From Baylisascaris procyonis (lineage: Eukaryota > Nematoda > Chromadorea > Rhabditida > Ascarididae): a stretch of 64,000 nt of DNA. Made by a program: the position numbers and the translations under genes. The DNA lies in NCBI GenBank assembly GCA_037389465.1, contig JAZARR010000171.1, positions 2,108,001 through 2,172,000 on the forward strand. Direction: 5' to 3'. The notes under the pieces are model-generated. The model did not search any database. It was not told the DNA's origin and saw only the letters and a program-made list of their open reading frames with translations. Shown piece by piece: positions 1-64,000 of the stretch; positions within the stretch are counted from its first letter, which is position 1, and each line of letters starts with the position of its first letter.

Positions 1-2131
1 TCACAGATGCATGATATCGTGCTTGTGGGTGGGTCAACCCGTATCCCCAAGGTGCAGAAATTGCTCTCTGACTTCTTCTCAGGCAAGGAACTCAACAAGA
101 GTATCAATCCTGATGAGGTGAGCACTTATCGATGTGTACTGGAATAGGGTGTATTGAGCACAGTGTGCCTGGTATGCCCCGGGTACTCAGTGGGCAAGGT
201 AAAAGATAATGAAAGGTGCGTTTATGTTAACTGGGGTAATTTGGATTAGGTCGGTTAGAAGATGAATGTTACACAAGTTAATTTCCTTGTGGTTTAGTGA
301 ATGCTGTATTCTATAGCCTGTACCGCTGCCTTTCTTTATTTTTGTTTATTCAGTTGGTGCATCATGGTACTGACGCCGCAGTATGCAGTGATTAAGTTCA
401 TGATATCTCGTTTTGTAGGCAGTGGCATACGGAGCTGCAGTTCAAGCGGCCATTCTGTCTGGCGACAAGTCGGAGGCTGTACAAGATCTGTTGCTTTTGG
501 ATGTTGCACCACTATCGTTGGGTATTGAGACTGCTGGTGGTGTTATGACTGCATTGATTAAGAGAAATACAACGATCCCGACAAAGACCTCGCAAACGTT
601 CACCACCTACTCGGACAACCAGCCCGGTGTGCTTATCCAGGTAAAAAAAGAACATGTTCCGGCTAATCAGGAAAGGGGAGCATGAGTAGCTCAAGTTTCA
701 GTTTCTGAGGATTGAGGCAGAGCTTGAATAAATAGAGAAAGACATGTGACTTAGACATTTCGCAAAAAAAAAACGAATCGTTGACAGTAAATTGTAGCCA
801 AAAATTGACTTTTAAGGCAGTAACTAGAGAGGGAAGTAGTGGAACGGTGAATGGATCTGTCGGCTAAAACATTAAAGGGCTGTTGGGAAGAACTACAAGG
901 TTGTTTTTGATATTATTATAGCGTACATGGGACGTTTGATTGAGTGCTTGCGTTGGCAGCAGTCGGTGTTAAACTATTGTTGTTCAGGTATATGAAGGTG
1001 AACGTGCAATGACTAAGGACAATAACCTGCTGGGCAAGTTCGAGCTTTCTGGTATCCCACCAGCACCTCGAGGTGTTCCTCAGATCGAGGTCACTTTCGA
1101 TATTGATGCCAATGGCATCTTGAATGTATCGGCACAAGACAAGTCGACCGGCAAACAGAATAAGATTACAATCACCAATGATAAGGGACGTCTGTCGAAG
1201 GACGAAATCGATCGTATGGTGCAGGAAGCCGAAAGATATAAGGCTGACGACGATGCCCAGAAAGAGCGTGTCGCTGCGAAGAACGCGCTTGAATCGTATG
1301 CCTTCAACATGAAGCAGACTATTGACGATGAAAAGGTATGTATTTAATTTTTTTCGGAACCTTAATATCTGTGATGGCTTCGATATACAAAAGATTAGAA
1401 AAAAGCACAGTGCTTATGAGTTCCGAGGGGGGGGGGTATCGGGATTTGGGTCCCAGTTGTTTGCTCTTTTGTAAGGCAGTTGGTGATGTGTATCAACAAC
1501 TAAGTTATGTTGTGTCCATGTTGTGCAGGTTATCGTGGTTTTTTAACGATCCAGAATTTCAGCTGAAGGACAAGATTTCGCCAGATGACCGTAAGAAAAT
1601 CGAAGACAAGTGCGATGAGATCATCAAGTGGCTCGACCGCAATCAGACTGCTGAGAAGGACGAATTCGAGCACATGCAGAAGGAGCTTGAGGGTGTATGC
1701 AACCCGATCATCACGAAGCTATACCAGGGTGCTGGTGGCATGCCAGGAGGTGAGTCAAAGCATTAGGTATTCAAGGGAAGTCAAGTGTGAAGTGAGTTTG
1801 GAAAAGGGAGGATAATAGGGGATATTATATGATTTGGTAACGATATCTCTTTTACTAGGGTTTTTAAATACTTGAGCGGGATCTTCGTTCTGTTTTCAGA
1901 CGTTGGAAAATGTTCAAGGGCAGTTTTGGGAAGTCTGTTTTTCTTATCGTCTCGGACCGGAAGCTTCAGAATTTTTTAGCGGATGTGTAGATGGATGTCG
2001 GAAGTATCGTGCCATGTATGATTAAGTCTAATTTCAATTATTTTTCAGGTATGCCTGGTGGCTTCCCGGGTGGTGCTCCAGGAGGTGGATCGCAGAACGC
2101 TGGAGGCCCGACAATCGAGGAGGTCGATTGA
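1..2131 (+). CDS. hsp70: cytosolic heat shock protein 70, copy A (5' part outside window)
   Basis: ATP-driven chaperone of the cytosol. Exons read at 1-117, 419-640, 988-1335, 1563-1749 and 2049-2131, all with GT..AG borders and one continuous frame of 319 codons. Visible: the third Hsp70 signature ([12 protein letters not shown]) in the first exon, the end of the ATPase domain and the peptide-binding domain ([14 protein letters not shown]), the helical lid, a GGMPGG-rich tail and the C-terminal EEVD that binds TPR co-chaperones. The tail has one more Gly-Pro repeat ([10 protein letters not shown]) than copy B. The N-terminal half and promoter lie before base 1. Exons 8 and 9 and their introns are very like copy B, but the first part of exon 8 equals copy C instead. 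Confidence 0.96.
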
Positions 2132-2246
2132 GAGCTGCTCGGCGATTATGCTTCCTGATCTCATGTCGTCAGTATATGTATTAATGTTCGTTGTTGCTGT
2201 GGTACATGGTTGAAGTTGCCGGCTCCATGAGCGGGTTGTATAATGT

Positions 2247-2252
2247 AATAAA
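2247..2252 (+). promoter_or_regulatory. polyadenylation signal of hsp70 copy A
   Basis: AATAAA 116 bases after the stop codon of copy A. Nearest canonical hexamer on the coding strand. Confidence 0.6.
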
Positions 2253-4440
2253 CATGTGGAGACTATGTGGCGTCGATTGCACTACATCACGAAGGTATTC
2301 AGCGGGACACGTGTGGGAAGGCGCATTAGATGTTGGCTTGTTTCCCGAAGGATTTTTTGTGCTTTGGCATGTAGCGGAAATTGCAAGTAGTGCAACGTTA
2401 GGAAGGATGAGAAAAAAGGGGATAACGTTTAAAAGTCGAAGCAAGGTGCCATGCAGTCTGCTGCTTCGTGTTTTTGTGGATACATGCCGGGAAGCTAAGG
2501 CAATTTAGGGAGAGAATAAGAATTCTGAAGGTTCACAAGTATGGGTTTTGGTGTGAGGTTTCGCACGTCAAGAGAGTCGGAGTTGTGTTACTGGACATGC
2601 GATGATCGGACACTGGAAGTGACTTGTCAGCTACATGACAGGCATGCTTTTAAGAGGTAGGTGGAGGTGTTTATTACGTCTACGTGCCGTTACAATGACG
2701 AGGCGAGTTTGGCTACTTCAGCCGATAGCCCCCCAACATACACAGGACAACCCGCAACATACGTGGAATAATCCCCTAAGACATGGAAGATAACCGATGC
2801 CCTTCCACCTACTTTGTGAGCTCAAAATATGCACTTAGATCCGCAAACTGGTCGATTCTGTTCGATTTTGCATAGCAACAAAACATTGAAGGAATCTGAA
2901 ATGAAGATATGATAACCTAAGAGATAATAAAGACAAAGGCATGAGGCTTCAAACAGCCGCTTCAAATTTGGCTTCAAATATATGTACCGATTAGTAAGAC
3001 CGATAGAAATCTCTATGAGGAAGGGGATCATAAGCTGACGTTGGATAAATCAAAAAGACTCCATTCCTTATGATTTCTGCTATTCTTCTTTTCTTTTCTT
3101 GTCTTTTAAACGCATGGCTGTGTGTCTTGTTAGAAATGTTTTTGTCGTTTCTTCGTTTATATTTCTTTATTGTGAAATAAAAAAATTTTTTTTGTTAACT
3201 ATAGCTATGATAATCCCTAATATCCAATCTTAAAAGCTTCATCGACAACGAATTGAGCAATCAGTCGGTCATAATCGATTTTAGAGATCAATGAAATTTA
3301 ATCTTTATTAGACAAATGCTCTTCATATGCAAAATCTTTGCTAGAGAATCGTTTTAAAGAAAAATTTCAATATGCAAATTTTACTAAATTTTGGGTGTTT
3401 GTTGGATTGAGATGCGGCAATTTTGACAAATTAAAGTGCTTCAACGAAATACGACTAAAAGTTTCAGGGGGGTTTTGCAAATCGAATAGACCAATTTTAG
3501 ATGGATCGATGCGTTTTTTGTTGATCGAATAAATAAATTAATGTTTCATACCTATATGAACGCCCAAAAATATAAAGCCTGTCCATTGCAATAATATTGT
3601 TTAATAAAAATTCTGCAAGAAGAAAATCACAAAAAATAGATTTATTCAACTGCTTATTATAAATCATCGTCATAGATTTAAGGTGGTTAATTAAAGAAAC
3701 TTCCTATGAATAGGCATTTCTGTTCGAATTTTATAGGATCTAACCTCTCAGTTTTATTGACTAAGCGATTAGTTCCACGTTTAAGGTCGGAAAGGTTTCA
3801 CACTATTTTCTTTCATTTAGCATTAATTCGACTCCATATTCTGCTCCTACCTCTCGTCGCATGCAAATTTCGCATGCGAATTGCGCAAAAAAACCTTGCA
3901 GAATTACAAACCACCAATTGTTGCAATGCTCTGGCCCATTCTCGACAATGTCTTGACCATGTCTTATCATATAACAGCTTTCATCATAAACTTTAAAACT
4001 AAAGTTAGTATAACATGGTATATACCGCAATAAATTGTGAATTGGCAACTCTTCCCTAAATATTATATAAGCTCAAATTGAGTATGCTTGAGAAGGACCC
4101 ATTCAAATGGTACCACCTATAAGGAATTCCCCATTCAATTTGACAAGACTGGTCTTGAAGATCACCTTAATTTCCAAACGTTATCGATCTTCTTGATTCA
4201 TTTGCCCGCCAAATTTGATCCTTCGATGCCCGATGAGATCACTGGTTTGGAATGTTGCCAAAGGCAATATATTTCAACAATATGCAATATTATTTCTATA
4301 AAATAATAAACAATCATAATAATATTGATAGTTTTAAATATTAACAAAAAAAAAATTTACAAATCGCATTATAAAAGAAAAAATTCACTTATTGGCATAG
4401 TGCAATAAATTTCACAATTCTTGCGAACACTATTTCACAT
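2253..4440. other. intergenic, hsp70 A to B
   Basis: No gene supported. The first 600 bases are GC-richer and give long but unconvincing open frames (one starts in the 3' UTR of copy A). From about 2,850 the DNA is AT-rich with no exon chain that I could join. Confidence 0.5.
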
Positions 4441-4445
4441 GCGGA

Positions 4446-4453
4446 TGACGTCA
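4446..4453. promoter_or_regulatory. CRE/ATF-like palindrome upstream of hsp70 copy B
   Basis: TGACGTCA, the full palindromic site for CREB/ATF-type bZIP factors, 12 bases before the heat-shock element and 138 bases before the ATG. Binding is inferred. Confidence 0.55.
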
Positions 4454-4464
4454 TCGTGTAATCG

Positions 4465-4477
4465 TTCGCGAACATTC
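4465..4477 (+). promoter_or_regulatory. heat-shock element of hsp70 copy B
   Basis: TTCGCGAACATTC: three contiguous alternating TTC/GAA blocks with two-base gaps, the consensus binding site for an HSF1 trimer. It lies 9 bases upstream of a TATA box, so copy B is probably heat-inducible. Confidence 0.88.
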
Positions 4478-4486
4478 TATCACATC

Positions 4487-4494
4487 TATAAATA
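4487..4494 (+). promoter_or_regulatory. TATA box of hsp70 copy B
   Basis: TATAAATA, 90 bases before the ATG and just downstream of the heat-shock element. The spacing fits a start site near 4,515-4,525. Confidence 0.8.
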
Positions 4495-4583
4495 GAGCAA
4501 TCATCGCAAATGCAACGTTATTTTCGTTGCTGCTGCGTCGGTGTGTGCATTGTTGCGTATTGCGGTGATTTTCATTGACGAAG

Positions 4584-10624
<6,041 letters not shown>

Positions 10625-10740
10625 ATTGCTAAAAAGTGATCTTTGTTGATCTCATTCATTCATATAAACACATCGTTTTACATTCGCTGAATGTTTCATG
10701 TTTCCTCCATATGTGGGCGTTAAGTTGTACTTTTTCTATG

Positions 10741-10746
10741 AATAAA
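10741..10746 (+). promoter_or_regulatory. polyadenylation signal of hsp70 copy B
   Basis: AATAAA 117 bases after the stop of copy B, almost the same distance as in copy A. Confidence 0.65.
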
Positions 10747-10933
10747 TTCCTGAAGTTTGGTTTTCATGCTTATATTTGTGACCGAGAGAACTTAAAAGTT
10801 ATGTCGGAATTAGTGCATTGCATCTGAGTTTACTCGGTTAGGCTTTTAGCGTTGGATCACCTGGTTTGAAACCGAGGCTTCGAGTTTCGATGTGTTCGAT
10901 GAGGTTTAGCGCAGTTTCATTCTAATTAATCGT

Positions 10934-11261
10934 ATGGGTGGGTTGTGGGCATCTCAGCATGTCTTTAGGCGTGCTGTGGAAGTATGTCCGCCAACAATCG
11001 GGTGCGACGGCGACGACTCTTTGATTGGCATTTGTATGGGTGGTCGATTCTATAGGAGAATGGATTTCACTATCGTTTAGAAGTTCGATTACCCTCTGAT
11101 TCTGCCCACAGGTGCTGTGTGCAAATTTTGCATTCGGACATGGAACTAATGGGTTTGGCAACGTTTAAATCAAGAGATACGGTGCCAGAACCCGCTTTGT
11201 TGGGCTTTATGCCAATTGGAACGCGAATGGCACTTTCATGAGTGAGGCTTCACCTCAGTAA
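10934..11261 (+). pseudogene. possible decayed coding segment
   Basis: An ATG at 10934 opens 48 codons (MGGLWASQHVFRR...) to a TAG at 11078-11080. A good acceptor (CTGCCCACAG) at 11111 then opens the same kind of frame (VLCANFAFGHGTNGFG), broken by TAA at 11166-11168 and open again to 11261. It could be two exons plus a short intron, a broken gene, or chance: this stretch is GC-richer than its surroundings. No family recognised. Confidence 0.2.
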
Positions 11262-14200
11262 TTAATTATGCACTCGAGCTAGGTCTAATGAATGGAAACA
11301 ATGTGCAGCTCTCAAGTAATCTGAATGAAGTTAAGAAGTGGAATGTGCATTGGATATGGAAATATGTAATAAGAAAATACGTTCAAAAATATTGCACAAG
11401 TTGATATAAAGGATGGACGAATTGATTAAGATTAAGCTAGAAGGATGTACTTTTTGAAAAAAGGGAAATGGCTTGTTTTTTGTAGTTGATATCGGTGGGT
11501 ACATAGTTCTGCGAGATTGAGGACAGAAGAGAAGGTTTTTTCAAGTAGTATACTGGAGAAACGGTGAACTATATATAAAGAGAGCTTGAAATGTGCGTAA
11601 ACACGTCAACGTTTCAATGACTCAGGACCGAAAATCTTCAGTCGCTTCTTATAAGGTGACTGCTAGGAACCTTAGAAAGCTTTCCAAAAACATAGGCTAC
11701 GAAAACTTACAAAAGCATATCAATGACTCGGGATATTCTTTTGTGTGAGCGCAGCGTTGTATGCTGAAAAGGAAATGTTGAAATCACCAATGATAACAAA
11801 TACGCACAGTGCTGCTCTGGATCAGCACAGTGCAACTATGTTAATCCGGAGCCACTTTAGTTCGGAATTTCGGCCAAAGATTACCCCATCCAGTATGACG
11901 ATGACAAGATTGTGTTTGCATTCTCATGAACTAGTAAAGTTCAACTAGTTACGGCAATGAACGAAGTGATGAGTGATGACATCGGGGCCATGAATTGCGA
12001 GAGAGAGAAAGGAAATGAGTGAACGGATGAAATGAATATCACTAAGATTGCATGAATCAAAATGGAAATGGAACTAATGATTAGATTGCATTGTTAAATT
12101 ATGCTTTGCAATGAGGATAATAGGGATATTTCCTTATAAAAGACAAACAACGCTACTCGGATCCAACGGATCCAACGTAATACGCTTAAAGATTGGATTC
12201 CACTTCGTCGTTTAACATTTGTTGCTATCTGCTTTAATATTATTTTAACGATGGCGCAATTCCCCCATTGGTTTATTAAATTGATTAAATTCTCCAAGTT
12301 TTCTTGTAATTTTTCTCTTCTGTTCATTGACAACATTCGCAATTCTGATCATTTAAGTGAATTTTTTCTGTGTACTATAATTTGTATAACGCGTTTTCCC
12401 TTTGCAGATAAAGTACGGCATGCTGTTGCATTGTTGAGCAATGCAGTTTTTTAGCTGCATCAGAAAATCTGATTTCATTATCACGATATTTAATACGATT
12501 CCTAGTCATTGTGGAGATTATTTATTAATACTGTAAGGGTCAGCTCCCATTTGCTCGTCTAGTCGTTTAGATCTCCTTGAAGATCTACACCCTCCGTCAG
12601 GATGAGATCGAGTAAACTACGAGACCACACAGGTGTAAGGGAGAATAGTTTATCATGCTTATACAATAAGATGACAAACAAGTAAGGACCCGTTCACAAT
12701 GATGGCACCAATCGTCGGCACGAACCCGTAGTCGCACTCGATGAACTCCACGCTTACTCACGCCCACACGTAGCCTCGCGAACAATCTAGCAGCTGGGAT
12801 GAATCAGCACTTCCTATCTGTTAAGGGTGTAGATGTTGTTTTCCTCAGCAACGATTGCATATTCTTCTTCCTTAATTTTTCATTCACTCTCTTTAAATGG
12901 TGCAAAATGAAGCAATCGAACGAGTGAACGCATTTACTTCCAAAATGATATCTTTAATTTGTCAAGTATTCACTATAAGCTGCTAAGTATGATTTCAGAG
13001 ATGTGAAACCGCTATAAAATGTCACTTCGATTTGTCAGCATAGAGAGAGAGCAAAGAGGACAGAATAGTGCTGAATCGTTAATAATGGAGAATCGCCATA
13101 CTGCATTCAAATTCCACAAAAATTTGTATGTTCCAATTCTAGTCGAACTTTTTAGTGGAATATAGCTTAACAATGTGCTCTAAATTTATAGCTACAAATT
13201 AAAGAAATTTTTGCATAGATGTTTGAAACGAGTGAGAGAGAGAATAGTACTCGTATTGCTATGATCGAATATATGTGTGAGAGATAACAATGGAAGCAAA
13301 GAGACGCATATGCTGGCAAACAGTTCAAAATTTTTTTAGATCTTTTATGTTGCCACCGTGCGCATCGATTGTATAACCGCATAACTTTTATCTCATGAAA
13401 AATCGATGGAATTATTCTGTCAGTATTCTGCATTAAACGAGACTACGCTGTCTTATAAGGACGTCAAAAAGGACTCCACAATTGATTTGTTTTCCCCCAC
13501 TTCCTCATAAAAAGCATTACAGGTCTCCTTCTCTTATGTCCTTCAAAAAAAAAAAAAAAAACGATGCAAATATTCGAAAATTCTTCAAAAAGACTGTTGA
13601 AGATAATATTGATAGATTGGTATTTACGATAAAGAAAAAAAGAATTCCTGGAATATTTAATTTTTACACTTCGTAATGGTTAAATGCAAAAGCTGAACGA
13701 ATTGATTGAAAGAGCACTAGTCGGGGGAAATTCATTGCAAAAGGAGCCGACATACGCAGTTTTGTACCTTTGCATTTCACTTTGCTTAGTGAAAAAAAAA
13801 ATGCATAAATTATCCGAAAAATTAAAATATGTGCGGAATAATGCGTTCGTATTGGAAGTGCATTGATTGTTCGTATAAATTTTCAGCAAGAGATTTTTTT
13901 AAATGTATTTCCGGTAGTTTGCTCTTGCTAAGCGCATTATAGAGGCGTTACATGCTTGTGAAGCATATTGAATGTTGTTTCTTGCTGACTATCTATTCCT
14001 TGCGCTCAACTCGGGTAGCACTGAAGCTAAAGTTGAGAATAACACCTTAATTCGGTATCATCAAAGATCTTTCACATTCACTGCCTACTTTCGAGAATTA
14101 TAGACATTCGATAGTGTCAAAAATTGTGGACAATATGGTTATATGTGGTAATATAAATAATATAGCTAATACAAGTAACGGTAATATATGTTAATGGACA

Positions 14201-14286
14201 AATTTAATAATAATATAGGAATGTGCCACAAGGAAACATATGGCACAATTCTGCATTAAGCCTAACAGGTGTTAAAAATATCGAAG
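11262..14286. other. intergenic, no gene seen
   Basis: AT-rich, many stops in all frames. Possible acceptors exist (for example CCCTTTGCAG ending at 12408) but I could not join coding exons. An A-run lies at 13544-13560. Confidence 0.4.
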
Positions 14287-16435
14287 TGAAAACGTTCACA
14301 ATAAAGCAACATCGTCAATCATAATTGATGTGAACGCTATCAGCAGAAAATTTGACGTATGGCTTGCAGGTGTGTATGTATTTTTAAAAAAATTTTTTTT
14401 ATTTTTTTTTAAAGTCGGATTATTTTCTCTTCATTGTTAAGCTTTTCATTCGAATTTTCTGCAATATTCAACAATCAATCAAAATGCCGAATTTCTGATC
14501 GCAAACGCTCTCGGTTCTTTAAATGAAAGCTTCATGCTTGATAAATGCTGTTAAATCTTATTCGGCAAATAGTAGCATTGTTTTATTATCTCAGTTTTTT
14601 GCATGCATTCTTTTTTTTTAACTGCTATTTGATAGCTGCATTGAAATTGAAGGTTTTCTTGCACAATAACATATTGCACCTATATATTGCATCTTATATG
14701 GTATATGCGTTGCAGTATGCAACAAATTCAATTTTCAATCATGTTACGCCCACATTAATTAATTTGCATATCTCCTCATAGTGTGTTAATATAAAAGAGA
14801 GCATCAATAGCCGGTTTCCTGTAGAGGTTTTTGCAACGAATTTGACCGTAAAGTTGTTTTCACTCAGCTGATTCTCGTTATTTGCACTCTTGATTATGTT
14901 GCATAGGAACTGAAGTGGGAATAAAAGCGCCTAAATGAGTAAAATTTGAATGACAGGAAAAAAGCATTTTATTTACTTGCGCAGCGAATAAAATCTCAAC
15001 TCCAGTTGTGCTCTAAAACTGCTATTATACTATAAGATTACTACTATAAGTTGTGCTCTGCTATAACATTGCTACTATAAGTTGTACTCTACTATAAGAT
15101 CGCTAGAAACTTCAATTTAGCACAGGATGGATTTATCACTCAAACCCTGTCACTACCTGTCCCCCTCCTCCCTTCCCCCCATTAATGTATGTGCCTGCAA
15201 CACGTATTTTATGCTGTCCATCGTTGTGCTTCGCAAAAAAAAAGTTGATATCAATTCGCACAATAAAAAGAACGATATAAATTCATATGGCGGAACGCTG
15301 ATCATTTTCAATGTTAATGTTGGCTGATTGTTGCGTGCAATTCGAAGCGTGAATCATCGTCAGCAATCAAACCGATGCTCTAGAAGATTCTGACCCCTCT
15401 TAGTGTGCACGCATTTATGTGCAAAAAACTCTTGTTACCGTTTTAAAGCGTTCCGTTTTCATGCAACCACATACGCACACAAATATTAGAGCACGCAATA
15501 GGAGCAATCTGTAGCGTTGCATTCTGCGTACGATGACATCTACTTAGCGTGTCAGCCAGCTGTTATGTTTGAATCGGTTGATAGTGAGTTCGGGGATGTT
15601 CTCGCACGGTTTTATTAACCGATTTATTTCCACATTACTTCCGATACAAAAAGTACTGTTTCTTTCAGCTTGATTCCACAGCTATTTTTTTTTGAAGTTT
15701 TATTTGAATTCCTTTTAGAATTTCAATTTCTTATGCCTCATAACAGCAGCGTCATTACTATAAAAAATGCCATGCCGTACTTTCTCAACTTTTGAAAAAA
15801 TCCACTTTTCGCATCCAGTGCATTCCATACCGGGACCTGAACTTTAACACTTATCCATTTTTCCCGGATCCGTGAGCCTTTAAGAAATTCCGAAAACCCT
15901 TCTCCATTATTCTTTGATAAAAATTAGGGTGCATCATAAGCTTGTGCGCTTGCGCAATATTGGGCAATGTTTCGTGGACTTCTCCTGTGTTTTCCATATG
16001 AATTTTTCTATTCTTCGTGAAATATTCAGCGATGAATCGTTCTCAACTATGAATTTACCACTTCGTTGTGCTCTATATCCGGTAAGTTTCCTTGCGGTTG
16101 CCTTGCGTTGTTCTTTAAGGACTCCTTATTATCCTGCCTTATATCCTTAACCTTCTGTGCAAGTTACTTCATTTTGTTGCGCTTATATAGCCGTTTTTGT
16201 GAGATTATGATCATTAGGCAATTCTATGCGTCTTGCAAGAGCAGTTGTTGGTTACAATAGATCTGTACCATTATTCATAATATTTGCTATTAATCAAAAG
16301 AGAGTTTTTCATTTTTTTTTTCAGATATGCTTAAGCGTTACTGTGTTCCACCAAACACTACCGTATACTATTAGTGCTCCTAGTATAACGTTCTCTGAGC
16401 ATGGCATTACCGTACTATTATTCCGTCACAGTTAA
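14287..16435 (+). CDS. spliced gene of unrecognised family (six exons, start not found)
   Basis: Read by eye from splice signals and phase: exons 14287-14369, 15245-15312, 15556-15608, 15669-15776, 15928-16081 and 16325-16435, together 192 codons with stop. The last two are best supported: donor CCG|GTAAGT at 16082, acceptor TTTTTTTTTCAG at 16324, frame kept. Segments read ...SSIIIDVNAISRKFDVWLA, PAVMFESVDSEFGDVLAR, MPHNSSVITIKNAMP and, last, YTISAPSITFSEHGITVLLF before TAA. The acceptor at 15244 (AAAAAG) is weak, so an exon may be missing there. The end has a loose look of the C-terminal barrel of BPI/LBP lipid-binding proteins, which is only a suggestion. It lies between hsp70 B and C on their strand but shares nothing with them. 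Confidence 0.42.
15005..15107. repeat. short imperfect tandem repeat
   Basis: Three degenerate copies of a 30-45 base unit built on GTTGTGCTCT...CTATAA...CTACTATAA. It lies in the intron before the 15245 exon. Confidence 0.6.
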
Positions 16436-17971
16436 AATTATCCTCAATTACGGTTGATATATTTTGAGAGTTAAGAGTCTTTTTATGTCTTCGGTTCAGT
16501 TTTCTTCCTTTCTCTTATTTTTATTGCTTTAAAATTTCTATCTATTCTTTCCTAAGTCTTCTTCGTCTCTTCATTTATTTTCACTTCAGTTATCCCCAAC
16601 TTTCCATTTTCCGGCTTTCGCAAATTTTTATTTGCAGAGCTAATTATGAGAAGATTCTTTGCTTAAAATCTGTGTGTTTGGCTGCTGCACTGTTTCAGTT
16701 TGGGAGCCAGTAGAAATAAAGTCGCAAGTTCAGCGGTTATAATCAACATCACCCTACAGTTCCTTTACCAACCTTCGAATTGATCCGTCAACCTTAAAAG
16801 AAATTATAGACAATTAAGTATATCTGAAAATTTATGTGCGCTTTGCTAACGGTGAGAGCGAAACGGACCTTAATTGATTTCTCTATTTATATGCCGATTG
16901 ATTGAAGGTAAACGCGAGCTTCTAAAATAGTTTTATTGGGGCGTTCAATCAGTCAGATCAACCGACAAGTTTCATAAAATGGAATTCATTGTTGAGCATG
17001 AGCTCTTAGTAATGCTCGTTACATTTGATTTATGTCTACTGCGTTCAAATAGTTATTACCTCTCGTATTTAGTGTTCGTTTAAACTTAATCTGTAAAAAG
17101 TTAAACAAAGTTTGTGGAAGGGATGTGTTCGCTGTTGTCACATTTTCATTGCGTTGCAGCTTAATTCTCTCTAAAAAGTCCGTGTTCTATAGAAACAAGC
17201 TCTTATATACAACCATCTATGCGTTTGTGTGCCCAAAGTAAATTCAGGTGATGAGAGCAGCCTTAATTCTCAAAATTTGAAATTCTAAAATTTACAGGAG
17301 TGTCGGTTCGGGTTTCACTTCTTCCTAGATATTGTTTACCAATAGGGTCAAAAAAACAAATTTCCAAATTCACTCGAATCGGATGAATCATAGTCTTAAA
17401 AAATATAAAAATTCAGCTATTCTTTCATCAATTCTCTGAAACAAATATTGAGTTTATGCTACAAAGTTTCACATTTTCTAAGAATTTTATGCAAATTTCT
17501 TCCAGTGATAAGGAGAGTAACAGTAATAAGTTTAGGTTGCAATAGAAAAACGAACCATGCAAAAGAAATCATATTGTATTCCCTATAATCGATACATTAT
17601 ATGCTGCAATGTTTGCGTGTAAGTGGGATTACTATAAATGGCATTAAAGTTCTCTTGTATATCTGTATTGCAATTTTGTGTTGGTTGAAGTTACGCAGTA
17701 TGATATATGTCTATTTCATTTTCTTCTATTCGTTCTTTTTTGGTAATTTTGGTAATTTTGGTCATATGCAGTATTCACTATCAGTGAACTTTTCCAATAA
17801 GCGGTTTTGATTTCATTTCATTTGTTTTCTTCCCTCTACTTTGCAATGTCTTACCTATCTCATATTGCTTTCGTATCTCTCTCTTTTGTCGATTCTAGCG
17901 TTACTTGTTTCAATGTCAACTTACTGCTGCTTCTTTGAAAATATTGCATTTATTTATAGTGAGCCGTTAAC
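16436..17971. other. 5' flank of hsp70 copy C
   Basis: AT-rich. I found no perfect TTCnnGAA or GAAnnTTC block in the last 370 bases before the ATG; near matches have three-base gaps (GAACTTTTC at 17787). A TATAAAT lies at 17634, too far for a simple promoter unless there is a 5' UTR intron. A TTTATAG 15 bases before the ATG could be a splice acceptor. Confidence 0.4.
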
Positions 17972-24367
<6,396 letters not shown>

Positions 24368-24755
24368 ATATAAAAGCCATCTTCGCCGCACTCATTAATA
24401 TCGAAAAGCTTTAAATATTTAGGAACGAGAAATTGACAGATAAATTGTCGATTATTTCTTATTTGCAAACCGTGATAATTCTTTTATTTCTTCAAATAAC
24501 ATTTAATTGAATTTATATCAGCTTCAAATATTAAATTTTTCGAAGCAGAAATTCTATTTATTAATTGTTATACAACTTCGTAATTGCAGTTCGATAGCGT
24601 TCATTTTGTTGTTTCAATTTGATAGTGCTATTTTGCAATTGCACACCTAGTCTAACTCAATATAAAAAATGCTCATTGTGAAGTGTTGTCATACGAAAAA
24701 TGCTAATAACTTATAAAAAATCTGGATAACTTTTCTGAGAAGTGTATCTTTTCAG

Positions 24756-25184
24756 AGGGACTCGTTATTTGTGGCTTAGTCGTATTTTATGTCATTGTTA
24801 TTGTTCAACGTTATGCACGATTATCGCGTCGATGCATTAAAATCCGCCACATTCTCCTTCGTTGTATAAGAGCGCTTGCGAGAAGCCTACGGAAGCGGTG
24901 GTATAACTGCTCAGTTAAAACTATTACTTTCAAATTTTTTCTATTCAAATGCGTATATATTTTCGATAAGGCTCAAAGCTACAGGCCAGCTGTCACGAAG
25001 AGGGTCAAATGATGTCACTATAACCACATCCAAATGCTGTGATCTTGCAGTCCTTGGTACCAAGGGTCGTCGAGGTTTGTTGAATATGTTACCAGCAAAC
25101 GAACGACAGCAAGTATTCCGCAAATCATTAACGGGTGGTTGTCATATCGAAATATCGATCGACAACGAATCGCTATCCCTGTAA
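24756..25184 (+). CDS. small single-pass membrane protein, unrecognised (N-terminus uncertain)
   Basis: Two exons, 24756-24900 and 24971-25184, joined by a 70-base GT..AG intron in one frame. The first opens after acceptor ATCTTTTCAG with a hydrophobic segment (GLVICGLVVFYVIVIV) followed by a very basic stretch (QRYARLSRRCIKIRHILLRC, then RSLRKRW), the pattern of a membrane helix with its positive side in the cytosol. The second reads LKATGQLSRRGSNDVTITTS and later GTKGRRGLLNMLPANERQ, ending at TAA. No in-frame Met in the first exon; an ATG at 24669 with donor ATT|GTGAAG would give MLI before the helix if the acceptor is TCAGAG. Starts only about 300 bases after hsp70 C. Confidence 0.5.
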
Positions 25185-26028
25185 TGAATTATATTTTTAC
25201 AACATTCCCCCTGCTGCACTTTTTTTTTGGTTATCGAATTTGCAATATACTTTTGTCAACAAAAGTAATTGATATGCAAATTAATTCCATTTCTTTCAAT
25301 AGTAAGGCAAAAGTGAGCTAAAAATCGTGAACATTCACTTCATTTAAAGGTGCCATGAAATTATATAATGAAGAAGCTTTGAGTATCTCATTCGATTGCT
25401 GGAACTCCAATAAAAATATCAGTTTCCATTCGAGCCGGATTATGGATTCTCCCTCGGCTTCTATAATCCAGGGATTCCAAACAGCGACATATTTACGGAG
25501 AAAGGGGCTATCCGGTATGTAAAAACGGAGCAACATTTCGAAGAGTGTTATAAATAATTTTTGACAGTTTAGTAAATAGGTATAGCGTTTTTTCATAAAT
25601 ATGCAGCCACTTTCTCATCAGCAGTGACACAGATGGATTTCAACTCAGTGTATGAGCATTTTTGATGAAAATTTATTGTTAATTATTCGGTGGATTGCAC
25701 AATGAAAATTCTGGCAGGAGAATGGAATTTTTTTCACAAGCTAATATATTGGGCTAAAATTTCTTTAAAAAACATCACCGGAAAATACAGTTTTTTTTAA
25801 ACAACAATTCAACAATGAATATTATTGTTGCAAAATTTGTCAATATTTGGAAATAGCACGACCACAACCAATTCCACTCAATGTGCCGATATCAGATCCA
25901 TCTAATTTTATGCACATATTACTAATAAGCTATGAAATGTACCAGGGTAAAGGATGTTAAAAAACTCATCAATGTCTTTAAATATCTAGCTGGTCGTTTC
26001 TTTTTTCATAACCAAACACTATCGGCCA
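25185..26028. other. convergent intergenic
   Basis: Separates the ends of two convergent genes. AT-rich, no coding signal that I could support. Confidence 0.45.
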
Positions 26029-29000
26029 TTATAGGTCAAAGATTTCGTTGACCAACCTATTGCAGACATCGATAAGTTGAGAATTCTTTGCAAACCAATC
26101 GTTACGTTTTATAGGAAACGTTGTGAAACATTTTCGTTCATTTCCATCCTTTTCAATCATTTCATAGTGATATATGGAATCCGTTAAGTGCTCGTCTGCA
26201 TCTGAAAGCATGAAAATTCATTCGGTAATGTTGAATGAAAACACGTTGGTTTAAACCCTTATGAATTTGTCAGTTTAAACTAAATGAATTCATGCGACTT
26301 TCGAGGAAGCATTTATAAAAGAATGTAGGAGAAAGGTAATAAATGTGATTAAATAACAACGCTAGTTCCAATAGTGCTTTTCGCAATAGTGCGCATTTAA
26401 TTATCAATTATCTAAGTTATTCTGGCAGTGGAAATTTGCACAATTGATATCTATGCATCAGCGCATTCATTTTGGCATAAATTCATCGGTGACTAAGCAA
26501 AATTTCTAGCGAGGCGACGAATATGTCCAGCATTTGCCTTGCAGTCCTGATCTGCTAGACCTCTTTTAGCTCAAATTGAACAGTTTCATGCTCTTATCTT
26601 GTACTTTAGCAAGATTCTGTTGAGTGGATCTAATCCTATAGCTCAAGTCTACATATAACATCCAGTAGTAAAGAAAATTCGACGGGAGGGACAATGACGA
26701 ACATATTCAAAACATAACATGATACTTTAGAAAAAATCATATGGGAAATGTAACGAACAAGATCTGCAAACCAGTCAGAAATTCATCGTTTTTTCTCACG
26801 CTTGCAATTTATCAGGGTAGTAAAAGTGTTCGGATGGAATTGAATTAATTTATCGCATAAGCTGATATGAAAGCCCTTTTCAAGACTCAAATCGAGATTT
26901 TGCCCTTCACTGTGGGCTATACTATATTAGCAAAATTAGCGTTGCTAACAAGAAATTACCAAAATATGCTTTTATTTCTGCATATTTTGCTCAAAATGTC
27001 TTAAATTTTCAGAAAAGAGAACCACTCAGTTTGGCGATCAACGAATTTTTTGTTCTTTCGTCACTTCAACAGAGGTTTCAAATTGTCCAGGCTAAAAAAA
27101 TCGAGGCTTTGGTTTAAGCCATCCGGAGTGGGAAATTACGAAGCGCATGCACTATTGTAGTATTAAGCCACCCCCGCCCTCCTCAACCCTATAATCTCGA
27201 AGGCGCTCATATGTGTTCACATAGTTCATGCTCATCAGAACAAATATGCATTAATACACTTACCGCAGTCTTCACAAGATTCCCTTTCCATGGTATCGGT
27301 GCATTTCTTCTCCACAACGCTTTCTGCCTCGATGACCGTAGGCCCGGTGTTCGATGATGAAGACGAAGTAGGCTGCATATGTGGGTTGAGATTGACTTGA
27401 GATGCCTTCACTGGTATCCTGGATGTGAAAACATAGCTTTTAAGATATTAGTTGTGCAATAGTTATCAGCAAAAAAGCCCATCCGGGGATATCAAAGAGG
27501 GGTCACCACGTCTAATTTTGAGCTTACGGGAAAATGAAGAAGTTTTGAGGCAAAAGTACCGAAATAATCATATCGTTTTGCGCAATTTCCCACTCAAAAA
27601 AAGTGATATTCCCCTAGCTGAAATTGCCATCTAAGATATGGAGTTTTACGATTCAATCAGTTCTAGTAATATACATTTTCTGCTCAACTTCATCTTTGAT
27701 TTAATAAAATTGATCTGTAGCTCCTATATTTGGCGCTTGTAAATCAAGAATTTTTGTAGTAGGAAAGCTCATAACATGCCTCAGATAAAGATCACTTTAG
27801 AGCCTAAAACTTTTTAAATATTTGTCTCAATTCAAATGCGTGACAAATAAGGTGAAAACGGGACGAGAAATTATGGAATACGCAACAAACACGTACGTTG
27901 CAGCACCACGTGATGGTGCAGTGGGCACACAAGCATTGGCGATGCATTGAAGCATTATAACTGCATAATAGTTGTTCATCCCCTGCTAACAATCTGGAAT
28001 CCAACAAAGGTGCATTTTTCTTGTCTTCATTTTTCCGTCTTTTATCAATTCACACGTCCATTTTTCTTGTTTCTTTTTTCATTTCCTCTGTTTATTCATC
28101 TTGTTTATTTATTTATTTACTCTTGGTTGCTTTCTGCGAGTAGTTTTTTTTTTCCATTTCGGCATTTCGTTTGCTCATTTCATATGCTTTGTATACGTAA
28201 ACTGAACATTTCGAAGAACATGTGAGCATGGAGCCAAATAAAATAGTAGGACAGCATTTTTGATGCGTATCTGCTATTTCTTCCAAACGTACGCAACGGT
28301 AACGTTGGGTCTGTTCGTATGTTTGTTTGCATCTGCACACGTATCTGGTTGATCATTGGTATAAGCTACTGAAGGAAATCCAACTTAATTCGGAGGAGAT
28401 GATAATCCTAGAATTGGAATGAAGGTAGGTTTTTAACGATACTTTTTTGGCTGTGAGTTCCAATGACAGTATTTGGCATTTCGGCTTGATAATAGTTTTG
28501 GGAGTTTCTGGCTGTGCAACAAGATGTATACCCACTTCCAGCGAAGTTCGCAAGCGATTTTGCGTGGATGCTTGAGTCCATTTGTTTGCATTCATAGACG
28601 CACAACGGTTCAAATATTGTATTCGATTGACCAACCGACTTATTGAGGAAACCGCCAGGTAGAATGCTAATTATATGTTCAAATGATTTACTTGCGAGCA
28701 AATTGATGAGCATCCGTACACAAACAAACAAATGCTCATAAGCATAAGAATGACGACAATAAAAAATCCCGAAGTCCTTGAGACCAACCACTTGTATGCA
28801 TACTGAGGAACAAAATAATACTCGCAAAAAAAGAAAGCGGCAACTCAATCAACCATCTACAGAGTTTCATTTCTGCTCAGAGAGGTAGTTGCACCTGCAA
28901 TCCATTGTTTTATCCTTTACAGTTTTCACCAAAAAGAATATGCTTTCCAACTTGCACGATACGTACAGTGCTTGAATATATAATCGCCTCTTGAACGCCT

Positions 29001-32000
29001 TCATTGACATAAATAAATCTCCAAGATTATGCATTAGTAACTTTAAGTCGAATTGCCTATTCAAAGCAGAAATTGGATAAAGCTTATTGGGAACTGTGAG
29101 AAGCAAATGATGGATGTGGTATTTTTAATGAAATGTGACATTTTCAGGCATCGATCTTTACTGACCGACATGAACATTTTGACCCCATAGGAAATGATAT
29201 AATTTTAGAAAAATGACGCAATTTAGAAAGAGAAAGAATGACGGAAAGATAAGAATGATCGTGAGCAGATAGAAGAACACTGAAACGATGACTATAAACT
29301 TGAAATAGCGACTGAGCGTAAAAGCAAATACTAGCTGGTTACGATGTCTTCATTGTCGTTCATACTTGTGTCCGATTCTCTTTGCGTGATAAAATTTCGC
29401 CGATTCCTGTTCTTCTCACATCCCTGATGTGAATATATATATTGAACGTGTGGCATAATAGAAGGAAATTCATTATGCACGAGAATGTAAAATACTGCAT
29501 GAACAGTTATTTATTTATTCATCCATATTTGCCGACAACATATTTCTAGATGACAAAGACTGTCAGCAAACTTACATCGGTGCATAAGAAATTAGCCTGT
29601 CATAAATTACAAAAACAATGAAGTAATATTGAACTAAAACGTCGACCTATGCTGAGTGCATTTTTTAGTGATGAACTGCTTCAATGTGACATTTAAACAA
29701 ATAAAACTAAGGAATATGCATCAGCTTTGATGGCTTCTGTATGGCTGAGTAGTGAAAAGGCGCACCAGGAAGGCTGCTACGATATACGTTTTCAAATCCA
29801 TGAGCTAGCTACCAGTAAACGAACGACCATCGAGGAAGAGCTAGTGAGAAAGAACCGATGAAAAAGAAATTTTGTGCTATTAGTTACGAAGAGACGATAA
29901 GGCTGAATGTTCCAGGTAGTTGTTTCCAAATTGATAGTCGCGAAATGAAGGTTTCAAATATCTGGAGTAAATGTTCTATCTTATAAGCTGATGACAAAAG
30001 ACAAGTTCCCCCGATAGATTCTTCCTCACAATAGTCTTATCTCCTTTTTCTTGGTAATTTTAATGAAACTCTTGCTCTTACTCAAACGTATTCTTATTCT
30101 CTTCGTTGCCATCCTCACCCTAGCAGACTTAATAAAGTGTTTTTGGAAAGTTTTTCTAATAAACGAGTGAACAATACTTGTGAGAATGGTTTCACTGAAA
30201 GAATCAAAACAATTACTTGCATAAGCGAAGTCCAAAATATTGTAAATTATCTTAAAAGCAATGCGGCAGCCTTCATAAATATACAAATAGCATTTCTATA
30301 AGATGCACGAGAGGTGATCATAAAATAGAGGTATTGCGGCAATAACAATAGGATACTTTCGTCGTTGGCAGTTTGGCGCAATAATAAAGATCAGTATTTC
30401 CAATATTAAAAGCGATCAGTAACTTTAACAAGTAGGTCCCATCCACTAAGCCGATCGCTAGCAAGATAGGATATATCAAGTCCTTTACCAAGCATGTGCA
30501 ATATCACCCTACATCTTGGCAAACTCATATTACATACATCGTGATTGATTAAAGACAAGGAACAGTTCTGATCAATGAGAATTCTGTGCATTCGCTTCTC
30601 GAACTTCTCAGCGAATTTCTTCATCTGTTCGAAGCATATTACACGCACAATATTACTGTCTACACAAAACCGAACATTATAGTTGAGAACGTATTCTGTA
30701 ATAATGAAAGATGAGAACATAATGCACAATAATACAAAAATATTCTTTAGCATGAATTGAGTGGTTGCATGGGTTTAGATACTGTTCAGAAATATGTTAA
30801 TGGCGAAAAATGGCGGGTCGGCGGATTTTGATGATTTGCGTCTAGATTTGTCCCCCCTCCCCCTTTTTTAGATTTTCTATTTAACTAAGAAATCTGTCAT
30901 TGCTTTTTTTGATCTTTCTTCTTCAAAAATTCATTACCATATAGTTTCTTTGCGTCTGTTTGCTTATCTAGCAACTTCAACTCGAACGCTCAAAGTCTTC
31001 GCCAATGAAATTTGTTACAGATCTGTGCTAAGTGATGAATTCCCTGTTTCAGCTTCGTCTCCGCTGATCATTTTTCCTGCCTGGTTTTCTTCCACTTAAC
31101 GATGTTACAAAGTTTAAAAGTCCACTTTGTTACAAAGCTTGTTCGATACAAACTAAGCACGAATCCTTTGTTGAAAGATATGTAAATATATTGGCCGGTT
31201 TCGAAACAGAACTGATTGCCATGCTTTCATTGCTATCTCTGGCGTGCCTTCTTGTATGCCACCTCTTCATTCACTTCTTATACAGTGAGTTGGTAAAGAT
31301 GCTAAAATACTAACAGAGAAAAATAAAGCAAAAATGAGCAACATAACCTCTCCCATCTTTGTCGAGGCGACGCCAATGATCGATCGCTTCTACGTTATTG
31401 ACAAACATTTTCCAGGGTAATGAAAGAAGTAATTAAAATAACCTCGTATTGAATCTGGCAGCCAATTATCACTGTTCATTTCACCATCATCAACAATCAT
31501 CACATCGATCCTCTGTAGTTCCTCCAAAATCGCATTGCATTCTTTGGTGACCGCAACACTCAGCAACTTGATTGGGACACTCAGAATCTAAAAGGCAAGG
31601 ATTTTTAACCAGTAAATTCAGTAAATTACTAGTGACTCCTAAGACAAACAACAGATCTTTTTTCGTTCTTAGCCTGAGAATAAAGTGTTCCTTTTTTTTT
31701 CAAAAGCAAAAATATAGCTTCTGCATGTTAAAAATGCTATTGATAAAAACGTATGTTATTGGATAGATTGCTAACTGATTGCAATTTACAAACCTGCAAT
31801 GATTCCATTGAGCAAAGAAGATCGCTGAATTCAGCTGCACGTTCTGCATAAAACTTTGTATGATCGCAAATTTTTCTTATTGAGCAACGAGAACTGTTCC
31901 GATGCAACTGTAAACTCATTTTTTAATATCATATCATTATGTAACATTCGATACTAAAATCATTAATAACATATGGATTATATGGCATCCATAAGATTAC

Positions 32001-34054
32001 GATAATACTGTTGCCACAAAATACTAATCGTAAAATTTTAATAGATTTTTCTCAAGCATATCAATGAGCATTCGGGCGTAAGGAATGCGCAAGTGTCCAA
32101 AAACAAATGAATCTTGTTCAGACAAAAATTAAGGCAAGTTATATAGCTCTGTCCATACTGCAGTCTTTAGATCTCTTCGTAATCCAAACTTGCCGGATGT
32201 AAAACCATCTCTTGCAACTTTGAAGAATGAAATCACTTTCACTTAAGACGCTTAAGATAAGCAATCACCCGTTGAATCATTATAGGACTGAAATTACTTC
32301 CGCAAAAAATCAGCTTTAAATTGACCCAATCTAGGTCGCCAGTGGAACCAGCTTTAGGCCTTGACCATTTGAAAGCGGACTGAATGCGAATGCGGCCTTG
32401 GTTGTCAGTCTAATCTTAACCCAATCAGCATCGGGAACGAGCTTAACTCATATCTATGTGGTAACCCATTCATCGTAACGTCAAAGAAACGCAGCGCTCA
32501 AAACAAAATCTATTTATGCGTTAAAATAAGGAGGAAATGTTTGAACAATAAAAATCTTACATTTAAAACGACAATGCTTTCAGCAAATAAAGCCAGAAGA
32601 TCGCATACTTCAGCAGACGCACACCAACTTCTAAATACTGCCAATTTACTGACAACTTTAATCACTGCAACAAGCAGGAAGTGAAAAACCTTATAACCTA
32701 ACTAAAAACTCTGCTCTTTAGCAAGCCATAATTTTGAAATATGTTTCGACTAGTAGTCCATCGCGATTTATCAGCTAAAAAAAAAATTTCGACGTAAACG
32801 CATCAGTTACAATTATCAGGAAGAATGCAAACGAATAAATAAACATTCTTTCAATGATAGTTGTATTCATATGGTTTAAATAACAAATAAAAATTTCAAA
32901 TCAAATAGCATTTTCAAATAAAGGAGCAAATAACAGTTTGTGAACTCATATATGGTTCTCCTCATGATTCGACGTTTAGAAGTTGTGTGATATTTTATGC
33001 TTTATGTGTGAACAGAGTTATTTCAGTTACTCTAATGAAGAATAGAACGGAATGGAAAATCGAATCTTGAACGCAAAAAGCCTTTTGCATTTAAGGAAAT
33101 TATATTTGAGGCAAAAAATGGTTAAAAATTGCGAACGTTTTTCATAATATAGAAGCATAAAAAGAATTTCAAGAAATTGTACTCTTGACGTAGCCCATCA
33201 TCACTACGATGTGTGTTCATAGCACAATACTTTTCAAGCCGCTGCAGATCGGATTATTGCCAAACAAATTTCGGAAGGTATTTTCTTCTCTTTTCCACTT
33301 ATCTACTCCGTAAGTGCGCAAGAAATTCGTTAAGCAGCATCATTTTTTCCACATCGAAAATGAAAAACGTGTAGGTGGCACAGGTATCTGTTGGAGAGAT
33401 ATGGCTTGTAAAGGTGGTTAAATGAAAACATCCCTCTTGGTCATCAGAAGTCGCCTGACCACCGAGATTCATTTGCGATTCGAAATTGCGATCAGCAAGC
33501 ATGTTCAACATTTGCAACTGAAATTACGTAGCCAGTGGCATTCTGCAAAAGCGACCTCCCAATTGGTCAGATCGTTTTATCCTCTTAACATCCGCCGACT
33601 TATTCAGTTGTGACGTATGAACAATGTGTGAAACTCCATCTTTCCATGGATTCAAGTACCACTCGGCGATTATAACTGAAGGTAAAAAAAGCAGTCGAAT
33701 CAGTCCTGTTTTTTTTAACTTTACGGACTGCCCGACAAATAAGAGCTTTTCGGTGTCTGAGCATGTAAGGATAATTTTCCCTAAGAAATAACTTCAAAAT
33801 TCAAATTCTGAAGCACATTCATCCCGAAACCTTTTAAACTTTTAAACAACACACCTTGCTATTACGTGAGGGCAGATCCAGTGAGAGCATGCCTTCAAGA
33901 ACATTTCACATAGAATGCTCGCACTCGAACAACGACTTATGTTTATTCGTAATTTCGGAACGTTTGCTACAAAACGAGCGAATTCCATAAATGCACCTCG
34001 CGGAAATATTCGATCGATTTTCGCGCTGCTTTCAGCGATGTTAAAAAATAGCAT
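26029..34054 (-). CDS. ten-exon gene, 467-residue protein of unrecognised family
   Basis: Reconstructed from splice sites and phase, in coding order: 33855-34054, 33590-33791, 33307-33517, 32561-32664, 31794-31907, 31443-31587, 31348-31389, 31019-31076, 27264-27418 and 26029-26201. The sum is 1,404 bases, 467 residues plus stop, with no stop inside and GT..AG at all nine introns (two only 53 and 63 bases, two of 1.1 and 3.6 kb). ATG at 34054 follows acceptor TTTGCAG by five bases. The N-terminal two thirds look helical (MLFFNIAESSAKIDRIF; later IIAEWYLNPWKDGVSHIVHT). Two short stretches resemble each other (CASAEVCDLLALFAESIVVL and AERAAEFSDLLCSMESLQIL). The C-terminal third is acidic and Ser-rich. 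No signal peptide or membrane helix is obvious. I do not recognise a domain. Confidence 0.68.
28408..30753 (-). CDS. candidate nested gene: signal peptide, Cys-containing ectodomain, membrane helix
   Basis: Lies inside the 3.6-kb eighth intron of the 467-residue gene, same strand. Best exons: 30538-30753 opens with a secretion signal (MLKNIFVLLCIMFSSFIITE) and ends at a strong donor GAT|GTATGT; 28692-28802 (acceptor TTTTGTTCCTCAG, donor CAA|GTAAAT) encodes a membrane helix GFFIVVILMLMSICLFVYG; 28408-28638 is the last exon (SVGQSNTIFEPLCVYECKQM... to TAG) after a 53-base intron, phase 0 throughout. A likely second exon is 30119-30295 (KCYLYIYEGCRIAFK). Coding-like sequence at 28,867-29,100 fits between, but its frame is not settled. 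The layout suggests a type I membrane protein. Alternatives: two separate genes, with 30406-30753 a single-exon secreted protein of 115 residues. Confidence 0.42.
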
Positions 34055-34059
34055 TTTTT

Positions 34060-34066
34060 CTGCAAA
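34060..34066 (-). promoter_or_regulatory. probable trans-splice acceptor
   Basis: TTTGCAG on the minus strand, followed by AAAAA and the ATG of the 467-residue gene. No upstream exon in phase is needed, as expected where a spliced leader is added. Confidence 0.5.
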
Positions 34067-34273
34067 TGGAAGACATTATATTGAGCTGCTAATTTTACGT
34101 ATCGGATGTTCTATTTGCCCGAATTGTTTATACTCTTTACTCTTCGTTGCTGTTCATGCTTACATACGTTTTGTGTGTTTTCTCACTTTGAGACGTTGGA
34201 ATTAATAAATAAACGAACAAATAAATAAGTAAATAAATTTGGTCTCAGAAATAAACAGAAGACAATAATAATT

Positions 34274-34528
34274 TTAAAATGAAGGATCCTTTGGGCCGGT
34301 GACATGCAAAGAAATATCGAAGCCACGCATAAAACTCTTCCAATCCTTCGTGCTCTCAACTGCCGCTTTTAGGATCACTAAATCTTTACAATCTTCCTTT
34401 ATAGGTTGAAAGCATTCTTTGCAAGTTGTAGAATGAGATGATTCCAGCAACCCTCCTCCTTCCATCGAAGCAGCAGCCTCAGGTAAGCGCCGAACTTCAG
34501 CGGCATGTCGAAAGAGACCCACTTGCAA
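34274..34528 (-). CDS. possible terminal exon of another minus-strand gene
   Basis: Opens after acceptor GTGCTTCAG and runs 84 codons to TAA: VGLFRHAAEVRRLPEAAASM, then CKECFQPIKEDCKDL and ...RGFDISLHVTGPKDPSF. Upstream, 34,540-34,860 is open in two overlapping minus-strand frames with a strong donor (AATG|GTAAGC) at about 34,579, so the earlier exon is not settled. Its end lies about 210 bases before the trans-splice acceptor of the 467-residue gene, a spacing seen in nematode operons. No family recognised. Confidence 0.33.
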   Translation of the reverse strand: MQVGLFRHAAEVRRLPEAAASMEGGGLLESSHSTTCKECFQPIKEDCKDLVILKAAVESTKDWKSFMRGFDISLHVTGPKDPSF

Positions 34529-34859
34529 CTGAAGCACTTGGAACAAATTTTGTATGCAAGCATAAGCAAAGCTTACCATTACGAAAGTGGAAACGGCGTG
34601 AGATTTTGCTCGTTTCGAATGCAATCATTTCATCTTGGACAGTGACACTTTTTATAGGAATTCCCATACATGGAGGCATATTCCAGTAAGCAGCATTCCA
34701 TCGTGTGGAGACGCGCCGGGAACGCTCGCGATCTCGCAGCGAAAGTTTTCTGCCCAGCATCAGAAGAAAAGTGAAAGGGAAATCCACATTTTCCGTCGAA
34801 TGCATTGTCTGCAACAAGGCGTTTGCAGGGCTTGATATGAAAACATGATGGACCACTGC

Positions 34860-37310
34860 ATTACTACTGGGGACCTCGTCACCTACATTTTACCTGCAAC
34901 TGCTGCTCATCAAGGAGTTAAAGAGAATGACTACTTATTTACCCCCTAACGGGTAGCCACCTCTTACTATAATTCATTGCGAACACATAAGAGCACAAAG
35001 GCAAAAACAGTCACATATAGCAGACACAATGTCAGTCTAGATGATAGACCATGGTTTCATTTCGTAGGAATGATAGAAGCATCAAACATTATCTGCACGA
35101 GTAAATGTGTACAGTTACGGCTAAATTCAGCGTGCAATGAACTTTTATCATAGAGATTATTCCAAAAGGTATATTAGAAAGACAATAGATCCAACCATAA
35201 CAAATCATTAACCGAAAACGATCCACTCGCGGCGCTGAGGAAAGGGGGCGGCTGTGCGCTATCACAACGATATATCGTTGCATTAAAGCAGCCGATGGAA
35301 TTTGGATGGCGGATTGTGCGATGCACAATTGGCGTTTCGGAATGTTTAGCCGTTTCGGGAAACGGTGGTGCGTAGGCGTGTAACTCATTACAACACTTAA
35401 AGAAACATTGATATATGATTCAGATGTGAAACCTTAAATGGCTAACGAATCGACTATGTATCATCATTAGCAACTGTGAATTATCAACGAGCAATTTTAG
35501 AAAGTGCTGCTGATGGCAAGTATGCATATTGAGCAATTCTATGCATCCTCATTAATATAAATACATAAAAATCTGCACTTAGTTTCAAAATTTCAGGTGA
35601 AGGGCAAATTTTGCTAAAATATTAAATAAGAAATTTTTCTGCATCAAAAGTTAGGAAGACTATAAGGCAAAGAATAAAAGGAAGAAGATGGAAAGAAAAT
35701 GGAATGGAAAGGGGATAATCTCGTCTTCATTTTTCCCTTGACTCTGAGCGTCAGTGGTACAGGCCACCAGAAATGGGAGCGTAATTGCAGTGCTAGTGTG
35801 GCATCGAAACGCTCCCAAAGTGTGTGCGCGAATTTGTGCTGCAGAATGACAACTGTGCAACGCACACTCATCATCGCCTCAGGTCGCCGGGCGCGGAATG
35901 TGCACCGAATATCGCAGGTGCTGATTCCAGCCCACCTTTAGAGTGCGTCTTCCACATAGTCTGCGCTTCACTTCGTTGAAGCGCTAACATCAACAACAAC
36001 TCGCGACATTCTAGAAGCCAAGAGCGGGTGGGTGGGTTGGGGGGGGGGGGTGGAAAGGCGGTTTTCGCTTGACTGCGTGCATAGCCAACTGCACCACACA
36101 ATCGCGAACTTCTACCAGCCATTCGCCTCTTTTATTGTGACCTTCGGTAACGTTTTATGATGAGGAGGAGGGGCGGAGAGGTTGGGGCCAAAGAAAAAAC
36201 TCAACTAGAGCATATGAATCAATTTCAATGAATGTTTTCAAATAAACTAGCGAAAAAATGAATCATGGAGAATGGCACGATTTGCGCCATTGCAGTTCAG
36301 GTCGCCTGCTTATCGAATCATTCAAAAGCAATTGCCAATGAAGCATTCTCATACAAAATTGCTTGGCCATGCAAAACGTCGAGCGAAAAATTGTTCTTTG
36401 GCCACATTAGAGTAGTTAAGAAACAAAATTTTGCGAATTTCTTAGCATCTTTGAACTACAAGTAAGAATCAATTGAGATGCAATTTGGGATAAAAGATCA
36501 CCATACGATTAAATTGAATCTATCGAATTTCACACTCCTAGCATTTGTTTTTTGATCTGAAATTACCGAAAGAACACAGATGATTATGCGCAGCAGGTAC
36601 AGTACCACCTTGAGGAATTTCTGCAAAATTTTACGAAACAGCGCAATAATGCAGCGGTCAGTTGAAACCGATTTTGAAAGCATGATTTAGCCATCAACAT
36701 TTTGCTATCAAGCCATTAACGGCACATCTATAGAGATGCTCAGTGTCGTCGTTCTAGACATGCAACAACTCACATATTGGACACAACACAATTTTTTGAA
36801 TTTTATTGGAAGTAGCCAATCCGATCAAAATATTTATGAAAATAACTGGTCTCACGAGCGTTGCTGGCAAAATATATATAACGCATCTGTCCCGCTTCTT
36901 TATCCGTTTTGACAGCATAACCGCAGATAGTTGTGAAATTTCGTTCCGATATCATTTTAGCAACTGACTAAATTTTAAATCTTCATGTAAGTAATTGCAT
37001 TTGTACGTGTGGCCGAAAAGGCTAGCCGATGATCACTACAGGAATGTAGATTAATTCAAATACTTAACTGGATTACACTCGGTCGATTGTTCACTTACTT
37101 TCACTTAGTCAGCTTAGTACGTAAGTGCATCATATGTCTGTCTTCCTACTGTAAACATCAATCCTGCAAACTACGCGAATTAATCGTTAACTAATTGGCA
37201 TTTTGGTTGCTTACTTATCTGCTGAGCAATGAGCAGACCTTTAAAAATACGTCTTTGAATACTAAGCTTGAGCATGTGCAATGCATAACGATTCTGACTG
37301 ATCGCCAGTG
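34860..37310. other. gene-poor stretch with structured DNA
   Basis: No gene that I can support. Contains a 14-base palindrome AACGATATATCGTT (about 35,266-35,279), a hairpin at 35963-35984, TTCTAGAA at 36009-36016 and a G-run near 36,040. Confidence 0.4.
35963..35984. repeat. perfect inverted repeat
   Basis: GCGCTTCA, six-base loop, TGAAGCGC. In a locally GC-rich patch; no gene end assigned beside it. Confidence 0.7.
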
Positions 37311-37640
37311 TTAGTTGCCTTTAAAATCTAGAAGAAAAAAGCGTGACTTGCATACAAGCTGAACTGGATCGGTAAATTGCAATAGAAATGGAGTTACCAA
37401 ACTGTGTTCAGCAAGCAACAGCTTTGCAAATTTTTTGACATGGATTTCCCCTTTTACCCTATCTGCATAAACGTGTGACCTTTTAGGTATACGTATAAAA
37501 ATGTCGTTTTTGTTCATAATGTCATTTTTGTTCATTTTTGCTATCGTCGTCGTTGGCATATTATGAATCCCACTGTGCAGCAACATGGCAGGAATGTGGC
37601 AACATTTGCTAGCTTCATTCGACACAAATAGATGCAACAC
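37311..37640 (-). CDS. open frame, hypothetical
   Basis: 109 codons without a stop in AT-rich DNA. An inner ATG gives MPTTTIAKMNKNDIMNKNDI, with a direct repeat of the NKNDIM block, then FTDPVQLVCKSRFFLLDFKG before TAA. No flanking exons found; could be chance. Confidence 0.22.
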   Translation of the reverse strand: MLHLFVSNEASKCCHIPAMLLHSGIHNMPTTTIAKMNKNDIMNKNDIFIRIPKRSHVYADRVKGEIHVKKFAKLLLAEHSLVTPFLLQFTDPVQLVCKSRFFLLDFKGN

Positions 37641-38615
37641 ATTTTATGGTAGCTACGAGAAAGAAAAAGAAAGTCTAGGTGAAAGTTTGATGACGAAGCG
37701 GAATACTATGTGTCAAAAGCCAGTTACGATATTCCCTGCTTAAGTTGCCCCACACCACCCACACACTTGCATACCTATTGCAGTTCTATCTAGTGAACAC
37801 GCTTCAAGACACTCAACTCCTACGAATCGATCACTAATAACGATGACAACTGAACACTAAAAGACGTCACAGCTATCGTGCAAACTTGCCTCAGAAAAAT
37901 CAGAATCTTTGCAAGGATACTGCAAAAATGACGTTTAAGTGCCTTGCGACATCGGAACCCTCAAAACACGGATGAATTTATTCATCGGAACTCCTCGGCA
38001 CGATATAGATACTTGTGGTTTACTTGCATCAAAAATCAGAATCCTTGCATGCCCATTAGTTCATAGCAAGTGGTTTCTTCGGAAAACTTTTGCAGAATCG
38101 GACCTTCTAGATAAACGCTGCGTTAATATGGTACAGAAGACTCCTTGGTTCCTACCTGTAATATTCCCCAAATTTACTAAGTTTATGTCAAATTTGAATT
38201 TTCCAACCGTTTATTGGTCTCTATGGGCAGTTGCTGGTCACTCTGCGGATTTTCTATCTGTTGGACGGACGGGTCGTTGAAATCGTTGGCCTGTTACTTC
38301 GACCGTCAAGTTGGGAATTCGCTAGTGAGATTCGTTTACGGTTAAATGTTCGACTATTGAGTGGAGGAATATTAAGAAAGTGATTTGGTGCAAGTGCTGC
38401 CACTTTATCAATAAAGCTTCACTTAGGTAAATATAAAAACGACTTTTAATATATTGTGATCAATGAAAACTTACATGCTGGTTAGAAAGCATAGTTTAAG
38501 AAATTCTGCATGGCTGAAGTGCATTTTTCCCCTACTCGTTGACCCTTTGACGCTAAATTAGCTTGATGCATGCGAAGCTAGTTTAACAGTGATGAACACT
38601 CACCATACATAACGC

Positions 38616-39083
38616 ATGAAACGCGAACGTTGCCCCACTTCCATTCGGTTGCTGTACACCACGCTTCCTTATACAGATGAGAACTGTGAGAAGTGTAAGC
38701 GATACCCAATGTGGAGATGTCGTTCATATGGCATCTGTACTTTGCTGCGATGTGAATATGCAATATCCTACAATATTGCCAGACATGCTACTAGAACCTT
38801 TTGCTTACGTTCTATACAATCGAAAAATGGAAATAGCGAGATAACTTACAGGTGTCAAATTTATGGCACATGTACAAGTTGAGGTATGCGGGTCATTAAC
38901 AGCAGAGGTAAAGTGCGTGAAATCAAGCAGTATATGCCTATCAAATATGGATTCCACTGCAAACATCAACTACGTTCCAGCTACCGAAAGCATCAAGCGT
39001 ATTTCAACGCTTACAACATTATCCGATTTTTCTGGTGCGAATACGTCACAAATTCTCTTCACTCTCATCATAAAGAACGCTGA
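38616..39083 (+). pseudogene. open frame with one in-frame TGA, Cys-rich
   Basis: One frame runs from ATG 38616 to 39083, broken only by TGA at 38880-38882. Before it are two related Cys blocks, PMWRCRSYGICT and ITYRCQIYGTCT, about 50 residues apart, and ENCEKCKRY. After it the frame reads KQYMPIKYGFHCKHQLRSSY and ends SHHKER. Either a decayed gene, or an exon whose donor (GAG|GTATGC at 38,884) lies just after the stop. Not recognised. Confidence 0.25.
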
Positions 39084-39734
39084 GTTCAAGCTTGTTGATG
39101 ACACTCGCAATGGCCTATCGGAATCTTAATATTATAGATATTTCTTCGCCATTTCCACCATATAAATGAACGTCGGGTTTTGATCCAGTTCTGTGGCAGT
39201 GTCTAACAAATGGGGCCGAGAAAACTATTTTATCTTATGAGTCTTCGCAGTTGTTACATTTCATTCTTTACCAGGTTAGGTTACTTTGGAGAACAGTATC
39301 GAATGCTGGTAACCTCTCCCTAATTGTCGTTGAAGTTGTTTCTGGCCAGCGAACTGTTGGACAAAACAGCTAAAATATTATATTACCTAAATACCAACAA
39401 GCATTTTACTATCGAAAAGTTCAGTGAAGAAAAACAAAATTCGACTCGTCATTCGGCGAGTTATCTTACAAGGTTTTCTTTTGAGTGAAGTTTTATTTTG
39501 TAAGCAAAGTAAAGCGTAGTCGAAAGCAGAAATGATCGAAAAGAAGAGAAGCATGCGATCATTAGGACGTCCTTTGACAGCACTTCAACATCTTTCCTCT
39601 TCATGGCATCGTTTATCATTCAGGAGTGAAACCACTCGGAAATCATTTTATGTCATGCTAGTAACATATAATAGTGTAGCCATAGCGATTATAGATGGTC
39701 AATGGAATTACCAGCATCGGCGAATTAACAATAA

Positions 39735-40169
39735 AAATTCCAAAGCAAAACTCTTCTGGGCCCGATACAAAAAAATCTAAAATTCCGATCACTTAAAGGT
39801 GCGAGGGGAAAAAGAGAAGAACAGGAAGAAATCGAGGATTTGACGCAGCAGCAAGTGCGAAAACAACATGCCATGAATGAAAACTTGCTTAGACGTTGCA
39901 TCGAGAACTTACCTCTCGAGCTGGCATCAAAAACGATATCGCACCAGCCATATGAAATGCCAAAAACGAGTACTACGACGTTTTCTCTATTCAATGCCGA
40001 CCTCTCATCGATTCCGCCTCCCTTCACTAACCAGCTTCCGTTGACAAACACCGACACTGCTTATTTTGTTTATCATGACAACATAGAGGACGAAAACACC
40101 GAAAAAAAGACATCAGGTATGCTACGTTCAATTTTAAAGAAAAAACTGAGAAAAAAACTGAAAAAATGA
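39735..40169 (+). CDS. possible coding exon, hypothetical
   Basis: Open for 144 codons from 39735 with no early ATG: charged (KREEQEEIEDLTQQQVRKQH), then PYEMPKTSTTTFSLFN and TNTDTAYFVYHDNIEDEN, ending in a Lys-rich tail. A good donor (ACATCAG|GTATGC) lies at 40117, so the true exon may end at 40116. A second open stretch follows at 40,195-40,384. Upstream exon not found. Confidence 0.27.
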   Translation, partial: KFQSKTLLGPIQKNLKFRSLKGARGKREEQEEIEDLTQQQVRKQHAMNENLLRRCIENLPLELASKTISHQPYEMPKTSTTTFSLFNADLSSIPPPFTNQLPLTNTDTAYFVYHDNIEDENTEKKTSGMLRSILKKKLRKKLKK

Positions 40170-40765
40170 GGGCCAGCACAATGAGATAACGCATAAAGCA
40201 TGCGCAAAACGAATCAAGCGATAAAGACAAATTGTCCAGCACATTAACAAAGGAAGAGCCCCGCATCTTTTCTCTTAATTTCAGAGCGAAGTCAAATTTA
40301 GCTAATAAAATAGGCAAAGACACGGCACCAACTGCAGTTGTCTTCGCCAGAGACAGACTTTTGCTAAATGAGGTCAAGACATGACGCAAAAACCGCGAAC
40401 ATTTGCAAATAGTAGGTGCCACCTACTCTAAGCACAAACTGAAAAGTACAAGGACCACAAAAGCAGACCAAACCAAAACCACCAATGCAAATTCTTCGAC
40501 TCGAGGCAGGAGCTCAACAACTTAGCAAAACAAAACAAGGCAACATTCTGCGAAAATCCGCAGCAATATCAGGTGTCATCATATCAGAGACGACAATAAA
40601 TGGAATAAGCGAAAACGCCATGAAATTCTCCACCCGTTAGCAAAATTCTCTCAAAGCAACAACGACGGAACGTTTTTAGACCAGAATACCCATCAGGAAC
40701 CAGCGCAGGAAAACAGGAAACTTTCTTAACGAACATAAACTTTACCCAGGACAAGAACGACCGTC

Positions 40766-40820
40766 TGGAACCCTAGAATTTCCACATGCAAAGCGAGCGC
40801 TCTATGCTGAGCTAAACCCC
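40766..40820 (-). pseudogene. tRNA-Ala remnant at array edge
   Basis: Anticodon arm and D arm are recognisable; the T arm is decayed and the D stem has lost bases (CTCTATGCTGAGC on +). Outermost array copy. Confidence 0.7.
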
Positions 40821-40975
40821 TTATGATTAGTGAGTGAGGTAACAATGTTTGATCAGCAATTCTTAGTAGTTCCCACTTATTATTACATAAGAAAAAATAT
40901 TTTTTAAAACCGGTATAACTGTTGCGCTGTGTGTTGGACGAGAAGCACTGAGGTAATAGTTCTCAATGTCACAGC

Positions 40976-41059
40976 TGTCCGCCGCAGGATTCGAACCTGC
41001 GCCTACAGATGTAGACGGCGACCTGAACGCAGCGCCTTAGACCGCTCGGCCAGACTGAC
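40976..41059 (-). tRNA. tRNA-Leu (CAG), unit 1
   Basis: Degenerate edge copy: C4 changed to A in the acceptor stem and a mismatch in the anticodon stem. Confidence 0.65.
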
Positions 41060-41128
41060 TTCGTTCAATGCCAAAACCACCAGCACACGGCCATTCCGCT
41101 ATCCTTTGAGACGAAAGAGACAAATATG

Positions 41129-41200
41129 CGGAGCATGAGGGGTTCGAGCCCTCCACTTCTCGCATGCAAAGCGAGCGCTCTACCGCTGAGCTAAACACCT
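41129..41200 (-). tRNA. tRNA-Ala (UGC), unit 1
   Basis: Degenerate: acceptor 5' strand AGGTGTT, several T-arm and discriminator changes. Confidence 0.6.
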
Positions 41201-41354
41201 TGTGATTGTTGATTGAGGTAACAATGTCTGATCAGCAATTCTTAGTACTTCCCACGTAACATTACATAAGAAAAAATATTTTTTAAATCCGGTATAGCTG
41301 TTGCACAAAACGTTGGACGAGAAGCATTGAGAAAATAGTTCTCAACGTAATAGC

Positions 41355-41438
41355 TGTCCGCCTCAGGATTCGAACCTGCGCCTACAGATGTAGACTGCGA
41401 CCTGAACGCAGCGCATTAGACCACTCGGCCAGAAGGAC
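41355..41438 (-). tRNA. tRNA-Leu (CAG), unit 2
   Basis: G23 to T in the D stem, T-stem end mismatch, acceptor change. Confidence 0.65.
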
Positions 41439-41508
41439 GTCGTTCCAAGGCCAAAACCATCAGCAAACGGCCATTCCGCTATCCTTTGAGACGAAAGAGA
41501 CAAATATG

Positions 41509-41580
41509 TGGAGGATGAGGGGTTCGAACCCTCGACTTCTCGCATGCAAAGGGAGCGCTCTACCGCTGAGCTAAACGCCC
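41509..41580 (-). tRNA. tRNA-Ala (UGC), unit 2
   Basis: G30 to C (anticodon-stem mismatch) and G4 to C (acceptor mismatch). Confidence 0.65.
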
Positions 41581-41734
41581 TGTGATTATTGATTGAAGTA
41601 ACAATATGCGATAGGCAATTCTTAGTTGTTCCCACGTAACATTACATAAGAAAAAATATTTTTTAAATCCGGTATAACTGTTGCACAAAACGTTGGACGA
41701 GAAGAATTGAGATAATAGTTCTCACTGTAATAGC

Positions 41735-41818
41735 TGTCGGCCGCAGGATTCGAACCTGCGCCTACAGATGTAGACTGCGACCTGAACGCAGCGCCTTAGA
41801 CCACTCGGCCAGACGGAC
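41735..41818 (-). tRNA. tRNA-Leu (CAG), unit 3
   Basis: G69 to C, breaking the 4:69 acceptor pair. Confidence 0.75.
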
Positions 41819-41888
41819 GTCGTTCCAAGACCAAAATCATCAAAACACCGGCATTTCCCTTTCCTTTGTGACGAAAGAGACAAATATT

Positions 41889-41960
41889 TGGAGGATGAGA
41901 GGTTCGAACCCTCGACTTCTCGCATGCAAAGGGAGCGCTCTACCGCTGAGCTAAACGCCC
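41889..41960 (-). tRNA. tRNA-Ala (UGC), unit 3
   Basis: As unit 2, plus a G:U in the T stem. Confidence 0.65.
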
Positions 41961-42114
41961 TGTGATTATTGATTGAAGTAACAATATGCGATAGGCAATT
42001 CTTAGTTGTTCCCACGTAACATTACATAAGAAAAAATATTTTTTAAATCCGGTATAACTGTTGCACAAAACGTTGGACGAGAATCATTGAGATAATAGTT
42101 CTCACTGTTATAGC

Positions 42115-42262
42115 TCTCGGCCGCAGGATTCGAACCTGCGCCTACAGATGTAGACTGCGACCTGAACGCAGCGCCTTAGACCACTCGGCCAGACGGATGA
42201 GGGGTTCGAACCCTCGACTTCTCGCACGCAAAGCGAGCGCTCTACCGCTGAGCTAAACCCCT
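42115..42262 (-). pseudogene. fused tRNA-Ala/tRNA-Leu, unit 4
   Basis: The spacer is deleted so the Ala 3' acceptor strand runs into the Leu 5' acceptor through a shared GGATGA/GGACG stretch. Neither acceptor stem is complete. Confidence 0.85.
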
Positions 42263-42415
42263 GTTATTATTCAGTGAGGTAACAATGTCTGATCAGCAAT
42301 TCTTAGTACTTCACATGTATCGTTACATAAGAAAAAATATTTTTTTTAACCGGTCCACCTGTTGCACAAAACGTTGGACGAGAAGCATTGAGGCGATAGT
42401 TCTCAATGTTATAGC

Positions 42416-42499
42416 TGTCCGCCGCAGGATTCGAACCTGCGCCTACAGATGTAGACTGCGACCTGAACGCAACGGCTTAGACGACTCGGCCAGACGGAC
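42416..42499 (-). tRNA. tRNA-Leu (CAG), unit 5
   Basis: D-arm variant: G18 to C, G24 to C, C27 to T. Loses an invariant D-loop G and one D-stem pair. Confidence 0.65.
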
Positions 42500-42569
42500 G
42501 TCGTTCCAATACAAAAATCGTCGAAACACCGGCATTTCGCTATCCTTTGTGACGAAAGAGACAAATATG

Positions 42570-42641
42570 TGGAGGATGAGAGGTTCGAACCCTCGGCTTC
42601 TCGCATGCAAAGCGAGCGCTCTACCGCTGAGCTAAACCCCT
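42570..42641 (-). tRNA. tRNA-Ala (UGC), unit 5
   Basis: One G lost at the acceptor 5' end; C48 region and T-stem changes. Confidence 0.65.
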
Positions 42642-42794
42642 GTTATTGTTGATTGAAGTAACAATGTCTGATCAGCAATTCTTAGTTGTTCCCACGTAAA
42701 TTTACATAAGAAAAAATATTTTTTAAATCCGGTATAACTGTTGCACAAAACGTTGGACGAGAATCATTGAGATAATAGTTGTTAATCTAATAGC

Positions 42795-42878
42795 TGTCCG
42801 CCGCAGGATTCGAACCTGCGCCTACAGATGTAGACTGCGACCTGAACGCAACGGCTTAGACGACTCGGCCAGACGGAC
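42795..42878 (-). tRNA. tRNA-Leu (CAG), unit 6
   Basis: D-arm variant as in unit 5. Confidence 0.65.
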
Positions 42879-42948
42879 GTCGTTCCAATACAAAAATCCT
42901 CGAAACACCGGCATTTCGCTATCCTTTGTGACGAAAGAGACAAATATG

Positions 42949-43019
42949 TGGAGGATGAGGGTTCGAACCCTCGACTTCTCGCACGCAAAGCGAGCGCTCT
43001 ACCGCTGAGCTAAACCCCC
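42949..43019 (-). tRNA. tRNA-Ala (UGC), unit 6
   Basis: 71 nt: one C lost from the T stem; A37 to G. Confidence 0.6.
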
Positions 43020-43173
43020 TGTGATTGTTGATTGAAGTAACAATGTCTGATCAGCAATTCTTAGTACTTCACATGTATCGTTACATAAGAAAAAATATTT
43101 TTTTTAACCGGTCCACCTGTTGCACAAAACGTTGGACGAGAAGCATTGAGGCGATAGTTCTCAATGTTATAGC

Positions 43174-43257
43174 TGTCCGCCGCAGGATTCGAACCTGCGC
43201 CTACAGATGTAGACTGCGACCTGAACGCAACGGCTTAGACGACTCGGCCAGACGGAC
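43174..43257 (-). tRNA. tRNA-Leu (CAG), unit 7
   Basis: D-arm variant as in unit 5. Confidence 0.65.
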
Positions 43258-43327
43258 GTCGTTCCAATACAAAAATCGTCGAAACACCGGCATTTCGCTA
43301 TCCTTTGTGACGAAAGAGACAAATATG

Positions 43328-43399
43328 TGGAGGATGAGGGGTTCGAACCCTCGGCTTCTCGCATGCAAAGCGAGCGCTCTACCGCTGAGCTAAACCCCT
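43328..43399 (-). tRNA. tRNA-Ala (UGC), unit 7
   Basis: Acceptor 5' end short by one G; otherwise near consensus. Confidence 0.7.
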
Positions 43400-43552
43400 G
43401 TTATTGTTGATTGAAGTAACAATGTCTGATCAGCAATTCTTAGTTGTTCCCACGTAAATTTACATAAGAAAAAATATTTTTTAAATCCGGTATAACTGTT
43501 GCACAAAACGTTGGACGAGAATCATTGAGATAATAGTTGTTAATCTAATAGC

Positions 43553-43636
43553 TGTCCGCCGCAGGATTCGAACCTGCGCCTACAGATGTAGACTGCGACC
43601 TGAACGCAACGGCTTAGACGACTCGGCCAGACGGAC
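43553..43636 (-). tRNA. tRNA-Leu (CAG), unit 8
   Basis: D-arm variant as in unit 5. Confidence 0.65.
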
Positions 43637-43706
43637 GTCGTTCCAATACAAAAATCCTCGAAACACCGGCATTTCGCTATCCTTTGTGACGAAAGAGACA
43701 AATATG

Positions 43707-43777
43707 TGGAGGATGAGGGTTCGAACCCTCGACTTCTCGCACGCAAAGCGAGCGCTCTACCGCTGAGCTAAACCCCC
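43707..43777 (-). tRNA. tRNA-Ala (UGC), unit 8
   Basis: 71 nt, T-stem deletion as unit 6. Confidence 0.6.
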
Positions 43778-43931
43778 TGTGATTGTTGATTGAAGTAACA
43801 ATGTCTGATCAGCAATTCTTAGTTGTTCCCACGAAACTTTACATAAGAAAAAATATTTTTTAAATCCGGTGTAACTGTTGCACAAAACGTTGGACGAGAA
43901 TCATTGAGATAATAGTTCTTAATCTAATAGC

Positions 43932-44015
43932 TCTCCGCCGCAGGATTCGAACCTGCGCCTACAGATGTAGACTGCGACCTGAACGCAACGGCTTAGACCA
44001 CTCGGCCAGACGGAC
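43932..44015 (-). tRNA. tRNA-Leu (CAG), unit 9
   Basis: G24 to C, C27 to T, and C72 to G (first acceptor pair broken). Confidence 0.65.
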
Positions 44016-44085
44016 GTCGTTCCAAGACAAAAATCATCAAAGCACCCGTGTTTCGCTTTCCTTTGTGACGAAAGAGACAAATATG

Positions 44086-44157
44086 TGGAGGATGAGGGGT
44101 TCGAACCCTCAACTTCTCGCATGCAAAGCGAGCGCTCTACCGCTGAGCTAAACCCCC
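44086..44157 (-). tRNA. tRNA-Ala (UGC), unit 9
   Basis: C48 to T only. Confidence 0.88.
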
Positions 44158-44281
44158 TGTGATTACCGATTGAAGTAAAAATGTATGATCAGCAATTCTT
44201 AGTAGTTCCCACGCAACATTACACAAGAAAAAATATTTTTTAAATCCGGTATAACTGTTGCACAAAACGTTGGAAGAGAAT

Positions 44282-44304
44282 CATTGAGATAATAGTTCTC
44301 AATG
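44282..44304 (-). repeat. hairpin next to tRNA-Leu 3' end (example, unit 10)
   Basis: CATTGAGA, 7-base loop, TCTCAATG. On the transcribed strand it begins 7 bases after the tRNA-Leu 3' end. Most units have it; see findings. Confidence 0.85.
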
Positions 44305-44311
44305 TAATAGC

Positions 44312-44395
44312 TGTCCGCCGCAGGATTCGAACCTGCGCCTACAGATGTAGACTGCGACCTGAACGCAACGGCTTAGACCACTCGGCCAGACGGAC
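44312..44395 (-). tRNA. tRNA-Leu (CAG), unit 10
   Basis: G24 to C and C27 to T. Confidence 0.7.
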
Positions 44396-44466
44396 GTCGC
44401 TCGGAGGCCAAAAACCATCAGCACACGGCCATTCCGCTATCCTTTGAGACGAAAGAGGCAAATATG

Positions 44467-44538
44467 TGGAGGATGAGGGGTTCGAACCCTCGACTTCTCG
44501 CATGCAAAGCGAGCGCTCTACCGCTGAGCTAAACCCCC
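44467..44538 (-). tRNA. tRNA-Ala (UGC), unit 10
   Basis: Consensus. Confidence 0.94.
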
Positions 44539-44692
44539 TGTGATTGTTGACTGAAGTAACAATATGCGATAGGCAATTCTTAGTTGTTCCCGCGTAACAT
44601 TACATAAGAAAAAATATTTTTTAAATCCGGTATAACTGTTGCACAAAACGTTGGACGAGAATCATTGAGATAACAGTTCTCAATGTAATAGC

Positions 44693-44776
44693 TGTCCGCC
44701 GCAGGATTCGAACCTGCGCCTACAGATGTAGACTGCGACCTGAACGCAGCGCCTTAGACCACTCGGCCAGACGGAC
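44693..44776 (-). tRNA. tRNA-Leu (CAG), unit 11
   Basis: Consensus. Confidence 0.95.
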
Positions 44777-44846
44777 GTCGTTCCAAGACAAAAATCGTCG
44801 AAACACCGGCATTTCGCCATCCATTGAGACGAAAGAGACAAAAATG

Positions 44847-44918
44847 TGGAGGATGAGGGGTTCGAACCCTCGACTTCTCGCATGCAAAGCGAGCGCTCTA
44901 CCGCTGAGCTAAACCCCC
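44847..44918 (-). tRNA. tRNA-Ala (UGC), unit 11
   Basis: Consensus. Confidence 0.94.
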
Positions 44919-45072
44919 TGTGATTGTTGACTGAAGTAACAATATGCGATAGGCAATTCTTAGTTGTTCCCGCGTAACATTACATAAGAAAAAATATTTT
45001 TTAAATCCGGTATAACTGTTGCACAAAACGTTGGACGAGAATCATTGAGATAACAGTTCTCAATGTAATAGC

Positions 45073-45156
45073 TGTCCGCCGCAGGATTCGAACCTGCGCC
45101 TACAGATGTAGACTGCGACCTGAACGCAGCGCCTTAGACCACTCGGCCAGACGGAC
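45073..45156 (-). tRNA. tRNA-Leu (CAG), unit 12
   Basis: Consensus. Confidence 0.95.
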
Positions 45157-45226
45157 GTCGTTCCAAGACAAAAATCGTCGAAACACCGGCATTTCGCCAT
45201 CCTTTGAGACGAAAGAGACAAAAATG

Positions 45227-45298
45227 TGGAGGATGAGGGGTTCGAACCCTCGACTTCTCGCATGCAAAGCGAGCGCTCTACCGCTCAGCTAAACGCCC
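45227..45298 (-). tRNA. tRNA-Ala (UGC), unit 12
   Basis: G4 to C and C13 to G: one acceptor and one D-stem mismatch. Confidence 0.72.
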
Positions 45299-45451
45299 AG
45301 TGATTACTCAATGAAGTAAAAATATCTGATCAGCGATTCCTAGTAGTTCCCATGTAACATTACATACGAAAAGATATTTTTAAATCCGGTATAAGTGTTG
45401 CACAAAACGTTGAACGAGAATCATTGAGATGATAGTTCTCAATGTAATAGC

Positions 45452-45535
45452 TGTCCGCCGCAGGATTCGAACCTGCGCCTACAGATGTAGACTGCGACCT
45501 GAACGCAGCGCCTTAGACCACTCGGCCAGACGGAT
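45452..45535 (-). tRNA. tRNA-Leu (CAG), unit 13
   Basis: G1 to A. Confidence 0.8.
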
Positions 45536-45606
45536 GTCGCTGCGAGGCCAAAAACCATCAGCACACGGCCATTTCGCTTTCCTCTGTGACGAAAGAGACA
45601 AATATG

Positions 45607-45678
45607 TGGAGGATGAGGGGTTCGAACCCTCGACTTCTCGCATGCAAAGCGAGCGCTCTACCGCTCAGCTAAACGCCC
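45607..45678 (-). tRNA. tRNA-Ala (UGC), unit 13
   Basis: G4C/C13G variant. Confidence 0.72.
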
Positions 45679-45831
45679 AGTGATTACTCAATGAAGTAAA
45701 AATATCTGATCAGCGATTCCTAGTAGTTCCCATGTAACATTACAAACGAAAAGATATTTTTAAATCCGGTATAAGTGTTGCACAAAACGTTGGACGAGAA
45801 GCTTTGAGATAATAGTTGTCATGGTAGGAGC

Positions 45832-45915
45832 TGTCCTCCGCGGGATTCGAACCTGCGCCTACAGATGTAGACTGCGACCTGAACGCAGCGCATTAGACCA
45901 CTCGGCCAGACGGAC
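45832..45915 (-). tRNA. tRNA-Leu (CAG), unit 14
   Basis: G23 to T; acceptor 5:68 and T-stem 51:63 mismatches. Confidence 0.65.
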
Positions 45916-45985
45916 CTCGTTCCAAGGCCAAAACCATCAGCACACGGCCATTCCGCTATCCTTTGAGACGAAAGAGACAAATATG

Positions 45986-46057
45986 TGGAGGATGAGGGGT
46001 TCGAACCCTCGACTTCTCGCATGCAAAGCGAGCGCTCTATCGCTGAGCTAAACCCCT
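45986..46057 (-). tRNA. tRNA-Ala (UGC), unit 14
   Basis: G19 to A in the D loop; acceptor short by one G. Confidence 0.65.
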
Positions 46058-46210
46058 GTTATTAGTCAGTGAGGTAACAATGTCTGATCAGCAATTCTTA
46101 GTACTTCCCACGTATCGTTACATAAGAAAAAATATTTTTTTTAACCGGTCCACTTGTTGCACAAAACGTTGGACGAGAAGCTTTGAGATAATAGTTGTCA
46201 TGGTAGGAGC

Positions 46211-46294
46211 TGTCCTCCGCCGGATTCGAACCTGCGCCTACAGATGTAGACTGGGACCTGAACGCAGCGCATTAGACCACTCGGCCAGACGGAC
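46211..46294 (-). tRNA. tRNA-Leu (CAG), unit 15
   Basis: As unit 14 with a further anticodon-stem mismatch (G40 to C). Confidence 0.6.
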
Positions 46295-46364
46295 GTCGTT
46301 CCAAGGCCAAAACCATCAGCACACGGCCATTCCGCTATCCTTTGTGACGAAAGAGACAAAAATG

Positions 46365-46436
46365 TGGAGGATGAGGGGTTCGAACCCTCGACTTCTCGCA
46401 TGCAAAGGGAGCGCTCTACCGCTGAGCTAAACGCCC
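46365..46436 (-). tRNA. tRNA-Ala (UGC), unit 15
   Basis: G30C/G4C variant as unit 2. Confidence 0.65.
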
Positions 46437-46590
46437 TGTGATTATTGATTGAAGTAACAATATGCGATAGGCAATTCTTAGTTGTTCCCACGTAACATTA
46501 CATAAGAAAAAATATTTTTTAAATCCGGTATAACTGTTGCACAAAACGTTGGACGAGAATCATTGAGATAATAGTTCTCACTGTTATAGC

Positions 46591-46738
46591 TCTCGGCCGC
46601 AGGATTCGAACCTGCGCCTACAGATGTAGACTGCGACCTGAACGCAGCGCCTTAGACCACTCGGCCAGACGGATGAGGGGTTCGAACCCTCGACTTCTCG
46701 CACGCAAAGCGAGCGCTCTACCGCTGAGCTAAACCCCT
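46591..46738 (-). pseudogene. fused tRNA-Ala/tRNA-Leu, unit 16
   Basis: Same deletion joint as unit 4, exactly 4,476 bp away. Confidence 0.85.
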
Positions 46739-46891
46739 GTTATTATTCAGTGAGGTAACAATGTCTGATCAGCAATTCTTAGTACTTCACATGTATCGTT
46801 ACATAAGAAAAAATATTTTTTTTAACCGGTCCACCTGTTGCACAAAACGTTGGACGAGAAGCATTGAGGCGATAGTTCTCAATGTTATAGC

Positions 46892-46975
46892 TGTCCGCCG
46901 CAGGATTCGAACCTGCGCCTACAGATGTAGACTGCGACCTGAACGCAACGGCTTAGACGACTCGGCCAGACGGAC
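46892..46975 (-). tRNA. tRNA-Leu (CAG), unit 17
   Basis: D-arm variant as in unit 5. Confidence 0.65.
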
Positions 46976-47045
46976 GTCGTTCCAATACAAAAATCGTCGA
47001 AACACCGGCATTTCGCTATCCTTTGTGACGAAAGAGACAAATATG

Positions 47046-47117
47046 TGGAGGATGAGGGGTTCGAACCCTCGGCTTCTCGCATGCAAAGCGAGCGCTCTAC
47101 CGCTGAGCTAAACGCCT
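47046..47117 (-). tRNA. tRNA-Ala (UGC), unit 17
   Basis: Acceptor 5' strand AGGCGTT. Confidence 0.65.
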
Positions 47118-47270
47118 GTTATTGTTGATTGAAGTAACAATGTCTGATCAGCAATTCTTAGTTGTTCCCACGTAAATTTACATAAGAAAAAATATTTTTT
47201 AAATCCGGTATAACTGTTGCACAAAACGTTGGACGAGAATCATTGAGATAATAGTTGTTAATCTAATAGC

Positions 47271-47354
47271 TGTCCGCCGCAGGATTCGAACCTGCGCCTA
47301 CAGATGTAGACTGCGACCTGAACGCAACGGCTTAGACGACTCGGCCAGACGGAC
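47271..47354 (-). tRNA. tRNA-Leu (CAG), unit 18
   Basis: D-arm variant as in unit 5. Confidence 0.65.
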
Positions 47355-47424
47355 GTCGTTCCAATACAAAAATCGTCGAAACACCGGCATTTCGCTATCC
47401 TTTGTGACGAAAGAGACAAATATG

Positions 47425-47495
47425 TGGAGGATGAGGGTTCGAACCCTCGACTTCTCGCACGCAAAGCGAGCGCTCTACCGCTGAGCTAAACCCCC
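47425..47495 (-). tRNA. tRNA-Ala (UGC), unit 18
   Basis: 71 nt, T-stem deletion as unit 6. Confidence 0.6.
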
Positions 47496-47649
47496 TGTGA
47501 TTGTTGATTGAAGTAACAATGTCTGATCAGCAATTCTTAGTTGTTCCCGCGTAACATTACATAAGAAAAAATATTTTTTAAATCCGGTATAACTGTTGCA
47601 CAAAACGTTGGACGAGAATCATTGAGATAACAGTTCTCAATGTAATAGC

Positions 47650-47733
47650 TGTCCGCCGCAGGATTCGAACCTGCGCCTACAGATGTAGACTGCGACCTGA
47701 ACGCAGCGCCTTAGACCACTCGGCCAGACGGAC
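47650..47733 (-). tRNA. tRNA-Leu (CAG), unit 19
   Basis: Consensus. Confidence 0.95.
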
Positions 47734-47803
47734 GTCGTTCCAAGACAAAAATCGTCGAAACACCGGCATTTCGCCATCCATTGAGACGAAAGAGACAAAA
47801 ATG

Positions 47804-47875
47804 TGGAGGATGAGGGGTTCGAACCCTCGACTTCTCGCATGCAAAGCGAGCGCTCTACCGCTGAGCTAAACCCCC
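47804..47875 (-). tRNA. tRNA-Ala (UGC), unit 19
   Basis: Consensus. Confidence 0.94.
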
Positions 47876-48029
47876 TGTGATTGTTGACTGAAGTAACAAT
47901 ATGCGATAGGCAATTCTTAGTTGTTCCCGCGTAACATTACATAAGAAAAAATATTTTTTAAATCCGGTATAACTGTTGCACAAAACGTTGGACGAGAATC
48001 ATTGAGATAACAGTTCTCAATGTAATAGT

Positions 48030-48113
48030 TGTCCGCCGCAGGATTCGAACCTGCGCCTACAGATGTAGACTGCGACCTGAACGCAGCGCCTTAGACCACT
48101 CGGCCAGACGGAC
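48030..48113 (-). tRNA. tRNA-Leu (CAG), unit 20
   Basis: Consensus. Confidence 0.95.
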
Positions 48114-48183
48114 GTCGTTCCAAGACAAAAATCGTCGAAACACCGGCATTTCGCCATCCTTTGAGACGAAAGAGACAAAAATG

Positions 48184-48255
48184 TGGAGGATGAGGGGTTC
48201 GAACCCTCGACTTCTCGCATGCAAAGCGAGCGCTCTACCGCTGAGCTAAACCCCC
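48184..48255 (-). tRNA. tRNA-Ala (UGC), unit 20
   Basis: Consensus. Confidence 0.94.
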
Positions 48256-48408
48256 TGTGATTACCGATTGAAGTAAAAATGTATGATCAGCAATTCTTAG
48301 TAGTTCGCATGTAACATTACATAAGAAAAGATATTTTCAAATCCGGTATAAGTGTTGCACAAAACGTTGGACGAGAATCATTGAGATAATAGTTCTCAAT
48401 CTAATAGC

Positions 48409-48492
48409 TGTCCGCCACAGGATTCGAACCTGCGCCTACAGATGTAGACTGCGACCTGAACGCAGCGGCTTAGACCACTCGGCCAGACTGAC
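48409..48492 (-). tRNA. tRNA-Leu (CAG), unit 21
   Basis: C4 to A in the acceptor, G24 to C, and G49:U65 wobble. Confidence 0.7.
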
Positions 48493-48561
48493 TTCGTTCA
48501 ATGCCAAAACCATCAGCACACGGCCATTCCGCTATCCTTTGAGACGAAAGAGACAAATATG

Positions 48562-48633
48562 TGGAGGATGAGGGGTTCGAACCCTCGACTTCTCGCATGC
48601 AAAGCGAGCGCTCTACCGCTCAGCTAAACGCCC
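48562..48633 (-). tRNA. tRNA-Ala (UGC), unit 21
   Basis: G4C/C13G variant. Confidence 0.72.
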
Positions 48634-48787
48634 AGTGATTACCGATTGAAGTAAAAATGTATGATCAGCAATTCTTAGTAGTTCCCACGCAACATTACAC
48701 AAGAAAAAATATTTTTTAAATCCGGTATAACTGTTGCACAAAACGTTGGAAGAGAATCATTGAGATGATAATTCTCAATGTAATAGC

Positions 48788-48870
48788 TGTCCGCCGCAGG
48801 ATTCCAACCTGCGCCTACAGATGTAGACTGCGACCTGAACGCAGCGCTTAGACCACTCGGCCAGACGGAC
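48788..48870 (-). pseudogene. tRNA-Leu, unit 22, broken
   Basis: 83 nt: one base lost from the D stem, and T-loop C56 to G. Confidence 0.75.
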
Positions 48871-48941
48871 GTCGCTCGGAGGCCAAAAACCATCAGCACA
48901 CGGCCATTCCGCTATCCTTTGAGACGAAAGAGGCAAATATG

Positions 48942-49013
48942 TGGAGGATGAGGGGTTCGAACCCTCGACTTCTCGCATGCAAAGCGAGCGCTCTACCGCT
49001 GAGCTAAACCCCC
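48942..49013 (-). tRNA. tRNA-Ala (UGC), unit 22
   Basis: Consensus. Confidence 0.94.
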
Positions 49014-49167
49014 TGTGATTGTTGACTGAAGTAACAATATGCGATAGGCAATTCTTAGTTGTTCCCGCGTAACATTACATAAGAAAAAATATTTTTTAAA
49101 TCCGGTATAACTGTTGCACAAAATGTTGGACGAGAATCATTGAGATAACAGTTCTCAATGTAATAGC

Positions 49168-49251
49168 TGTCCGCCGCAGGATTCGAACCTGCGCCTACAG
49201 ATGTAGACTGCGACCTGAACGCAGCGCCTTAGACCACTCGGCCAGACGGAC
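49168..49251 (-). tRNA. tRNA-Leu (CAG), unit 23
   Basis: Consensus. Confidence 0.95.
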
Positions 49252-49321
49252 GTCGTTCCAATACAAAAATCGTCGAAACACCGGCATTTCGCCATCCTTT
49301 GAGACGAAAGAGACAAAAATG

Positions 49322-49393
49322 TGGAGGATGAGGGGTTCGAACCCTCGACTTCTCGCATGCAAAGCGAGCGCTCTACCGCTCAGCTAAACGCCC
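49322..49393 (-). tRNA. tRNA-Ala (UGC), unit 23
   Basis: G4C/C13G variant. Confidence 0.72.
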
Positions 49394-49546
49394 AGTGATT
49401 ACTCAATGAAGTAAAAATATCTGATCAGCGATTCCTAGTAGTTCCCATGTAACATTACATACGAAAAGATATTTTTAAATCCGGTATAAGCGTTGCACAA
49501 AACGTTGGACGAGAATCATTGAGATGATAGTTCTCAATGTAATAGC

Positions 49547-49630
49547 TGTCCGCCGCAGGATTCCAACCTGCGCCTACAGATGTAGACTGCGACCTGAACG
49601 CAGCGCCTTAGACCACTCGGCCAGACGGAC
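49547..49630 (-). tRNA. tRNA-Leu (CAG), unit 24
   Basis: T-loop C56 to G. Confidence 0.75.
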
Positions 49631-49700
49631 GTCGTTCCAAGACAAAAATCATCAGCACACGGCCATTCCGCTATCCTTTGAGACGAAAGAGACAAATATG

Positions 49701-49772
49701 TCGAGGATGAGGGGTTCGAACCCCCGACTTCTCGCATGCAAAGCGAGCGCTCTACCGCTGACCTAAACCCCC
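49701..49772 (-). tRNA. tRNA-Ala (UGC), unit 24
   Basis: C11 to G (D stem), C72 to G (acceptor), A50 to G. Confidence 0.65.
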
Positions 49773-49926
49773 TGTTATTAGTCAGTGAGGTAACAATGTC
49801 TGATCAGCAATTCTTAGTACTTCCCACGTATCGTTACATAAGAAAAAATATTTTTTTTAACCGGTCCACCTGTTGCACAAAACGTTGGACGAGAATCATT
49901 GAGATGATAGTTCTCAATGTAATAGC

Positions 49927-50010
49927 TGTCCGCCGCAGGATTCGAACCTGCGCCTACATATGTAGACTGCGATCTGAACGCAGCGCCTTAGACCACTCGG
50001 CCAGACGGAC
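49927..50010 (-). tRNA. tRNA-Leu (CAG), unit 25
   Basis: G37 to A and one variable-arm change. Confidence 0.88.
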
Positions 50011-50080
50011 GTCGTTCCAAGACAAAAATCATCAGCACACGGCCATTCCGCTATCCTTCGTGACGAAAGAGACAAATATG

Positions 50081-50152
50081 TGGAGGATGAGGGGTTCGAA
50101 CCCTCGACTTCTCGCATGCAAAGCGAGCGCTCTACCGCTGAGCTAAGCCCCC
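50081..50152 (-). tRNA. tRNA-Ala (UGC), unit 25
   Basis: T6 to C. Confidence 0.88.
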
Positions 50153-50306
50153 TGTGATTGTTGATTGAAGTAACAATATGCGATAGGCAATTCTTAGTTG
50201 TTCCCACGTAACATTACATAAGAAAAAATATTTTTTAAATCCGGTATAACTGTTGCACAAAACGTTGGACGAGAATCATTGAGATAACAGTTCTCAATGT
50301 AATAGT

Positions 50307-50390
50307 TGTCCGCCGCAGGATTCGAACCTGCGCCTACAGATGTAGACTGCGACCTGAACGCAGCGCCTTAGACCACTCGGCCAGACGGAC
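50307..50390 (-). tRNA. tRNA-Leu (CAG), unit 26
   Basis: Consensus. Confidence 0.95.
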
Positions 50391-50460
50391 GTCGTTCCAA
50401 GACAAAAATCGTCGAAACACCGGCATTTCGCCATCCTTTGAGACGAAAGAGACAAAAATG

Positions 50461-50532
50461 TGGAGGATGAGGGGTTCGAACCCTCGACTTCTCGCATGCA
50501 AAGCGAGCGCTCTACCGCTGACCTAAACCCCC
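50461..50532 (-). tRNA. tRNA-Ala (UGC), unit 26
   Basis: C11 to G, one D-stem mismatch. Confidence 0.75.
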
Positions 50533-50686
50533 TGTTATTAGTCAGTGAGGTAACAATGTCTGATCAGCAATTCTTAGTACTTCCCACGTATCGTTACATA
50601 AGAAAAAATATTTTTTTTAACCGGTCCACCTGTTGCACAAAACGTTGGACGAGAATCATTGAGATGATAGTTCTCAATGTAATAGC

Positions 50687-50770
50687 TGTCCGCCGCAGGA
50701 TTCGAACCTGCGCCTACAGATGTAGACTGCGATCTGAACGCAGCGCCTTAGACCACTCGGCCAGACGGAC
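50687..50770 (-). tRNA. tRNA-Leu (CAG), unit 27
   Basis: G37 to A. Confidence 0.9.
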
Positions 50771-50840
50771 GTCGTTCCAAGACAAAAATCATCAGCACAC
50801 GGCCATTCCGCTATCCTTCGTGACGAAAGAGACAAATATG

Positions 50841-50912
50841 TGGAGGATGAGGGGTTCGAACCCTCGACTTCTCGCATGCAAAGCGAGCGCTCTACCGCTG
50901 AGCTAAACCCCC
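50841..50912 (-). tRNA. tRNA-Ala (UGC), unit 27
   Basis: Consensus. Confidence 0.94.
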
Positions 50913-51065
50913 TGTGATTACCGATTGAAGTAAAAATGTATGATCGGCGATTCCTAGTAGTTCCCATGTAACATTACATACGAAAAGATATTTTTAAATC
51001 CGGTATAAGTGTTGCACAAAACGTTGGACGAGAATCATTGAGATGATAGTTCTCAATGTAATAGC

Positions 51066-51149
51066 TGTCCGCCGCAGGATTCGAACCTGCGCCTACAGAT
51101 GTAGACTGCGACCTGAACGCAGCGCCTTAGACCACTCGGCCAGACGGAC
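51066..51149 (-). tRNA. tRNA-Leu (CAG), unit 28
   Basis: Consensus. Confidence 0.95.
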
Positions 51150-51219
51150 GTCGTTCCAAGACAAAAATCATCAGCACACGGCCATTCCGCTATCCTTCGT
51201 GACGAAAGAGACAAATATG

Positions 51220-51291
51220 TGGAGGATGAGGGGTTCGAACCCTCGACTTCTCGCGTGCAAAGCGAGCGCTCTACCGCTGAGCTAAACCCCC
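51220..51291 (-). tRNA. tRNA-Ala (UGC), unit 28
   Basis: T38 to C; its 8,350-bp partner (unit 50) is consensus. Confidence 0.9.
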
Positions 51292-51444
51292 TGTGATTAC
51301 CGATTGAAGTAAAAATGTATGATCAGCAATTCTTAGTAGATCGCATGTAACATTACATAAGAAAAGATATTTTTAAATCCGGTATAAGTGTTGCACAAAA
51401 CGTTGGACGAGAATCATTGAGATAATAGTTCTCAATCTAATAGC

Positions 51445-51528
51445 TGTCCGCCACAGGATTCGAACCTGCGCCTACAGATGTAGACTGCGACCTGAACGCA
51501 GCGGCTTAGACCACTCGGCCAGACTGAC
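51445..51528 (-). tRNA. tRNA-Leu (CAG), unit 29
   Basis: Same changes as unit 21. Confidence 0.7.
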
Positions 51529-51597
51529 TTCGTTCAATGCCAAAACCATCAGCACACGGCCATTCCGCTATCCTTTGAGACGAAAGAGACAAATATG

Positions 51598-51669
51598 TGG
51601 AGGATGAGGGGTTCGAACCCTCGACTTCTCGCATGCAAAGCGAGCGCTCTACCGCTGAGCTAAACCCCC
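51598..51669 (-). tRNA. tRNA-Ala (UGC), unit 29
   Basis: Consensus. Confidence 0.94.
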
Positions 51670-51822
51670 TGTGATTACCGATTGAAGTAAAAATGTATGA
51701 TCAGCAATTCTTAGTAGTTCGCATGTAACATTACATAAGAAAAGATATTTTTAAATCCGGTATAAGAGTTGCACAAAACGTTGGACGAGAATCATTGAGA
51801 TAATAGTTCTCAATCTAATAGC

Positions 51823-51906
51823 TGTCCGCCACAGGATTCGAACCTGCACCTACAGATGTAGACTGCGACCTGAACGCAGCGCCTTAGACCACTCGGCCAG
51901 ACGGAC
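51823..51906 (-). tRNA. tRNA-Leu (CAG), unit 30
   Basis: G49:U65 wobble and C48 to T. Confidence 0.88.
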
Positions 51907-51976
51907 GTCGTTCCAAGACAAAAATCGTCGAAACACCGGCATTTCGCCATCCTTTGAGACGAAAGAGACAAAAATG

Positions 51977-52048
51977 TGGAGGATGAGGGGTTCGAACCCT
52001 CGACTTCTCGCCTGCAAAGCGAGCGCTCTACCGCTGAGCTAAACCCCC
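51977..52048 (-). tRNA. tRNA-Ala (UGC), unit 30
   Basis: T38 to G. Confidence 0.9.
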
Positions 52049-52202
52049 TGTGATTACCGATTGAAGTAAAAATGTATGATCAGCAATTCTTAGTAGTTCC
52101 CACGCAACATTACATAAGAAAAAATATTTTTTAAATCCGGTATAACTGTTGCACAAAACGTTGGAAGAGAATCATTGAGATAATAGTTCTCAATGTAATA
52201 GC

Positions 52203-52286
52203 TGTCCGCCGCAGGATTCCAACCTGCGCCTACAGATGTAGACTGCGACCTGAACGCAGCGCCTTAGACCACTCGGCCAGACGGAC
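52203..52286 (-). tRNA. tRNA-Leu (CAG), unit 31
   Basis: T-loop C56 to G. Confidence 0.75.
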
Positions 52287-52356
52287 GTCGTTCCAACACA
52301 AAAATCGTCGAAACACCGGCATTTCGCCATCCTTTGAGACGAAAGAGACAAAAATG

Positions 52357-52428
52357 TGGAGGATGAGGGGTTCGAACCCTCGACTTCTCGCCTGCAAAGC
52401 GAGCGCTCTACCGCTGAGCTAAACCCCC
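52357..52428 (-). tRNA. tRNA-Ala (UGC), unit 31
   Basis: T38 to G. Confidence 0.9.
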
Positions 52429-52582
52429 TGTGATTACCGATTGAAGTAAAAATGTATGATCAGCAATTCTTAGTAGTTCCCACGCAACATTACATAAGAA
52501 AAAATATTTTTTAAATCCGGTATAACTGTTGCACAAAACGTTGGAAGAGAATCATTGAGATAATAGTTCTCAATGTAATAGC

Positions 52583-52666
52583 TGTCCGCCGCAGGATTCC
52601 AACCTGCGCCTACAGATGTAGACTGCGACCTGAACGCAGCGCCTTAGACCACTCGGCCAGACGGAC
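52583..52666 (-). tRNA. tRNA-Leu (CAG), unit 32
   Basis: T-loop C56 to G. Confidence 0.75.
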
Positions 52667-52736
52667 GTCGTTCCAACACAAAAATCGTCGAAACACCGGC
52701 ATTTCGCCATCCTTTGAGACGAAAGAGACAAAAATG

Positions 52737-52808
52737 TGGAGGATGAGGGGTTCGAACCCTCGACTTCTCGCATGCAAAGCGAGCGCTCTACCGCTGAGCT
52801 AAACCCCC
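52737..52808 (-). tRNA. tRNA-Ala (UGC), unit 32
   Basis: Consensus. Confidence 0.94.
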
Positions 52809-52962
52809 TGTGATTGTTGATTGAAGTAACAATATGCGATAGGCAATTCTTAGTTGTTCCCACGTAACATTACATAAGAAAAAATATTTTTTAAATCCGG
52901 TATAACTGTTGCACAAAACGTTGGAAGAGAATCATTGAGATAATAGTTCTCAATGTAATAGC

Positions 52963-53046
52963 TGTCCGCCGCAGGATTCCAACCTGCGCCTACAGATGTA
53001 GACTGCGACCCGAACGCAGCGCCTTAGACCACTCGGCCAGACGGAC
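52963..53046 (-). tRNA. tRNA-Leu body with CGG (Pro) anticodon, unit 33
   Basis: Anticodon loop TTCGGGT: A35 to G turns CAG into CGG, which reads the proline codon CCG. Also T-loop C56 to G. Confidence 0.8.
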
Positions 53047-53117
53047 GTCGCTCGGAGGCCAAAAACCATCAGCACACGGCCATTCCGCTATCCTTTGAGA
53101 CGAAAGAGGCAAATATG

Positions 53118-53189
53118 TGGAGGATGAGGGGTTCGAACCCTCGACTTCTCGCATGCAAAGCGAGCGCTCTACCGCTCAGCTAAACGCCC
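53118..53189 (-). tRNA. tRNA-Ala (UGC), unit 33
   Basis: G4C/C13G variant. Confidence 0.72.
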
Positions 53190-53342
53190 AGTGATTACTC
53201 AATGAAGTAAAAATATCTGATCAGCGATTCCTAGTAGTTCCCATGTAACATTACATACGAAAAGATATTTTTAAATCCGGTATAAGTGTTGCACAAAACG
53301 TTGGACGAGAAGCTTTGAGATAATAGCTGTCATGGTAGGAGC

Positions 53343-53426
53343 TGTCCTCCGCGGGATTCGAACCTGCGCCTACAGATGTAGACTGCGACCTGAACGCAGC
53401 GCATTAGACCACTCGGCCAGACGGAC
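53343..53426 (-). tRNA. tRNA-Leu (CAG), unit 34
   Basis: Same changes as unit 14. Confidence 0.65.
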
Positions 53427-53496
53427 GTCGTTCCAAGGCCAAAACCATCAGCACACGGCCATTCCGCTATCCTTTGAGACGAAAGAGACAAATATG

Positions 53497-53568
53497 TGGA
53501 GGATGAGGGGTTCGAACCCTCGACTTCTCGCATGCAAAGCGAGCGCTCTACCGCTGAGCTAAACCCCC
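53497..53568 (-). tRNA. tRNA-Ala (UGC), unit 34
   Basis: Consensus. Confidence 0.94.
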
Positions 53569-53722
53569 TGTGATTGTTGATTGAAGTAACAATATGCGAT
53601 AGGCAATTCTTAGTTGTTCCCACGTAACATTACATAAGAAAAAATATTTTTTAAATCCGGTATAACTGTTGCACAAAACGTTGGACGAGAATCATTGAGA
53701 TAACAGTTCTCAATGTAATAGC

Positions 53723-53806
53723 TGTCCGCCGCAGGATTCGAACCTGCGCCTACAGATGTAGACTGCGACCTGAACGCAGCGCCTTAGACCACTCGGCCAG
53801 ACGGAC
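53723..53806 (-). tRNA. tRNA-Leu (CAG), unit 35
   Basis: Consensus. Confidence 0.95.
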
Positions 53807-53876
53807 GTCGTTCCAAGACAAAAATCGTCGAAACACCGGCATTTCGCCATCCTTTGAGACGAAAGAGACAAAAATG

Positions 53877-53948
53877 TTGAGGGTGAGGGGTTCGAACCCT
53901 CGACTTCTCGCCTGCAAAGCGAGCGCTCTACCGCTGAGCTAAACCCCC
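53877..53948 (-). tRNA. tRNA-Ala (UGC), unit 35
   Basis: C72 to A, T67 to C (the latter turns the 6:67 U-U into U-C), T38 to G. Confidence 0.7.
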
Positions 53949-54102
53949 TGTGATTACCGATTGAAGTAAAAATGTATGATCAGCAATTCTTAGTAGTTCC
54001 CACGTAACATTACATAAGAAAAAATATTTTTTAAATCCGGTATAACTGTTGCACAAAACGTTGGACGAGAATCATTGAGATGATAATTCTCAATGTAATA
54101 GC

Positions 54103-54186
54103 TGTCCGCCGCAGGATTCGAACCTGCGCCTACAGATGTAGACTGCGACCTGAACGCAGCGCCTTAGACCACTCGGCCAGACGGAC
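54103..54186 (-). tRNA. tRNA-Leu (CAG), unit 36
   Basis: Consensus. Confidence 0.95.
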
Positions 54187-54256
54187 GTCGTTCCAAGACA
54201 AAAATCATCAGCACACGGCCATTCCGCTATCCTTCGTGACGAAAGAGACAAATATG

Positions 54257-54328
54257 TGGAGGATGAGGGGTTCGAACCCTCGACTTCTCGCATGCAAAGC
54301 GAGCGCTCTACCGCTGAGCTAAACCCCC
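54257..54328 (-). tRNA. tRNA-Ala (UGC), unit 36
   Basis: Consensus. Confidence 0.94.
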
Positions 54329-54480
54329 TGTGATTACCGATTGAAGTAAAAATGTATGATCAGCGATTCCTAGTAGTTCCCATGTAACATTACATACGAA
54401 AAGATATTTTTAAATCCGTATAAGTGTTGCACAAAACGTTGGACGAGAATCATTGAGATGATAGTTCTCAATGTAATAGC

Positions 54481-54564
54481 TGTCCGCCGCAGGATTCCAA
54501 CCTGCGCCTACAGATGTAGACTGCGACCTGAACGCAGCGCCTTAGACCACTCGGCCAGACGGAC
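54481..54564 (-). tRNA. tRNA-Leu (CAG), unit 37
   Basis: T-loop C56 to G; its 8,350-bp partner (unit 59) keeps C56. Confidence 0.75.
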
Positions 54565-54635
54565 GTCGCTCGGAGGCCAAAAACCATCAGCACACGGCCA
54601 TTCCGCTATCCTTTGAGACGAAAGAGGCAAATATG

Positions 54636-54707
54636 TGGAGGATGAGGGGTTCGAACCCTCGACTTCTCGCATGCAAAGCGAGCGCTCTACCGCTCAGCTA
54701 AACGCCC
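54636..54707 (-). tRNA. tRNA-Ala (UGC), unit 37
   Basis: G4C/C13G variant. Confidence 0.72.
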
Positions 54708-54861
54708 AGTGATTACTCAATGAAGTAAAAATATGCGATAGGCAATTCTTAGTTGTTCCCACGTAACATTACATAAGAAAAAATATTTTTTAAATCCGGT
54801 ATAACTGTTGCACAAAACGTTGGACGAGAATCATTGAGATAACAGTTCTCAATCTAATAGC

Positions 54862-54945
54862 TGTCCGCCACAGGATTCGAACCTGCGCCTACAGATGTAG
54901 ACTGCGACCTGAACGCAGCGCCTTAGACCACTCGGCCAGACGGAC
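54862..54945 (-). tRNA. tRNA-Leu (CAG), unit 38
   Basis: G49:U65 wobble only. Confidence 0.9.
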
Positions 54946-55015
54946 GTCGTTCCAAGACAAAAATCGTCGAAACACCGGCATTTCGCCATCCTTTGAGACG
55001 AAAGAGACAAAAATG

Positions 55016-55087
55016 TGGAGGATGAGGGGTTCGAACCCTCGACTTCTCGCCTGCAAAGCGAGCGCTCTACCGCTGAGCTAAACCCCC
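55016..55087 (-). tRNA. tRNA-Ala (UGC), unit 38
   Basis: T38 to G. Confidence 0.9.
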
Positions 55088-55241
55088 TGTGATTACCGAT
55101 TGAAGTAAAAATGTATGATCAGCAATTCTTAGTAGTTCCCACGCAACATTACATAAGAAAAAATATTTTTTAAATCCGGTATAACTGTTGCACAAAACGT
55201 TGGACGAGAAGCATTGAGATAATAGTTCTCATTGTTATAGC

Positions 55242-55325
55242 TGTCGGCCACAGGATTCGAACCTGCGCCTACAGATGTAGACTGCGACCTGAACGCAGCG
55301 CCTTAGACCACTCGGCCAGACGGAC
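55242..55325 (-). tRNA. tRNA-Leu (CAG), unit 39
   Basis: G69 to C acceptor mismatch and G49:U65. Confidence 0.75.
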
Positions 55326-55395
55326 GTCGTTCCAAGGCCAAAACCATCAGCGAACGGCCATTCCGCTATCCTTTGAGACGAAAGAGACAAATATG

Positions 55396-55467
55396 TGGAG
55401 GATGAGGGGTTCGAACCCTCGACTTCTCGCATGCAAAGCGAGCGCTCTACCGCTGAGCTAAACCCCC
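55396..55467 (-). tRNA. tRNA-Ala (UGC), unit 39
   Basis: Consensus. Confidence 0.94.
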
Positions 55468-55621
55468 TGTGATTGTTGACTGAAGTAACAATATGCGATA
55501 GGCAATTCTTAGTTGTTCCCGCGTAACATTACATAAGAAAAAATATTTTTTAAATCCGGTATAACTGTTGCACAAAACGTTGGACGAGAATCATTGAGAT
55601 AACAGTTCTCAATGTAATAGC

Positions 55622-55705
55622 TGTCCGCCGCAGGATTCGAACCTGCGCCTACAGATGTAGACTGCGACCTGAACGCAGCGCCTTAGACCACTCGGCCAGA
55701 CGGAC
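55622..55705 (-). tRNA. tRNA-Leu (CAG), unit 40
   Basis: Consensus. Confidence 0.95.
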
Positions 55706-55775
55706 GTCGTTCCAATACAAAAATCGTCGAAACACCGGCATTTCGCCATCCTTTGAGACGAAAGAGACAAAAATG

Positions 55776-55847
55776 TGGAGGATGAGGGGTTCGAACCCTC
55801 GACTTCTCGCATGCAAAGCGAGCGCTCTACCGCTCAGCTAAACGCCC
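55776..55847 (-). tRNA. tRNA-Ala (UGC), unit 40
   Basis: G4C/C13G variant. Confidence 0.72.
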
Positions 55848-56000
55848 AGTGATTACTCAATGAAGTAAAAATATCTGATCAGCGATTCCTAGTAGTTCCC
55901 ATGTAACATTACATACGAAAAGATATTTTTAAATCCGGTATAAGCGTTGCACAAAACGTTGGACGAGAATCATTGAGATGATAGTTCTCAATGTAATAGC

Positions 56001-56084
56001 TGTCCGCCGCAGGATTCCAACCTGCGCCTACAGATGTAGACTGCGACCTGAACGCAGCGCCTTAGACCACTCGGCCAGACGGAC
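56001..56084 (-). tRNA. tRNA-Leu (CAG), unit 41
   Basis: T-loop C56 to G. Confidence 0.75.
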
Positions 56085-56154
56085 GTCGTTCCAAGACAAA
56101 AATCGTCGAAACACCGGCATTTCGCCATCCTTTGAGACGAAAGAGACAAAAATG

Positions 56155-56226
56155 TGGAGGATGAGGGGTTCGAACCCTCGACTTCTCGCATGCAAAGCGA
56201 GCGCTCTACCGCTGAGCTAAACCCCC
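56155..56226 (-). tRNA. tRNA-Ala (UGC), unit 41
   Basis: Consensus. Confidence 0.94.
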
Positions 56227-56379
56227 TGTGATTACCGATTGAAGTAAAAATGTATGATCAGCAATTCTTAGTAGTTCGCATGTAACATTACATAAGAAAA
56301 GATATTTTCAAATCCGGTATAAGTGTTGCACAAAACGTTGGACGAGAATCATTGAGATAATAGTTCTCAATCTAATAGC

Positions 56380-56463
56380 TGTCCGCCACAGGATTCGAAC
56401 CTGCGCCTACAGATGTAGACTGCGACCTGAACGCAGCGGCTTAGACCACTCGGCCAGACTGAC
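56380..56463 (-). tRNA. tRNA-Leu (CAG), unit 42
   Basis: Same changes as unit 21. Confidence 0.7.
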
Positions 56464-56532
56464 TTCGTTCAATGCCAAAACCATCAGCACACGGCCATTC
56501 CGCTATCCTTTGAGACGAAAGAGACAAATATG

Positions 56533-56604
56533 TGGAGGATGAGGGGTTCGAACCCTCGACTTCTCGCATGCAAAGCGAGCGCTCTACCGCTGAGCTAAAC
56601 CCCC
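56533..56604 (-). tRNA. tRNA-Ala (UGC), unit 42
   Basis: Consensus. Confidence 0.94.
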
Positions 56605-56757
56605 TGTGATTACCGATTGAAGTAAAAATGTATGATCAGCAATTCTTAGTAGTTCGCATGTAACATTACATAAGAAAAGATATTTTTAAATCCGGTATAA
56701 GAGTTGCACAAAACGTTGGACGAGAATCATTGAGATAATAGTTCTCAATCTAATAGC

Positions 56758-56841
56758 TGTCCGCCACAGGATTCGAACCTGCACCTACAGATGTAGACTG
56801 CGACCTGAACGCAGCGCCTTAGACCACTCGGCCAGACGGAC
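56758..56841 (-). tRNA. tRNA-Leu (CAG), unit 43
   Basis: G49:U65 and C48 to T. Confidence 0.88.
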
Positions 56842-56911
56842 GTCGTTCCAAGACAAAAATCGTCGAAACACCGGCATTTCGCCATCCTTTGAGACGAAAG
56901 AGACAAAAATG

Positions 56912-56983
56912 TGGAGGATGAGGGGTTCGAACCCTCGACTTCTCGCCTGCAAAGCGAGCGCTCTACCGCTGAGCTAAACCCCC
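56912..56983 (-). tRNA. tRNA-Ala (UGC), unit 43
   Basis: T38 to G. Confidence 0.9.
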
Positions 56984-57137
56984 TGTGATTACCGATTGAA
57001 GTAAAAATGTATGATCAGCAATTCTTAGTAGTTCCCACGCAACATTACATAAGAAAAAATATTTTTTAAATCCGGTATAACTGTTGCACAAAACGTTGGA
57101 CGAGAAGCATTGAGATAATAGTTCTCATTGTTATAGC

Positions 57138-57221
57138 TGTCGGCCACAGGATTCGAACCTGCGCCTACAGATGTAGACTGCGACCTGAACGCAGCGCCTT
57201 AGACCACTCGGCCAGACGGAC
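57138..57221 (-). tRNA. tRNA-Leu (CAG), unit 44
   Basis: As unit 39. Confidence 0.75.
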
Positions 57222-57291
57222 GTCGTTCCAAGGCCAAAACCATCAGCGAACGGCCATTCCGCTATCCTTTGAGACGAAAGAGACAAATATG

Positions 57292-57363
57292 TGGAGGATG
57301 AGGGGTTCGAACCCTCGACTTCTCGCATGCAAAGCGAGCGCTCTACCGCTGAGCTAAACCCCC
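57292..57363 (-). tRNA. tRNA-Ala (UGC), unit 44
   Basis: Consensus. Confidence 0.94.
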
Positions 57364-57517
57364 TGTGATTGTTGACTGAAGTAACAATATGCGATAGGCA
57401 ATTCTTAGTTGTTCCCGCGTAACATTACATAAGAAAAAATATTTTTTAAATCCGGTATAACTGTTGCACAAAACGTTGGACGAGAATCATTGAGATAACA
57501 GTTCTCAATGTAATAGC

Positions 57518-57601
57518 TGTCCGCCGCAGGATTCGAACCTGCGCCTACAGATGTAGACTGCGACCTGAACGCAGCGCCTTAGACCACTCGGCCAGACGGA
57601 C
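57518..57601 (-). tRNA. tRNA-Leu (CAG), unit 45
   Basis: Consensus. Confidence 0.95.
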
Positions 57602-57671
57602 GTCGTTCCAATACAAAAATCGTCGAAACACCGGCATTTCGCCATCCTTTGAGACGAAAGAGACAAAAATG

Positions 57672-57743
57672 TGGAGGATGAGGGGTTCGAACCCTCGACT
57701 TCTCGCATGCAAAGCGAGCGCTCTACCGCTCAGCTAAACGCCC
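57672..57743 (-). tRNA. tRNA-Ala (UGC), unit 45
   Basis: G4C/C13G variant. Confidence 0.72.
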
Positions 57744-57896
57744 AGTGATTACTCAATGAAGTAAAAATATCTGATCAGCGATTCCTAGTAGTTCCCATGT
57801 AACATTACATACGAAAAGATATTTTTAAATCCGGTATAAGCGTTGCACAAAACGTTGGACGAGAATCATTGAGATGATAGTTCTCAATGTAATAGC

Positions 57897-57980
57897 TGTC
57901 CGCCGCAGGATTCCAACCTGCGCCTACAGATGTAGACTGCGACCTGAACGCAGCGCCTTAGACCACTCGGCCAGACGGAC
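57897..57980 (-). tRNA. tRNA-Leu (CAG), unit 46
   Basis: T-loop C56 to G. Confidence 0.75.
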
Positions 57981-58050
57981 GTCGTTCCAAGACAAAAATC
58001 ATCAGCACACGGCCATTCCGCTATCCTTTGAGACGAAAGAGACAAATATG

Positions 58051-58122
58051 TCGAGGATGAGGGGTTCGAACCCCCGACTTCTCGCATGCAAAGCGAGCGC
58101 TCTACCGCTGACCTAAACCCCC
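58051..58122 (-). tRNA. tRNA-Ala (UGC), unit 46
   Basis: As unit 24. Confidence 0.65.
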
Positions 58123-58276
58123 TGTTATTAGTCAGTGAGGTAACAATGTCTGATCAGCAATTCTTAGTACTTCCCACGTATCGTTACATAAGAAAAAATA
58201 TTTTTTTTAACCGGTCCACCTGTTGCACAAAACGTTGGACGAGAATCATTGAGATGATAGTTCTCAATGTAATAGC

Positions 58277-58360
58277 TGTCCGCCGCAGGATTCGAACCTG
58301 CGCCTACATATGTAGACTGCGATCTGAACGCAGCGCCTTAGACCACTCGGCCAGACGGAC
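58277..58360 (-). tRNA. tRNA-Leu (CAG), unit 47
   Basis: As unit 25 (G37 to A). Confidence 0.88.
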
Positions 58361-58430
58361 GTCGTTCCAAGACAAAAATCATCAGCACACGGCCATTCCG
58401 CTATCCTTCGTGACGAAAGAGACAAATATG

Positions 58431-58502
58431 TGGAGGATGAGGGGTTCGAACCCTCGACTTCTCGCATGCAAAGCGAGCGCTCTACCGCTGAGCTAAGCCC
58501 CC
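58431..58502 (-). tRNA. tRNA-Ala (UGC), unit 47
   Basis: T6 to C. Confidence 0.88.
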
Positions 58503-58656
58503 TGTGATTGTTGATTGAAGTAACAATATGCGATAGGCAATTCTTAGTTGTTCCCACGTAACATTACATAAGAAAAAATATTTTTTAAATCCGGTATAAC
58601 TGTTGCACAAAACGTTGGACGAGAATCATTGAGATAACAGTTCTCAATGTAATAGT

Positions 58657-58740
58657 TGTCCGCCGCAGGATTCGAACCTGCGCCTACAGATGTAGACTGC
58701 GACCTGAACGCAGCGCCTTAGACCACTCGGCCAGACGGAC
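58657..58740 (-). tRNA. tRNA-Leu (CAG), unit 48
   Basis: Consensus. Confidence 0.95.
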
Positions 58741-58810
58741 GTCGTTCCAAGACAAAAATCGTCGAAACACCGGCATTTCGCCATCCTTTGAGACGAAAGA
58801 GACAAAAATG

Positions 58811-58882
58811 TGGAGGATGAGGGGTTCGAACCCTCGACTTCTCGCATGCAAAGCGAGCGCTCTACCGCTGACCTAAACCCCC
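58811..58882 (-). tRNA. tRNA-Ala (UGC), unit 48
   Basis: C11 to G. Confidence 0.75.
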
Positions 58883-59036
58883 TGTTATTAGTCAGTGAGG
58901 TAACAATGTCTGATCAGCAATTCTTAGTACTTCCCACGTATCGTTACATAAGAAAAAATATTTTTTTTAACCGGTCCACCTGTTGCACAAAACGTTGGAC
59001 GAGAATCATTGAGATGATAGTTCTCAATGTAATAGC

Positions 59037-59120
59037 TGTCCGCCGCAGGATTCGAACCTGCGCCTACAGATGTAGACTGCGATCTGAACGCAGCGCCTTA
59101 GACCACTCGGCCAGACGGAC
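59037..59120 (-). tRNA. tRNA-Leu (CAG), unit 49
   Basis: G37 to A. Confidence 0.9.
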
Positions 59121-59190
59121 GTCGTTCCAAGACAAAAATCATCAGCACACGGCCATTCCGCTATCCTTCGTGACGAAAGAGACAAATATG

Positions 59191-59262
59191 TGGAGGATGA
59201 GGGGTTCGAACCCTCGACTTCTCGCATGCAAAGCGAGCGCTCTACCGCTGAGCTAAACCCCC
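59191..59262 (-). tRNA. tRNA-Ala (UGC), unit 49
   Basis: Consensus. Confidence 0.94.
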
Positions 59263-59415
59263 TGTGATTACCGATTGAAGTAAAAATGTATGATCGGCGA
59301 TTCCTAGTAGTTCCCATGTAACATTACATACGAAAAGATATTTTTAGATCCGGTATAAGTGTTGCACAAAACGTTGGACGAGAATCATTGAGATGATAGT
59401 TCTCAATGTAATAGC

Positions 59416-59499
59416 TGTCCGCCGCAGGATTCGAACCTGCGCCTACAGATGTAGACTGCGACCTGAACGCAGCGCCTTAGACCACTCGGCCAGACGGAC
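59416..59499 (-). tRNA. tRNA-Leu (CAG), unit 50
   Basis: Consensus. Confidence 0.95.
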
Positions 59500-59569
59500 G
59501 TCGTTCCAAGACAAAAATCATCAGCACACGGCCATTCCGCTATCCTTCGTGACGAAAGAGACAAATATG

Positions 59570-59641
59570 TGGAGGATGAGGGGTTCGAACCCTCGACTTC
59601 TCGCATGCAAAGCGAGCGCTCTACCGCTGAGCTAAACCCCC
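59570..59641 (-). tRNA. tRNA-Ala (UGC), unit 50
   Basis: Consensus. Confidence 0.94.
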
Positions 59642-59794
59642 TGTGATTACCGATTGAAGTAAAAATGTATGATCAGCAATTCTTAGTAGATCGCATGTAA
59701 CATTACATAAGAAAAGATATTTTTAAATCCGGTATAAGTGTTGCACAAAACGTTGGACGAGAATCATTGAGATAATAGTTCTCAATCTAATAGC

Positions 59795-59878
59795 TGTCCG
59801 CCACAGGATTCGAACCTGCGCCTACAGATGTAGACTGCGACCTGAACGCAGCGGCTTAGACCACTCGGCCAGACTGAC
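59795..59878 (-). tRNA. tRNA-Leu (CAG), unit 51
   Basis: Same changes as unit 21. Confidence 0.7.
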
Positions 59879-59947
59879 TTCGTTCAATGCCAAAACCATC
59901 AGCACACGGCCATTCCGCTATCCTTTGAGACGAAAGAGACAAATATG

Positions 59948-60019
59948 TGGAGGATGAGGGGTTCGAACCCTCGACTTCTCGCATGCAAAGCGAGCGCTCT
60001 ACCGCTGAGCTAAACCCCC
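59948..60019 (-). tRNA. tRNA-Ala (UGC), unit 51
   Basis: Consensus. Confidence 0.94.
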
Positions 60020-60172
60020 TGTGATTACCGATTGAAGTAAAAATGTATGATCAGCAATTCTTAGTAGTTCGCATGTAACATTACATAAGAAAAGATATTT
60101 TTAAATCCGGTATAAGAGTTGCACAAAACGTTGGACGAGAATCATTGAGATAATAGTTCTCAATCTAATAGC

Positions 60173-60256
60173 TGTCCGCCACAGGATTCGAACCTGCACC
60201 TACAGATGTAGACTGCGACCTGAACGCAGCGCCTTAGACCACTCGGCCAGACGGAC
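60173..60256 (-). tRNA. tRNA-Leu (CAG), unit 52
   Basis: G49:U65 and C48 to T. Confidence 0.88.
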
Positions 60257-60326
60257 GTCGTTCCAAGACAAAAATCGTCGAAACACCGGCATTTCGCCAT
60301 CCTTTGAGACGAAAGAGACAAAAATG

Positions 60327-60398
60327 TGGAGGATGAGGGGTTCGAACCCTCGACTTCTCGCCTGCAAAGCGAGCGCTCTACCGCTGAGCTAAACCCCC
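60327..60398 (-). tRNA. tRNA-Ala (UGC), unit 52
   Basis: T38 to G. Confidence 0.9.
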
Positions 60399-60552
60399 TG
60401 TGATTACCGATTGAAGTAAAAATGTATGATCAGCAATTCTTAGTAGTTCCCACGCAACATTACATAAGAAAAAATATTTTTTAAATCCGGTATAACTGTT
60501 GCACAAAACGTTGGAAGAGAATCATTGAGATAATAGTTCTCAATGTAATAGC

Positions 60553-60636
60553 TGTCCGCCGCAGGATTCCAACCTGCGCCTACAGATGTAGACTGCGACC
60601 TGAACGCAGCGCCTTAGACCACTCGGCCAGACGGAC
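60553..60636 (-). tRNA. tRNA-Leu (CAG), unit 53
   Basis: T-loop C56 to G. Confidence 0.75.
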
Positions 60637-60706
60637 GTCGTTCCAACACAAAAATCGTCGAAACACCGGCATTTCGCCATCCTTTGAGACGAAAGAGACA
60701 AAAATG

Positions 60707-60778
60707 TGGAGGATGAGGGGTTCGAACCCTCGACTTCTCGCCTGCAAAGCGAGCGCTCTACCGCTGAGCTAAACCCCC
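60707..60778 (-). tRNA. tRNA-Ala (UGC), unit 53
   Basis: T38 to G. Confidence 0.9.
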
Positions 60779-60932
60779 TGTGATTACCGATTGAAGTAAA
60801 AATGTATGATCAGCAATTCTTAGTAGTTCCCACGCAACATTACATAAGAAAAAATATTTTTTAAATCCGGTATAACTGTTGCACAAAACGTTGGAAGAGA
60901 ATCATTGAGATAATAGTTCTCAATGTAATAGC

Positions 60933-61016
60933 TGTCCGCCGCAGGATTCCAACCTGCGCCTACAGATGTAGACTGCGACCTGAACGCAGCGCCTTAGACC
61001 ACTCGGCCAGACGGAC
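60933..61016 (-). tRNA. tRNA-Leu (CAG), unit 54
   Basis: T-loop C56 to G. Confidence 0.75.
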
Positions 61017-61086
61017 GTCGTTCCAACACAAAAATCGTCGAAACACCGGCATTTCGCCATCCTTTGAGACGAAAGAGACAAAAATG

Positions 61087-61158
61087 TGGAGGATGAGGGG
61101 TTCGAACCCTCGACTTCTCGCATGCAAAGCGAGCGCTCTACCGCTGAGCTAAACCCCC
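61087..61158 (-). tRNA. tRNA-Ala (UGC), unit 54
   Basis: Consensus. Confidence 0.94.
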
Positions 61159-61312
61159 TGTGATTGTTGATTGAAGTAACAATATGCGATAGGCAATTCT
61201 TAGTTGTTCCCACGTAACATTACATAAGAAAAAATATTTTTTAAATCCGGTATAACTGTTGCACAAAACGTTGGAAGAGAATCATTGAGATAATAGTTCT
61301 CAATGTAATAGC

Positions 61313-61396
61313 TGTCCGCCGCAGGATTCCAACCTGCGCCTACAGATGTAGACTGCGACCCGAACGCAGCGCCTTAGACCACTCGGCCAGACGGAC
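61313..61396 (-). tRNA. tRNA-Leu body with CGG (Pro) anticodon, unit 55
   Basis: Duplicate of unit 33: A35 to G and C56 to G. Confidence 0.8.
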
Positions 61397-61467
61397 GTCG
61401 CTCGGAGGCCAAAAACCATCAGCACACGGCCATTCCGCTATCCTTTGAGACGAAAGAGGCAAATATG

Positions 61468-61539
61468 TGGAGGATGAGGGGTTCGAACCCTCGACTTCTC
61501 GCATGCAAAGCGAGCGCTCTACCGCTCAGCTAAACGCCC
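61468..61539 (-). tRNA. tRNA-Ala (UGC), unit 55
   Basis: G4C/C13G variant. Confidence 0.72.
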
Positions 61540-61692
61540 AGTGATTACTCAATGAAGTAAAAATATCTGATCAGCGATTCCTAGTAGTTCCCATGTAACA
61601 TTACATACGAAAAGATATTTTTAAATCCGGTATAAGTGTTGCACAAAACGTTGGACGAGAAGCTTTGAGATAATAGTTGTCATGGTAGGAGC

Positions 61693-61776
61693 TGTCCTCC
61701 GCGGGATTCGAACCTGCGCCTACAGATGTAGACTGCGACCTGAACGCAGCGCATTAGACCACTCGGCCAGACGGAC
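61693..61776 (-). tRNA. tRNA-Leu (CAG), unit 56
   Basis: Same changes as unit 14. Confidence 0.65.
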
Positions 61777-61846
61777 GTCGTTCCAAGGCCAAAACCATCA
61801 GCACACGGCCATTCCGCTATCCTTTGAGACGAAAGAGACAAATATG

Positions 61847-61918
61847 TGGAGGATGAGGGGTTCGAACCCTCGACTTCTCGCATGCAAAGCGAGCGCTCTA
61901 CCGCTGAGCTAAACCCCC
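61847..61918 (-). tRNA. tRNA-Ala (UGC), unit 56
   Basis: Consensus. Confidence 0.94.
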
Positions 61919-62072
61919 TGTGATTGTTGATTGAAGTAACAATATGCGATAGGCAATTCTTAGTTGTTCCCACGTAACATTACATAAGAAAAAATATTTT
62001 TTAAATCCGGTATAACTGTTGCACAAAACGTTGGACGAGAATCATTGAGATAACAGTTCTCAATGTAATAGC

Positions 62073-62156
62073 TGTCCGCCGCAGGATTCGAACCTGCGCC
62101 TACAGATGTAGACTGCGACCTGAACGCAGCGCCTTAGACCACTCGGCCAGACGGAC
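62073..62156 (-). tRNA. tRNA-Leu (CAG), unit 57
   Basis: Consensus. Confidence 0.95.
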
Positions 62157-62226
62157 GTCGTTCCAAGACAAAAATCGTCGAAACACCGGCATTTCGCCAT
62201 CCTTTGAGACGAAAGAGACAAAAATG

Positions 62227-62298
62227 TTGAGGGTGAGGGGTTCGAACCCTCGACTTCTCGCCTGCAAAGCGAGCGCTCTACCGCTGAGCTAAACCCCC
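62227..62298 (-). tRNA. tRNA-Ala (UGC), unit 57
   Basis: As unit 35. Confidence 0.7.
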
Positions 62299-62452
62299 TG
62301 TGATTACCGATTGAAGTAAAAATGTATGATCAGCAATTCTTAGTAGTTCCCACGTAACATTACATAAGAAAAAATATTTTTTAAATCCGGTATAACTGTT
62401 GCACAAAACGTTGGACGAGAATCATTGAGATGATAGTTCTCAATGTAATAGC

Positions 62453-62536
62453 TGTCCGCCGCAGGATTCGAACCTGCGCCTACAGATGTAGACTGCGACC
62501 TGAACGCAGCGCCTTAGACCACTCGGCCAGACGGAC
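62453..62536 (-). tRNA. tRNA-Leu (CAG), unit 58
   Basis: Consensus. Confidence 0.95.
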
Positions 62537-62606
62537 GTCGTTCCAAGACAAAAATCATCAGCACACGGCCATTCCGCTATCCTTCGTGACGAAAGAGACA
62601 AATATG

Positions 62607-62678
62607 TGGAGGATGAGGGGTTCGAACCCTCGACTTCTCGCATGCAAAGCGAGCGCTCTACCGCTGAGCTAAACCCCC
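62607..62678 (-). tRNA. tRNA-Ala (UGC), unit 58
   Basis: Consensus. Confidence 0.94.
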
Positions 62679-62830
62679 TGTGATTACCGATTGAAGTAAA
62701 AATGTATGATCAGCGATTCCTAGTAGTTCCCATGTAACATTACATACGAAAAGATATTTTTAAATCCGTATAAGTGTTGCACAAAACGTTGGACGAGAAT
62801 CATTGAGATGATAGTTCTCAATGTAATAGC

Positions 62831-62914
62831 TGTCCGCCGCAGGATTCGAACCTGCGCCTACAGATGTAGACTGCGACCTGAACGCAGCGCCTTAGACCAC
62901 TCGGCCAGACGGAC
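62831..62914 (-). tRNA. tRNA-Leu (CAG), unit 59
   Basis: Consensus. Confidence 0.95.
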
Positions 62915-62985
62915 GTCGCTCGGAGGCCAAAAACCATCAGCACACGGCCATTCCGCTATCCTTTGAGACGAAAGAGGCAAATATG

Positions 62986-63057
62986 TGGAGGATGAGGGGT
63001 TCGAACCCTCGACTTCTCGCATGCAAAGCGAGCGCTCTACCGCTCAGCTAAACGCCC
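62986..63057 (-). tRNA. tRNA-Ala (UGC), unit 59
   Basis: G4C/C13G variant. Confidence 0.72.
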
Positions 63058-63211
63058 AGTGATTACTCAATGAAGTAAAAATATGCGATAGGCAATTCTT
63101 AGTTGTTCCCACGTAACATTACATAAGAAAAAATATTTTTTAAATCCGGTATAACTGTTGCACAAAACGTTGGACGAGAATCATTGAGATAACAGTTCTC
63201 AATGTAATAGT

Positions 63212-63295
63212 TGTCCGCCGCAGGATTCGAACCTGCGCCTACAGATGTAGACTGCGACCTGAACGCAGCGCCTTAGACCACTCGGCCAGACGGAC
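63212..63295 (-). tRNA. tRNA-Leu (CAG), unit 60
   Basis: Consensus. Confidence 0.95.
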
Positions 63296-63365
63296 GTCGT
63301 TCCAAGACAAAAATCGTCGAAACACCGGCATTTCGCCATCCTTTGAGACGAAAGAGACAAAAATG

Positions 63366-63437
63366 TGGAGGATGAGGGGTTCGAACCCTCGACTTCTCGC
63401 ATGCAAAGCGAGCGCTCTACCGCTGAGCTAAACCCCC
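63366..63437 (-). tRNA. tRNA-Ala (UGC), unit 60
   Basis: Consensus. Confidence 0.94.
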
Positions 63438-63590
63438 TGTGATTACCGATTGAAGTAAAAATGTATGATCAGCAATTCTTAGTAGTTCGCATGTAACATT
63501 ACATAAGAAAAGATATTTTCAAATCCGGTATAAGTGTTGCACAAAACGTTGGACGAGAATCATTGAGATAATAGTTCTCAATCTAATAGC

Positions 63591-63674
63591 TGTCCGCCAC
63601 AGGATTCGAACCTGCGCCTACAGATGTAGACTGCGACCTGAACGCAGCGGCTTAGACCACTCGGCCAGACTGAC
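63591..63674 (-). tRNA. tRNA-Leu (CAG), unit 61
   Basis: Same changes as unit 21. Confidence 0.7.
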
Positions 63675-63743
63675 TTCGTTCAATGCCAAAACCATCAGCA
63701 CACGGCCATTCCGCTATCCTTTGAGACGAAAGAGACAAATATG

Positions 63744-63815
63744 TGGAGGATGAGGGGTTCGAACCCTCGACTTCTCGCATGCAAAGCGAGCGCTCTACCG
63801 CTGAGCTAAACCCCC
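63744..63815 (-). tRNA. tRNA-Ala (UGC), unit 61
   Basis: Consensus. Confidence 0.94.
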
Positions 63816-63968
63816 TGTGATTACCGATTGAAGTAAAAATGTATGATCAGCAATTCTTAGTAGTTCGCATGTAACATTACATAAGAAAAGATATTTTTAA
63901 ATCCGGTATAAGAGTTGCACAAAACGTTGGACGAGAATCATTGAGATAATAGTTCTCAATCTAATAGC

Positions 63969-64000
63969 TGTCCGCCACAGGATTCGAACCTGCACCTACA
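63969..64000 (-). tRNA. tRNA-Leu, unit 62, cut by window end
   Basis: Only the 3' acceptor strand and T arm are inside the window; the visible part equals unit 30. Confidence 0.8.

What the first reader, a model, noticed from the sequence alone, without database searches (positions are those of the whole stretch)
40766..64000. A 23-kb array of about 62 tandem tRNA-Ala(UGC)/tRNA-Leu(CAG) pairs
About 123 tRNA genes or relics of two isoacceptors in one uniform head-to-tail array, all on one strand, and not ending inside the window. Isolated tRNA clusters are common, but a strict two-gene 380-bp unit repeated this often is unusual. It could raise supply of these tRNAs, for example for an Ala/Leu-rich product, or act as a chromatin boundary beside the hsp70 region; both roles are inference.
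Basis: partly seen in the sequence, partly recalled or inferred. Interest (0 to 1): 0.88.

Follow-up and report, generated by a model that had tools for sequence, protein, structure and literature searches.

The report
Roundworm tandem array of paired tRNAs
In the genome of a roundworm that appears closely related to Ascaris, one Ala/Leu transfer-RNA gene pair is repeated 65 times head to tail, and because the gene parts vary almost four times less than the DNA between them, the array is likely kept as a bulk supply of these two tRNAs.

Summary
The array is real. Window 40976-64000 holds 61 Leu-type and 61 Ala(UGC) tRNA genes on the minus strand, in ~380-bp units. It ends about 1.6 kb past the window, with 65 pairs plus a relic at each edge. 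The genome (272.8 Mb) is from a nematode, probably an ascarid: it has SL1 genes and ABA-1-type repeats, one 95% identical to the PDB ABA-1 unit.

Gene parts vary 3.7-fold less than spacers (pi 0.030 vs 0.112). Ala anticodons are TGC in 65 of 65; Leu are CAG in 63 of 65. Roughly half the genes pass a strict stem/box-B test (35 of 65 Ala, 27 of 65 Leu), so sound and decaying copies mix.

The array holds 65 of the 67 Ala(UGC) genes found and all but one Leu(CAG) gene found. It is not alone: arrays of Ala(AGC/CGC), Leu(AAG/UAG), Lys(UUU) and Gly(GCC) exist, and the Lys array has two allele-like forms of about 94 and 34 copies.

Best reading: a bulk tRNA supply, homogenised by unequal exchange, likely serving germline and eggs. 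Expression is untested. Tandem tRNA arrays are known in Entamoeba, Arabidopsis, human and zebrafish; my searches found none described in ascarids. New member of a known kind.

The parts
40784..40822 (-). Truncated tRNA-Ala relic at the left edge of the array
   Evidence: Sequence; TRF array starts at 40785; not called by ARAGORN
40976..64000 (-). Array of tRNA-Ala(UGC)/tRNA-Leu(CAG) pairs, 61 units in the window; continues to about 65570 in window numbering (65 units plus a Leu relic)
50307..50390 (-). tRNA-Leu(CAG) of one representative unit
   Evidence: Rfam 53.9 bits
50460..50532 (-). tRNA-Ala(UGC) beside it
   Evidence: Rfam 57.4 bits
50630..50653 (-). Conserved 24-base spacer core in one unit; holds the usual first T4 downstream of a Leu gene
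   Evidence: 65 genome-wide matches, all in this array; overlaps the longest low-variation run of the upstream spacer, permutation p 0.012
49168..54861 (-). Units 23-37, first copy of a near-identical block 22 units apart
   Evidence: Unit-to-unit identity 99.2-100% at offset 22; longer stretch 48701-55400 vs 57051-63748 at 99.3%
57518..63211 (-). Units 45-59, second copy of that block
42115..42264 (-). 301-bp deletion unit: the spacer between Ala and Leu is lost and the Ala 3' end runs into the Leu gene
   Evidence: overlapping genes; 301-bp spacing; 2 Ala genes lack base 70
46591..46740 (-). Second deletion unit, 12 units away, 100% identical to the first over the aligned unit
52963..53046 (-). 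Leu-type tRNA with CGG anticodon (would read Pro codon CCG) and a mutated box B; probably inactive
61313..61396 (-). Duplicate of the CGG variant, 22 units away

Best explanation
This is a 24.6-kb tandem array of 65 tRNA-Ala(UGC)/tRNA-Leu(CAG) gene pairs, nearly every gene followed by a T-run of the kind that ends Pol III transcripts, and it is likely maintained as the bulk gene supply for these two tRNAs. Shown: the array, its copy number in this assembly, lower variation in genes than in spacers, near-invariant anticodons, multi-unit block duplications, and sister arrays for other tRNAs. Inferred: unequal exchange between units grows, shrinks and homogenises the array while selection on total output removes bad units, so roughly half of the copies stay sound and the rest decay. 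Inferred from the zebrafish precedent, with no data here: the array mainly serves the ovary, egg and early embryo, where translation capacity must be built fast, while the few isolated copies (two Ala, and one Leu with three base changes) serve later tissues.
For: Gene positions pi 0.0304 against spacer 0.1117; the true gene placement ranks 1 of 380 rotations around the unit. Non-box gene positions (0.033) are about as conserved as boxes A/B (0.025), p 0.36, and below spacers, p 0.0002. Anticodons TGC 65 of 65, CAG 63 of 65; no T4 inside any gene body. T4+ within 52 nt after 63 of 65 Ala genes and within 46 nt after Leu genes 2-65; 66 nt after Leu 1. G3:U70 in 63 of 65 Ala. Genome-wide, Ala(UGC) core: 65 array and 2 isolated genes; Leu(CAG) core: one isolated gene outside the array. 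The same gene/spacer contrast, 4.9 to 7.9-fold, holds in 5 of 5 other array stretches aligned, which represent 3 tRNA sets because two pairs look allelic. Lys array: flanks 99.4-99.6% identical on two contigs, about 94 and 34 copies. [quoted passage not shown] Baylisascaris schroederi: 6190 tRNA genes with numbers that follow codon usage (PMC9684166, passages).
Against: No expression data. By a strict test only 35 of 65 Ala and 27 of 65 Leu genes keep all stem pairs and box B, and 18 of 65 units keep both. The array Ala consensus is identical to one isolated gene, so the Ala side shows no array-specific form; in the Lys arrays two genes outside the arrays (C152, C177) also match the array form exactly over the 42 bases tested. 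In Arabidopsis a comparable cluster is silent in most tissues (PMC12308677, abstract and passages). In Entamoeba, tRNA gene number is not linked to codon usage (PMC2652664, Function section). Low variation among copies can partly reflect homogenisation, and copies share ancestry, so p values are guides only. In zebrafish, changes in tRNA levels did not track codon frequency.
Confidence: 0.6

Rival explanations
1. Neutral repeat expansion: a tRNA pair was caught in unequal exchange and amplified; most copies are silent or redundant, and the gene/spacer contrast mostly reflects conversion from a few good copies.
For: Multi-unit block duplications, about half the genes damaged by a strict test, more diverged edge units (best match of unit 1 is 0.926 and of unit 65 0.934), copy-number difference in the Lys array. 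For Entamoeba the authors think many copies are probably inactive.
Against: Without selection, genes and spacers of one unit should vary alike; they differ 3.7-fold here and 4.9-7.9-fold in the 5 other array stretches aligned. Anticodons stay intact. Arrays exist for at least five tRNA sets, this one included.
Confidence: 0.25
2. Silent reserve: the array is packed in heterochromatin and switched on only in one tissue or stage, as for the Arabidopsis Ser/Tyr cluster. This overlaps with the germline part of the best explanation.
For: Same anatomy: two tRNA kinds in one repeated unit with sound and decayed copies; the Arabidopsis cluster is silenced in most tissues and active in root tips.
Against: No chromatin or expression data either way. 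Nearly all Ala(UGC) and Leu(CAG) genes found are in the array, so silence would leave two Ala genes and one Leu gene.
Confidence: 0.25
3. Chromatin boundary: the block of TFIIIC sites insulates the hsp70 region from its neighbour, and tRNA output is secondary.
For: A human tRNA tandem repeat at 1q23.3 binds CTCF and is proposed as a boundary (PMC4041453, abstract). hsp70 exons lie in the same window. The spacer holds a conserved 24-base core.
Against: A boundary needs boxes A and B only; stems, variable arm and anticodons are conserved about as well. Eleven of 65 Leu genes fail the box B test. The spacer core contains the T4 run, which can explain its conservation. That CTCF is missing in derived nematodes is recalled, not tested.
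Confidence: 0.08
4. Assembly inflation: a short array was expanded by the assembler.
For: Units 23-37 and 45-59 are 99.2-100% identical pair by pair. No read data were available.
Against: Mean unit identity is 92.2%, minimum 84.9%, and most units are distinct, which an assembler would not create. Even with one 22-unit block removed, 43 units remain.
Confidence: 0.05

Closest known systems
Arabidopsis thaliana SYY cluster (tRNA-Ser/tRNA-Tyr tandem array, PMC12308677)
   Same: A unit of two tRNA kinds repeated in tandem, with sound and defective copies, expanded by tandem duplication
   Different: Animal instead of plant; Ala/Leu instead of Ser/Tyr; 65 compact 380-bp units; nearly all copies of these tRNAs found lie in the array; silencing untested
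Entamoeba tRNA gene arrays (PMC2652664)
   Same: Multi-gene tRNA units in tandem, with several arrays of different tRNAs in one genome
   Different: No short tandem repeats between genes here; units are not uniform (92% mean identity); nematode
Zebrafish repetitive tRNA clusters, mainly on chromosome 4 (PMC11417395)
   Same: Clustered copies coexist with isolated copies of the same kind of tRNA in an animal genome
   Different: Whether the nematode array is maternal is unknown; uniform two-gene unit
Human 1q23.3 tRNA variable-number tandem repeat (PMC4041453)
   Same: Tandem tRNA unit; copy number varies between alleles (seen here only for the sister Lys array, on two contigs)
   Different: 7.3-kb CTCF-bound unit with tRNA genes under 6% of it; here the two genes are about 41% of a 380-bp unit
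Ascaridoid tRNA gene expansion (Baylisascaris schroederi, 6190 tRNA genes, PMC9684166)
   Same: Very high tRNA gene number in a related worm
   Different: The passages seen give a count and a match to codon usage, and say nothing of arrays

Membership tests
Tandem tRNA gene array (general kind) | Same tRNA unit repeated head to tail on one strand | tested here: met
   65 units, one strand, 62 of 64 spacings 378-381 bp
Tandem tRNA gene array (general kind) | Genes look able to make tRNA | tested here: met
   119 Rfam matches above cut-off in the window; 35 of 65 Ala and 27 of 65 Leu sound by a strict test
Entamoeba-type tRNA arrays | Short tandem repeats between genes (E. histolytica and E. dispar only) | tested here: not met
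   TRF reports only periods of 301, 379 and 380 inside the array (minimum score 50)
Entamoeba-type tRNA arrays | Almost all tRNA genes of the genome lie in arrays | tested here: inconclusive
   Five tRNA sets found in arrays, but no full census: the family search scored 63 of 18002 first-look candidates
SYY-type silenced cluster | Repressed in most tissues, active in one | not testable with these tools
   No expression or chromatin data
Zebrafish-type maternal tRNA clusters | Array and isolated copies are different isodecoders | tested here: inconclusive
   Leu: the isolated gene differs from the array consensus at 3 bases; Ala: one isolated gene identical, the other with one change (sequences)
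Zebrafish-type maternal tRNA clusters | Array tRNAs deposited in the egg | not testable with these tools
   No tRNA sequencing data
tRNA tandem repeat acting as boundary (human 1q23.3) | Insulator protein bound to each unit | not testable with these tools
   A conserved 24-base spacer core exists; binding unknown
tRNA tandem repeat acting as boundary (human 1q23.3) | Copy number varies between alleles | tested here: inconclusive
   No second allele of this array seen (65 of 65 core hits on one contig); the sister Lys array has two forms of about 94 and 34 copies with near-identical flanks

The most novel reading that the evidence does not exclude
Ascarid worms keep a two-tier tRNA gene system: large homogenised arrays for many tRNAs feed the germline and egg, isolated genes feed later tissues, the tRNA counterpart of oocyte-type and somatic-type 5S rRNA genes, with array length varying greatly between alleles.
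Probability: 0.3. Interest if true: 0.8.

Novelty: new member of a known kind. Interest (0 to 1): 0.55.

Why it matters
Why animals keep hundreds of copies of one tRNA gene, and whether all are used, is an open question. Here the array Leu(CAG) consensus differs from the only isolated Leu(CAG) gene found at three bases, so ordinary tRNA sequencing can tell how much of the pool the array supplies, by tissue and stage. The allele-like Lys arrays of about 94 and 34 copies also make tRNA gene dose variation testable inside one species.

Tried and rejected
Ala/Leu-rich product: no support; arrays for Lys and Gly argue for a general mode. Genome codon use of CUG and GCA was not computed. Mistranslating tRNA: the two CGG copies (52963, 61313) could in principle insert Leu at Pro codons, as for nematode nev-tRNAs (PMC4300185, abstract), but both carry a mutated box B, so they are probably dead. 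Whole-genome tRNA census: not reached; the family search scored 63 of 18002 first-look candidates. DNA search with one unit did not list the array itself (the tool skips very common words), so plain patterns were used. Species name: not resolved; the ABA-1-type repeat aligned differs from PDB 2xv9 at 6 of 125 residues, which suggests Ascaris or a near relative. A first attempt at a protein marker (MSP family) was dropped as uninformative. Literature searches touching tandem tRNA arrays in nematodes or ascarids gave listings without such a report; only open-licence PMC papers are held, listings were capped at 20 or 40 rows, and one search returned no paper. Papers opened without use: PMC7647404 (passages), PMC12643312 (passages). 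In one search the Ala anticodon index was off by one and the T-run search after Ala was wrong in some units; both were redone. The T-run count after Leu covers Leu genes 2-65 and the edge relic, not Leu 1, which was checked.
Full report
The observation. ARAGORN finds 121 tRNA genes in the window, all on the minus strand from 40976 to 63815. Rfam adds an Ala gene at 47046-47117, so the window has 61 Leu-type and 61 Ala genes in alternation, plus a truncated Ala at about 40784-40822. Of 64 Leu-to-Leu spacings, 62 are 378-381 bp and two are 301 bp. Order on the minus strand in the consensus is Ala (72 bp), 70 bp, Leu (84 bp), 154 bp, next Ala. The window is part of contig C169 of a 272.8-Mb genome in 293 contigs. 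The DNA beyond the window shows the array ending after 65 full pairs, with a degenerate Leu near 65515 in window numbering.

The organism. The genome has SL1 spliced-leader genes (50 matches scored, one of them above the family cut-off) and an open frame with 17 ABA-1-type repeats. One 125-residue repeat differs from PDB 2xv9, named ABA-1A1 repeat unit, at 6 positions (95% identity). That 2xv9 is from Ascaris is recalled. I infer an ascarid nematode close to Ascaris; the species is open.

Are the genes under constraint? I aligned the 65 units. Mean pairwise difference per site is 0.028 in Ala and 0.033 in Leu against 0.106 and 0.123 in the two spacers. Over all gene positions it is 0.0304 against 0.1117; when the gene mask is rotated around the unit, the true placement ranks first of 380. 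Boxes A and B (0.025) and all other gene positions (0.033) do not differ (p 0.36), while the non-box positions are below the spacers (p 0.0002). Copies share ancestry and sites are not independent, so these p values are guides. Anticodons are TGC in 65 of 65 and CAG in 63 of 65. Alanine's G3:U70 pair (its role as identity element is recalled) is present in 63 of 65; the other two genes lack base 70 and fit the two 301-bp deletion units.

How many copies are sound? By a strict rule (every stem pair standard or G-U, box B intact, CAG anticodon for Leu) 35 of 65 Ala and 27 of 65 Leu pass, and 18 of 65 units pass for both. Eleven of 65 Leu and 4 of 65 Ala genes fail the box B rule. The rule is harsh, because single mismatches are tolerated in many tRNAs. 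No gene has an insertion against the consensus. So the array is a mix of sound and decaying genes.

Terminators. A run of at least four T follows Leu genes 2-65 within 46 nt (in 65 spacers, which include the one after the edge relic: 63 at 44 nt, one at 46, one at 19); after Leu 1 the first run is at 66 nt. After Ala a run is present in 63 of 65: 23 at 2 nt, 38 at 52 nt and 2 at 43 nt. None lies inside a gene body. The four isolated copies read (two Ala(UGC), one Leu(CAG), one Ala(AGC)) have T4-5 within 8 nt of the gene end (sequences). Separate Pol III transcripts for each gene are therefore plausible; read-through into a two-gene transcript is not excluded. The longest low-variation run in the upstream spacer, 18 bases holding the T4 after Leu, exceeds column shuffles at p 0.012; the longest run in the spacer between Ala and Leu does not (p 0.25).

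How the array evolves. Mean unit identity is 92.2% (range 84.9-100%). Neighbours (mean 0.924) are not more alike than units in general, but units 22 apart are: 15 of 43 such pairs reach 99%. Units 23-37 and 45-59 are 99.2-100% identical pair by pair, and the stretches 48701-55400 and 57051-63748 are 99.3% identical with 42 mismatches. The two 301-bp deletion units lie 12 units apart and are identical. The two edge units have the lowest best match (0.926 and 0.934). This is the pattern expected of unequal exchange of multi-unit blocks; assembly inflation of the 22-unit block cannot be ruled out.

How much of the genome's supply is here? A 30-base Ala core with up to 3 mismatches gives 69 hits: 65 in the array, two isolated Ala(UGC) genes (C248, C219) and two cross-hits to other Ala genes. 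A 36-base Leu core gives 66 hits: 65 in the array, one of which is the edge relic (one array gene, at 48788, is not hit and is one base short), and one isolated gene at C169:3583274. Copies with more mismatches would be missed. The array Ala consensus is identical to the C248 gene; the isolated Leu differs at three bases (sequences).

Not alone. C183:1169254-1241390 carries 392 ARAGORN calls, 387 of them Ala(CGC or AGC), mostly 152-154 bp apart. Leu(AAG/UAG) arrays lie on C248 from 739886 and on C94; the core pattern has 219 hits genome-wide (the list shows 100), and the end of the C94 array is 99.5% identical to the start of the C248 array over 2 kb, so they look allelic. Lys(UUU): 132 hits, nearly all on C45 and C183 as far as listed; the flanks match at 99.4-99.6% over 2-3 kb on each side, but the arrays span about 94 and 34 copies, computed from first and last genes and a 293-bp period. 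Gly(GCC): 58 of 70 hits lie on C151:6880921-6894154. In the 5 other array stretches aligned (3 tRNA sets), spacers vary 4.9 to 7.9 times more than genes. Only units with normal spacing were used there: 310 from 392 genes, 93 from 103, 63 from 66, and 18 from 19 in each Lys stretch. A full census was not possible.

Mechanism. The data support a set of tRNA gene arrays held by unequal exchange and by selection on output. That selection acts on tRNA and not only on TFIIIC binding is inferred from the conservation of anticodons and stems. When and where the array is used is not shown. The nearest precedent with data is zebrafish, where maternally deposited tRNAs come from highly repetitive regions and later ones from isolated copies (PMC11417395, Discussion). 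I take the same division as the likeliest here because ascarid females make very many eggs (recalled). The Arabidopsis SYY cluster (PMC12308677, abstract and passages) is the best alternative model, a silent array opened in one tissue.

Novelty. Tandem tRNA arrays are known in Entamoeba (PMC2652664, abstract and Function section), Arabidopsis, human (PMC4041453, abstract) and zebrafish; a survey of eukaryotes reports large clusters beyond Entamoeba (PMC2888827, passages). A related worm is reported with 6190 tRNA genes (PMC9684166, passages). None of the listings showed ascarid arrays, within an open-licence library and capped lists. I rate it a new member of a known kind.

Noticed in passing
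window 973-1347, 6435-6788, 8095-8493, 18915-19226, 21150-21515: Exons matching Pfam HSP70 on the plus strand, apparently from about three tandem hsp70 genes in the same window as the array.
   Followed up: partly
G000:C183:1169254-1241390 (L016-L023): A much larger array of 392 tRNA calls, 387 of them Ala with CGC (244) or AGC (143) anticodon, so the first anticodon base has switched repeatedly inside one array.
   Followed up: partly
G000:C45:19582-46900 and G000:C183:1606380-1616123: Lys(UUU) array in two allele-like forms of about 94 and 34 copies with near-identical flanks.
   Followed up: partly
G000:C89:531858-565344: SL1 spliced-leader genes in tandem about 1113 bp apart.
   Followed up: no
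G000:C292:366433-373191 (L038-L040): One open frame of 2324 aa with 17 ABA-1-type (NPA) repeats, a nematode polyprotein.
   Followed up: partly
window 52963-53046 and 61313-61396: Leu-type tRNAs with a CGG anticodon, which would read a Pro codon; box B is mutated in both.
   Followed up: partly
L031 1336-1821: Open frame with an Ala/Pro-rich head and a Motile_Sperm (PF00635) domain, resembling nematode sperm fibre proteins (the likeness to MFP1 is recalled).
   Followed up: no
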